Made by a program: the position numbers and the translations under genes
Shown: positions 1-64,000 of the stretch, in pieces
How the letters are laid out: the number at the start of each line of letters is the position of its first letter
How positions within the stretch are numbered: position 1 is the first letter of the stretch
The notes under the pieces: generated by a model
What the model saw: only the letters and a program-made list of their open reading frames with translations
The model's database searches: none
Told to the model about the DNA's origin: nothing
NCBI GenBank assembly: GCA_025094145.1
Contig: JALLLS010000006.1
Span: 744,001-808,000, forward strand
DNA from: Spinellus fusiger
Lineage: Eukaryota; Mucoromycota; Mucoromycetes; Mucorales; Phycomycetaceae
Reading direction: 5' to 3'
DNA: 64,000 nt

Positions 1-1503
1 TGGCAGCAAAGATCAGGCCAGAGATCAACCTGACAAGGAACCCAGCTATGTCATTGCTATTGCGGCATTCCTTATACTCTAGGACATCTTGGAGAAGATC
101 ATTCTGTTGATGAGGTAAAATGAGATAAGCATTTCTAAAAAAACAAAAAGAGAAAACCCTTACAGGTCGAGCCCAGGTGGGGTCATTTTCCATATGGTCA
201 AGGCGTCTTTCAACTGCTTTCTTCAGACAACTGTGCAACTGTGCTTTGTGTCTGGCTACGTTCTTTGAGGTCTTTCCAACGTACCTAGTTTCACAGGTAA
301 TAAAATGAGCTATGGAGTCTATTGATCTATAGATGAAAGAACCTACCACATACGGAGTCTTTGGAGAGAGCCAAAGGGCTCTAACCATGGGTTGGGCTTC
401 AATTCACTGCCAACATCTATGACCATGTTCTTGAAGGAATCAACAAGAAGTTTATCTTCAGAAAGCTCCTCTCCAACTAAGATAGCAGCACTTGTTTTGG
501 CGACCATTGACTGCACCAATGGGTAGACATGGTCAAGCTCGGTGGTTTCTATACATAAGAGAGAGAGAGAGAAAGGGGGATCTTCTTTAGCTACTATGCT
601 CTTGTATTATTATTTTTCTCTTTATTCTTACCTGCATTTCCAAGCATGGCATAAGCACCATCCTTTAACTGTGTACAAGATGTGTGAATTCCAAAGTAAG
701 ATGCATTGGCTTTCTGCTAGCCTGTCTGATTTATTTCTACTTACAGCTTTTACAACACGACTAGTGTAGGCATTGAGGTTGGGTGTCAAGTGCTTTGTAA
801 TGATCTTGCGCACAAATTCAGCATCTTTTAAATCATCACCAGGTTCGAAACCTAACAATAGGATTACGTCGAATTTCTACAAAGGTTTCTTTTGATTAGA
901 TGTATGCCTATGGAATACTCTATCCTCCCAATGACAGATGAATTGCTTTCTCTTACCGTTTTTAAACCAAGGATAAAGTCGAAATTCTCGTTTAAAAGGA
1001 TCTCCTTTACTAAGGGGCCAGAAACAACGACGCTTTCCTATAGTCTGTGTCAATATTTTTTATATAAAAAGAGGATACCACATAATGGCTGTAGCAAGAT
1101 ATTTCTGACTTGTTATCACTTACTCCTCCCAACAAATGAGTACGGAAAACAGGGCCTAATTTACGATTCCATTTCTTGCAGAACTCAACAGGATTCTTGC
1201 GGTATTCAATATTGGAGCCAACAAAAGGGATAGTGTAGGGAACACACGGAATACCATAGGAAGACTAATAAATACAAAAGGGGGAGCAGTCATTGGATTA
1301 AGCAGACTGTCGACGGATCTGTTTGACCTTGGCTTTGTAAATCTTACCTCACGGTGTGTGTATTTGTTATAGCCAAACAGTGTGGCTAAACCAACCGCAG
1401 CAGAGATGCCAACAACACCATACTTTGTAGCCACCAGGTCTTTACATTGATCGAGTGTCTTTGTGTCGACTCGGTCAATGAATTCTTTTACATATTGCAA
1501 CAT
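1..1503 (-). CDS. cytochrome P450, N-terminal part (runs off the left edge)
   Basis: Haem-thiolate monooxygenase, probably ER-anchored; substrate unknown. Eight exons are readable on the reverse strand: 1503-1348, 1264-1124, 1037-957, 876-745, 668-632, 548-347, 284-164 and 103 to the edge. All join in frame at GT-AG introns, including a 37 nt mini-exon. Exon 1 starts MLQYVKEFIDRV and has a hydrophobic anchor (about residues 28-45). Exon 2 gives the P450 proline-rich hinge (VPYTIPFVGS) and the KKWNRKLGPVFRTHLLGG strand. Exon 6 contains SAAILVGEELSEDKLLVDSF, resembling fungal gibberellin-oxidase-type P450s. Exon 8 ends in the start of helix I (LISGLIFAA). The I-helix threonine, ExxR and haem-Cys regions lie outside the window. 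About 290 of the usual 500 or so residues are present and the reading frame is unbroken. The CYP family is not assignable from memory. Confidence 0.9.
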
Positions 1504-4500
1504 TGTTGATATAGATATAGAAAGAAAGAGTTGGGAGGTAGTTAGGGGGGGAAATAAACAAGTAGAGGATAGAGGATAGAGATAGAGAAAAAAAAAGAGA
1601 AAGACTCTTATAATATATGATAATCTTAGGCCAATTTACTTTGTTTTATACGAAGACTGTAAAAGTTTATACTAAAACTGTGTTGATAGACCGGTAAAAG
1701 GAATAGTCCGATAGATCGATTGGCTAGCACAGTAGATATGCACTGAGTATAGAAATAGAAATGAATGTAAATATAGAATAGGCAGGGAGAGAAGAGGCGG
1801 GAAAGCACATGCCATCACTTCATGGAGTGTGGGTACACCTGTTTTCTAACTGGTTTGGCTGCAACTGTAGCTATTCTATTTTCATCCTGTGTTCATCTCA
1901 TGTTGATTCCAATTTTGGTTGTGAATATTAACATGGCTAAACAGTCAAGCTACGATACAGTGCACAGAATGCCAATATCTACTAGTATTACTATAAATCC
2001 ATGTACTTCATCCAATGCCAAGGATAAAGAGTATCGGTGATTTCTTTGCATGTTCGGTTTGTTGGACCTTTATCAATGAATCCAAGGACTTTAATTTTTT
2101 TTCTCTTTTACAGTCATTTATAAGCATTGTTGAGTCAATCTATAGCCATTCCCAAAAGTATAGACTGATGCCGCAACTCAACAGAATGAAACGATCAATA
2201 CAGAAAAATTTACTTCACTGTAATGTAGTAGCACTAGATAAGAGATCGATGCATGTCATAATAAAAATGAAAAAGAAAAGCGATCTCTTGGAATAATATT
2301 GACGTGAGCTTAGAAAGTAAGAGACACTTCTTCATTTCTATCTTCCATGTTGGATGACTTGTGCTAATACTTGAGCTAAGAGTGTTTTATTATTGATTCT
2401 TATGCAAGACCACCTTCCATAGAAAAGAGCTGTCTTCTTTCTCTCTTCTTCCTTAAATGTAGGACAGGAGAAATCATGAGCAGAATTAGGACTCAGTCAT
2501 AAAACTGATACCTTTGCGCTCAACTTATGAACTACGAGACAGTCATTTGATAACTAAACTGAGTAATTATTTTTAAGGCGGATCAGAAAAAAGAATGGCT
2601 TGTAAGTTTGAGATAACACTGTCATTGTGTATGGGTTATATATCCTGCACACTTTGACGGAGTGAAAGATTTAAAAAAAGGTTTAAAAAATAAAGAAGGA
2701 ATAGTTATGATTAGAGACAGGTGTCAGATAAGAAACGTATATCGACTTTATATTGTCATTTCACATCAGCTAAGATGTAGGTTTCTCGCAGCACTATTAC
2801 ATAAAACAGAGGTTATGTATGTATTTATTAAAAGTGACTTCAATGGAACACTCATAAGCAATGAGTCCTCTACTAGAAATAGTACATAGAGAACCTATGT
2901 TTTTATTAAGCCACAGGAGTGATTAACTATAAAATTGTTCTCCGGTGGTTGTTTGCAAGATAATCATTCCCGGTAAATCATAATTTAAATTATTTCAGCA
3001 TGAATAATAATGGTCTACGAAACATGTCAACTGGATTTGAAAAAGAAAATCAATAATAATTATAGTAATAATGGTTGTAATATGAGATGTCAAGGAATAC
3101 AACAAGGAGTTAAGGTAGGAAGGGATTGGTTGAGTTAAGTTTTATTATGGCAAGAAGCAGTATAGTTTTCCCTTTATCACTGCATAAAGTATATAGCAAA
3201 TGGATCATAAAAGAGAGAGTGTGTAGCTGGTATTGTTTAATTAATTGGACAGCTGGGAGTTGCATTCACATATGTCATTCACTGGAATCATGATTTGCTT
3301 GTGTACTATTCCTGCAAATCATACGTCAAAATAAACACACTTCAAAGAATTGTTTTTTTTCATTTTTTTTTCATTTTCATTTTCATAATGACTCATAGTC
3401 AACTTTTTGTTCAATAACTTTGAGCCGTTCACCTTTTTCTTTTTAACAAATAACTCACGGATATGGTGTAATTAAACTGTTCTAGAGTTAACCGACCGGC
3501 AAAATAGATCGAGCCACCAATGGGAACATAAGGCCAAAAGGCACATGTACTATTAACCCCGCACTTGTAGGATGGAGCCAATAACTCAACTCTCAATAGT
3601 AAGATGGCTTTGATTGCCGGCTGTTCCATACTTCATGGATTGTGTAGACTGGGATCTAGCTTTTGGATCAGACCAAGAATATATCTCTCATTATTCTTTC
3701 CGAAAACCAGGTCAATTGTTCATTGAATCCAACAGTGAGATATTTAATAAATAAAAACCCACTTGTTTAAGTTCAGAGTTGATTGGCCTGGTTTTAAAAG
3801 GAGCATGTCTAGCTATTCTTAATGATACTCTTATTTCAACAAGTTTTTTTTCCCAAGCCCAGTTGATATAATAAACACAATCGTCATAATGTTTAATAAA
3901 CATGGTAGTCTTGTGTAAAATTGTTTATTGTTCATAGAGTCATAAATAACAATCAACAGAAATAATAAAAACATACCGAGACCTGACAGAGATTTTTGTT
4001 AATTCCTATGGTATAGTATATTATAATACTGCAATGGATGAAGAGATCATTTCATATAACAGAACAGCATTAAGTGATATATTTACAAATATGTACAAAC
4101 ACCAACCTGTGAAAAGTCTATTGCCCTGAACTTTGGTGAGGCTATTCAGAAAAGCATAGCCAACTGTTACACTAATTAGTTGTTTAAGGAGTGTGGAGAA
4201 ATCAGTGCGCGCCAAGGGACTTTTGATCTTTTAATAGAACAATTCGTCTGGGTCGTCCTCATAAAGGGTGGATTCCGTCAGCTAAGATTTCCGTGCCTCC
4301 TAGGAAGTTGTCTAAACTTTGAAAAGGCAACACCCAAAAATTTCTGGGATATATAAGAAAATATACTGAGAATAAAATTGCAATATTCTTATGATTGGCT
4401 AATATGTTTGAAAAGGGCTTTTTCGCTGTCTAAATGAGCTATTTCAAATTCTACTTGCCTATTTTAGCAATCACTATTGACTTTGCAATTGAAAAGTATA

Positions 4501-5393
4501 GAATTGGCTGTAAAGACAAGAAATAGAACCAGAATCCACTTAATATTACAACTTAGTCATTGCATTTATTGTTTAACATAATGTGTTAACTATAATCCCA
4601 CAGTATCTGCAGTATGAAACTACTTGAGAGAGATGTATTATAAAATACACTGAATTAACTCTAGTGATCATTATCCATAAAATAGAACTAATTTTACTTA
4701 AATTGAGAGAATTATAGTCATTCATTGACTCAATATTCATAATCACATCAACTGTCTCATTGTAACTGTTCTCAACAATAGTGCTTAATGAGAACAAGGT
4801 ATTGTTTCTAATACTGTCCTTTAGGTCCAAGGCAAATGGAGAGTGAATTGTTTGACTTGTGAGTTTTATGAGTGAAGACTAGTGAATACCCCATCAGAAT
4901 AGAGAAAGAAAGATTATTATTTGTTTTGATAATCCCCTCCTTTTATTGTTTCACACACTGCACATACAACTTAACACTCAAATACTCTTCAAGATGAGCA
5001 TAACTGAACAAGGGAATGTGCTATTACTAACACAGTGAAACAATAGAAGGAAGTGATGGACACTACCAAAGGCTGTTCTTGAGGTAGAAAGTTAAGCAGT
5101 GTCTTCATCTGGGCTTGAGCTCATTGTATTCCACAAGACACTCATTGCATTATTTATAAATAAAGACTCCTTTCAAGTCAGTCTTGGGTGGTCCTACACT
5201 GTCAATTGTGTCTTGAGAATCATCTTGAGCATAGTTATCTATCTCCCAAGGATAAAGCACAAGGCCTTTAGGGTGTGGATTCTATTGCTATGAAGGAATG
5301 TACTTGGGCATTAGCTATAGTCATGATATAGTATTATCTATACTATTACAATAAACAATATTATTCATAAACAATATATTCTATTGATAATAT
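1504..5393. other. AT-rich stretch with no recognisable gene
   Basis: Open frames here are short, lack any family motif and do not join through splice sites. Visible structure is limited to purine-rich runs near 1,517-1,610, T-rich runs at 3,350-3,385, and a small imperfect hairpin whose 16-base stems are 4,939-4,954 and 5,035-5,050. The hairpin could be a miniature inverted-repeat element. Confidence 0.5.
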
Positions 5394-5540
5394 ATGTCGT
5401 CTTTGGCTTTAACCAAAGGAAATCCGGACAGTTCAAAGAGTAAACAAAGTCTGATCTTTATTTATGGGTCTTTCACACTTCTTTTATACTTTTCTAATGA
5501 CTGATATCTAATAAAAGCTATGGAAAGTTCCCTCTTGATA
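5394..5540 (+). repeat. left terminal inverted repeat of the Fanzor element
   Basis: Pairs with 9,670-9,816 on the other strand. The identity is imperfect, with small indels. A related tail (AGTTAAACTATGTTG then CTTTTATACTTTTTCTAATGGC) also occurs internally at about 7,245-7,310. Confidence 0.65.
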
Positions 5541-5659
5541 GAGTATCATCCCTTAGATATACGCCTTGCTAACTCATCTTCTACCATATGGTCCCGTTTA
5601 GGCAGTTTGTGTTTCTATTGCCTGGGATGATCGATAGTTTTATTTATGGAATATGATTA

Positions 5660-5770
5660 TCCGACAATTTGCAAACCTTTGATTTTAAACACTGTTCCAT
5701 AAAAGATAATTTTTATTGTGACTTAAAAGAAAAGAGATATCACCGCTTAAAGGCCAGAAAATCTTTGGGT
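5660..5770 (+). repeat. fragment shared with the LTR-like repeat of the palindrome arms
   Basis: The block around GCAAACCTTTGATTTTAAA matches 55,148-55,250 (right arm) and its mirror in the left arm. Here it is in the opposite orientation to the rest of that repeat at 6,390-6,850, so the pieces have been rearranged. Confidence 0.6.
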
Positions 5771-5925
5771 GTGAATTCAGACTCTAGAACCGATACCTTG
5801 CTGCTGTTCTCAATTCTCATCCTATCCTGCTTTCACTTTGAGAAACAAGTGCTCAGCCGGGAAGGTCGTCTAGTTTTACTGTTATATGAATGCTAGTGAC
5901 ACACGCTATAAAGTGTCGGCCTATT

Positions 5926-6300
5926 CAATAAAGAATAAAGAATAAAGAATATAGAATAAAGAATATAGAATAAAGAATATAGAATAAAGAATATAGAATA
6001 AAGAATAAGAATAAAGAATAAGAATAAAGAATAAAGAATAAAGAATAAAGAATAAAGAATAAAGAATAAAGAATAAAGAATAAAGAATAAAGAATAAGAA
6101 TAAAGAATAAAGAATAAAGAATAAAGAATAAAGAATAAAGAATAAAGAATAAAGAATAAAGAATAAAGAATAAAGAATAAAGAATAAAGAATAAAGAATA
6201 AAGAATAAAGAATAAAGAATAAAGAATAAAGAATAAAGAATATAGAATAAAGAATAAAGAATAAAGAATAAAGAATATAGAATAAAGAATAAAGAATAAA
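5926..6300 (+). repeat. AATAAAG heptamer satellite
   Basis: About 375 bp of near-perfect 7-bp tandem units (AATAAAG, with interspersed AATATAG and a few 6-bp AATAAG units), roughly 53 copies. It lies inside the TIR-bounded element. Confidence 0.97.
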
Positions 6301-6389
6301 AAAGTTATCTGAATGGTTATCTATAGTTATCTAATTTTAATTCTAGCCTATCTAATGTGTTCCTTTTGCTTTGCTTTGTTTGCAATCAT

Positions 6390-6850
6390 CTCGTTTCAGA
6401 CTAAAAAACTACACCCCACAAAACTTACACACTCAAGGATTTCTTTGGTCTGTATATTTGGGCAAGGGGTACGTTCTTTAAGACTCGCAGGACCTCGGGG
6501 AAAGGCTAGCTGCTCTTGTATATGTAGGGGTTGGGTGAGATCTTGTGTGGTGTGTAGGGGGGACTTGGTTCTTATGGCTGCGGGGACTATGGTTGTAGCG
6601 GTCTGGAGGGGACACTCTGGGAGCAGATCTGGGGAGGAACGAAAGAACAGGTAACGGAGACTTCTTCTATGCACAGACCAACGAAACGGACAAACAAGGG
6701 AACAAACAGGAACAGAGCAAGAACCAACAAATTAACTTGACCTTGGGTGCAAACTACCCTACCTTAGGAATCCAGGTTTTTGTTTTTACTTCTTTTTTAT
6801 TAAAATATGCAATTGGCTATTATATATACTATTTTCTGAAACATTCCATT
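6390..6850 (-). repeat. LTR-like / 5'-region repeat R1
   Basis: Read on the reverse strand this has a TATA-like box, an AATAAA-like signal, a GGATTCC block, a GTTCTTGCTCTGTTCCTG stretch and then a short open frame (6,674-6,396). The same order and the same frame recur at 55,260-55,650 and in the left arm. It looks like a retroelement LTR plus leader, but no gag or pol domain is visible. A conserved block of about 60 bp at 6,890-6,960 also recurs at 45,770-45,830 and its mirror. Confidence 0.55.
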
Positions 6851-7371
6851 ACTGTAAATACTTTTAGCAACTTTATCATATCCCACTTCTTCCACAGCCG
6901 TCCATGCGAATAGGTGACGTCTATCCACCTATTCTACAGGTCTTTAATATCTTTTAATAGCCTTTCTAATATATAATAGTTTTGCTTTTTATAGACTATA
7001 TAAAGTGAGGCGTGAATCTGATACACGCCCAGAAAACTTTACGTAATTCTTTTTATAGCACTGATGATAAATTCATTGATAATTCACTATAGATTTCATA
7101 ACAGTCAGATAAAATAAACTTACATACTATTCGGGTGATGCTGTATGTATCATAATCAAAGCTACACTAAGGAAGTATTATCTCTTTCCCTGTGTCGTTT
7201 TTGATTTTTTAGGCCAAAAGTATACGGAACAGTAGAAAATATAGTTAAACTATGTTGTTTATTGATTGGAATGACTATGCCTTTTATACTTTTTCTAATG
7301 GCTTGTAGTTTCAGTAGTATACTACTAGATATTATAATATCCTTTTGCATGACAATCGAATAAGATACACC

Positions 7372-8607
7372 TTATATCACTTTTTTAGATAGTTTACCTG
7401 TAGCATGGGTTTCCGTCAGTTAGTCAACCGAGGCTCCAGCGACAACTGGGGAGGAGAAGGATGGAGATGATCCAGAAGGCTTGGTTCTTTTATTGGTTCT
7501 AGGTGTATCCTTGGAGTCATGCTTTCTTTTGTTCTATCTACAAAAGCGCTCTGGACGGGTGCCATTTTCCCTTTGAGACATTAGAATACGTCTAAAGTTC
7601 AATGTAGCAGCTAGATCACGATTCCAAAGCCTCAATGTCTTGTCTTTCATACAATTTTGGTTTGAACACCTATTTGAAGAGAGAAAGATGAGTTTCTTTT
7701 TTAATATAAAATTAAGAAGAAATGACCTGAGAAGACCATGACATTTAACTTTGGGCATTTTTGTTCGTTGATAGGGCCTGGGGTTCTTGACATGTTTAAA
7801 TGCTTCCAAAGGTGAGTACTTGCACTCAGGACACAGACTCGATGTTTTGAATTCATTGATAAGATAGAGTTTGAATCCTTCTTTCTTCAACATCCTCCGC
7901 ATGCCTTTTCCCTTTATTGGTTCATGGAACTTCATATTTGTGCTTGACCAGTCGCCCAAGATCAACACCGGATCTTCTCCAAACTTGACTCTCAAGTTTC
8001 GGGCTAGTCGTTTATCAGACTGCAATCTATTGATATGACTCGATAGCTTCATCTTTCGAAATGGCAGTAGCGATTGTTTCTTAATGGGAGAATTGGCACT
8101 TGAGGGGCCTTTTTCTTTGACACCACTGTCTTTTGTTTGCCCATCATCATCTTTCATTGTTTCATTGCCATAATACAATATCAAGTCCTCCGACACACTT
8201 GCTTTTGTTTGTATATAGTCAATGAATTCCTGTAGTTTTACTGTTGAAGCAGGAACTTGACTAAGTTTGTCTTCCAGTCTTTGGATGGATGGAGGCTTGA
8301 GGTTCTGTCGAAGCTTCTTGAAATGGGTTGACTTTGTTTCTTTGGCTCGTTGATTATGTGTATACCTGTAAGTGGATTTATTATCGGGTGTACTGTTTTC
8401 TTGCATGCAGAATAATAGGTCTCGACGACCCGGATCGATGAGTACACATCTGTCTTTTGTCTCTACTAATGCAGCTTGTATAATAATAATCGAAATACTA
8501 TGAACTATCGATATCCATTGATATTGGATAGTATCACCTTGGTATAGTATTAAATGATTTCTAATTCCCAAAATAGTAATGATTCTAATTATGGTAATGC
8601 GATTCAC
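7372..8607 (-). pseudogene. Fanzor (eukaryotic TnpB-like RNA-guided nuclease), C-terminal nuclease half, decayed
   Basis: Fanzors are eukaryotic relatives of TnpB that, as a family, cut DNA under RNA guidance. Seen here, numbering from the Met at 8607: RuvC-I Asp58 in VLIDPGRRDLLFC; a basic MKLSSHINRLQSDKR segment; GDWSS at 218-222; Glu252 in LINEFKTS; zinc-ribbon cysteines 259/262 (CPEC), 289, 314 and 319; RuvC-III Asp331 in WNRDLAATLNF. A 57-nt GT-AG intron at 7,726-7,670 is a multiple of three and has no stop; removing it brings the second cysteine pair together as CHGLLRCSNQNC. TAG at 7,534 truncates the frame. Downstream, the same frame continues as a basic Ser-rich tail with a TAA at 7,420 and a final stop at 7,372. 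The recognition and wedge N-terminal half is not readable upstream. It is probably inactive. Confidence 0.85.
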
Positions 8608-9669
8608 GACACCTGAAATAAGAGGAATTTCTCATATAAAAAGGAATGATATTTTATCAGTTGCACACGTAAATAGAATTGAAACTACAGACTTTTATAA
8701 AGATATTTCATCAGCAAAGGATAGTTTTTTTATTATTATTATTTATACAGACAAGTGATAATGATAATATACACTGCTCCATGACTAAAGATGATTCTCT
8801 CATAAGTTTTATAGAGTACTTGTGTTTAAGAACCATTCTTTGTATTCAGCCTGATATTTCTAAAGGTCAGCCCTCGAGGAATCTTAAGCAAGAATAGAAA
8901 ACCATTGTATATTTGAACACAAGTATGTTTAAAGTTTTACAATTTACCAGAAATCTATTGAGGCTGAGTATGGCTTTATTATTTATTCAAGCACCTATTT
9001 TCTACAAGTGAATATAACACTTTATTTTTTAGTAAAATGACCTGGACCAAACCTAAAACGAGTGTTCTTGAAACTATACTTGGCAAAATAAATGGCTAAG
9101 TGTGTGGTGTGTTACAGATTTTTCCATTCTCAATAGGTCACCACTGAAAACGATGGTTGCTTTGAAGGTTTCGATTGGATAATTTGTAGATTTCAAGCAA
9201 TTACTTTACGGAAACTAAAGCGACCATCATTGAGAATGGAAAAACTGGATTAGTAAAAAACACCATGACAGGCAGGCAGGTTACTACAATTCAAAACTAC
9301 AATGTTTCTAAGGGTTTTATTTTTATTTTTATTTAAAATAATGTCTTGAAGGAAAAGTGTTCAGTCTTCTTTTTTTTCTGGAGTCTTATATCACTTTTTC
9401 TTTTCTTTTCTTTTCTTAAAGAAAAATAGGAATAATAAAGACATTAGATAAAAACTTGGAAATACTGTCAAATTCCTTAAATCATCTGCATTTATTATAA
9501 ACATGAATTGGAAACACCAAAATGTCATGGATGTCGTAAGACTATTTCCAAAAATGGATGTTCTCCATTTGTGTCGCAGAACAACCAAAAGAGAAAGGTT
9601 TCTACATGTGCCAGGGACGCCCAAGCAATATAACGCATTATATCATTGACACTTGCATTATACTATCAA
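8608..9669. other. non-coding or decayed part of the Fanzor element
   Basis: The N-terminal half of the Fanzor gene would be expected here, but no frame on the reverse strand gives convincing homology. An inverted repeat (9,116-9,136 with 9,229-9,246, CCATTCTCAAT core) encloses about 90 bp and may be a small nested element. Confidence 0.4.
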
Positions 9670-9816
9670 ACGTATACCTCATATCATAGTTTATAGCAGT
9701 AGAATATCAGTATAAAATAAGTATAAAAGAGGTATACAATTGAATGAATAAAGAGCAGAGTTTAACCACACGTTAACTGACCGGATTCCTTTGATATCTA
9801 AGATCAAAGACGACAT
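9670..9816 (-). repeat. right terminal inverted repeat of the Fanzor element
   Basis: Inverted partner of 5,394-5,540; it contains GTATAAAAGAGG and GAATAAAGAGCAG and ends with GACGACAT. Confidence 0.65.
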
Positions 9817-10149
9817 GGATTCAAATATAGAGCTAATCTAATATTAATAGTGTTTTGGTGCACGTACTTATTGTCAGGTCACTGAGCACTTTTTTCTATT
9901 GTAAATAGTTTCTAAACTCACAAATCAAAAAAAGTTTTAAAGGTAGAATCATTAGAATTTTTAGGTAAAATAAGTTGAGAAAAAAGAACTATTGAATATC
10001 AGAATAATAAGTCATACAATGTTAATTAGTATACGAATTTATACAATTTTAAACATGATTCTTCTTTTTACCACAGAATCACATCCCATTAAGCAATATC
10101 AAATGTCAAACGCAGAATCCTCAACTAGAAACTCAATAGTTTATGAATA
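9817..10149. other. no gene seen
   Basis: AT-rich interval between the Fanzor element and a Tc1 relic. No coding or repeat structure is recognised; it may include the lost end of the Tc1 relic. Confidence 0.4.
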
Positions 10150-10649
10150 AGCTTGAAGAAAGAGAGTAATGGGGTGTTTGTTGGCTTTAAAAAAAGAAAA
10201 TTACTCCATGGGTAGCATTTCAAAGGTCGTTGGCATTAGCAAGACTACTGATAAACCTGTACCAAAGCCTTGTTCTGATGCACCCAAAAAAATTAATGAG
10301 AAAGAGGATAAGGACTTGATATTCCAAGAAGATGGGGCTAGTTGCCATACAGGTGGCTATACAATATGATGGAAAAACACACATGTAGTTGGGCATTTTG
10401 ATTACTGGTCTACCCCAAGTTCTGATCTCAACCCCATTGAACATCTCCATTAAACATCTCTGGAGTTGTCTTGATAAGCTTATCAATGATAAGAGGGATG
10501 GCATTAAAAATATCGATGAGTTCAAGATAGCTTTAAAAGAAGCTCGGAGAGATATCCACATTGATATTGCCAAAAAAAAATTAGTGGGCTCAATGAAGGA
10601 TTGCTGCCAGGCAGTCATTGATGCCAAAGGAGGCCATACGAAACATTAA
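10150..10649 (+). pseudogene. Tc1/mariner-like transposase relic, internally deleted
   Basis: The first part (from 10,169) reads as a helix-turn-helix start, LALKKENYSMGSISKVVGIS. It is joined at about 10,255 to the catalytic region: LIFQEDGASCHTG (second catalytic Asp), SSDLNPIEH with the third acidic residue, then a normal Tc1-like C-terminus ending GGHTKH. The DNA-binding second half and the first catalytic Asp are deleted, and frameshifts and a stop interrupt the remainder. It is non-functional. Confidence 0.8.
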
Positions 10650-11261
10650 TTATACTATTGTTTTTCTATTTTCAATAAATAAAGATATTGAACGTTGGTA
10701 TGCTTAAGTGTAAAGCCTCTATATCAAATATGAAGTGTTTTATTTAATGTTGAATATATCCTAAATGGATTGTCCTAATGTTTCTATTCAAAAGTATTAA
10801 ATTCAATTGCGTGTGGCTGTAGTTCTGATAGACATGTAAATGTTAGCTGATAGAGAAAACATTAAAAAGGTATATCATAAAAATAAGTAGCAATTTCAAA
10901 CAGTTATTAGTTAGCTAAAGAAGTGTTCTGGATGCTGGAATGGCATGGATGTATTTTCAAGTTCTAGTGCAAATGTAAAAAGTATTTAGACTGTTCTTGA
11001 GTACAGTTGAGTTCTCTAAAGTGTTAATTAATCATCAGTCTAAATAATACAGGCTATCTAATATGAATATTTAATTATACACATTTACATTTAACACCTG
11101 TTAAAAATAGAGAGTATCAAACTATAACCTTGCGCTTTTATTAATCATGTGGGAGCACATCTGATGAGTTGATTTAAGAATTTTATGACATACACTTGGA
11201 TCTATCACCCAGAGCATCTGGAAATATTAAAGTTTATTGTATAAAAATAGAATAGATAAGT
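10650..11261. other. no gene seen
   Basis: AT-rich interval between the Tc1 relic and the P450 exon relic. It could hold the 3' flank of the ancestral P450, but nothing recognisable remains. Confidence 0.4.
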
Positions 11262-11399
11262 TTAAAGAAGCTTATCAGGGCGTTCAACAAAGCGTACTTT
11301 GTAAGGTTTGGGCATAATAACTAATCCACCATCAATAAAACTCTCAATATCAGCATACACGGGTTTGCCATTAGAGTCAAGGGCTGGTTCAATAGTACA
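11262..11399 (-). pseudogene. last exon of a cytochrome P450, cut by a LINE
   Basis: The frame reads TIEPALDSNGKPVYADIES, then IDGGLVIMPKPYKVRF and ends VERPDKLL plus stop. This closely parallels the last exon of the complete P450s at 41,227-43,303 and 56,316-58,393 (TIEPALDSSGSPVYGDIES, ending IERPDRLL). Upstream, homology stops at a GTACA where a LINE 3' end begins. No other P450 exon is found on the far side of the LINE, so this is a one-exon remnant. Confidence 0.85.
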
Positions 11400-12671
11400 G
11401 TTCAAAGTATTTTTATTTATGGGTGTTGATTGCTATTCGCGCATTGGGCATTTTAGCCACCCTATGAGATCGTTTGAAAAAAAAAGAATAAACATTGAAA
11501 CACCAAATACATAAGTGAAAAAAATAATGCAAAGAGAGAAGAGACAGAAAGAAAAGAGAATATAAAACCTCAATGAGGGAAAAATGATGAAAAATGATGA
11601 AAAGTGGGTAATGATGGTAAAATGGGAATTATGAATAGACATCCAAAAGGCCGTAAAGTCAGCAAGGAAACCAGGACACCAAAAAGATAACCGTCATCCT
11701 GTGGCAATTCGAAATCCAACGAGGGATACTTAGAGCAACTCGGACAATCCTGAGGACACAAATACAGCAACTACACTAGCAGCTTGTGGCTTTGCTAAAC
11801 GGGCTAAGAATGGGTGGTAGAGGAGAGATCGGAGGAGAAGTGAGGATACAGCGTCTGTTGCTGCAGGAGTCTTTGCACTCTATGGCGGTGTTGGCGTTCC
11901 CGCTCAACACACCCATCAGCAGCCTCAATGAGCAAGCTACCAGCTGATGGCTCTACCTTAAAGTCTCGAGTAGACGTGGCTCGATCAATGGCTTGCAGCA
12001 GTATTAACAAACTGGGCCAAAGATCTCGCCATTTAACAAAAGACTTAACCGTGCGCGGCAGAAGATTTAGACAATAGTCAATTGGATGAATGTCTTGTGG
12101 TGGTGCAGGAACTAGGAAGAACAAGAACGTGGAGCGTTCATGGTCAACGAATGTGCAAGTGAGAAAGTGGTCCCGATTGGCAGATGGGTGGCCACATTGG
12201 CAAGGAACTGAAGGTGTTGGTGGTAACCAAGCAATCCTCCATTTTAGTAGACGATGTCTTTCTTTGCGCGTGCACGGTAGTAGAAGAATTGGATCCCAAA
12301 CAGGTCTACATAGTCCACAGGCTACCGTCACCAGCAGATTCTTGCCACGTACTAGACTAGTAATTTCACTTTGAAGACGTTCAAGATAAGCTAATTTTAA
12401 TGGATATTTAGGAGGGTTGTGAGCCCTTCCTATTCTTTGAGTATTTTGCCAGAGTACATTGCCACGTAGCTTAATCCATCTGGCTTTATTCTGGGGTGCT
12501 TCAAGCTGCGGGACAAGGCACCAGAGGAGGGTGTCTTCAGGAAGGGTAGCTGGGCGCTTAACAAATTTGGCTTTCAGATAAAGGAAACAAGAGTATATGT
12601 TAGGGAGGGCGGCTAATTGGGCAACCTGGATCGTTCCAAACCTAGCAGTAGCAGATCTAGCGAGGGTCATG
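11394..12671 (-). mobile_element. 5'-truncated non-LTR retrotransposon (LINE)
   Basis: Reverse-strand order: C-terminal ORF2 coding region (12,670-11,804), about 400 bp 3' UTR, then the family 3' end AATACTTTGAACTGTA, which abuts the P450 exon. The same 3' end occurs at 14,905, 15,990 and 58,935, with no poly-A tail. The 5' truncation meets the Tc1 element at 12,672. Confidence 0.85.
11804..12670 (-). pseudogene. LINE ORF2 C-terminal region (after the reverse transcriptase)
   Basis: 288 codons are open with no upstream reverse transcriptase. The segment contains the LINE post-RT zinc motif CQCGHPSANRDHFLTC (CxC...H....C) preceded by RKERHRLLKWRIAWLPPTPS, an arrangement typical of I/Jockey-like ORF2 C-termini. 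The ATG at 12,670 is fortuitous because the element is 5' truncated there. Diverged copies of the same protein region lie at 14,349-14,500, 37,757-38,667 (and its mirror) and 49,440-49,680, so this is an abundant local family. Confidence 0.8.
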
Positions 12672-12782
12672 CACTACAGTGGAGGTCAATAAAACAAGGA
12701 ATTTTTCAAATTCAAACCATAATTTTACCCTTGAAATAATTTCTTTTATTAAACATTCTTCATTTATCAATTTTCCACTATA

Positions 12783-14163
12783 ATGTCTACCTCATCTAAC
12801 ACCACTGAACAAACCAAAAAACTTCTTGGAAATAGGAAAAAGAAATAGTGACGAATTCACCCGCCTTCTCATTGCTCACGAGGTCACTGTAAATTGGACC
12901 AGCCATGTTGCCATTTCTGTTAGGTTTGGAGTTAGTAAGCAGTAAATTTCTTGTATCTTAAAAAGATACAAGGAAAATGATGCTTCAAGGCCAAATGAAG
13001 CACTGGTAGTAAGCCCATTCTTAGTTAGAGGGACTAGAGAAAGGTTGGACACAGTTTAGAAAGATACTCATTTCAGACAATGGATCAGCTTTGTAAGCAG
13101 ATGACCACCCAAGTATGCATGAACACTTTTATAAAAATGATGAAGAAGCTTGGTCTGTTTTCTTGCAGGGTGGTTAAGAAATCTTCCCTCACCAATAAGC
13201 GCAAAAATTCGAGGCTTAATTGGGCTAAGACCCATTTTCACTGGACTGAGAAAGACAGGAAGACAGTCATCTGGTGTAAGGGACCACTGGGAACAGGTAG
13301 GTAGAAGGTACTAGGTGTTGTGTGAATAAGACGAGATATAGTAGATAGTATATGCTGATAGCAGATATCAAAATAGAGATTTATTTAAGACAATTAGATA
13401 AGTATTTATACTGTAGATTCTATGGTACTATCCAATTACTAAGTGAAATATGCTATACGAATAATAAAGGAGTGTATGATCAGTGACATAGAAGTGATGT
13501 GAAATAAAGGAGTGATATTGATGGCGGGGAAAATGGTGTAAAATAAGGAGTGTTCAAATTAGGTCATCACATCTGGTCTGATGAGTCAAAGTATCAACTG
13601 ATGAATACCAACAACCACAACAGAGCGGTGCAAAGAAAACAAAAGGGGCTTTTCCCAAAGAATTTTAAGCACACTATGAATTTTAGTGGCGGTAGTGTAA
13701 TGGAGTGGGGTTCTTTCTCTGGTGAATGTTTTGGAAGGTTAGCGCCTGTGAAGGGCAGTATTGACAGTAGAAGATACATTGATATCTTAAAGGATAAATA
13801 TTTCCCTGAGCTGACTCAACTCAAGGTACTGTATCCAGTAGTATTTTATGTTCTTTAAAAGGATAATGCTAGCTGCCACAAGAGTAGAGAGTCCAGGTTG
13901 TGGTAGGCACAAAAAAGCATTGCCACTATGGAGGGGTGACCCTCACAAAGCCCCGACCTCAACCCTATAGAGCATTTATGGGAAGAGCTTAACACGACAA
14001 TAAGAAAAAAGATGACCCCAAAAAGTACTCTTCAAGATTTGGAGGTGCTCTTGTTAGAAGAATGGGAGAATATTCCCAAAGATACCATGGACACCCTCAT
14101 TGCCAGCATGGGGCGGAGATATAGGGCTGTGATAGAGACCAAGGATAGAAACACCAAATATTA
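12783..14163 (+). pseudogene. Tc1-like transposase pseudogene (DDE)
   Basis: The start reads MSTSSNTTEQTKKLL, followed by a stop and frameshift. It then runs through a helix-turn-helix region (DEFTRLLIAHEVTVNWTSH, VSKQ stop, ISCILKRYKE), a segment RLNWAKTHFHWTEKD, and the first catalytic Asp in WSDESKYQL. GGSVMEWGSFSGECFG, the second Asp in KDNASCHKS, the third acidic residue in PDLNPIEHLWEEL, and an end ETKDRNTKY plus stop follow. Several stops, frameshifts and one insertion break it, but all three catalytic residues are still readable, so the loss is recent on the element's scale. Confidence 0.85.
13280..13560. repeat. insertion of about 280 bp inside the Tc1 transposase
   Basis: The coding sequence is interrupted within GTCATCTGGT and resumes after a second GTCATC (13,563-13,568). 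GTCATC may be a target duplication or a microhomology. The insert has no ORF and contains TTTATTTAAG and TATTTATACTG, loosely like the ends of the Fanzor element. The family is unknown. Confidence 0.5.
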
Positions 14164-14348
14164 AGGGTTTCCATCCAATAAGCTTGTATATATTATTCTG
14201 TTGACCTTTTTCATACTTCATACAATTTTCAAGTCTCTACTGTGTGTTTAATATATGTTTTTATTACAAAGAATAAGTATTTCCTATTACAGAAGCATAT
14301 AGGAATGTAAAATATCTTCCTTATTATTTTGAGAGTCACTGTACATAT

Positions 14349-14905
14349 AGTTCAGCTATCAGCTGGTAGCTTGCTCATTGAGGCTGCTGATGGGTGTGTT
14401 GAGCGGGAACGCCAACACCGCCATAGAGTGCAAAGACTCCTGCAGCAACAGACGCTGTATCCTAACTTCTCCTCCGATCTCTCCTCTACCACCCATTCTT
14501 AGCCCGTTTAGCAAAGCCACAAGCTGCTATTATGGCTGCTGTATTTGTGTCCTCAGGATGGTCCGAGTTATTTTGAGTATCCCTCGTTAGATTTCGAATT
14601 GCCACAGGATGACGGTTATCTTTTTGGTGTCCTGGTTTCCTTGCTGACTTTATAACCTTTTGGATGTCTATTCATAATTATCATTTTACCATCATTACCC
14701 ACTTCTCATCATTTTTTCCCTCATTTGAGGTTTTATATTCTCTTTTCTTTCTGTTTCCTCTCTCTTTGCATTATTTTTTTCACTTATTTATTTGAAGTGT
14801 TTCAATGTTTATTCTTATTTATTTTTCAAAAGTTCTCACAGGGTGGCTAATATGCCCAATACGCGAATAGCAAACCACACCCAAAAAATAAAAATACTTT
14901 AAACT
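14349..14905 (+). mobile_element. LINE 3' fragment (ORF2 C-terminus plus 3' UTR)
   Basis: Starts in the same coding segment as the end of the reverse-strand LINE (AGCTGGTAGCTTGCTCATTG), includes the end of ORF2, then the family 3' UTR, and ends with AAAATACTTTAAACTGTA. It is joined directly to the next LINE piece, which begins with ORF1. Confidence 0.85.
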
Positions 14906-14912
14906 GTAGCGC

Positions 14913-15785
14913 ATGGTCAACATTCTTAACTCCGGCAGTAGAAAACCCAGACTACTTACCAAGCGCACTTGTGCAAAGACTTACGAGTATCAAATGACTG
15001 AAGTAGAAAAGCCTGATACCTTCACCCAGCAGGTGATGGCATTTCTGTCAGATATTCAGAGACAAATGGCAACAATAAGACTCCGCATGCAGGAATTGGA
15101 AGCACAAGTCAAGGTCAAAGATGACCTTATTACATCTCTCCAGGCTCAGATCAATGCCAAGAGTGCAGAAAATACACCCAAATCACCTCCCGCCCCTACT
15201 CCCATACCCATCTCCACAGTGAAACCCACAGCTGCCATAGAAAAGGCTACTGACACTTATGCCAACATAGCTATAAAGAACGCCTCCCCACCAAAGAATA
15301 CAGCAAAGGCCAGAGCAGTGCTTAGAGGACAAACAGTTCGGGCCTTACAAGAGCCTACTGGGCCCTCAGTATACGACTTTGTATACTTGCCCTGTCGCCG
15401 CTACCTCAAGTACGGCCAGATCCGCAAGATGTTGGGATCACTGAAGATCCAACAGTCACGGATCATAGACATTTACTACCCTGAAGGGGGCACAATTGCA
15501 CTGCTTGTACATGGAAGCTTCAAGCAAGAACTCGAGGAGAAACTCGAAAAACCAAAGATTAAGCCACAGATAAACTTTGATCCAGTAGCTGCAACGGTGA
15601 TTGCAGACCCTAAGCTCCAGCAGGAGTCAGATAGCACCAAGGCTGCAATGGCCCAAGAACTCTTTGAGCAACGAGTGTCCAACTCCTGTCTTCGTGCCCC
15701 CACTCATTTAGGGTACAGTATTAATTGCTACTTTGGCTCAAACATTGCCACAGTTACCAGCCCTCCCGCCACCCTTGAAAAATAA
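14913..15785 (+). CDS. LINE ORF1-type protein (coiled coil plus RNA-binding-like region)
   Basis: Open for 290 codons. The retroelement start is more likely the internal Met at 14,994 (MTEVEKPDTF), since the first 27 codons resemble leader sequence. Residues about 38-82 form an amphipathic coiled coil (SDIQRQMATIRLRMQELEAQ). They are followed by a Pro/Thr linker (about 87-112) and a compact domain (about 150-215: VYDFVYLPCRRYLKYGQIRK) that looks like the RRM-type fold seen in ORF1 proteins; this domain call is inference. ORF1 proteins bind element RNA. No ORF2 follows: a LINE 3' end appears within about 200 bp, so the copy is internally deleted. Confidence 0.65.
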   Translation: MVNILNSGSRKPRLLTKRTCAKTYEYQMTEVEKPDTFTQQVMAFLSDIQRQMATIRLRMQELEAQVKVKDDLITSLQAQINAKSAENTPKSPPAPTPIPISTVKPTAAIEKATDTYANIAIKNASPPKNTAKARAVLRGQTVRALQEPTGPSVYDFVYLPCRRYLKYGQIRKMLGSLKIQQSRIIDIYYPEGGTIALLVHGSFKQELEEKLEKPKIKPQINFDPVAATVIADPKLQQESDSTKAAMAQELFEQRVSNSCLRAPTHLGYSINCYFGSNIATVTSPPATLEK

Positions 15786-15990
15786 GCCCTCTAGGCATTT
15801 GGGTCTGACTCAGTCATGGAAGGAGTCGAGGAAGACAATCAACACACTCAGCAAGACTTATATTTTTTTTTTCACTTTTGTATTTGAAGTGTCTATATGT
15901 ATATCTTAATTGTTCAAAAGCTCTCATAGGGTGGCTAATATGCCCAATGCACGAATAGCAACCAACACCCAAAAAAATACTTTGAACTGT
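15786..15990 (+). mobile_element. LINE 3' UTR closing the internally deleted copy
   Basis: Contains GGGTGGCTAATATGCCCAAT and ends AATACTTTGAACTGTA, as in the other copies. ORF1 and 3' UTR are contiguous without ORF2. Confidence 0.8.
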
Positions 15991-15995
15991 ACATA

Positions 15996-18900
15996 TAGGT
16001 CAAAGTATCGATTGTATGATTTAACTATGAGCTTCTTTGTTTATAAGGTCTAGTTGTTTTACAAAAGGTTTAATCAAGTTCGATGTAAGAAGAGAAATTG
16101 GACACAGGTCCTTGCAATTTTTTATCACTTTAAAATTATTGGTAGTTGTAGGAAACTTAGGGATGTGGTTCTTTATTAACTTCTCAAGGTTAAGAACTCT
16201 GTCCAAGATAAGCATCTTGTCTCAAATATTGGAGATCTAATCATCCGTCATATCTTTACGCGAGGCAATGATTTCCCCTGAAAACATTCTTGAAACACGG
16301 TTTTTATTCTTAGTGAAAAAGTGATATGATCATTTTTTATCTTACTGCAAATAGGAATACGTCATATGCAATTTTATCATCTTCAAAAGTATTGTTACTT
16401 TTGTCTAACTCTTTTCTATCAGCCCCGAAATATTCTTCTCCGATCAATTTCTTAGTCTCAGCAACACATTCTTGTCATCATCCAATTCATCATTTTCTTC
16501 TTCTATATGAAAGACTGTGGTATTGTTAAGAAGAAATATGATAACAATAGCAATCAAGCATTAATTTTTTGATTTTTATTATTTAATGCCCTTGTTTCTA
16601 TGAAAAATACCTAAAAGAAACAATCATGAAACAATTCAAAGTAGAGAATGAGTGACATTACTTTTAAACTTGATATTGATCTTACATGTTGTGTGTAGTT
16701 AGAGGTTTACAATTTTGACAAATACAACTACTGTTTTACCAGGCATTCCTTTTGCCTTTTGATTCATGACATTGTGATTTCTCCCATTAGTCTCTATATA
16801 TATATATATATTAGTAAACTAGTATAGAACATCTAATTTCTATGCCTAAAAGATCTAAAATGTACAGTTTAGTTTCATAATAGCAACTGTTTAACTTTAT
16901 GCATCTTTCAGAATCGAGACGTTTTTATTTTATTTTATGCACAAGTCTATCATAAACAAACAGTTATATGTAAGCATTGAACATAAGTCAAATATTCTTC
17001 TATCCACTACAATGATGATAATAATAGAACTAATACTATGAAAAAATGAGAGTTATATGTCTCAAAATATTTCATAAAATATAAGCAAGAGCGATGCTTT
17101 GATGACAAAAACTATACAGAATTCTCTTGAGTAAGCTTTATTATCATTGAACTTTTTACCATACCCATTTCTTTACTAATAATGAACAAGTAAAAAAAAC
17201 ATGATTTATATAGAAAGAAATGTACTTGAAAAACCAAAGGGACTTTTCAATACATGTGTTAAGCATATAAACAATATTATACATTTGTCTAATCGAATGA
17301 GAGTAGGTTAAATGAACAGATTTTTATTATTTATTTATTAAAGTGCAGTACTTGTAGGTATTCGATATCAAATAATGATAAATGTTTAGAACTTAAATAT
17401 ATCTAATATACCTTTATTTTGACTTATTCAGCCTATTCTTACTCTGGTCCAAATCTTATTAAAAAATTAGTCCAGTACTTTAGAAAAATTTCATATATGC
17501 AAAGTGCAAGGTTGAATATACTCCGACAAATATATTTCTTTCTTGGAAAAGTTTCACCACTTGAACCTTACTATATTATATTTCATATCTAAATCTTGGT
17601 TGTTTATCACCTGAAAAAATATTTCAATATTAGTCATAAATATACAATTTCCGTAAATAGTTGGCATAATTTTTTTTTTGAATTTTTTTGTCAGTATCTG
17701 TGCTAATTTTAACAAGAATTTTTATTAAGACACTCATGAAATTTCAAAGTAGAGTAACTAAAAGAGCCTTGCAAGCCGCTGATAAATACATTATTATAAG
17801 CATCAGATATTTTACTCTTAATTGTTTCGTTATCCAAAAGACCACACATATACTATCTTAAGCTTGCTTTTGTGATTATCCAACAAGTGGTAAAAACTAG
17901 AAGTTAGAAACTATACCAATCTTAAATTGAATTTTTTCCATTAAAAACTCTTTATGTGTGCCAAATTTACACTTAAGGTTGTCCCAATTGTTTTGGAGAC
18001 TGCCAATTATTTATGGAAAACGTTTATAAGTTTATATAGGAGATAAGACTTGAGATGATAATGAAACAATCTAAGTATGCTAAGATACTTTATTAAATAT
18101 TTTACATCTCCATTATTAGTAGGAGGTAGAGATGTCAAAGAGTAAATGAATACTTAGACGTCTTTAATAACAATCGATACTTTTAAATAATTATATATAA
18201 AAATATATATTCATTAGCGTATACATTTCTTCATCTACTTTAAATCTATAGTCGATATCTAGCTAGTTCATGAAGTTAAAGACACTAAAAATTATTGTCC
18301 GAAAATAATAGAGAATCTGAATTTAAAAGTGAGATGGCCTCTTGGCCACTTATTAATTATGAAATAGTCTCTTCTGTAAGTCATAGATTAATTGATATCT
18401 AAATAAATGCATATGATAGACTAATCAGTTATTATTTTAATTATTGAATCTGTTAGTAAGAATATTATGCAGAAATACCAATATCGTCTTGGTATGAAGA
18501 ATCCTTCACCAATAAACCCCTACTTTTTATACTTCCCAATCATCGACCCGTTTAGCAAAGCCAAAGGCCGTTACTATAGGTAGGTTATTATTATTTCTTC
18601 CTTTGAATTTTCTATCTTGCTTAGAATATATGTATCTCGGAGTTTATTTTTATTTTTATAAAACAATATCTATCTTTCTTAGTGTCTTGTATATCCTTGC
18701 CAACAAATAATAGTTTTCGGAAGTCATTCATTATTATCACTCATTTGCACAAACTTGTCTTTTCCCCACTAAAGGTTTTAAGATATCTTCTCTATCTTTG
18801 ATGTCATTTGTTGTTTTATTTATTACTCGTGTTCATATTTTCATAAGTTTTTATAGGATGTCATCATACTCAAGGCTCAAATAGCTATAGAAATATTCCT

Positions 18901-20266
18901 GAATAAATATTTTATACTGGAATATTCTGATAGGCTGAGGTTTAACAAAGTATTAAGTATTTCCCTTATAAAAGAAGCCAATTATAAATATTCAAGCATC
19001 AAGGAATACCATCCTCAACATTTTGAACTTATATTTATAACGAGAATACACTATTTCAGCTACAAATATACCCTGATCCTGGAGAAAAGACTTACATTTT
19101 CGATGTCTTAATAGTGTTTAATGCAGTTATTTTTGTCGACCGTTTTATAGGAGAGTTCACTCGGAACCAAGCCCCATTTAGGAGTTTTTGCTAAACCCCA
19201 AAGTACCCAACAACTGCGGTTAGATTTCAGCAGAAAAAAACAGTTCAAATAGAAATAAGTTGATGTTCACCATGCATTATAATCCCCCACAAGATCATCT
19301 AGTCTTTCGTTATCTCTTCTAGTCTTTGAAATCAAATAACAGCTACTAATTGATCATTTAAGTAGTAACATATATACTACAGTGAATCATTCAAAGAAGC
19401 TTCTTTATTTGTGGGACAAAAGGATGCCTATCATAAGATAGAAATTCAACAAAAATAAGCATATTTCTAATGCAATAGTGTAACCACTGTCTTACTTGAA
19501 CTAATAGCAGACAAACTGAAGGTGCCTGTTTCTTTTAATACAAAATAATAATAACAGTGCCCTAGCTTGTGAGTGAGCAGAGGCTGTGTTTTCTTAGGGT
19601 AATCAGCCTTGGACTCGTCTTATCCTGCCGCCCTAGATTATCTCTGTTTACCCCTAATATAAAATGATGCACTGATAGCACTATTACTGCTAGCATTAGA
19701 CATCTAATTCACAGCCAGTGCTTATCCAAGGCCTAAGAATTGTAACCCTATTTTTATCCATTTGACCCTTTGATTACTTTTGGGATTATCAGTCCTTTGA
19801 ATTCTTCAACCATCTTCCAAAAACCTGTTTCCATCTCTGTATTAGCCAGTAGTATTACAAAGCTACTATCTTATACTGTTCTGATGATATTTTGTGCTAT
19901 ATCACGTGAATATTACATTTCTATTGTAGAATTCACAAGTGTTCACTTTGTACGTGAGACAGTGCTAGTAGTCTCCATAACCTAATATCTCATTTTTACC
20001 TTGTCACAAGACAACCCTCATAAGCTATAGACTGCAGAAACAATCAGTATCGGTCATCTGCGTCCATTCAAATAATATAACTCGTGACACATGAGTTATT
20101 CTCTGTCTTTATTGGCTGGTGAATAGGTTTCGGTCAGACTCCTGAAAGAAAAAAACAGCAAAATCGATCTTTTCTTCGCACACAAATATAACACTTACAC
20201 TCACAGCTACCACTTATCTACAACCACACCTATTCGATTCGCTACTAGACAGACTTTTTAAACATT
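15996..20266. other. AT-rich non-coding stretch with a faint LINE relic
   Basis: No gene is recognised over 4.2 kb. At about 18,545-18,640 the sequence CCCGTTTAGCAAAGCCA plus following text matches the LINE 3' UTR on the forward strand; the rest of that relic has decayed by about 18,880. A short TA run lies at 16,798-16,812. The last 200 bp before 20,267 should hold the promoter and leader of the Mga2-like gene, but no defined motif was identified. Confidence 0.5.
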
Positions 20267-23200
20267 ATGCAAAATAGCAGTCCTCTTATGGACCTGGTCA
20301 TGTCGGCCGATGACATTTCATGTGATTCTCCATCGGGCTCTTCAACAAGTGAGCCTCATGAAGAGTCAGCACATATCCCTCAGCCATTTATTGACCAGTC
20401 GTTTTTCCATAAGCTTGATCAACTTTCTCCTGATAATCCTCTATTTTTCATGGAGTCCACAAAAGAATATCAGCAGCAGACTCAGGCACAGACACAGCAA
20501 CCACCACAGAAGAATGAAATGCTAATGAATATCTCTTCTCCTCTCACTATGCAAACAAACCTATCAATCTCCTCGTCACCGTCAATGTCGAGTTTGTCTG
20601 GACTTTTGTCTGTCCAGAATATTGTAGAGCCACTGCAGCCAGCCACGACTCTTCCTGATGAACCCAACCAGACATTCTGGTCTGGCTTTAACAACGTAAG
20701 CATGGTCTAAGCAAGGAAGACAGAGTTCTTTTGATGCTTACCTAACAATGTCAACTGTCTCTTTGTACAGTTCTTTTCCAATGTCACCCACAATCCATTT
20801 CCACAGGCCATTCCTAACCTAGCGAGAAATTTCACTGAATACATCTCCAATTACCCAATGCAATTTGCTAGTACAGTGTAAGCGCAGTTTCGTAATTTCA
20901 TAGTGTAACTTCTATTGTCAGAGTATGGGGATACTGTAGAAGCTAATCATGTATATAAATATACCGTGTTTCTACTCTCTAGTAGTTCCCTTCCTAATGT
21001 GCAGTCCTCTCCTGCACTCCATTCTACTGCATCTATCAAATACGAGCCATCTCTAGATACGCCGTACTCTCAGAGTCCTCGATCACACCCAATGGATACA
21101 ATGCATACATCTGGGTAAGAACTAAACAAAATGCACACACACACACACATCTATATAGATATGTATATGTATATTTATATATATATATATATATAAAGCA
21201 CAACTAACATTTGGCCATTTCTCTGGTGTAGCATGCAAATCCGCGTTCTAGGAGTTCCCCAGACAGGAGCAAAGTCGCGTGTAGAAACACAGATCAAGTT
21301 GTGTATTCAATTGGTAACCGACGACGGGGACAAGGCACAGTGGTGGTCACATTTGAAACTGCCAGAACATATGGTGGCTAGAGACAAACTCAAGCGACAA
21401 GTGCTCATATCAACAACGCCTAGCAGTATCAAGATTGACAGCACAAATCTACCCATCAAGCAGGAGAAAATGCTCTTTTTGAATGCACGAGTGATTTGTG
21501 CCAGTGATCCCTCACGCAAGGTGACGACATGCATTGGTTGTATTCAGCGAGAGGTAACTATTCTACGTGTCTCTTTCTTTGATGTGTGCATTGGACTAAT
21601 CCAAGGACTATAGCGTAAAAGATCCCAAAGAAGAAAGGAAAAGAAGACTAGCACAGAGGCTGAAAACGAAAAGTCATTGACGGAAGATGAAAAGTCCTTG
21701 GCTCTTGAAGAACAAAAAGTGCTTCTGTTTAACTGTCCAGAGATTGTCGACTTTAGTTCTGGTGATACCATTCTTCCAACCCGTATCACTTGCTACTGTA
21801 GACACCACAACGAAAGACTGGGCTTTTGGTAAGGATATTGTTTATGTACGGCAGGGTGACAATACATCTCACTAATATGTGTGCAGTATCTACTTTGAAA
21901 TGCTTGATCATACCGGTAAACAGGTGGCAACAGGAATGTCACCACCCATTATGATTACAGACGACCATAAATCCAACAAAATCAAGTCGGGACGAAAAAG
22001 AGCCCGCACTGATATGGAGACATCTGCTGCGTCCTTCACACCCACCAGCAACTATGAGAGTCCGTCTATTGCAGCACCTCTGTCTGTGAATGCAACTCCA
22101 AATGATACACTCACACCCACACTCACACCCACACTCACACCCACACCCACACCCACACCCGTATCCACACCCACACCTGCAGCATCAGCGTCTCTAATAA
22201 ACAAAACAGATCCCCTTCAATTCCATATGGTCTTTGGTAGCAGTAACTCTCAGTCTTTATTTGACCAACAACTCAATCTCTTGCCTGGCATGACCGATGC
22301 TATTATGTCCCAGAACTCACAGCAGATAGCAAAGTCCTTGCAAAACGGATTTCAATTGCCTATTCACCCTACACCCTCTTCCATGATACTAGTAGAAAAA
22401 CACACCTCACCTGCCATTCTTCCTCCTGTCACCAATAACGATCGGCCACAGCTGCAGCGACTTATTCCTAACGAAGGGCCTACCTATGGTGGCATTGAGG
22501 TGACAATTCTAGGCAGTGGGTTTAGACCAGGCCTGACTTGTATGTTTGGCGAGACAGCAGCATCTAGCACCCATTACTGGTCACCCAACACTCTTGTGTG
22601 CATTCTTCCACCTGCTGTAGATCCAGGCACTGTCGTTGTTTCGTTCAAGGAATACCCAGTCCTCATGGATAGCGAGAATATGAAGTTGTTTACATACTAC
22701 AATGAGAATGACAGAGCATTGATGGAGCTTGCATTACAAGTCGTTGGATTGAAAATGACAGGCAAGGTGGAAGATGCACGCGAAATTGCCATGCGTATTG
22801 TTCAAGGTGGTAATCAAAACCAACACCATTCCAATAGTAGTGGCAGTGGCAACAACACTACCAGCAACCACAGCACAAGTGGTCAACAGCACACACAGCA
22901 GCAAATGTCTCTTGAGCGTCATATTATCCAAGTCTTGGAAGTCATGGATACACTAGAGGATGTTGAGTCTGTCGATGTCTCATTAACAGGCGGACAAGGC
23001 CATACAATGCTGCATTTAGCTGCTATGCTTAACTTTGTCAAATTAACCCACGCCTTGATTGAGCTTGGCTGCAATACTGACTCTATGGATCGCAATGGTA
23101 ACACTGCTCTTCACTATGCTGCTAGCTTTGGCCATGAAGCACTTGCCAAAACTCTGCTTGAAGGCGGAAAAGCCAACTCAGGTATCACTAATGCATGGAA

Positions 23201-24319
23201 CAAAAAAGCCATGCATCTATCAAAAGACAATAACATGCGTTTGATGCTCCACATGTACATGCCGCTTGATGATGAAGAAAGCTCTGGCTCCTGTAGTGCT
23301 GGCATTTCGTCTGATATTCTTGGGGCAGACATTGATACCTCTTTTAGTGAAAACTCAGCATCTGAGGATGACAGTATTTGGCTTAATAGTGATGAAGAAG
23401 AAAGAAACGAAACATTCCAACGATGGCTACAGTTCTACCAGTCTGACTCTTCTACCTCAGGCCACAGTATACAACGTGAAAGAGAGGGACTGAGAAATAG
23501 AAGACGTCCAAACCTTAATATTCAGTCCATTCAATACCTTGAAGAAGATCTTGCCTTGCATTCTCCTGATGAGATATTAGACGCCGAGGCTATTCACAGT
23601 AACAATGCCTCTTTATCATCTGATGGCGATAGCACTCTTTCTAAACAGGATCTAAAGAGTAATTGGATGCAGCGCACCCTTTCCCACCTCCAGCATGAAA
23701 AAGATAAACATTTGTCGTATGTGACAGATAATCCTTTTGTACAGAACATCAAGAACATACCGGCAAAATCCACTGAACTCAATCTAAAAGCCATTGCTGA
23801 CCATGTACTTCAATTCCCTCGACCCACAGCAATGATTGCCAACATGTCCTTTATGTTCTCACAAGGACAGACAGAAGGACCTCGTACTGATGAGCCTGAG
23901 CAGGCACTTGCATGGTATATGGCACTTGCTTACTCGATTGGTGCAGGTAGCCGATCTCTGCCTGAGTCCTCTGCCCAGCCCTTGGATAATAAGCAGCAAG
24001 CGATGTGGATGCCTAAACAGCCACCCACTCACACCTCTTCAAAACACTCTGCTCAATCTCTACCCCCTCACCACTCAATAGACACAGCAACTGTAGATAC
24101 AAAGCGAAGAGACCAACGTTTGTTCTCTCTCTGGGTGCCCTTACTCTGCTGTAAGTATTTATCTATTGATATGTTGATGATATTTATCTTTCTTTTTCTT
24201 CCTATTCTATTTTAGTGGCTATTTTATGGCTTATTTTCCAATTTGTCTCTTCTCACCCTGGCATTGTGGATTTTTTGGTGGGAATCTCTGGTTTCCGTCA
24301 ACATTACCTCTCTATTTAG
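20267..24319 (+). CDS. Mga2/Spt23-like ER-anchored transcription factor
   Basis: In yeast, Mga2 and Spt23 are dormant ER-membrane proteins released by ubiquitin/proteasome processing to activate the delta-9 fatty acid desaturase gene. Seven exons join in frame: 20267-20695, 20771-20877, 20983-21114, 21232-21553, 21614-21828, 21887-24150, 24216-24319 (1190 aa; yeast proteins are about 1,100). Residues about 223-330 (MQIRVLGVPQTGAKSRVETQ) match the conserved N-terminal DNA-binding-like domain. A Thr/Pro repeat linker follows at about 477-500, then an IPT/TIG domain at about 589-674 (LIPNEGPTYGGIEVTILGSG), ankyrin repeats at about 771-849 (GHTMLHLAAM, GNTALHYAASFGH) and a C-terminal transmembrane helix at about 1147-1167 (LFSLWVPLLCLAILWLIFQF). 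The last exon supplies the second half of that helix. No breaks. Orthology to Mga2 versus Spt23 cannot be separated. Confidence 0.95.
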
Positions 24320-24726
24320 TCTCTTCTTCATTCTTGTTATTAATCAATTACACTCCTCTCACTATCTCTCTACCAAGAAAATATGCTCCCTTTTCATGCT
24401 TCCTTTGTCATTTTTCCATGCAAAAAAAAACTCTCCCTTATTATTTTGGTCACCAATGAGAAGGCTGAAAAAGGAGGTCGACGTCATCTTATTGGCTGTA
24501 CTTTTGTTAATCATTGAAAGCTATATTTTTTCATCACTAATACAAAAAAAAAAGAATATTCATCACTGATATTTATGCTTTAACCACCCTTGTTTCTGTT
24601 TATTATTAAAACATACATACTATTCATAGTAGATGCTATAAGAATAATTTCAATAGAAGTAGATCAAGAATGTATTATAGATGATGGGTAATATTTCTCT
24701 TGATGTTTATCATTCTTTAATGTCAA
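24320..24726. other. 3' flank of the Mga2-like gene, no gene seen
   Basis: T/C-rich, probably 3' UTR then spacer. Confidence 0.4.
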
Positions 24727-25062
24727 GTAGATAGATAGATCGATAGATAGGTAGATGGGTAGATAGATCAATAGATAGGTAGATAGATCAATAGATAGGT
24801 AGATAGATCAATAGATAGATCAATAGATAGATCGATAGATAGGTAGATAGGTAGATAGATCAATAGATAGATCAATAGATAGATCGATAGATAGGTAGAT
24901 AGGTAGATAGATCAATAGATAGATCAATAGATAGGTAGATAGGTAGATAGATCAATAGATAGGTAGATAGATCAATAGATAGATCAATAGATAGATCGAT
25001 AGGTAGATAGATCAATAGATAGATCGATAGATAGGTAGATAGGTAGATAGATCAATAGATAA
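24727..25062 (+). repeat. GATA-type compound microsatellite
   Basis: About 335 bp of 4-bp units (GATA, GATC, GGTA variants) organised into higher-order blocks such as GATAGGTAGATAGATCAATA that recur many times. Confidence 0.97.
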
Positions 25063-25717
25063 TGAGGCTAGTGGCAACCTCTAATAGACACCCTTTACCA
25101 ACCCAATAGCAGTATTCATAGAATAAAATCAATAAATTAAGTAACTAAATGACGGGTTGATTCAATATCATCTCAAAAAGCTTTATTGGATTCCATTGTA
25201 TCTGTAAGCTATTCTTCCTATAAATTAGACCTTATAGAAGAAACTTTTATATAGAATGTAGAATATAGAATGTAGAATAATAAAATAATAAAATAATAAA
25301 ATAATAAAATAAAAATATCTATCAATGTATCTAGCCGAATACCTATTGCCCACTACAGTACTATCTTACTCTAGTATAATCCTAGATATCTCTTACTATT
25401 GCACGAGTATCAAAGACATCGTTGAGTGGTTTTATCTGACACAATGACATATCCCTCTCTATATCACTAGTCTGATGCATTTTTCACCATCTTTTATCTC
25501 TTATTCTGTTGATTTATTCAAGGAGGCTTATTGGTCTGTTCAATGGTAGAAGATACAGTCTCTATTCAAGTGAGAAAGTAGTCAAGAAAGATCTCCCTCT
25601 TGGATAATTTTTTGTTCGGAGAATGAAAAACTATGAATAATTTACGAAAGTGTTCAGGTCTATTTGAGCTTGCAAAATAAAAATAAAAAAACGTTCGCCC
25701 AAACGACAGTGACAGTG
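25063..25717. other. intergenic; short AATAAA-type repeat
   Basis: No gene. AATAAAATAAT-like tandem units lie at 25,263-25,315. The end of the interval is the upstream region of the Tra2-like gene. Confidence 0.5.
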
Positions 25718-26914
25718 ATGGTAATGCATCCAGTGCTTAGGTGTTCCTTATTAAGAAAAATAATACTCATATTTTCCACGGTGGATAGGATGAGACTCCT
25801 TACGACACAGTAAAGTTCGAAGATCTAAAGCAAGAACGTCAGCAGGAAGAGTCCACAATGCCAGGCTCGCATGATGCTAGTGAGGATGCTCGTAAAGAGC
25901 GTCGTTCTCGTTCAGCAAGCCCGGCCATCAAACGCGAAGAACGTCGCTCTCACCGTTCCCGTTCTCGTTCTCGCTCAGTATCTCCTCGTCGTCGCCGTGA
26001 TCGTAGCCGTAGCCGCTCTCCCAGACGTCGCTCCCACCGTCGCTCTGTATCGCGCTCTCGATCAAGAAGTAGAGATCGCAAAAACAGAAAAAGGTAAGTA
26101 GGAGAAGAGCCATAGTAGTTCAGTTTCTGATCATGGGGGGGTCGCTCCGTTCCTTTTGTTTGTTTGTTTAGTCGTAGCCGTTCTCGCCACCGAAGCCCCT
26201 CTCCTCGTCGACCTCGTTCGCGTTCATGGGACAGACATAAACAGTAGGTCCTCTCTCATCGTGTTCACAGTGGAGTTAATGTGTGTATCTTTTATTGGGG
26301 CTGACTCCAGGAGAAAGGAAAAAGACCTACACGGTACTAGAGTAAGTAGTCTCTCGAGCAAATGTCAACATAACAGTGTAAGTGACTCTAGTGGCCTTGT
26401 CTGTAGGACGCACCTGAAAAATCCAACATTCTTGGTGTGTTTGGATTGAGTCTGAGAACACGTGAACGCAACTTGGAAGAAGTATTTGAGAAATATGGTA
26501 ATCTAGAAAAAGTGACAGTTGTGTATGATCACAGAGTAAGTATATTTGCTGGTCATCAGTGTTTATTGGCTAATGGTTCTTGTAGAGCAATCGGTCGAGA
26601 GGATTTGGCTTTATTACCTTTGGCACTGTAGAAGAGGCTGAACGCGCAAGAGACGAGACCAATGGATTGGTAAGGGCACCCTGTCTCAATAGCAACTAAT
26701 ATGTTAGGAAATTGATGAGCGCAAGATTCGTGTGGACTTCTCCATGACACATCGTCCTCACACACCCACACCAGGAGAGTATATGGGTGAACGCCGTACA
26801 AATGACCGATCTAGAGAGCGTCGTCCACGCCGTATGAGACGTATGCGTAGTCGTACACCTGAGAGACGTAGACGGTACCGTTCTCGAAGCCGTAGTCGAT
26901 CATGGTCACGTTAA
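25718..26914 (+). CDS. Tra2-like SR splicing regulator
   Basis: Transformer-2 proteins bind exonic enhancers through one RRM flanked by two RS domains, in the nucleus. Exons: ATG at 25718-25720 (tentative), 25789-26093, 26172-26243, 26311-26341, 26407-26535, 26586-26669, 26708-26914; all junctions keep frame (276 aa). Residues about 39-126 are an Arg/Ser domain. The RRM spans about 143-220, with RNP2 ILGVFGL and RNP1 RGFGFITF. The linker [12 protein letters not shown] after the RRM is diagnostic of Tra2, and a second RS tail ends SRSWSR. The start is the weak point: the in-frame sequence upstream of the Met at 25858 begins right after an acceptor (25,789), so a one-codon first exon is plausible but not proven; otherwise translation starts at 25858. 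Confidence 0.92.
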
Positions 26915-29561
26915 ACCAAGGAGACTGATGTTCGATTCTTCTTCATAAGACCTAGTGAAGCATTTCTCACTTGACATTTCTGATTTGGTATCGTATGAGG
27001 CAATAAAGTAAATCATGGCAAATTGGAAACCAATCTCTTGTTTATTTGTGTTTGTGGTATCTTGTTGCCTCGATAATAAGTAGGAGGCTACAAACCAACT
27101 GGCTCTACATTAGGCATGTCTGTTCTGTTCTTTTATTATTATTATTTAAAGTTATAGATCAGACTGTCCATCCTTATGGAGGAGACATAGCCCATAAAGT
27201 GCTCGCTACAATGTCATCCAGAAACCCTACTTTCCCTGGTGCTGTTGGTATCTGACCCATGAGAAATAATAAAGTCCCTGTCGGTTCGTATTTGTAGGAT
27301 CAACAGGGATAACTTCTTTCATTAATGCACATACTGGTGCAACAAATACAATGTCACTGGTTATTATCTCTATTCTAAATAACCCACAATTATCAGATGG
27401 CTTGACCAAATCTGCATTTGCATTATAACTTCACAATAAGCTTCATTGTATATCAGGATCTACTCTTTTGATATGAGTCATTTTGTAACTAATAAAATGA
27501 GCCTTGAATGCACTCAACATTGCTCTTTCTTAATCTTATTTTACTCAATCTCTTGAGTACTATGGAATTCACTCTTTCACATCAATACTATCCTTTTGGC
27601 TCAAAACACACTCATTGATTCCAGTAACCCCCTCTATTTTGACTTTATTTTTATTTTTACATTGGACAGGAAGCTATACTAAGGCTCCACAAAAAAAAAC
27701 TAAGTCTATCTGTTGACAGAATCACCTACTGAAATTATGAACTACTATGCCTGCCAAGCAAAGCTATTAAAAAAAACCTCCACCAGTTGCTAGAGACCAT
27801 TGGTATTTTCACTCTATAACCCTTCTACAAGGACATATCTACACATCTTTCTTCAATCCTTCATCTGTATGTAATTCCATTGGTAGCCTCTCTGCTGCTA
27901 CTTTTTCATCTTTAGTTGAGATATTTACAAGGTATTTCTATAAACATTTGCTAACATTGACATGTACTGACTTTTTCTTATAAGATGATCAGTACTATTA
28001 TTTTCTATTCATCATTTATTTTTTCATTTATTCTTTCCTTTATTCTTTCCTTTATTCTCTCATTTACTCAGGCTATGAATATGTTGTGTACGCCTCTTTT
28101 ATTACTATTTTTATTCTCTCTTTCTTAACCCACTCTCTTTTCTTACTGCCATCAAGATACTTTATGCAAAAATAAAATCATTCAAACGGCAATGGAAACC
28201 AAAGAGTCTGATCAGAATGAAGACTGATAGTAATAGGCAATTGTCAAGCATAAAATATTATAAAAATCATAAAGATAAAAAGGTGTATTCTATTTCACTG
28301 TAAATATTCTTTGTGTCTGTGTATCATGGATAGGCTATAGTCACAAGCTGAATACTATAAACTAGTCGTGCGTACAATTTCCACTATACTCCAAACCATT
28401 CCTTTTAATTCACTAAATGTATGAAATGTAGATCAGGAGAATAACCTAGACTAGATAGCATCCTCAAACTGAAGATGATAAAGAACATCCTACAGAAATC
28501 ACTTATGCTAGCATGTATAAGTACTACAGTATGTTACAGTACAGATGGTCTCTTAAATCCTTTCATCTTATAAGAAGAATAAGAAATAGAATAAAGAGTC
28601 GTCTTGTTAACAACGAGGGAGTTGCCTTAAGATCTAGACTATGAATATAGATAAGAAACATTGAACAGAACAATATAAATCCTATTTCAACTTTTTATAC
28701 AGAGGTTGAATCAAAACAAATGTATCAGTGTCTACAGAGAATAGTTTTCTCTAGAGACAAAAGTATATAAATATATAAATATATAAATATATAATATTGG
28801 CATAAAATACATTGTATTATTTTAAACTAAAAAAAAAACTATAAACATGCATTCTAAATTATATGTTCAGTGTGAACAGAGTACAAAGAAAGTGAGTAAT
28901 ACCTGATGTTCACGAGACAATACAAGTGACAAATAGCCATTCTATGATTCTAATTCAACTGTATCTATTCATAATTGCACCTCTACTCAATGTCTTTTTT
29001 AGCCTAAACACAGTCTCCTCTAGTATAGACAGTTGAGTAAAGTGGGCCAAGATATAGACCCTTCTGTTCAAAGAAGAAGGAGGGTCTATGGAATCAGTGA
29101 TGGTCCTACCTTCTTACAATTTCCAACATGACAGCATCATCAGTTATTTTTAATTGGGCTAACTGTAGGCAATCTAAGTTTCTCTTGTATCTAGGGCGTT
29201 TCTATGTGTATCACGTATTTTCTTAGTCTCTTGTGGGACGGAACCTATCTGCCTGATGCGCCATTGGCACGCAGTCTACATATAAATATATAAATAAAAC
29301 ACATTTGATCTGCATACATGTCATGAATTTCAAGTAATGAGCAAATCTATCTATCAAGGCAATGGATAAGGACAGTTAACAATGAAGAAATATAAATTAC
29401 ATTACAGATGGAGACAATGAAAATAGTTAAGTGTAACAAAGTATCTGGAGATTGATTAGAGTATGGGTACTTTATTGGCAAAAGACTATCAATGAGTATT
29501 CTATTTAAATGCATATTTACACTACTGAAGAAACAATGACAGTGCACCTTTGAATCCTCTT
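26915..29561. other. intergenic, no supported gene
   Basis: 2.6 kb between convergent genes. A reverse-strand frame at 27,409-27,227 (SDIVFVAPVCALMKEVIPVD) looks protein-like but has no start, no partner exons and no family I recognise; it could be a relic. The rest is AT-rich, with short ATATAAAT runs near 28,765-28,795. Confidence 0.45.
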
Positions 29562-31095
29562 TTAATCCATTTCTACTACCATAGGTGCATCTTCACCTTG
29601 TTCACCCTCCTCCTCTTCTGGTAATTCCCATTTGAACCTTTTCATAAGTGTCTTTCTGAACAGAGTCAACCTTGTTCTTAATGTAGATCCACTTTCTGGT
29701 ATATTATTATGGAATTTCTGGTGGTAAAGAATAAAGCATTCATTAGTCACTACCATTGTCTTATGCTTGGATGTAAATTACCTGAAGCATAACACCAAGG
29801 AAGTTATTCTCTGACAGAATATCATGAAAAAAGTCCTCGGGACACTCTTCCAATTGATGCTCCAGTGTATCTTTTTTGTTTTGTACAATCAACAGAATGA
29901 GTAAGCCCAGCAAATTTCCTTTATATTACAAAGAGACATCTTGTCTATCATTTGGATTTACCTAAAAAGTCCACAAATACATCAGGACTCCTCTCCATCC
30001 ACTCTTGGCATGAACAAAGAAGCTGTACAAGCTGTTTCCATTGATGGAATCCTGAAAAGTTCTGTGCCATTAAAAGACACACAAATGCCAACTGCATTTC
30101 GCCCAGCATATGCAAATGATCTTATGAGGTTCAGTGCATTAGTATGAACCTAGAGATTCATTCTGTTTACCATCATGATATATCCTATGAAGCAGATCAC
30201 ATGCAAGCCATGATTTATCTAGACTCCATTTTGTAATTTCATTCCCTGTAGCATTGTCTGGAAAGGATTGTCTCAAGTCAAAGGGGGTAAACTCCATGCC
30301 TTGTTCTTTCTCGATGGCTTTACCCACCCTCTTGTCTTTCACTGATAAAATATCATTATCATAAGATTCTTCAGCAGATTGGGTAGGCAAATGCGATACT
30401 TTGCCATCATTGGGCAAAACACGACGTACTAATCCAGGCGTCACATAGCTCGTCAATGTTCTCCAACGCTGGTAATAGGTAGGAGGGTCCAATGGATAAG
30501 GCCCCATGTTACGATCAAAATCACGGATGTCTTCAGAAAGTGAGCTTTAGGAGTAAAAGTATATCAACAATAGAAAAAGAGAAAGAGAGAAAGAGAGAAA
30601 GAGAGAAAAAGAAAAAAGAAAGTTAAATGCCTACTTTTCCTGTATCTTTCTACTTGTTCAGGGTCAAGTTCTCTTTCTTCTCGTAAGTCTTCGATATGAG
30701 GATTCCATTCACGTACAGCTACCTATTTGTAACAAACAAAAACAAAAACAAAGAAATTCAATGTGTTGGTCTTTTGTTATGGGCATACTGTTTCCCTCGT
30801 ACCTATGACTTACTTCTTTGGACTCAAAATACTTGAAGAAACCAGTTCGTACACCCTGGAGCCCCTCCTTACTTGTGGCACTAGAGTAGTGTTTATGTAT
30901 CAAGACAACGACCTGTGCTATTGCTTACGAGAAATAAATAAAGTGGAGTCCAGGAGGAATCATCTTTATGCCCTTGAAGAGTGGACCAATGGTCCAGGCA
31001 TGGTAGTCAATACCAAACTCCAAGTTGGCAGGTGCATCGAAAAAGAGAAGAAATGCGCCATGTTCAAAAAGTAGATTGGCAGTTGCCTGGTCCAT
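29562..31095 (-). CDS. AAR2: AAR2, U5 snRNP maturation factor
   Basis: AAR2 holds Prp8 during assembly of the U5 snRNP before Brr2 replaces it. Seven reverse-strand exons: 31095-30929, 30880-30814, 30722 to about 30631, 30544-30171, 30120-29962, 29918-29782, 29717-29562, giving about 383 aa, the family's usual size. Family signatures read in order: MDQATANLLFEHGAF, FGIDYHAWTIGPLFKGIKM then IPPGLHFIYF (residues about 28-55), GVRTGFFKYF, KEVAVREWNP, MGPYPLDPPTYYQRW, ITKWSLDKSWL, LGEMQLAFVCLL, FHQWKQLVQLLCSC, ENNFLGVMLQ, RTLFRKT-type basic helix, KRFKWELPEEEE and the final APMVVEM. The junction between exons 3 and 4 is unusual: frame requires either a GC donor at 30,630 or a non-GT site. Otherwise intact. 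Confidence 0.93.
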
Positions 31096-31562
31096 GCTGA
31101 ATGAAGACTTTTTGTTTTCATATAAAAATAGGACTAATTTTCTTGTTTTTCATTCCCTCACAATAACAGCAGTAAGATTATGTGACACGCATAAAAGGTG
31201 GTGAGGATGGATGTTGTATAAGGTGAAGTGTAGGAAATAATACTGTATAAGTTGTAGCAGATTTCTTCTTTTTATTATTATTATTATTATTATTATTTAT
31301 TATTTATTATTATTATTATTATAATAACTATTACAACTATTCTATGGGATGGTTTATTGATTAGGCAGATAACAGTAGTCATTGGTATTGAGGTGGATGT
31401 AAGCACTAAAGATTTTTTTTGTAGGTGCACTATAGAATAGAAGAGTGCTGAGAAAATAAAGAAACAAAGAATACAAGAAATTACAAAACAACAAACAAGA
31501 TTATATAAAGAATACACTCGATATCAAACCAGCATATTAGAAGAGGGCTAATAGAATAGAAA

Positions 31563-32373
31563 TTAAAGAAAGCGTTCTTTGTAGGCAAGAAATGTTGGTG
31601 AAAGAAACTCTGTCTTGAGGTGTTTACAGTCATTAATGTCAGATGAATAAGAATAGGGTATATGGATTCTATCCAGTACAGGGGATTCATTGCCAGAACT
31701 TGTAGATGGAATTGAGTTGGAATCAAGAAAAGGCAGAGATTCGATAATAATAGGAGAAAGAATAACACCACGTCGGCGTGACAAAGAAGGTGCATTCTTG
31801 CGTTGAGGACGAGGTGTAGGCATCAGTGTAGACTGTGTGATTTCAAAGACAGGAGGTGTGAGATCATGCACCTTGGGTGGATTGAGTGGGTTAGATGATG
31901 TAAACAAACGAATAAAAGAACGGAGAGGTTGTCTTTTTGATGGAGAGGGCAAAGGAAGATGGTTCGCTCTGAAACCAGAAAGACGGGTTAATCGGTACTG
32001 AATAGTGTCCACCCATGCCTCAAGCTCAAATTTTGATTGACATTTCATTGTCCATGGTTGTTGTGATTTCTTCCCGTTCATTTTGACTGCTACATTTGGC
32101 TCAAGACGAAAACAGTAAGGATAGTTTGGCATTGGGTAGACTACTACTTTGCATATATCACGTAGACTGAGGGTGGCTGAAGGTATAATAGCATGCTAAT
32201 AGTACATGAGTTAGAATCACTTCAAGATTTCTTCTAGCACCATTTACCTCATCTTTATAATAGCGCAGTTCAGAGTCAAGCAAGACAAAGAACCGAGAAG
32301 ACCACTTGGATCTTCCAAATGAGCTTGTGTTTAATTTCGATAACCATTCTGATTTAGGTTGGCAACTGGCCAT
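31563..32373 (-). CDS. PH-domain protein
   Basis: Two exons (32373-32248 and 32195-31563) with a 52-nt GT-AG intron give 252 aa. Residues about 8-107 form a pleckstrin homology domain: EWLSKLNTSSFGRSKWSSRF, FVLLDSELRYYKDE, ATLSLRDICKVVVYPMPNYP, YCFRLEP and, at the C-terminal helix, the conserved Trp in FELEAWVDTIQYRL. PH domains usually bind phosphoinositides or proteins at membranes. The rest (about 110-252) is Ser/Pro-rich, low in predicted structure and basic in places (RPQRKNAPSLSRRRG). No second domain is seen. The precise function is unknown. Confidence 0.88.
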
Positions 32374-33981
32374 GATAGAAACAAAGTAAAAAAAAAGAAG
32401 AATAAAAGATAGCTATTTTGCCACAATGGTGCTGCTATTTATACTCACCTGTTCATATTTCTCCTTTGCATTGTATCCCCTTGCCCTCGTTCATCACAGA
32501 CAATTTCTCTTTATTTCTTGCTATTGAACTACCGCCATCTTTGTTCTATACTCCTAGAAAAGAATATAAATAAACTTTGTATTGTCTCTGTCTTGCCAAG
32601 ATGATTGTCTTGATGTCTCCAAATCGAGTAACTTTATAGTAGAGTAAGAATAGACTAAGCTATTCTTGTGAGATGTAGGAGAATACCATAGCTATGTATC
32701 TACGTATCTATGTATCTATGTATCTATAGAGCAATAGAGCAATATATTTGTATACGTGTGCACATGTATATTCATGTATTCATGCGAGTGTGTGTTTATG
32801 TATCTATATCTCTACATAATTGTATATCTATTTATCTATTATATATTTATCAACATTCAATTACTATATTGATCTGTATTTACTATATCTATACATTATA
32901 TTTAAATAGATCTATTAACTCTGAATGTATTTCTTTTATTTATTATACCTTTACCTACATATATCCGCGTATAATTATTATTGTTATTGTCATTCATTTC
33001 CTATCGATGTTAGATATCAGTGAATTCTAGACTTGTCTCTAATTTACCTGAATTGAAAAAGGCCCAGACCAGTCATTAAGATGAAGTTTCTATAACAAGG
33101 CATAATTTACTATAGATAAAAGAAATGAGACTTCCTGTTATAGAAGCGGATGGTCTTTTTTAACTGGTGTGTCTTACTAGCTTATTCTACTTGGCGCATT
33201 TTCTACGAACAATAAGCATGAAATGAGACAGTAACAGTGACAGTAAAAAGATCCATAAATATGACTATAGCTATGATCACAACCATAACCTTAACTACAG
33301 CCACATCCATACAAGAGAGTGAAAGTGAAAGTGGCAGCTTTGCTTATTTCTCTCTCTCTCTCTCTCTCTTTAATTTATTATTCTATGATCCTCAAGCATA
33401 TAAAAACTCAGATACTTCTTCCTTTCTTTCATGCAACAAATAGCAATTTATTCGCTGGGTGATATTCTATGTCTTACCGAGAAAGTGTAACTGAAACCTA
33501 TCCAAAGCACATAAACTCCAAGACACAGTAGTGTGTATGTCATATGGTTCTCTATGCACAAGGTCTCATTATTTATTTTCCTATAGTATTATCTGTTTTG
33601 CGCTGGGTGTCTTGTTCATAGTGATTAGGTGTGTGATACAAAATGAGAGAATGATGCCTGTATAATATTCTATGGGTTGGTCTTTCCGTATTATCGGTTG
33701 AACTTTATACAAAATAGGTGTTGGCTGATACCATTGCTGTTCTTCTCCTGATTATAAGAGGGTTTTATGTTTTAATTGACCATAAAAGGTACTACGATCT
33801 TCGTATAATGGCGCTTTCCCCATTGAATATAATTTAAGAGTTACATCAAAAGTACTGTATAGGGATAAAAGGGCAAACACCTGATGATGACAAAGGAATG
33901 AAAGAGCAGTTTCTGTTTTTATTAAGATGTACTAGACATTGTAATATCTTTTGCATAAAAAACCAAATAAGACATATTTTA
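32374..33981. other. intergenic, low-complexity
   Basis: Contains TATCTATG-type short repeats (32,690-32,880), a TC run (33,348-33,370) and no recognisable coding segment. Confidence 0.5.
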
Positions 33982-34095
33982 TCACTTTTTAGACAGTTTA
34001 CCTGCACCACGGATTTCTGTCAGCCAGTCAACCGAGGCTCCAGAAATAGCTAGGGAGGAAAAGGAGGGAGAATGAACCAGAAATCCTGGAGAATG
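33982..34095 (-). pseudogene. isolated Fanzor C-terminal tail relic
   Basis: The reverse-strand frame SPSFSSLAISGASVDWLTEI then RGAGKLSKK and stop parallels the frame past the stop of the Fanzor pseudogene (SPSFSSPVVAGASVD, stop, LTETHATGKLSKK) at 7,480-7,380. Flanking non-coding sequence (TTTTGCAT...AAATAAGA) also matches 7,345-7,385. Nothing upstream of the tail is recognisable, so only the 3' end of an old copy survives. Confidence 0.65.
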
Positions 34096-35082
34096 TATAC
34101 GTAGAATAGAGTGTAGTATTGATATTATACACTCCATCTTGCAAAATAGTGGGCTATTCATACTTACAATCAGTATTATATAAAGATGTCCTGATTGCCA
34201 TTCTTTTGTATCTTGCTGACTCTTTAGCATATTTAGTTTAGAGAGAGAGAAAATAGATAGAAATACAATAATAAAGAATAGATAAATAGCCTTTAACACC
34301 ATTGAATAGTATCAGCTACTATTTATTGTGTTGATGTGATAGTGTCTTTGATTTCTTGGGTCCAAAGATATTTTGGTTAGTTACATACGATTCACTCTGC
34401 TCTTTTTTATTTATTTATTCAACTTGTATGTTATTATTTTATACTTCTATTCTAATGATGACTACAAATAGAATGACTTGGAGGAAATAACCACCAAAGA
34501 TAACACACACTAACACAGGCTATTATACTTTCATAGTTTAAAAGATCTATCCACTGCATCAGATACACTACAGCTTATCATAGATGTTTCTTCCTAGACA
34601 TCATTTTGTAGCTGTTTTTCACGAATAGATCGTTGCTAACTTTTCTCTCTTTTTAATATATAAAGATACTATTGACAGATGAGTAAACACAAAGAGTTAT
34701 ATTTCTTCATAGTCAACAAAAGATACCTATAAGAAATGATGATACTGTTCTAACCTGGTTTACTACAAGGCATCCAATTCTTATGTTGTAGAAATATGCA
34801 TTGTCGCGGCAGCCCACATTTCTTTCTTCTCTCCTTTACATAAGCAGATAGAGTGAAACACAATTGAGAGATAAAAAAAGGTTTCCCTTTCTGTTTTTCA
34901 CTTATGACCATATGCCATATGATGTAAATTGGATTCTTTGTGTTGATAATGGCTTAGCTGTTCAGTGTACTTGAGCTTATCTTCATCAGACATCAAAGAA
35001 TACGGTGTGAATGTATGGTTTCTATTTGAATGTACAGTCAGTATCACCGTGGTAAAAGACGTTTCCTTGCATTGGTGGTACT
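34096..35082. other. intergenic, no gene seen
   Basis: AT-rich 3' flank of the alkaline phosphatase gene. No coding frame is supported. Confidence 0.5.
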
Positions 35083-37046
35083 TTACCCATTGAGCTTTTG
35101 TGTTATCTCTGTCAGATTCAAGTGTAACACCTTTTCAATGAAACGACCAATTTCAATATTCTCATGACTGCCATACAGTGGCTCAATGCCTTTCCCGTAG
35201 GCATATAGATTTACATCAACGCCACTATGGCCAAGTGTTGCCCACTAAACAGTGCAAGTCATTCAATGAATGGTTCGTTTGTATTGATCTTACTCCTAAC
35301 TGTGCTCTGAGAGACACCATGCTGGCCAAATATATATTCATTGATGCAATTGTCACTATGGCCTCTAAGCCATGTTGCTCTTCTTCGGTTACATCAGTGA
35401 TGGCCAGATACTTCTCAATTTGGCTTACAATAGCATGCCGATTTCCAAACATGTTCTCGTGTTTCATGCGGGTAGCTAGAATAATGGTGGATTGTTTAAC
35501 CTTTGTTAGGACATCAGGATACCTTTTAAAAGCAAGAATCAATAACAAGCCCTTTTCATCAACTTCCTCCTCCCCCTTTTCTTGTAATACCATAGATATT
35601 CAGGATACTTTGCCGATACTTGACGTGAGAGAGAAAGTCCACCTGTTTCATGGTCACTTGTCGAAATCATAATAGTGTCTGGGTGTTGATCCACAAAATC
35701 TTTGACAAGGGCAACTGTCTTTTGATACTCCATAATATCATGAACATGAGTTGCTGCATCGTTTCTAACGCAAAAGAGTGTCATTATCACCTGTTTTATT
35801 TTTAGGTAAAGTGTTTGTGTAAATCTTACGAATGAGCTGCCATGTCAATTCTGCTTCCTTCAATCATTAAGAAAAATCCCTTTTCGGAGGATGCTGTTGA
35901 TTTCAAAAGAAGGTCGAGTGCTTTGTTGGACATCTCAGTGAGACTAGGCTCTTTACTGGCATTGCGATCAATAGTATAATCCATATGCTAAAGAAATGAT
36001 GAGCATCTACTGATTGCTAATCTGCACCCCCTACTTACGCCGTGACTGAACAAAAGCATGGCAGGCAATACAGTGGGATCGGTAGGTAATGTATCAAATG
36101 CTGTTTTGTTATTATATTCAATTGTCTTCCAGTGATGTCGATCAGCGGCTTCTTTTAACAGGTCACGGTGATCCTTACGACATCCTCCCTTTGATTTCGG
36201 AAGAAAATGACAGTAGCCCCCACCCATCATAAGATCTACAACGCGTCCAAGAGGATTGTCTCCTATCTGTTGTATAGCAATCGCATCTTCGTCATCTCTC
36301 TGAGGCACATGCGCTGAAAAAGAGGCTGGTGTTGCATGTGTAATTCGAGAGGTAGCCACTAGGCCTGTTTTCATGCCATGATATTTGGCTGATTCAAGTA
36401 CAGTGCCGCATGGGTTTCTCTTGGGATCCACTGTTTGGCATGCATCAGCTTCTTGTTCTTACTTTTATATCAGGAAATCCTAGACTGTTTTACCTCCTAC
36501 TGCACCATTGTATGTTTTAAGTCCACAACTAAAAGCAGTGGCACCAGCTGCACTGTCTGTAACAAGCGTAGAAGCACTGCGAGTACGAGACTGTCCAACA
36601 TGGATTGTGTCCAATGGCATAGCATAGTCAAAAGGATGACCATTGATGTACTGATAGTATACTCTTGAAAAAGCAACTGAAGCAGGACCCATACCGTCGC
36701 TTATCATCATTATTACATTTCGGATAGGCTGTATGTCTGTGTCTAGGTCTTCAGTAGTGCTGATGGGTGAAACAAGACTGTCTTTTTGTAGAGTTGAGGC
36801 AAACATTCCTGCAAAAAATGTTCCTACAAACATAACAAGACATAGCACTGTTGCAATAATAAAAGTGCTTTTTCTTATCTATACAAGGCAGCATAGGATT
36901 CTTTAGAATAAGCTTTGTACTTGTAAGAATAGCCAGCTTACGATGCTATGGGTTGGTGTACCATTCCATGTCTCTTCTTCTACCACTTTAGAATCCTCAC
37001 TATGAGAAGTGTTGTAGTCTACGTCTCCTAATAGAGGTTCACTCAT
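35083..37046 (-). CDS. alkaline phosphatase, vacuolar (Pho8-like), one-base frameshift
   Basis: Zinc/magnesium phosphomonoesterase, by analogy with Pho8 a type II vacuolar membrane protein. Six reverse-strand exons: 37046-36942, 36878-36494, 36430-36039, 35987-35830, 35764-35294, 35244-35083, about 557 aa. A single anchor follows a short N-tail (RKSTFIIATVLCLVMFVGTF). Metal-site Asp is in MMISDGMGPAS, catalytic Ser in VTDSAAGATAF, ligands in EGSRIDMAAHSND and STSDHETGG, and the C-terminal metal His in LGHSGVDVNLYAYG. One base is missing near 35,571-35,580, in the AAAAGGGGG run of the coding strand; downstream the frame is excellent, so a consensus error is the likeliest cause. From 35,647 rightwards the gene lies in the palindrome. 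Confidence 0.93.
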
Positions 37047-37756
37047 GAAAAAGAGAAAAATAAGAAGGGGAGAAAAACTGACCAAAAATGAATAGGTGAG
37101 TGGCTTTTGAAAACCAGCAAATGTCCACTGGCAATGTGTGTAACTAACAGCAGTCAACCCAACTTTGCAAAGTATGTGTGCTATTGGACTCTTCACTTTA
37201 AAGAAGTGAGTGCTCCTAAAAATATAGCACTTTTTGTAGTTCTAATAAAATAGATTCTTCTCTAGTGTCATTAAATTAAAATAACTTGGTCAAGGAAATA
37301 TATAATTAAGAACAAACGCAATGTCTACAGTGTACTCATTAGTGCCATTCATTGAGAATTCTACTTACTCTTTATAGCTAATGTCCAATTGTCCTAAACA
37401 ATAATAATGATAAAAGGTTTAAACCTCAGCACGGCCTTTCTCTCAATAGAAATTATTATAGCTTTTTAGTTGCACTGCTCGTGAGGAAATATAGGTAACT
37501 TTTAACAATGTGTTGACCCTCTTAAGGCAGGCAATATAGAGTTGTACTCTTCTTTATTACATTTTTTCATTGACTGGAACTGTATTGAATCTGTAAAAAC
37601 AAAGAAAATACCTAACATTCAGGTGATATCACTGACTTTCATGACTGGATAGAGCAGTACAGATTTTCTTTTATTATTAAGGATGTAATAGATGGGAACT
37701 ATCTTTCAATTTTTTTTTTAAAAAAAAAACAAATTGACCTAAGCAAAGTCTTAGTT
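37047..37756. other. intergenic in the left arm
   Basis: No gene. A T/A hairpin around a TTTTTTAAAAAA core lies at 37,709-37,737. Confidence 0.5.
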
Positions 37757-38667
37757 TATAGTTCAAGACATTTTTATTCTATTCTCGAGTGTTCTATGTT
37801 CCTATTATGCATTGAGTCTTATGGCCACCTTAAGAGAACTTAAGAAACTTAAAAGATGTTACATACAAAACATTTCAAATACAAGAATAAGGAATACAAC
37901 GTAAAGAATAGGGAAAAGAGAGAGGAAAAAAAGGAATAAATATCGATAAAGAAAATAGAGCATCAAAAAGATAACTGTCATCTTATGATAATTAACACCC
38001 TATAAAGTGATAATTTCAGTAACTTGAATACTCCTCAAAGATATAAACACAATAACCACATGAACAGTTCCTAAGTTTAACAAATAGTCTGAGAGTATGT
38101 GATAAAGGAAGAATTAGAAGAGTAGTGGCCACGAGTTTGTTAGAAGGTTCCTTGAAATCTATAACAATGTTAGTATCTATGTGCAGTAAACTCACCAACA
38201 GCTTCAATAAATAAGCTACCAGGTGATCACTCTACCAGATTGTACCAAGTGGACATAGATTGATCAATGACATGAATCTGTATTAACATACTGGACCAGA
38301 AACTTCATCAGTTAATGGGAAACTCAACTTCATATGTCAAAAGATTTAGGCAAAAATCAATAAAATGTATATTATTGGGGGATATAGAAGCTGGGAAGAA
38401 ACAACATATAAAAAGGACTATCAATCTATGTGTATTCAAGAAAATGACTTGATTGGATGACGTATCCACAATGACAAGGAACCAAATACATTGGTAGTAC
38501 TCAAACAATCCTTCATATCAAAAGATAAGGTTTCTATTTGCATATTCACAATAATAATAAAAATTAAATCCTATAAAGTTTTATTCTGAATGCTTCAGTC
38601 TGCGGGATAAGGCGCCGGAGAAGTATGTCTTCAAAGATGGTGGCTGTATGTTTAACAAACTTGGTTT
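37757..38667 (-). mobile_element. decayed LINE 3' copy (left arm)
   Basis: Reverse-strand fragments align with the ORF2 C-terminus at 11,804-12,670: KAKFVKRPATLPED against NKPSLLNIQPPSLKT, and IHPIDYCLNLL against IHFIDFCLNLL. A 3' UTR with the GATGACAGTTATCTTTTTG block follows, ending CTTGAACTATA. Many stops. Confidence 0.75.
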
Positions 38668-39129
38668 GTAAATAAATCTAGTTAGACAGCCTAAAAAAAT
38701 TTAGACTTTATAACTGTATCTCTAATAAGATAAAGTATCGGTCTGGTTGTCTTATAGATCTGTAGCAAGTAGAAGCCCAGCCTATTGATATCTCAAATTG
38801 TCAATTTTTACTCAAGGATTAACCGAAAAAAGGTGTATTAGCTCTGAGAGCAGCGGTAATGCTCGGCTATGCATATTTATAATTAGTATAAATAGCATGC
38901 ATAAAAGCACCAATGTCCATTATGATTTTTGGAAGCATAGCCATAAGCTTAATATGAATAATGATTATAAAGTGACCCTCAACAAATAACCAGAAATATT
39001 CAGATGCAGATTTCTTATTTTATATATACTTTTCTTAATAGTATTATAACTTTATGAATTCATTAGATAAAGATGTGAAATTTTCAATAGATACATAAAA
39101 TAGTGTTTATAATACAAAACAGTGGTTTT
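38668..39129. other. no gene seen (left arm)
   Basis: AT-rich spacer between a LINE relic and a Tc1 relic. Confidence 0.4.
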
Positions 39130-40190
39130 TATTACAAGGTTGCTTAGTAACCACGGCTAGTATTTGTCTCCTATCATTGTATGGCATCTCCGCCTTATGA
39201 TGGCAATAAGGGTGTCTATTGCCTTTGATACATTATCCCATTCCAGCATCAGAGCCGCCTCTAATTTTGCCTTGGTGATATACACCCTTATGTCCTTCCT
39301 AATGATCTTCTTGGGGTGGGCCCACAGATGCTCAATTGGATTGAGATCAAGACTTTACAATAGTGAGTAAAGAGTCATTGCTATACCATTTGCTGCCATT
39401 CACTATCGAGTTGTTTTACTTGTATGGGGTCTATCACTGTCCTCCTTTAGACAGTAACCTACTCCGGGATTTAGGAGAGAAATATGAGTTCATGGCAGTA
39501 GACTTCTCCCAAGATACTAATGTACTTGTCGGAATTTATCCCACCCTCCACTACAATCCATCTCCCAACATCCTCTCCACAGAAACCGCTTATACCATCA
39601 CTCTATCACCCCCAAACTACCTTGTTTCCATAACATTCTTGGGCTCAAAGGCCGTTCCATATCGCATTATGATTTCGATACTTCTTTTACAGCTCATGAG
39701 CTCCACCCGGACTCATCCAACTAGACTATCTATTGCCACTGCTCATGAGTCTATTTGATATGTTCTTGGGCCCACTAGACTCTAGACTCTATATTCTCTC
39801 TCTTTTTTTTTGTCAAAAGAGACTTGACTACCAGACTGAGTGAATGAAAGCCCATTCGTCAAAGTTTTTCTTCAAGTCCTGTCTGAGACCTTGATGGCCA
39901 TGTTGCCTAGTGGTTCTTTGGTTTGTTGAGGATTGTCTAAGCTGTTCTTCTCAACACCGGAGAGCCTGTAGTCAAACTTCTATTTCAGCCATCTTGGGTG
40001 AAGGAACCATCGAGCCGTTTCTTGTAGTGCTTCACGATGTCCTACAGTGGAAGAAAGTACGTTAACATGCGAGATGCCTGGCCTAGTGTTTAGGTTCAGC
40101 ACCTAGTGCAAGATGACTGTACAAGTCTCAAAGCTGGTCTATTTCCCATACCTATCGGGGGTCTTTCTGAATATGTTCATGGTGCTAGAT
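39130..40190 (-). pseudogene. Tc1-like transposase relic (left-arm version)
   Basis: The reverse strand shows DLNPIEHLWAHPKKIIRKDI and a C-terminus ending MIGDKY, with earlier fragments FEPKNVMETR and GDRVMV. Stops and frameshifts are frequent. This copy differs from the right-arm counterpart by scattered substitutions in its 3' half and about 20% in its 5' half, unlike the nearly identical flanks. Confidence 0.75.
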
Positions 40191-40685
40191 GAGCTAGAAA
40201 TTATAAGAAAAGAAGTGTTATGAACAGAGAAAATAAATAGTGTATGTTATTTTCTTGTATAAAAATATCCCGAGATTTGAAGGTTTCCGGTTATTTGTTG
40301 AGGGTCACTTTATATTTCATGTATCTGCTAATGAGAATGTTAAGAAAATTACAGCTTCATTTTGGTTGAAAAAAGTGAGTAATAGATACACTTACTATAG
40401 TTGTGAAATTTTAACATTTTATTATGTTTTTATTCAGACGCAAATGCCTTAAAATTTATTTAATGGACAATGCTTTAAAAGTAAAGTCTATACTTAGAGT
40501 TTATCAAGTCAATTATAATTAAGTAGAGTTGAGATATATATAAATATAAACCACTTAGAATTAGAAAACCTGGTAAATAGACTTTCTATTCTACCTTACA
40601 CCTCTTGTTTTTATTATTATTATTAAAAATCAGAGTATTATTAATGTTATAAATATGCATTTGAAAAATTGTAATATAGTACAGT
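40191..40685. other. no gene seen (left arm)
   Basis: AT-rich interval between the Tc1 relic and a LINE 3' end. Confidence 0.4.
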
Positions 40686-41060
40686 TCAAAACACTTTTTA
40701 TTTTATTTTCGGGTGTGTTTATATGCTATTCGAGCACTGAAACTGATGGCCATGTTATAAGAACCTTTTATTGTTATTATTATTTTAAATAAAAAAAATA
40801 AAAAATAAAAGCAAAGTGAAAGAAACAAGAAGGTAGAAGTAAATAATACTTCTAATTGAAAGAACATTAAGAGATGAGAGTAAATGAGAATGCAAGAATA
40901 GATATACAAAAATCCATAAAACCAGTAAGGAAAATAGGACACCAAAAAGATAACTGTCATCCTGTGGTGATTAGAAATCTAACAAGATAATTAAATAAAC
41001 TCAAACAATCCTGAGGACACAAATACATAAGCTAGACTAAAAGCTTCTGGCTTTGCTATA
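40686..41060 (-). mobile_element. LINE 3' UTR fragment (left arm)
   Basis: The reverse strand has GCAAAGCCAGAAGC, CCTCAGGATTGTTTGAG, GGATGACAGTTATCTTTTTG and ends AGTGTTTTGAACTGTA, matching the other LINE copies. It lies 167 bp beyond the stop of the complete P450. Confidence 0.8.
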
Positions 41061-41226
41061 TATTTATATAAATATATGCTTTTTGTTTGAGGTAAAATAA
41101 AACATTCAATTATAAAACTAACATGGAAGTTAAAAGGTTGACATGTTTACCATAGTTTAGTATAATGTTTGAGACATATAATTATGCTAAATATAACATT
41201 AATAGGATTAAAAAAAACAATAGATC

Positions 41227-43303
41227 TTAAAGAAGTCTATCAGGACGTTCAATAAACCGTAATTTATAAGGCTTGAACCTTATAACTAGTCCACCATCAA
41301 CACTACTCTCGATATCACCATACACAGGACTTCCACTTGAGTCAAGTGCTGGCTCAATAGTACACCGTGCCAAAAGAGTGGTATATGTAAGGAAAAGCTC
41401 TGCTTCAGCCTATTATAAAACAGTTTGAATATTTTTGTTAGTATGCAGAAAGACGGGTTTACGCTATAAGACTTCTCAAAACACTTACCAAGTAGATCCC
41501 AGGACACATACGTCTGAGTAAACATGAGATGAAATGTTAATAACATAGAACTAGTTAAAGTGAGCTATTCTATTTTGTACCTTCCCCATCCAAAGTTAAA
41601 CTGGTCTCTTTCTGTTGGCTTTCCAGTAGCAGATGCATGAAATGTAGACTTGTTATTATGAAGCGTTCGGGAATGAATTTGTCTGGATCAGGATAGACAT
41701 CAGGGTTTCTGTGCATGCTATACATATCACTGATCAAGGTAGTTCCTTTCTTAATAATATAATTGTTCACTACAACTAAGGATATAAATTAGCTTTTTTC
41801 ACATAATAAAACAAGACTTTACTTACAATCTTCTTCAGCCATATGAGGAATTCCATACATTGTAGTAGGATAGAAGCGCAAGAGTTCTCTTTGAAAAGAT
41901 GTTATATATGGAAATTCTTCACGCTCTGTAAAATTTGGTAATCGCTTATGCTTGGTGATAAAAGCATCAATCTCTGTATACATTTTCTTTTGAATATCAG
42001 GATAGTGAGATAAAAAGACCAAAGCTTTAGAAAGTACAACAGAAACAGTATCTGTTCCACCAATAATCAGATCAGCTAAAAGGAAATAAAAATAATAAGT
42101 TATTTTCTGGAATAAAACATTTGCTAGAATTCTACTTACAGATAATCACCAACATGTCGTCTTTATCATACACATTCTTTTTATCCAGTTGCTTTATATT
42201 TTTGACCATACAATCCTCATCTCCTTCAAGAGCTTCGATTATTAATTTTCTCAAGACTGAATTACGTAAATTGATATAGTCCTTTCTCCTTTTGTTTTTG
42301 TCTTGAATATAGTTCATAAAGCTAAGGGGTGGAATGAATGTATCGATATTTTCTCCAATACCAGTGTGAAACTGAGTTAAGTACATTATTTCTAAAAGAT
42401 TCAAAAAGACTGGATCGTTTGTCGATTCAAATCGGGTACCCAAACAGACTTTTGTAATCACATTAAGGGATCTGAAGGTTAGATCATTGAAGGGATCTAT
42501 TCCTTCATTAGACTTTCCGTGAGTTATCAACCGGTCGATGAGATAGCTTGTCTCAAACCGAATTTTATCGCCCAGCTGATCTACAACTTTAGATGCCAAA
42601 TAGCCACTCACTATAGCATAGAATTAGAACGATTTCTTTCCGTAAACTTGTTTTTTATTCTTATTTTACCAGCAAACCTTGCTTCTTTAAGCTTCTTTTT
42701 GTTTCTGGAAAATGCCATTCCTCTAAGTAATCAAATTTTATTAAATATGTTGTTATATTATTTGAATATAAATATTTCTTTTTACCTTCCATTCATAGTG
42801 TAGAAATCATCACTAAATTTGTTGGGTGGTCGTAAAGTAGTAATAGCTCCATTGACACTAAATACTTTATGGGCAATAGATGGATCAGAAATGAATATAA
42901 AGTCTTGTACACCCATTTTAACATGAATTATAGGACCTAGGAATTTATTAGTAGGGCTGTAATGGGTAAACCATTGACAAGGTAAGATTCATATGTACCA
43001 AGCTCTTTATGCCACTCGTGTAGTTTTAAATATGAATTTTCACCAATATTTAGTAAATGTCCTAAACAATATAAGCATCATTATCTTCTTGCTATGAATT
43101 GTGTACTCACCAATATATGGGTATTTTCCTTTTGGCATAGGAATCTGGTCAAATTCGCTAGCTTCTTTATTTCTGGAGCTGGAGTACAGTGCAAACATAG
43201 CTGTACCCATAGCCATAACTCCTGCACTTCGAAGTGAGTGATTTTTTAAAAGGCTAATCACATAAGATTGATTCTCAAAATAGGGAAATGAAATGAAACT
43301 CAT
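41227..43303 (-). CDS. cytochrome P450 (left-arm copy), one frameshift
   Basis: Complete gene of nine exons, mirror of the right-arm copy, 527 aa when the frame is read through. N-terminal anchor in SAGVMAMGTAMFALYSSS; KLHEWHKELGPIIHVKMG; helix I LIIGGTDTVSVVL with the conserved acid-Thr pair; ExxR as ELLR in QRELLRFYP; PERF; haem loop FGWGRRMCPGIYL spread over three exons, with the invariant Cys; end IERPDRLL. Exon 7 (about 41,776-41,582) lacks one T in the TTT run near 41,656, so PERFI shifts out of frame, whereas the right copy is intact there. Exon 5, broken in the right copy, is intact here. Function is unknown; it is related to the remnant at 11,262. Confidence 0.92.
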
Positions 43304-43984
43304 AGATAATAAAGAGTAGAATGAAATAGAATAATAACAAACTACAAATTATTATTTCTTTATAATTTTACATGCTTCAACGTATGTGTTTCGAAACTCA
43401 TACATATCAATATAGTATGTTTTGTGTATCACATTTAGATGTATAGACGTTTACACAAAAATACATAACTTTGCCGGACGTTATACTGTATTTCAATATG
43501 CAATGGAGAATTAACAACCTCATTATTGTGTTTTAACTTAGAACTATAAATATTGGTATTTTCAACCGATAAATACATCTGATTTTTTACATATTAAGTT
43601 TTCAATGGATGCTTAACCCTTGAGTCGATGCTTTAGTAAATCTTACTAGAATAAAAAAAATTATTGAAAAAAAAAAAAAAAGCGAGATTGTAAGGCTTTT
43701 CTTTAATTGCATGGCAAACACAAATGTGAAAATTGAATATGCAAAAAACAATACTATTCCATAGCCTTATGTTATATTTACTTTATTTCTACTCTTTTCT
43801 GTAAATTCCATGCTCATTTAGCTTGCTCTGTTTTCATTCTTCCTTTTATCTCAGCTTAATTATTTTGCAAGTGATCGTGTCAATTATTATTTTTCATTTA
43901 AACCCTCAGTGCGGCGTATGACTGCGTAGAGATGCTTAAATAAAGTGTCTTAAACAAAAAATTATGAAATATATGTACGTTTGG
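43304..43984. other. upstream region of the P450, left arm
   Basis: No gene. An A-run lies at 43,665-43,680. The P450 promoter should be here. Confidence 0.4.
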
Positions 43985-44470
43985 CAAAGGGTAAATTCTT
44001 GAGACACACAGGACCTCGGGAAAGGCTGGCTGCTCTTGCAGGTATGTGCGTTGGAGGAGCTTGTAAATGATACGGTGGGAACTTGATTCTTTACAGCTGC
44101 GAGAACTATGATTTGGTGGTTTGGAAGAGGTGGTCTGAGAGCAGATCTAGAGGAGCATGAGAAACAAAGGCAACCTTCCTAACGGAGAACCAATGAAACG
44201 GACAAACAAGAGGACAAACAGGAACAGAACAAGAACCAACGACTATACTTCACCAAGGATGTAAACTACCCTTCTTTGGAATCCAAGGTATAAGTTGACT
44301 TCTGTTTATTAAACTTGGATTTAGCTATTTTATATATTCTTATCTGACACCTTTCCTTCTACACACCAGGAGATTTTTCTGGCTTTTAGGCGGGATATCT
44401 CCGTTTTACGTCCAAAAATATTTGCCCTTTTATGAAATTGTATTTAAAATCAAAGGTTTGCAAGTATCTG
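43985..44470 (-). repeat. LTR-like repeat R1 (left arm)
   Basis: Same family as 6,390-6,850. Several G/C runs here are one base shorter than in the right arm (43,914; 43,985; 44,079; 44,120; 44,393), a pattern expected of homopolymer undercalling. Confidence 0.65.
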
Positions 44471-45084
44471 TAATAAAAGGCACTAAGGTTATCAACAAGA
44501 CCACTAGATAGACAGATGTATAGATATTGGGACTCTAGCAGGGACAAAGAAATAGATTATTAGTACAAAGGCTGGTCTAGGGAAATCAAAGAGGGTACAT
44601 GAACAGGAACACAACACACAGTTTGATCACAACGGGTAACGAGGCAACTGTTCTTTAAGCAATTCTTTTCTTTCTAGAATGTTGTTGTAGTCTACATTAC
44701 TTTGGTGGTTCTGATCAAGCAAATGACTTGTGAAATTTGGTTTTGTTCTCTTCTGTTCGGATATAAATACCTGCCAACCACACTATCTGTTTTCTCCATA
44801 ACTTCTACCCTCTTTATTTTGTTTGTCTTTGCCTGGCATATAAACCAATAGTTGTAATCTGGTGAGTGTTTGTGTATGTTTATTATGTCTGACATGTTAG
44901 TCAGTTTCCATTGTATATTCTTTTACTATAATAAACCCAGTGAATCCGTTACAAAAGCAAAGGCAAGAGGAAGGTTCCAGTGCAAGGGTAATACGACATA
45001 CACACAGAGTACATTAATGCATCTCGAACTAATTATTTTTACTGTTTTATTAGTTAGAAGGGGTATTGGCACCTAAGAATATTG
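44471..45084. other. no gene seen (left arm)
   Basis: Between repeat R1 and the TnpB-like relic. Short frames only. Confidence 0.4.
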
Positions 45085-45525
45085 GAGTATGATCCTACCA
45101 AACTGGCAGTTGTTGCTTATGACACAGGAATAAAGGTAAAATATGCTGCCAAATTTAAAGGCCATTGTGTTGGTTTGATGAGAATTTTATATCAATCATT
45201 GAAAAAAGAGACAAAAGGGCAGAGATCTTCTTATGGTTGATGTTGATAAATTTCGAAAATCGAGAGTAAACATGATTGACCTCTTACCCAATATAAAAGG
45301 CTCTTCTAACAGCTATTTTTTTTGTTTTTCTTTTCAAGATCTGCCACACTTATAACACAAATATCCTCACCGAGGTATTAATAAATCTCAACAATATCTG
45401 CACTTGCCAAAGTTGTGGAATTGTTTGGAACAGAGATGTGATTGCATCAAAGAATATCTATACAATTGCAGAAGAGTGTTTAAATGGTCGCCACAGACTA
45501 GTTCCATTCTGTCGAGAAGCATAGA
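45085..45525 (+). pseudogene. second-type TnpB/Fanzor-like C-terminal relic (left arm)
   Basis: Fragments in shifting frames: YDPTKLAVVAYDTGIK, SLKKETKGQRSS, VDVDKFRKSRVN, then zinc-ribbon and RuvC-III text ICHTYN..., ICTCQSCGIVWNRDV and ASKNIYTIAEECLNGR. CxxC followed by WNRDV(I)AS.NI is the TnpB-type end. It differs from the Fanzor at 7,372-8,607, so it is another subfamily. Stops and frameshifts; non-functional. Confidence 0.7.
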
Positions 45526-45944
45526 TATTCTTTGATGCATTCATATTATATATCGCCACATCGAAAGTGGTTTCCTCTGGGATTCAGATATTTACAGGTA
45601 AATTTACATAATCTTTATTTATTTAAAAACTAACATGAATACATCTTAGTTTATTTTTGCTCCTTTTCAAATCGATGTGTCATTTCTTAAACAATTATAT
45701 TTCGACTATTTTCTTTTATATCCTAAAGATATCCTGGTGTGTACCTTATTTTAGCAACTTCCATATCTTCTACTTTTCTACAATCATCCATGCAAATAGG
45801 TGACGTGTCTTCGCCTATTCTACATATGGTTCAAAAAAGACTTACATGTATCTTGGTTTAGTGCAGCGATAACTACACTGGATTCTTTTTTTGATGTTTT
45901 GATGGATTAGTTACTACTAGATGGCTGTTTGTCTGATTGTCGTT

Positions 45945-46292
45945 GATTAATAAAGATCAAAAGCTTCATTCTAAGAAATGGGATTAGGCCATTGACATTC
46001 TGGTTTTTCCACAGCAGGAGTATCTTTATATGAATAATTAGTTATGCAACACTTGGATAACTCTGGCTCTTTCCTTGATGTATTTTGCAAACCTTTCACA
46101 ATTGACTGTTGAAGATGTATGTCCTGACATAAATAACTCAGCTGGTTTCACTGCATCAGGCTTCAAGTTCTCACCGAGTTTCCTGAACTTTCTCAATTTG
46201 TTTTCAATAGCACTTTGATTGCTAGTGTATTGGTATGTTCTCTTATTTTCTACAGTGCTATCTTCATGCATGCAATAGAGTATGTCAGCCAT
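45945..46292 (-). pseudogene. Fanzor RuvC-I-side relic (left arm)
   Basis: The frame DILYCMHEDSTVENKRTYQY then TSNQSAIENKLRKFRKLGEN aligns with DLLFCMQENSTPDNKSTYRY and the following residues of the Fanzor at 8,607. After a frameshift, PFLRMKLLIFINQRQSDKQ aligns with PFRKMKLSSHINRLQSDKR. The fragment begins just after the catalytic Asp, so the active site is lost. It is fused upstream to LINE-type sequence. Confidence 0.78.
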
Positions 46293-46545
46293 AGAGAGAA
46301 AGAAAAGAGGCCACCAGAAATAGGATCCTGAAGCGAGGTAATTGACTTTGCAGTCTCTCTTTGTTTGATGGTCCTATAGAAATAGGCATTTGACTGCTCG
46401 CCCTGTTCACATGACTTGACACTAGTACTCTGGGCAAGATTGGCAGTTCGGGTCTACTTTAAGTTGCTAAGGTCAGCCTCAACACTAGAAAAATCTAGAG
46501 AGAGACCTCTCATATTGAGGGTCTCTAATTGAAGAGGGCCAATGC

Positions 46546-47604
46546 TTATAACTCCATGGCATTGGCCTTGGTGACAGATTTACACATCGAGAAAACAGTC
46601 TCATAAAGGCAAAGACAATGTTCAGTAGCAGCTTCTTCAGCGACCCTTGTCTCTGGGTAAGAGTGGTACTCAGTATCATTGCCCTTGTGTTCAGATACAC
46701 TGCAATAGTGGCAACGAGGAACAGAAGCAGGACGACAAGAGCAGTCCCTCATGACATGGCTCTCTTGGCAGCAGTAACAGCAACAGTACTGGCAATAAGA
46801 TGGGAGACCCTTTACACCGATCTTGACTGATACATTGAACATTCCCCCCAAACATGGAAGAAGCAATGCAAGGGAGTGAGGAATCTCCACAGAAGAGACG
46901 TTCAGCACAACTGAGACTTCTCCTTGGAAGATCTTGTGCTCATCTACACAGGCATTAAGGTGCACTCCCTTGCCATAAAGATGAAATATCTCAACAATGA
47001 GTGCCTGCAAGTCCCTCTCATGGTGGCAACTGGGATTATAGTAGAGATTAACCTCTACTAAGTTGGCATCCAAGTTGAGCCCAGCAGAAGCAATAAACCT
47101 CATGTTGTTGAAAGACACACCTTCAGAAGTGGTCTTAAGGCGCATCTTGGGGTCTTTGAAGATGACCTTCTGAATAAGTTCTTTGTCTCTGGTATGGTGT
47201 GTGGTGATATCAACCACTGCACCCAGTTGGTGGACTAAGACCAGAGCAATGTTTTGAGATTTGGCCTGCTTGCCAAAGTTAAACACAATGCACTCAAGGT
47301 GTATTATACAAGCCCATACAGACATAACTGAGTCCACATGCCAGAGAGACTCACAGCCAGGTGTTGTGAAGATAAAAAGTGCCTTATTAGGGTGACAAAT
47401 GAATGGCCTTGAGCCAGTAACAATTTTACTAATGTCATTCCATGACACTGTTTTCTCAAACATTGATAGTGGTGGCAAATCAAACATGTGCAAATAGCAA
47501 AACCTGGAAACCCAATCATGTTGAATTGATAACATCAACATTAAAAATAAAAAGTTGCTGTGATGATGAATTTCTATTACTATAACCCATTGGTACTTCC
47601 TCAA
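46546..47604 (-). CDS. retrotransposon ORF1/gag-like protein with zinc knuckles (left arm)
   Basis: 352 codons, identical in both arms. The C-terminal third has a degenerate pair of CCHC-type knuckles, YCQYCCCYCCQESHVMRDC and RCHYCSVSEHKGNDTEY (last ligand not Cys), as in ORF1 of fungal LINEs that bind element RNA. The middle (about 90-270) resembles the RNA-binding segment of such ORF1s (MRLKTTSEGVSFNNMRF, HERDLQALIVEIFHLYGKG). The first 40 or so codons are probably out of the original frame, because the other frame reads EEVPMGYSNRNSSSQQLFIF. Just downstream, LETLNMRGLSLDFSS looks like the start of an ORF2 endonuclease but stops at once. Whether it is still translated is unknown. Confidence 0.65.
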   Translation of the reverse strand: MRKYQWVIVIEIHHHSNFLFLMLMLSIQHDWVSRFCYLHMFDLPPLSMFEKTVSWNDISKIVTGSRPFICHPNKALFIFTTPGCESLWHVDSVMSVWACIIHLECIVFNFGKQAKSQNIALVLVHQLGAVVDITTHHTRDKELIQKVIFKDPKMRLKTTSEGVSFNNMRFIASAGLNLDANLVEVNLYYNPSCHHERDLQALIVEIFHLYGKGVHLNACVDEHKIFQGEVSVVLNVSSVEIPHSLALLLPCLGGMFNVSVKIGVKGLPSYCQYCCCYCCQESHVMRDCSCRPASVPRCHYCSVSEHKGNDTEYHSYPETRVAEEAATEHCLCLYETVFSMCKSVTKANAMEL

Positions 47605-47780
47605 CAGTTCTAGACTAGCAAAGAGATGCTAGCATCAGTAGCTCTGTCATTTTATGATAGTATTAAGAATGTTGAGGAATTTGACCCACACATTCCAAGA
47701 GACATTGCTATTGTATAGATTATATTAATATAACATAGTCTGAAAATTATATAAGTAATTGTAATTGTTGTAGTATAGAA
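47605..47780. other. upstream flank of the ORF1-like gene (left arm)
   Basis: AT-rich, no feature. Confidence 0.35.
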
Positions 47781-47911
47781 CTTTGAGAAATACAACTCTT
47801 TTATTACCAAACACACCTCTTGTTTTTTGGGTTTTCCAACAATCACTATTGTTCAGAAACAACCAGGAACAAGAGGTGTGTTTGGTAATAAAAGAGTTGT
47901 ATTTCTCAAAG
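47781..47911 (+). repeat. 44-bp perfect inverted repeat (hairpin), left arm
   Basis: Stems 47,781-47,824 and 47,868-47,911 are perfectly complementary (start CTTTGAGAAATACAACTC) around a 43-nt loop. Small foldback or MITE; its mirror is in the right arm. Confidence 0.93.
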
Positions 47912-48114
47912 ATTCATTGTATGAATTTTGATCTACTTATATACATATTTTTTTATGCTACAAAGATCTAATTTATACAGTAATAGCTTCTCAGTAAATT
48001 CAGGGATGGTTTTCCCTCCCTTGTCCTATATGTGTTTCAAGGGGGAAAAGTCTTCACATTTACAACATTATTAATAACTGTTTTATTTGTTTATCATTTG
48101 AGATTGTTTGGACA

Positions 48115-49397
48115 GGTAGATTAACAAGACTGAACAAAGATAATTTTTATTGAGTAAAGAAAGGTTTATTATTTATACTTTTGGTGGGTGCTTATCCTTC
48201 AGTGGCTTCTACCTTATGGTAGTTATGATAGTCAACCTTATGGCTGCTTCACAATTACAACTAAATGGTTGGTGGGGACATTCTACCTTATGGTATAATT
48301 CACTCTCTTTGACCTTATGGTTGGTGTCTATATTGCTACCTTATGGTAGTATTAATAACTGCCACCTTATGGTTGGCTCATATGTTTTACTTAGTTGTAG
48401 TATTATTAGATTCAACCCTATGGTTGGTTCCTGGGATAAGCACTCCACTATTGGAACCATTAATTATTATGAGTCTTTACTCAATTGAATCTGATAGGTT
48501 AATATTGTTCTGTTAGAATTATTAATGAAGATGGCTCTTGTTAAGTGTCCAATAGTACTGTTGTGTTCCAACCTCAATCCAAAGATTCTTCATGAATTGG
48601 TCAACATGAGTAGTGTGCTGTGACATTCAGAATACTCTATGAAAGCTTGAGTGCACACAAGTACCATAGTACATCTCTGTATCATCTCACTGATTGGTTG
48701 TAACTACAAATCAACCTTCTAAGCTCAAATTATTATTGGACACTTGATGAGCTGCCTTCATCTATAAATCCTTAGTGGATTAAATAAGACCTATCAAAGG
48801 CAATTAAAAGTGAAGACATAATAGATGGCTCTATAATGGTGTGCTTATTCAATGAACCAACCATAAGGCTCCAACATGTAGTCTACCATTAGGTAGAACA
48901 GCTATGTTAAATTTGAAAGGGAATTAATCAGACTCAAAACAAGATACTTTTATTAAAACAATTTTGACATGTCTATTTATACTAAATAGACAAGTGGCTG
49001 TGTACTGAATATGATCCATTACTGTTTTAGGATGCTTGTCAAATAATGGCCTGTTCAGTAGACTTTAATATGTGGTGTCTTAACTATGAATTACGTTGTA
49101 GAAAGGAGACAACTTAATAATTGGTCTGTGACTGCTACCGTTGTCTTCATGATTACAACAAGCTACACCAACCATAAAGCTACACCTATGTAAACTACCA
49201 TAAGATAAATCATCTACACCAACCATATGGTTGCATCTATCAATAAGCTATGCCATGGACTAATCATTAACTACCAAAAGGTAGAATGCCACTGAAGGAT
49301 AAGCACCCACAAAAAGTATAAATAATGAACCACTCTTCACTTAATAAAAATTATCTTTGTTCAGTCTTGTTATTTTCTACTTGTCTGAATAATCACA
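48115..49397 (+). repeat. foldback element at the inner edge of the left arm
   Basis: The ends are inverted copies of about 110 bp (AACAAGACTGAACAAAGATAATTTTTATT..., GGGTGCTTATCCTTCAGTGGC). The interior has many copies of a short palindrome-like motif (ACCTTATGGT/ACCATAAGGT), and inner segments 48,473-48,552 and 48,745-48,825 are again inverted copies of each other around a loop of about 180 bp. No coding capacity is recognised. Confidence 0.85.
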
Positions 49398-49439
49398 CCT
49401 TCATTTTAATAGACAATGCCTCTCTTTGCACATATACAA

Positions 49440-49680
49440 TAATAAAATAGATAGATCCTAAACAGATCTATAGAGTCCACAGGCTACCACCACTAATGGA
49501 CTCTTACTATGCACTGGACTAGTAATCTTACTTTGAAGGCATTCAAGATAAGTTACTTTTAATGGATATTTAGAATGATTGTGAGTCCGTCCAAATTTTG
49601 AGCAACTTGTCACATAGATTAATCGATCTGGCTTTAATCTGAGGTGCTTCAAGCTGCAAGATAAGGCACGTTAAAAGGGT
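49440..49680 (-). mobile_element. LINE ORF2 C-terminal fragment in the spacer
   Basis: The reverse-strand frame GRTHNHSKYPLKVTYLECLQ, SKITSPVHSK and VVACGLYRSV parallels GRAHNPPKYPLKLAYLERLQ, SEITSLVRGK and VACGLCRPV of the LINE at 11,804-12,670. Short and non-functional. Confidence 0.8.
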
Positions 49681-49710
49681 TACACACTCCTGAGAGTGTA
49701 TAGTTATACT

Positions 49711-49791
49711 GAAGACTGCGAGATTCGAACTCGCGCCACTTTCGTGAATACGACCTGAACGTATCGCCTTAGACCACTCGGCCAAATCTCC
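49711..49791 (-). tRNA. tRNA-Leu (anticodon CAG)
   Basis: An 81-nt type II tRNA on the reverse strand. Acceptor GGAGATT/AGTCTTC; D-arm GCC-GGC with AGTGG loop; anticodon stem ATACG/CGTAT with loop TTCAGGT; long variable arm CACGAAAGTG; T-arm GCGAG TTCGAAT CTCGC. CCA is not encoded and there is no intron, as in many eukaryotic tRNAs. B-box-type GTTCGAATC is present. It is the only complete host gene in the palindrome spacer. Confidence 0.96.
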
Positions 49792-50040
49792 ACACATAGT
49801 GTGTCCGTGCTAGACACTGTGCTATCAAATAGAGTAATACTATTGGCTGCACATGTCTTCCCTTTCTGGAACACACATTATCCTGTGTGGATACACACAG
49901 ATAATATAATATAATTAATAAGATAAATGCTAATGCAATATATTGTCTTAGCTTAACATGTTCACTGTGAAGAAAACATAAAGACAAGACATGTATGTGC
50001 AATTGTACACTGTAGAATTTAGTATAAATAATCAAGTGTG

Positions 50041-50205
50041 TTGTGTTCTGACTTCAATCCAAAGATTCTTCATGAATTGGTCAACATGAGTAGTGTGCTG
50101 TGACATTCAGAATACTCTATGAAAGCTTGAGTGCACACAAGTACCATAGTACATCTCTGTATCATCTCACTGATTGGTTGTAACTACAAATCACCTTCTA
50201 AAGCT
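50041..50205 (+). repeat. direct copy of the foldback-element loop
   Basis: About 165 bp nearly identical, in the same orientation, to 48,566-48,730 in the left arm. It is therefore inverted relative to 50,882-51,046 in the right arm. Confidence 0.9.
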
Positions 50206-50214
50206 CAGTGTACT

Positions 50215-51497
50215 TGTGATTATTCAGACAAGTAGAAAATAACAAGACTGAACAAAGATAATTTTTATTAAGTGAAGAGTGGTTCATTATTTATACTTTT
50301 TGTGGGTGCTTATCCTTCAGTGGCATTCTACCTTTTGGTAGTTAATGATTAGTCCATGGCATAGCTTATTGATAGATGCAACCATATGGTTGGTGTAGAT
50401 GATTTATCTTATGGTAGTTTACATAGGTGTAGCTTTATGGTTGGTGTAGCTTGTTGTAATCATGAAGACAACGGTAGCAGTCACAGACCAATTATTAAGT
50501 TGTCTCCTTTCTACAACGTAATTCATAGTTAAGACACCACATATTAAAGTCTACTGAACAGGCCATTATTTGACAAGCATCCTAAAACAGTAATGGATCA
50601 TATTCAGTACACAGCCACTTGTCTATTTAGTATAAATAGACATGTCAAAATTGTTTTAATAAAAGTATCTTGTTTTGAGTCTGATTAATTCCCTTTCAAA
50701 TTTAACATAGCTGTTCTACCTAATGGTAGACTACATGTTGGAGCCTTATGGTTGGTTCATTGAATAAGCACACCATTATAGAGCCATCTATTATGTCTTC
50801 ACTTTTAATTGCCTTTGATAGGTCTTATTTAATCCACTAAGGATTTATAGATGAAGGCAGCTCATCAAGTGTCCAATAATAATTTGAGCTTAGAAGGTTG
50901 ATTTGTAGTTACAACCAATCAGTGAGATGATACAGAGATGTACTATGGTACTTGTGTGCACTCAAGCTTTCATAGAGTATTCTGAATGTCACAGCACACT
51001 ACTCATGTTGACCAATTCATGAAGAATCTTTGGATTGAGGTTGGAACACAACAGTACTATTGGACACTTAACAAGAGCCATCTTCATTAATAATTCTAAC
51101 AGAACAATATTAACCTATCAGATTCAATTGAGTAAAGACTCATAATAATTAATGGTTCCAATAGTGGAGTGCTTATCCCAGGAACCAACCATAGGGTTGA
51201 ATCTAATAATACTACAACTAAGTAAAACATATGAGCCAACCATAAGGTGGCAGTTATTAATACTACCATAAGGTAGCAATATAGACACCAACCATAAGGT
51301 CAAAGAGAGTGAATTATACCATAAGGTAGAATGTCCCCACCAACCATTTAGTTGTAATTGTGAAGCAGCCATAAGGTTGACTATCATAACTACCATAAGG
51401 TAGAAGCCACTGAAGGATAAGCACCCACCAAAAGTATAAATAATAAACCTTTCTTTACTCAATAAAAATTATCTTTGTTCAGTCTTGTTAATCTACC
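50215..51497 (-). repeat. foldback element at the inner edge of the right arm
   Basis: Mirror of 48,115-49,397, with the same ACCATAAGGT-type motif array and inverted ends. Confidence 0.85.
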
Positions 51498-51700
51498 TGT
51501 CCAAACAATCTCAAATGATAAACAAATAAAACAGTTATTAATAATGTTGTAAATGTGAAGACTTTTCCCCCTTGAAACACATATAGGACAAGGGAGGGAA
51601 AACCATCCCTGAATTTACTGAGAAGCTATTACTGTATAAATTAGATCTTTGTAGCATAAAAAAATATGTATATAAGTAGATCAAAATTCATACAATGAAT

Positions 51701-51831
51701 CTTTGAGAAATACAACTCTTTTATTACCAAACACACCTCTTGTTCCTGGTTGTTTCTGAACAATAGTGATTGTTGGAAAACCCAAAAAACAAGAGGTGTG
51801 TTTGGTAATAAAAGAGTTGTATTTCTCAAAG
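51701..51831 (-). repeat. 44-bp perfect inverted repeat (hairpin), right arm
   Basis: Mirror copy of the hairpin at 47,781-47,911. Confidence 0.93.
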
Positions 51832-52007
51832 TTCTATACTACAACAATTACAATTACTTATATAATTTTCAGACTATGTTATATTAATATAATCTATACA
51901 ATAGCAATGTCTCTTGGAATGTGTGGGTCAAATTCCTCAACATTCTTAATACTATCATAAAATGACAGAGCTACTGATGCTAGCATCTCTTTGCTAGTCT
52001 AGAACTG

Positions 52008-53066
52008 TTGAGGAAGTACCAATGGGTTATAGTAATAGAAATTCATCATCACAGCAACTTTTTATTTTTAATGTTGATGTTATCAATTCAACATGATTGG
52101 GTTTCCAGGTTTTGCTATTTGCACATGTTTGATTTGCCACCACTATCAATGTTTGAGAAAACAGTGTCATGGAATGACATTAGTAAAATTGTTACTGGCT
52201 CAAGGCCATTCATTTGTCACCCTAATAAGGCACTTTTTATCTTCACAACACCTGGCTGTGAGTCTCTCTGGCATGTGGACTCAGTTATGTCTGTATGGGC
52301 TTGTATAATACACCTTGAGTGCATTGTGTTTAACTTTGGCAAGCAGGCCAAATCTCAAAACATTGCTCTGGTCTTAGTCCACCAACTGGGTGCAGTGGTT
52401 GATATCACCACACACCATACCAGAGACAAAGAACTTATTCAGAAGGTCATCTTCAAAGACCCCAAGATGCGCCTTAAGACCACTTCTGAAGGTGTGTCTT
52501 TCAACAACATGAGGTTTATTGCTTCTGCTGGGCTCAACTTGGATGCCAACTTAGTAGAGGTTAATCTCTACTATAATCCCAGTTGCCACCATGAGAGGGA
52601 CTTGCAGGCACTCATTGTTGAGATATTTCATCTTTATGGCAAGGGAGTGCACCTTAATGCCTGTGTAGATGAGCACAAGATCTTCCAAGGAGAAGTCTCA
52701 GTTGTGCTGAACGTCTCTTCTGTGGAGATTCCTCACTCCCTTGCATTGCTTCTTCCATGTTTGGGGGGAATGTTCAATGTATCAGTCAAGATCGGTGTAA
52801 AGGGTCTCCCATCTTATTGCCAGTACTGTTGCTGTTACTGCTGCCAAGAGAGCCATGTCATGAGGGACTGCTCTTGTCGTCCTGCTTCTGTTCCTCGTTG
52901 CCACTATTGCAGTGTATCTGAACACAAGGGCAATGATACTGAGTACCACTCTTACCCAGAGACAAGGGTCGCTGAAGAAGCTGCTACTGAACATTGTCTT
53001 TGCCTTTATGAGACTGTTTTCTCGATGTGTAAATCTGTCACCAAGGCCAATGCCATGGAGTTATAA
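52008..53066 (+). CDS. retrotransposon ORF1/gag-like protein with zinc knuckles (right arm)
   Basis: Identical in protein sequence to the left-arm copy at 46,546-47,604. Two degenerate CCHC knuckles sit near residues 275-320, and an RNA-binding-like middle precedes them. An ORF2-type start follows within 10 codons of the stop and ends quickly. The exact identity of the two copies over 352 codons contrasts with the diverged Tc1 region of the same arms. Confidence 0.65.
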   Translation: MRKYQWVIVIEIHHHSNFLFLMLMLSIQHDWVSRFCYLHMFDLPPLSMFEKTVSWNDISKIVTGSRPFICHPNKALFIFTTPGCESLWHVDSVMSVWACIIHLECIVFNFGKQAKSQNIALVLVHQLGAVVDITTHHTRDKELIQKVIFKDPKMRLKTTSEGVSFNNMRFIASAGLNLDANLVEVNLYYNPSCHHERDLQALIVEIFHLYGKGVHLNACVDEHKIFQGEVSVVLNVSSVEIPHSLALLLPCLGGMFNVSVKIGVKGLPSYCQYCCCYCCQESHVMRDCSCRPASVPRCHYCSVSEHKGNDTEYHSYPETRVAEEAATEHCLCLYETVFSMCKSVTKANAMEL

Positions 53067-53319
53067 GCATTGGCCCTCTTCAATTAGAGACCCTCAATAT
53101 GAGAGGTCTCTCTCTAGATTTTTCTAGTGTTGAGGCTGACCTTAGCAACTTAAAGTAGACCCGAACTGCCAATCTTGCCCAGAGTACTAGTGTCAAGTCA
53201 TGTGAACAGGGCGAGCAGTCAAATGCCTATTTCTATAGGACCATCAAACAAAGAGAGACTGCAAAGTCAATTACCTCGCTTCAGGATCCTATTTCTGGTG
53301 GCCTCTTTTCTTTCTCTCT

Positions 53320-53667
53320 ATGGCTGACATACTCTATTGCATGCATGAAGATAGCACTGTAGAAAATAAGAGAACATACCAATACACTAGCAATCAAAGT
53401 GCTATTGAAAACAAATTGAGAAAGTTCAGGAAACTCGGTGAGAACTTGAAGCCTGATGCAGTGAAACCAGCTGAGTTATTTATGTCAGGACATACATCTT
53501 CAACAGTCAATTGTGAAAGGTTTGCAAAATACATCAAGGAAAGAGCCAGAGTTATCCAAGTGTTGCATAACTAATTATTCATATAAAGATACTCCTGCTG
53601 TGGAAAAACCAGAATGTCAATGGCCTAATCCCATTTCTTAGAATGAAGCTTTTGATCTTTATTAATC
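53320..53667 (+). pseudogene. Fanzor RuvC-I-side relic (right arm)
   Basis: Mirror of 45,945-46,292. It is joined at its 5' side to LINE-like sequence and lacks the first catalytic Asp. It is followed at about 53,785-53,850 by the block shared with 6,890-6,960, in the same relative order as in the Fanzor element. Confidence 0.78.
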
Positions 53668-54087
53668 AACGACAATCAGACAAACAGCCATCTAGTAGTA
53701 ACTAATCCATCAAAACATCAAAAAAAGAATCCAGTGTAGTTATCGCTGCACTAAACCAAGATACATGTAAGTCTTTTTTGAACCATATGTAGAATAGGCG
53801 AAGACACGTCACCTATTTGCATGGATGATTGTAGAAAAGTAGAAGATATGGAAGTTGCTAAAAATAAGGTACACACCAGGATATCTTTAGGATATAAAAG
53901 AAAATAGTCGAAATATAATTGTTTAAGAAATGACACATCGATTTGAAAAGGAGCAAAAATAAATTAAGATGTATTCATGTTAGTTTTTAAATAAATAAAG
54001 ATTATGTAAATTTACCTGTAAATATCTGAATCCCAGAGGAAACCACTTTCGATGTGGCGATATATAATATGAATGCATCAAAGAATA

Positions 54088-54528
54088 TCTATGCTTCTCG
54101 ACAGAATGGAACTAGTCTGTGGCGACCATTTAAACACTCTTCTGCAATTGTATAGATATTCTTTGATGCAATCACATCTCTGTTCCAAACAATTCCACAA
54201 CTTTGGCAAGTGCAGATATTGTTGAGATTTATTAATACCTCGGTGAGGATATTTGTGTTATAAGTGTGGCAGATCTTGAAAAGAAAAACAAAAAAAAATA
54301 GCTGTTAGAAGAGCCTTTTATATTGGGTAAGAGGTCAATCATGTTTACTCTCGATTTTCGAAATTTATCAACATCAACCATAAGAAGATCTCTGCCCTTT
54401 TGTCTCTTTTTTCAATGATTGATATAAAATTCTCATCAAACCAACACAATGGCCTTTAAATTTGGCAGCATATTTTACCTTTATTCCTGTGTCATAAGCA
54501 ACAACTGCCAGTTTGGTAGGATCATACT
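54088..54528 (-). pseudogene. second-type TnpB/Fanzor-like C-terminal relic (right arm)
   Basis: Mirror of 45,085-45,525; zinc ribbon and WNRDV motif on the reverse strand, opposite to the neighbouring Fanzor relic. Confidence 0.7.
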
Positions 54529-55139
54529 CCAATATTCTTAGGTGCCAATACCCCTTCTAACTAATAAAACAGTAAAATAATTAGTTCGAGATGCATTAAT
54601 GTACTCTGTGTGTATGTCGTATTACCCTTGCACTGGAACCTTCCTCTTGCCTTTGCTTTTGTAACGGATTCACTGGGTTTATTATAGTAAAAGAATATAC
54701 AATGGAAACTGACTAACATGTCAGACATAATAAACATACACAAACACTCACCAGATTACAACTATTGGTTTATATGCCAGGCAAAGACAAACAAAATAAA
54801 GAGGGTAGAAGTTATGGAGAAAAACAGATAGTGTGGTTGGCAGGTATTTATATCCGAACAGAAGAGAACAAAACCAAATTTCACAAGTCATTTGCTTGAT
54901 CAGAACCACCAAAGTAATGTAGACTACAACAACATTCTAGAAAGAAAAGAATTGCTTAAAGAACAGTTGCCTCGTTACCCGTTGTGATCAAACTGTGTGT
55001 TGTGTTCCTGTTCATGTACCCTCTTTGATTTCCCTAGACCAGCCTTTGTACTAATAATCTATTTCTTTGTCCCTGCTAGAGTCCCAATATCTATACATCT
55101 GTCTATCTAGTGGTCTTGTTGATAACCTTAGTGCCTTTT
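54529..55139. other. no gene seen (right arm)
   Basis: Mirror of 44,471-45,084. Confidence 0.4.
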
Positions 55140-55650
55140 ATTACAGATACTTGCAAACCTTTGATTTTAAATACAATTTCATAAAAGGGCAAAATATTTT
55201 TGGACGTAAAACGGAGATATCCCCGCCTAAAAGCCAGAAAAATCTCCTGGTGTGTAGAAGGAAAGGTGTCAGATAAGAATATATAAAATAGCTAAATCCA
55301 AGTTTTAATAAACAGAAGTCAACTTATACCTTGGATTCCAAAGAAGGGTAGTTTACATCCTTGGTGAAGTATAGTCGTTGGTTCTTGTTCTGTTCCTGTT
55401 TGTCCTCTTTGTTTGTCCGTTTCATTGGTTCTCCGTTAGGAAGGTTGCCTTTGTTTTCTCATGCTCCTCTAGATCTGCTCTCAGACCACCTCTTCCAAAC
55501 CCACCAAATCATAGTTCTCGCAGCTGTAAAGAATCAAGTTCCCCACCGTATCATTTACAAGCTCCTCCAACGCACATACCTGCAAGAGCAGCCAGCCTTT
55601 CCCGAGGTCCTGTGTGTCTCAAGAATTTACCCTTTGCCCAAACGTACATA
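55140..55650 (+). repeat. LTR-like repeat R1 (right arm)
   Basis: Forward order: GCAAACCTTTGATTTTAAA block, TATATAAAATAG, TTTTAATAAACAG, CCTTGGATTCC, GTTCTTGTTCTGTTCCTG, then a short conserved frame (about 55,440-55,660). TATA box plus AATAAA within about 40 bp fits an LTR; no gag or pol is attached. Confidence 0.65.
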
Positions 55651-56315
55651 TATTTCATAATTTTTTGTTTAAGACACTTTATTTAAGCATCTCTACGCAG
55701 TCATACGCCGCACTGAGGGGTTTAAATGAAAAATAATAATTGACACGATCACTTGCAAAATAATTAAGCTGAGATAAAAGGAAGAATGAAACAGAGCAAG
55801 CTAAATGAGCATGGAATTTACAGAAAAGAGTAGAAATAAAGTAAATATACATAAGGCTATGGAATAGTATTGTTTTTTGCATATTCAATTTTCACATTTG
55901 TGTTTGCCATGCAATTAAAGAAAAGCCTTACAATCTCGCTTTTTTTTTTTTTCAATAATTTTTTTTATTCTAGTAAGATTTACTAAAGCATCGACTCAAG
56001 GGTTAAGCATCCATTGAAAACTTAATATGTAAAAAATCAGATGTATTTATCGGTTGAAAATACCAATATTTATAGTTCTAAGTTAAAACACAATAATGAG
56101 GTTGTTAATTCTCCATTGCATATTGAAATACAGTATAACGTCCGGCAAAGTTATGTATTTTTGTGTAAACGTCTATACATCTAAATGTGATACACAAAAC
56201 ATACTATATTGATATGTATGAGTTTCGAAACACATACGTTGAAGCATGTAAAATTATAAAGAAATAATAATTTGTAGTTTGTTATTATTCTATTTCATTC
56301 TACTCTTTATTATCT
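55651..56315. other. upstream region of the P450, right arm
   Basis: No gene; mirror of 43,304-43,984. Confidence 0.4.
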
Positions 56316-58393
56316 ATGAGTTTCATTTCATTTCCCTATTTTGAGAATCAATCTTATGTGATTAGCCTTTTAAAAAATCACTCACTTCGAAGTGCAGGAG
56401 TTATGGCTATGGGTACAGCTATGTTTGCACTGTACTCCAGCTCCAGAAATAAAGAAGCTAGCGAATTTGACCAGATTCCTATGCCAAAAGGAAAATACCC
56501 ATATATTGGTGAGTACACAATTCATAGCAAGAAGATAATGATGCTTATATTGTTTAGGACATTTACTAAATATTGGTGAAAATTCATATTTAAAACTACA
56601 CGAGTGGCATAAAGAGCTTGGTACATATGAATCTTACCTTGTCAATGGTTTACCCATTACAGCCCTACTAATAAATTCCTAGGTCCTATAATTCATGTTA
56701 AAATGGGTGTACAAGACTTTATATTCATTTCTGATCCATCTATTGCCCATAAAGTATTTAGTGTCAATGGAGCTATTACTACTTTACGACCACCCAACAA
56801 ATTTAGTGATGATTTCTACACTATGAATGGAAGGTAAAAAGAAATATTTATATTCAAATAATATAACAACATATTTAATAAAATTTGATTACTTAGAGGA
56901 ATGGCATTTTCCAGAAACAAAAAGAAGCTTAAAGAAGCAAGGTTTGCTGGTAAAATAAGAATAAAAAACAAGTTTACGGAAAGAAATCGTTCTAATTCTA
57001 TGCTATAGTGAGTGGCTATTTGGCATCTAAAGTTGTAGATCAGCTGGGCGATAAAATTCGGTTTGAGACAAGCTATCTCATCGACCGGTTGATAACTCAC
57101 GGAAAGTCTAATGAAGGAATAGATCCCTTCAATGATCTAACCTTCAGATCCCTTAATGTGATTACAAAAGTCTGTTTGGGTACCCGATTTGAATCGACAA
57201 ACGATCCAGTCTTTTGAATCTTTTAGAAATAATGTACTTAACTCAGTTTCACACTGGTATTGGAGAAAATATCGATACATTCATTCCACCCCTTAGCTTT
57301 ATGAACTATATTCAAGACAAAAACAAAAGGAGAAAGGACTATATCAATTTACGTAATTCAGTCTTGAGAAAATTAATAATCGAAGCTCTTGAAGGAGATG
57401 AGGATTGTATGGTCAAAAATATAAAGCAACTGGATAAAAAGAATGTGTATGATAAAGACGACATGTTGGTGATTATCTGTAAGTAGAATTCTAGCAAATG
57501 TTTTTATTCCAGAAAATAACTTATTATTTTTATTTCCTTTTAGCTGATCTGATTATTGGTGGAACAGATACTGTTTCTGTTGTACTTTCTAAAGCTTTGG
57601 TCTTTTTATCTCACTATCCTGATATTCAAAAGAAAATGTATACAGAGATTGATGCTTTTATCACCAAGCATAAGCGATTACCAAATTTTACAGAGCGTGA
57701 AGAATTTCCATATATAACATCTTTTCAAAGAGAACTCTTGCGCTTCTATCCTACTACAATGTATGGAATTCCTCATATGGCTGAAGAAGATTGTAAGTAA
57801 AGTCTTGTTTTATTATGTGAAAAAAGCTAATTTATATCCTTAGTTGTAGTGAACAATTATATTATTAAGAAAGGAACTACCTTGATCAGTGATATGTATA
57901 GCATGCACAGAAACCCTGATGTCTATCCTGATCCAGACAAATTCATTCCCGAACGCTTCATAAATAACAAGTCTACATTTCATGCATCTGCTACTGGAAA
58001 GCCAACAGAAAGAGACCAGTTTAACTTTGGATGGGGAAGGTACAAAATAGAATAGCTCACTTTAACTAGTTCTATGTTATTAACATTTCATCTCATGTTT
58101 ACTCAGACGTATGTGTCCTGGGATCTACTTGGTAAGTGTTTTGAGAAGTCTTATAGCGTAAACCCGTCTTTCTGCATACTAACAAAAATATTCAAACTGT
58201 TTTATAATAGGCTGAAGCAGAGCTTTTCCTTACATATACCACTCTTTTGGCACGGTGTACTATTGAGCCAGCACTTGACTCAAGTGGAAGTCCTGTGTAT
58301 GGTGATATCGAGAGTAGTGTTGATGGTGGACTAGTTATAAGGTTCAAGCCTTATAAATTACGGTTTATTGAACGTCCTGATAGACTTCTTTAA
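56316..58393 (+). CDS. cytochrome P450 (right-arm copy), one frameshift
   Basis: Exons 56316-56508, 56558-56620, 56683-56833, 56897-56949, 57009-57478, 57544-57792, 57844-58039, 58107-58131, 58211-58393. All splice phases agree except exon 5, which is one base short: CTTTTGAATC at about 57,211 replaces CTTTTTGAATC of the left arm. Corrected length is 527 aa. Motifs as in the left copy: I-helix GGTDTVS, ExxR (ELLR), PERF, haem FGWGRRMCPG with the Cys ligand in a 25-nt exon. Exon 7, broken on the left, is intact here (PERFINNKSTFHASATGKPT). Each arm thus supports the other's frame. Substrate and CYP family are unknown. Confidence 0.92.
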
Positions 58394-58559
58394 GATCTAT
58401 TGTTTTTTTTAATCCTATTAATGTTATATTTAGCATAATTATATGTCTCAAACATTATACTAAACTATGGTAAACATGTCAACCTTTTAACTTCCATGTT
58501 AGTTTTATAATTGAATGTTTTATTTTACCTCAAACAAAAAGCATATATTTATATAAATA

Positions 58560-58935
58560 TATAGCAAAGCCAGAAGCTTTTAGTCTAGCTTATGTATTTG
58601 TGTCCTCAGGATTGTTTGAGTTTATTTAATTATCTTGTTAGATTTCTAATCACCACAGGATGACAGTTATCTTTTTGGTGTCCTATTTTCCTTACTGGTT
58701 TTATGGATTTTTGTATATCTATTCTTGCATTCTCATTTACTCTCATCTCTTAATGTTCTTTCAATTAGAAGTATTATTTACTTCTACCTTCTTGTTTCTT
58801 TCACTTTGCTTTTATTTTTTATTTTTTTTATTTAAAATAATAATAACAATAAAAGGTTCTTATAACATGGCCATCAGTTTCAGTGCTCGAATAGCATATA
58901 AACACACCCGAAAATAAAATAAAAAGTGTTTTGAA
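58560..58935 (+). mobile_element. LINE 3' UTR fragment (right arm)
   Basis: Mirror of 40,686-41,060; ends AGTGTTTTGAACTGTA. Confidence 0.8.
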
Positions 58936-59429
58936 CTGTACTATATTACAATTTTTTCAAATGCATATTTATAACATTAATAATACTCTGATTTTTAATA
59001 ATAATAATAAAAAACAAGAGGTGTAAGGTAGAATAGAAAGTCTATTTACCAGGTTTTCTAATTCTAAGTGGTTTATATTTATATATATCTCAACTCTACT
59101 TAATTATAATTGACTTGATAAACTCTAAGTATAGACTTTACTTTTAAAGCATTGTCCATTAAATAAATTTTAAGGCATTTGCGTCTGAATAAAAACATAA
59201 TAAAATGTTAAAATTTCACAACTATAGTAAGTGTATCTATTACTCACTTTTTTCAACCAAAATGAAGCTGTAATTTTCTTAACATTCTCATTAGCAGATA
59301 CATGAAATATAAAGTGACCCTCAACAAATAACCGGAAACCTTCAAATCTCGGGATATTTTTATACAAGAAAATAACATACACTATTTATTTTCTCTGTTC
59401 ATAACACTTCTTTTCTTATAATTTCTAGC
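58936..59429. other. no gene seen (right arm)
   Basis: Mirror of about 40,191-40,685. Confidence 0.4.
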
Positions 59430-60492
59430 TCATCTAGCACCATGAACATATTCAGAAAGACCCCCGATAGGTATGGGAAATAGACCAGCTTTGAGACTTG
59501 TACAGTCATCTTGCATGAGGTGCTGAACATAAACACGAATATGGCCGAGGCATCTCGCATGTTCAACGTACTTTCTTCCACTGTATAGAGCATCGTGAAG
59601 CACTACAAGAAAACAGACTTGATGGTGCCTTCACCCAAGAGTGGCTGACAAAGATAGTTGGACTACAGGGCCCTCAGATGGTTGAGAAGAACAGTTATGA
59701 GGGATCCCCAGCAGACCAAAGATACCATCATGTTAGACATGGCTATCAAGGTATTAGACAAGACTATGAGGTAACACTTTGATGAGATGAGCTTTCATTC
59801 ATTTGTTCTTGTAGTCAAGCCTTTTTTTTTTAAAAAAAAAAAAGAATAGCATAAAGGTAAGGTTCCAGTGGGTCCACGAGCACCTTGGTTGGACCCATGA
59901 GCAGTGGCAGGAAGTTGTCTGGTCCAATGAGTCCAAAATCGAGCTCATAAGCTATGACAGGGGGGGGGTAATATTCATTAAGCAGCATTTAATGACCTTT
60001 GAGCCTAAAAATTCACCATAAACAAGGTAGTTTGGGGGTGATGGAGTGATGGTATAAGCGGTTTCTTTGGAGAGGATGTTGGGAGATGGATTGTAGTGAA
60101 GGGTGGGATAAATTCCGACAAGTACATTAGTATCTTGGGAGAAGTCTACTGCCATGAACTCATATTTCTCTCCTAAATCCCGGAGTAGGTTACTGTCTAA
60201 AGGAGGACAGTGATAGACCCCATACAAGTAAAACAACTCGATAGTGAATGGCAGCAAATGGTATAGCAATGACTCTTTACTCACTATTGTAAAGTCTTGA
60301 TCTCAATCCAATTGAGCATCTGTGGGCCCACCCCAAGAAGATCATTAGGAAGGACATAAGGGTGTATATCACCAAGGAGAAATTAGAGGCGGCTCTGATG
60401 CTGGAATGGGATAATGTATCAAAGGCAATAGACACCCTTATTGCCAGCATAAGGCGGAGATGCCATACAATGATAGGTGACAAATACTAGCC
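59430..60492 (+). pseudogene. Tc1-like transposase relic (right-arm version)
   Basis: Fragments in order: helix-turn-helix text NTNMAEASRMFNVLSSTV then IVKHYKKT; FQWVHEHLGWTHEQWQEVVW with SNESK (first catalytic region); FEPKNSP; DLNPIEHLWAHPKKIIRKDI (third acidic residue); C-terminus MIGDKY with stop at about 60,490. Many stops. It differs from the left-arm version enough to look like another member of the same family over the 5' half. Confidence 0.75.
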
Positions 60493-60979
60493 GTGGTTAC
60501 TAAGCAACCTTGTAATAAAAACCACTGTTTTGTATTATAAACACTATTTTATGTATCTATTGAAACTTTCACGTCTTTATCTAATGAATTCATAAAGTTA
60601 TAATACTATTAAGAAAAGTATATATAAAATAAGAAATCTGCATCTGAATATTTCTGGTTATTTGTTGAGGGTCACTTTATAATCATTATTCATATTAAGC
60701 TTATGGCTATGCTTCCAAAAATCATAATGGACATTGGTGCTTTTATGCATGCTATTTATACTAATTATAAATATGCATAGCCGAGCATTACCGCTGCTCT
60801 CAGAGCTAATACACCTTTTTTCGGTTAATCCTTGAGTAAAAATTGACAATTTGAGATATCAATAGGCTGGGCTTCTACTTGCTACAGATCTATAAGACAA
60901 CCAGACCGATACTTTATCTTATTAGAGATACAGTTATAAAGTCTAAATTTTTTTAGGCTGTCTAACTAGATTTATTTAC
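60493..60979. other. no gene seen (right arm)
   Basis: Mirror of 38,668-39,129; AT-rich. Confidence 0.4.
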
Positions 60980-61890
60980 AAACCAAGTTTGTTAAACATA
61001 CAGCCACCATCTTTGAAGACATACTTCTCCGGCGCCTTATCCCGCAGACTGAAGCATTCAGAATAAAACTTTATAGGATTTAATTTTTATTATTATTGTG
61101 AATATGCAAATAGAAACCTTATCTTTTGATATGAAGGATTGTTTGAGTACTACCAATGTATTTGGTTCCTTGTCATTGTGGATACGTCATCCAATCAAGT
61201 CATTTTCTTGAATACACATAGATTGATAGTCCTTTTTATATGTTGTTTCTTCCCAGCTTCTATATCCCCCAATAATATACATTTTATTGATTTTTGCCTA
61301 AATCTTTTGACATATGAAGTTGAGTTTCCCATTAACTGATGAAGTTTCTGGTCCAGTATGTTAATACAGATTCATGTCATTGATCAATCTATGTCCACTT
61401 GGTACAATCTGGTAGAGTGATCACCTGGTAGCTTATTTATTGAAGCTGTTGGTGAGTTTACTGCACATAGATACTAACATTGTTATAGATTTCAAGGAAC
61501 CTTCTAACAAACTCGTGGCCACTACTCTTCTAATTCTTCCTTTATCACATACTCTCAGACTATTTGTTAAACTTAGGAACTGTTCATGTGGTTATTGTGT
61601 TTATATCTTTGAGGAGTATTCAAGTTACTGAAATTATCACTTTATAGGGTGTTAATTATCATAAGATGACAGTTATCTTTTTGATGCTCTATTTTCTTTA
61701 TCGATATTTATTCCTTTTTTTCCTCTCTCTTTTCCCTATTCTTTACGTTGTATTCCTTATTCTTGTATTTGAAATGTTTTGTATGTAACATCTTTTAAGT
61801 TTCTTAAGTTCTCTTAAGGTGGCCATAAGACTCAATGCATAATAGGAACATAGAACACTCGAGAATAGAATAAAAATGTCTTGAACTATA
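60980..61890 (+). mobile_element. decayed LINE 3' copy (right arm)
   Basis: Mirror of 37,757-38,667. The clearest stretch is NTHRLIVLFICCFFPASIS then IHFIDFCLNLL, matching the ORF2 C-terminus at 11,804-12,670. Confidence 0.75.
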
Positions 61891-62600
61891 AACTAAGACT
61901 TTGCTTAGGTCAATTTGTTTTTTTTTTAAAAAAAAAATTGAAAGATAGTTCCCATCTATTACATCCTTAATAATAAAAGAAAATCTGTACTGCTCTATCC
62001 AGTCATGAAAGTCAGTGATATCACCTGAATGTTAGGTATTTTCTTTGTTTTTACAGATTCAATACAGTTCCAGTCAATGAAAAAATGTAATAAAGAAGAG
62101 TACAACTCTATATTGCCTGCCTTAAGAGGGTCAACACATTGTTAAAAGTTACCTATATTTCCTCACGAGCAGTGCAACTAAAAAGCTATAATAATTTCTA
62201 TTGAGAGAAAGGCCGTGCTGAGGTTTAAACCTTTTATCATTATTATTGTTTAGGACAATTGGACATTAGCTATAAAGAGTAAGTAGAATTCTCAATGAAT
62301 GGCACTAATGAGTACACTGTAGACATTGCGTTTGTTCTTAATTATATATTTCCTTGACCAAGTTATTTTAATTTAATGACACTAGAGAAGAATCTATTTT
62401 ATTAGAACTACAAAAAGTGCTATATTTTTAGGAGCACTCACTTCTTTAAAGTGAAGAGTCCAATAGCACACATACTTTGCAAAGTTGGGTTGACTGCTGT
62501 TAGTTACACACATTGCCAGTGGACATTTGCTGGTTTTCAAAAGCCACTCACCTATTCATTTTTGGTCAGTTTTTCTCCCCTTCTTATTTTTCTCTTTTTC
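61891..62600. other. upstream region of the phosphatase, right arm
   Basis: No gene; mirror of 37,047-37,756, including the T/A hairpin at about 61,910-61,938. Confidence 0.5.
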
Positions 62601-64000
62601 ATGAGTGAACCTCTATTAGGAGACGTAGACTACAACACTTCTCATAGTGAGGATTCTAAAGTGGTAGAAGAAGAGACATGGAATGGTACACCAACCCATA
62701 GCATCGTAAGCTGGCTATTCTTACAAGTACAAAGCTTATTCTAAAGAATCCTATGCTGCCTTGTATAGATAAGAAAAAGCACTTTTATTATTGCAACAGT
62801 GCTATGTCTTGTTATGTTTGTAGGAACATTTTTTGCAGGAATGTTTGCCTCAACTCTACAAAAAGACAGTCTTGTTTCACCCATCAGCACTACTGAAGAC
62901 CTAGACACAGACATACAGCCTATCCGAAATGTAATAATGATGATAAGCGACGGTATGGGTCCTGCTTCAGTTGCTTTTTCAAGAGTATACTATCAGTACA
63001 TCAATGGTCATCCTTTTGACTATGCTATGCCATTGGACACAATCCATGTTGGACAGTCTCGTACTCGCAGTGCTTCTACGCTTGTTACAGACAGTGCAGC
63101 TGGTGCCACTGCTTTTAGTTGTGGACTTAAAACATACAATGGTGCAGTAGGAGGTAAAACAGTCTAGGATTTCCTGATATAAAAGTAAGAACAAGAAGCT
63201 GATGCATGCCAAACAGTGGATCCCAAGAGAAACCCATGCGGCACTGTACTTGAATCAGCCAAATATCATGGCATGAAAACAGGCCTAGTGGCTACCTCTC
63301 GAATTACACATGCAACACCAGCCTCTTTTTCAGCGCATGTGCCTCAGAGAGATGACGAAGATGCGATTGCTATACAACAGATAGGAGACAATCCTCTTGG
63401 ACGCGTTGTAGATCTTATGATGGGTGGGGGCTACTGTCATTTTCTTCCGAAATCAAAGGGAGGATGTCGTAAGGATCACCGTGACCTGTTAAAAGAAGCC
63501 GCTGATCGACATCACTGGAAGACAATTGAATATAATAACAAAACAGCATTTGATACATTACCTACCGATCCCACTGTATTGCCTGCCATGCTTTTGTTCA
63601 GTCACGGCGTAAGTAGGGGGTGCAGATTAGCAATCAGTAGATGCTCATCATTTCTTTAGCATATGGATTATACTATTGATCGCAATGCCAGTAAAGAGCC
63701 TAGTCTCACTGAGATGTCCAACAAAGCACTCGACCTTCTTTGAAATCAACAGCATCCTCCGAAAAGGGATTTTTTCTTAATGATTGAAGGAAGCAGAATT
63801 GACATGGCAGCTCATTCGTAAGATTTACACAAACACTTTACCTAAAAATAAAACAGGTGATAATGACACTCTTTTGCGTTAGAAACGATGCAGCAACTCA
63901 TGTTCATGATATTATGGAGTATCAAAAGACAGTTGCCCTTGTCAAAGATTTTGTGGATCAACACCCAGACACTATTATGATTTCGACAAGTGACCATGAA
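62601..64000 (+). CDS. alkaline phosphatase, second copy (cut by the right edge)
   Basis: Mirror copy of 35,083-37,046. Exons 62601-62705, 62769-63153, 63217-63608, 63660 to about 63817, then 63883 to the edge. Anchor, MMISDGMGPAS, VTDSAAGATAF, EGSRIDMAAHS and STSDHE are all present. Exon 4 carries two compensating one-base changes relative to the left arm: CTTCTTTGAAAT lacks a T near 63,739 (giving an early stop) and the T-run at about 63,771-63,776 has one extra. Between them about 11 codons are out of frame. The C-terminal quarter lies outside the window. Confidence 0.92.

Follow-up and report, generated by a model that had tools for sequence, protein, structure and literature searches.

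A 33-kb palindrome at a contig end of Spinellus fusiger, bounded by inverted LTR-like repeats and probably a recent inverted duplication

Does the mirror image in which a contig of Spinellus fusiger ends record an event in the organism, or did it arise in the library or the assembler? It is mainly from yeast experiments and tumours that the birth of large palindromes at inverted repeats is familiar. The window analysed here is the 64,000-nt stretch 744,001–808,000 of JALLLS010000006.1 (assembly GCA_025094145.1), a contig termed C154 below. Self-BLAST of the window returned one long inverted match, 35,647–49,397 against 64,000–50,215, with 98.76% identity over 13,796 columns (E = 0), which reproduces exactly the arms of the giant palindrome claimed in the initial annotation. 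The palindrome had been described as open at the window end. When the 2,443 b past the window are added, the match extends to 33,202–49,397 against 66,443–50,215 (98.94% over 16,241 columns); coordinate 66,443 is the last base of C154 (810,443 b in total) and the outer limit of the right arm, and the palindrome is still open there. The left arm (33,202–49,397, forward strand, 16,196 b) is contiguous with the remainder of the 810-kb contig; the right arm (50,215–64,000 in the window, continuing to 66,443, reverse strand) measures 16,229 b, a difference of 33 b where tens of bases had been announced. At such a match length, the 33-kb mirror image at the end of C154 is a real feature of the assembled sequence and not chance. 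The contig end inside the right arm, a divergent patch and an LTR-bounded centre go beyond what had been noticed before.

The arms had also been called nearly identical, which holds everywhere except between 39,074 and 40,106 of the left arm. Outside this patch, 15,153 columns are identical, with a single substitution among 15,154 compared bases and 26 gap columns, 25 of which fall in homopolymers; within it, 904 identical columns stand beside 129 substitutions (of the 130 between the arms) and 25 gap columns. The spacer is kept once, and the arms run outward from it without other differences, every nested insert being common to both. The left arm carries, on the reverse strand, pieces of an alkaline phosphatase gene (35,988–36,878) and of a cytochrome P450 gene (41,819–43,348), the latter with Pfam support for 41,819–42,620 and none for 43,040–43,345. 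It should be noted that some homopolymer errors seem to be carried by both arms. Of two homopolymer-length sites compared with a paralogue, the right arm agrees with the paralogue at 43,982 and the left arm at 44,207.

The structure of the centre bears most directly on the origin of the palindrome. The spacer (49,398–50,214, 817 b by self-BLAST) is asymmetric, and both inner arm edges coincide with the exact 3′ terminus of an LTR-like repeat, E, so that inverted repeats flank it. Six E ends, the two here and those of four other copies compared, read TAATCACA and then diverge. The left E (48,559–49,397, forward, TGTT...CACA) is split by insert H (48,905–49,160, forward, 256 b, TGTT...AACA), which has an AGCTA target duplication and is copied in the right arm. 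The right E (50,215–51,053, reverse) is nested in a second LTR-like repeat, E2, with the 5-b sequence GTACT on both sides. The first 176 b of E2 (50,039–50,214, forward) lie in the spacer and the remainder (51,059–51,513, forward; the end is approximate, set by similarity to a copy on contig C138) in the right arm. The C138 copy, collinear at 92% over 651 columns, has a single GTACT and represents the empty site. On its outer side, the left E is flanked as the right one is (AGTAC), whereas its inner flank is CCTTC; it shows no target duplication and abuts an unrelated repeat fragment, G. The mirror of the E2 remainder is present in the left arm (about 48,098–48,553), and the first 176 b of E2 are missing.

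Because the GTACT duplication and its empty counterpart on C138 belong to the right side and nothing comparable to the left, the right inner junction is, by the logic of nested insertion, the native one, with E inserted into E2, while the left inner junction is recombinant and the left arm would be a copy joined at E. An insertion of E2 with a target duplication of its own was rejected, since the flanks of E2 as a whole match neither at the palindrome nor in the C138 copy; the GTACT argument is independent of it.

From left to right, the spacer holds fragment G (49,398–49,669, forward), a tRNA-Leu (CAG) gene (49,709–49,792, reverse), a dispersed repeat, F (49,802–50,038, forward, TG...CA ending near 50,034, with AGTG both before and after it), and the start of E2. 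Between the start of F and the tRNA gene, which lies downstream of F's start in its own reading direction, there are about 10 b. Fragment G is 75% identical to window positions 12,236–12,521, with similarity beginning at the first base after E. The similar ORF at 11,804–12,670 has no Pfam match, and G was rejected as a proven LINE, the LINE-like label being by eye only. Among 40 scored of 1,066 first-look candidates, there was no second near-identical copy of the left part of the spacer (49,398–49,705).

The observed anatomy, with its native right junction, recombinant left junction and near-absence of substitutions, is in our opinion probably the outcome of a recent inverted duplication that was seeded at two inverted E repeats and occurred in the organism. 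Among the origins offered initially, it is this one that the inverted LTR-like edges, the nested insertion on the right and the recombinant left junction support best. The distance from the outermost arm substitution to the end of C154 is 5,870 b, and a stop at such a distance would presumably be expected if two near-identical copies collapse further out. The ancestral order would have been a left side now lost, E (forward), G, tRNA-Leu, F, the start of E2, E (reverse, within E2) and the right arm; a second E would thus have stood on the left. The left side would have been lost or bypassed, for example when a fork collapsed or a break occurred in the neighbourhood of the tRNA/LTR cluster. With about 0.8 kb between them, the inverted E copies would then have paired, most likely on sister molecules, and synthesis from the left E would have copied the right arm outward. 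The product would be an inverted dimer, or palindrome, with E ends as its inner edges and a single spacer. Both the pairing and the placing of the event in the organism, rather than in the library or the assembler, are what we infer from this anatomy.

In yeasts, nearby inverted repeats fuse at replication forks to give dicentric and acentric palindromes. Such fusion resembles the present case in that nearby inverted repeats are the only homology needed; it needs no break, and sequence alone cannot separate it from annealing. In budding yeast, according to PMC6103520, inverted repeats with a 1-kb spacer lead mainly to inverted dimers through annealing between molecules. The single-strand annealing dimers described there are alike in having repeats about 1 kb apart, a single spacer and one side doubled, and in the loss of the other side if the proposed loss here is right; they differ in being induced by a cut near the inverted repeats, whereas here the event would be natural and only its outcome is visible. 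The palindrome differs further in its repeats, which are LTR-like, solo and adjacent to a tRNA gene, and in its host, an early-diverging fungus. Here, a natural event seems to have retained a readable record, in which nested insertions with target duplications mark the original, the copy and the turning point. If reads confirm it, an inverted dimer in an early-diverging fungus could have its seed in nothing more than ordinary solo LTR-like repeats close to a tRNA gene, and the extent of such duplications in wild fungal chromosomes would become directly testable. It also suggests that target duplications at the turning point are a cheap check for judging palindromes in assemblies.

The divergent patch lies in a Tc1/mariner-like element, and its dense part (39,548–40,106) is 77% identical between the arms. 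Compared with 17 further sequences of the family, two of which are one copy (16 distinct), both versions are family-like; the right version (59,516–60,573) is the more family-typical, agreeing with the family in 80 of 134 columns as against 35 for the left. With such low agreement, the left version hardly resembles a consensus drawn from paralogous copies, and read mis-correction is disfavoured as the source of the patch. No donor of the left version was found among 40 scored of 406 candidates: the other arm matches at 78%, other full-length relatives at 73% or less, and part-length matches of about 470 b at 75% or less, with one 103-b piece at 82%. Ectopic conversion is visible in this family, in a 240-b stretch that is 100% identical to a copy at 636 kb of C154 with flanks at 70% and 82%.

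Other parts of the assembly were searched for relatives of the arms and their flanks. Near-identical matches to the outer 1 kb, to 34,800–37,300 and to 41,400–43,400 are confined to the two C154 arms. For the left flank (30,200–33,260), the sole matches are the flank itself and the final 59 b of C154, and no other contig holds it. The former left side does not lie on C154. CCTTC followed by the start of E was found once, at C136:275,109; the 2 kb there consist of an E copy with an upstream part that has no similarity to the window, and the site was rejected. The search for telomere repeats identified no telomere to which the contig end could be tied: TTAGGG in three copies is absent from the 38.08 Mb (reversed control, 2 + 1), and TTGTGG in three copies occurs 26 + 11 times, fewer than the 77 + 53 of its reversed control.

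A possible, if on balance unlikely, explanation is that an assembler or a template-switched molecule turned at the inverted E copies and went back along the arm it had come from, so that the left arm was merely printed again as the right one. An artefact, too, predicts an arm that ends at the contig end without another flank, and this is what is seen: C154 stops within the right arm, at its very last base, and neither a third copy nor the other flank appeared in the parts of the arms and the left flank that were searched. Nearly all differences outside the patch are homopolymer lengths, as might be expected of an unpolished long-read consensus. Fold-back reads are known and account for about 0.55–0.6% of genomic reads from nanopore sequencing; one place can yield them repeatedly, and in one example the segments are separated by about 2 kb, so that the presence of a spacer is not in itself an argument against them (PMC12870357). 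Palindromes also arise in amplified DNA, and an unamplified PacBio control was flagged in 0.5% of reads (PMC6218980). The reads described in PMC12870357 resemble the palindrome in their mirror-image sequence, at times with intervening sequence, and differ from it in the repeat-bounded edges and the divergent patch seen here.

These two differences are what disfavour an assembly fold-back, which had been among the origins first suggested and which keeps the contig end in its favour. A repeat terminus is not where a random fold would stop, and E, at 0.58–0.84 kb, is probably short relative to long reads. Two differing, family-like versions of the patch argue against a simple read fold-back, in which one molecule is read twice; this holds unless the sample was mixed. 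Moreover, the left version, besides being unlike a paralogue-derived consensus, is matched elsewhere at no more than 75% (82% for the 103-b piece) among the candidates scored. The recent inverted duplication, in turn, has to accommodate a conversion step for the left patch whose donor was not found and a former left side that was not located.

More doubtful is a chromosome-sized palindrome, in which the 793 kb of C154 would be present twice, forming an inverted dimer akin to an isochromosome; of the second copy, the assembly would contain no more than the piece separable by reads anchored in the spacer or the patch. If chromosome-sized, this would be the largest case of a recurrent inverted duplication in the genome, along with the pairs on contigs C46, C1, C35, C110 and C137.

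It is rather improbable that the palindrome is old, with arms kept identical by gene conversion that has spared, at the last, the patch alone. The right version is indeed the nearest full-length relative of the left (78% against 73% among the candidates scored), and ectopic conversion in the Tc1 family is documented by the 240-b stretch. The common nested inserts and one substitution per 15 kb, however, do not demand age, which only the patch might have, and a single sharp patch in one transposon fits local conversion equally well. Sex-chromosome palindromes with arm-to-arm conversion, for example in willow, are alike in their near-identical arms of more than 10 kb and short spacer; they differ in long-term maintenance, for which there is no evidence here. 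The upkeep by gene conversion invoked initially is not needed for the explanation.

The last of the origins first put forward, two haplotypes or nuclei head to head, gains little from these data. Two alleles or nuclear types of one locus, joined in head-to-head orientation where the inverted E repeats lie, could account for a dense patch at 77% identity in otherwise agreeing arms, but a single substitution in about 15.2 kb outside the patch is unusual for unlinked haplotypes, and a false join at E would still be required; we regard this as very unlikely. Origin-dependent inverted repeat amplification yields three copies, and each of its two junctions lies at interrupted inverted repeats that are very short. 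An interstitial inverted triplication of this kind, with the contig stopping in the middle copy, is compatible with the open right arm and its missing flank, but is highly improbable with a turning point at a 0.58–0.84-kb repeat, at the inner junction, which is the one that the assembly contains.

Near-identical inverted pairs also exist inside contigs, as is shown by an internal pair on C46, whose arms of 3,182 b have 3 mismatches between them. These arms were considered as the terminal repeats of a single larger element; by inspection, their flanks have no obvious target duplication. Inverted pairs of equal score occur in C1, C35, C110 and C137 as well.

Self-comparison of the window (C154, i.e., contig JALLLS010000006.1, 744,001–808,000) yields a single inverted match, 35,647–49,397 versus 64,000–50,215, the same coordinates as those of the palindrome proposed in the initial annotation. 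With the remainder of the 810,443-b contig added, the match becomes 33,202–49,397 versus 66,443–50,215; the left arm of 16,196 b and the right arm of 16,229 b, which do differ by tens of bases as had been stated, are separated by an 817-b spacer. Window coordinate 66,443 is the final base of C154; therefore, the palindrome, rightly described as open at the window end, is still open where the assembly stops. In searches of the 38.08-Mb assembly (197 contigs), three sampled parts of the arms matched at near-identity only both C154 arms, and the left flank of the palindrome matched only itself and the last 59 b of C154; the repeats within the arms have additional copies elsewhere. C154 ends 16.2 kb beyond the spacer and 5.9 kb beyond the outermost arm substitution, a stop that would be expected once an assembler cannot separate the second copy from the first. 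Nothing observed limits the arm length to 16 kb; the duplication may be local, or it may be a mirror image on the scale of a chromosome. Three units of TTAGGG were not found in the 38-Mb assembly, nor was the telomere repeat of this mould. Self-comparison also detected two short tandem arrays, at 5,927–6,303 and 24,728–25,061.

The innermost 839 b of either arm form a repeat (E, TGTT...CACA) that is interrupted by H, a 256-b insert for which the 5-b duplication is AGCTA. The first 346 b of E occur in at least 41 places outside C154 at 96–98% identity (best 40 of 790 candidates), and many of these places have its two halves joined without interruption. The end of E is sharp: in an exact-string search of the sequences analysed, copies in L003, L005, L007, and L061, as well as both arm copies, end in TAATCACA and then diverge. 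In the spacer, a tRNA-Leu gene and a dispersed repeat (F) together occupy 49,709–50,038; F, with AGTG on either side, begins approximately 10 b upstream of the gene and is covered in full in at least 36 places (best 40 of 1,066 candidates); judged from this one site, F is possibly a tRNA-targeted insertion. E, H, F, and E2, the repeat that hosts the right E, appear to be LTR-like, a label drawn from repeat ends and flanking duplications (TG...CA ends in all four, plus 4–5-b duplications in E, H, and F).

The right E interrupts E2 and has GTACT on both flanks. An E2 copy at 61 kb of contig C138 (L005; 92% identity over 651 columns) is uninterrupted and contains a single GTACT, and thus represents an empty site for the right E. 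On the outer side, both E copies share one flank; on the inner side, the left E abuts CCTTC, where a repeat fragment (G, 49,398–49,669) begins; the first 176 b of E2 are absent from the left arm. The GTACT pair with its empty site on the right, and CCTTC with the missing start of E2 on the left, mark the right junction as native and the left junction as recombinant, the recombination point lying exactly at the end of E. G is 75% similar to window positions 12,236–12,521 and looks LINE-like by eye; an ORF resembling it had no Pfam match.

In the simplest history, G would once have carried its own forward copy of E, inserted at CCTTC; this copy and the nested reverse E would have been inverted repeats separated by about 0.8 kb, and, with the left E as the starting point, the right arm would have been copied outward. 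C154 no longer contains the original left side. The single match to the pattern of CCTTC followed by the start of E, at C136:275,109, was rejected as the lost left side, since in the 2 kb examined there the sequence preceding the E copy resembles no part of the window. One report describes that in yeast, close to a break, inverted repeats separated by a 1-kb spacer mainly pair by annealing across two molecules, producing inverted dimers, and that a 12-b spacer leads to fold-backs (PMC6103520); C154 resembles the former in its spacer scale (0.8 kb). This spacer, the centre kept once, and the absence of one side all fit such a dimer. A stalled fork at which templates were exchanged would yield the same product. 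Judging by work in yeast, the tRNA-Leu gene with the LTR-like F close to it is a plausible candidate for a place of fork stalling.

The statement that the arms are nearly identical held outside 39,074–40,106 of the left arm (mirror 59,516–60,573), where the arm alignment contains 15,153 identical columns, one substitution, and 26 gap columns, but not inside this patch, which contains 129 substitutions and 25 gap columns. Outside the patch, 25 of the 26 gap columns are homopolymer length changes, the remaining one lying in a CT repeat; with homopolymers collapsed, the arms differ there at just two places. Such homopolymer differences are what an unpolished long-read consensus would be expected to give where reads lack unique placement. 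At the homopolymer sites, a paralogue agrees once with the left arm and once with the right.

The patch sits in a dispersed repeat roughly 1.3 kb long, nearly all matches of which, except both arms, are 71–83% identical (best 40 of 644 and best 40 of 659 candidates). One family copy, L025, encodes DDE_3 and Tc3-type helix-turn-helix pieces (Pfam), indicating a Tc1/mariner-like element. Substitutions are densest at 39,548–40,106, with an identity of 77% between the arms. In this dense part, the right version is 87% identical to L023, 84% to L043, 82.5% to L044, and 81.5% to L045, L046, and L047; none of the 17 aligned sequences (16 distinct copies, L023 and L042 being the same) exceeds 73.0% identity to the left version. 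Across these sequences, the family majority sides with the right arm at 80 of the 134 arm-differing columns, with the left at 35, and with neither at 19. In the genome, the left version matches the right arm at 78% and other full-length sequences at no more than 73%, with part-length matches of about 470 b reaching 75% and one 103-b piece reaching 82% (best 40 of 406 candidates). Blocks of the left version also occur in other family copies, e.g., L024, so that this version looks like a real family member rather than noise. The right-arm mirror of 39,061–39,300 is 100% identical over 240 b to L022, a Tc1-type copy at 636 kb of C154, between flanks of 70% and 82%, which suggests that ectopic gene conversion is active on this element; the left arm is 97.5% identical over the same 240 b. 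We infer that, once the arms had been duplicated, the element of the left arm was overwritten by a donor that the search of the assembly did not reveal. Alternatively, the left patch may be an old, unconverted relic.

In our opinion, C154 probably contains a real, LTR-seeded inverted duplication. An assembly or library artefact, which we consider less likely, would agree with the end of C154 within the right arm and with the failure of the genome search to find another flank. However, the edges fall precisely at repeat ends, the native and recombinant junctions are historically coherent, both patch versions are family-like, and near-identical inverted pairs are present elsewhere in the genome. 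Our confidences in the rival readings partly overlap, since an old palindrome would likewise have been seeded at E. Fold-back reads, according to one survey, make up about 0.55–0.6% of nanopore genomic reads, may recur at one place, and may have segments about 2 kb apart; they were virtually absent from the PacBio HiFi data of that survey, which had three PacBio samples in all (PMC12870357). Artificial palindromes are also described as arising from amplified DNA (PMC6218980).

Among the other inverted pairs, that of C46 (351,562–354,743 and 360,209–363,390; L058 and L059), internal to a 577-kb contig, was read base by base: its 3,182-b arms differ by 3 mismatches and no gaps across a 5.5-kb spacer, and it may be either a duplicated segment or the two termini of one larger element. 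Inverted pairs of equal score and equal length, known from match lists, occur at C137:282,190–287,802 and C1:56,280–67,630 (both matching the P450 region of the arm), at C110:490,718–496,553 (LTR-like repeats), and at C35:286,274–390,677 (Tc1-type element, 103 kb apart), and suggest that near-identical inverted duplication is recurrent in this genome. No pair of equal score and equal length in direct orientation was seen by eye among the matches listed of at least 200 bits.

Palindrome formation from inverted repeats is described in yeast and tumours; C154 would be a further case of a known process. A limited look at titles and abstract openings found no such palindrome in Mucorales and, by title, no Spinellus genome report.

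Elsewhere in the window, a 771-aa IPT/ankyrin protein (21,900–24,212) has its best match in Phycomyces blakesleeanus (70% across 77% of the query) and its top long-stretch identity in Spinellus fusiger (92% across 40%), the other named top matches being largely from Mucorales; these matches suggest a mould belonging or close to the Phycomycetaceae. The 290-aa ORF at 7,534–8,406 (minus strand) matches Fanzor 1 of Parasitella parasitica in its C-terminal part (E 2e-58), as well as a Spizellomyces Fanzor (1.9e-25). The ORF at 46,038–46,373 (minus strand), mirrored in the right arm, resembles by eye an N-terminal relic of the Fanzor family, with no Pfam match.
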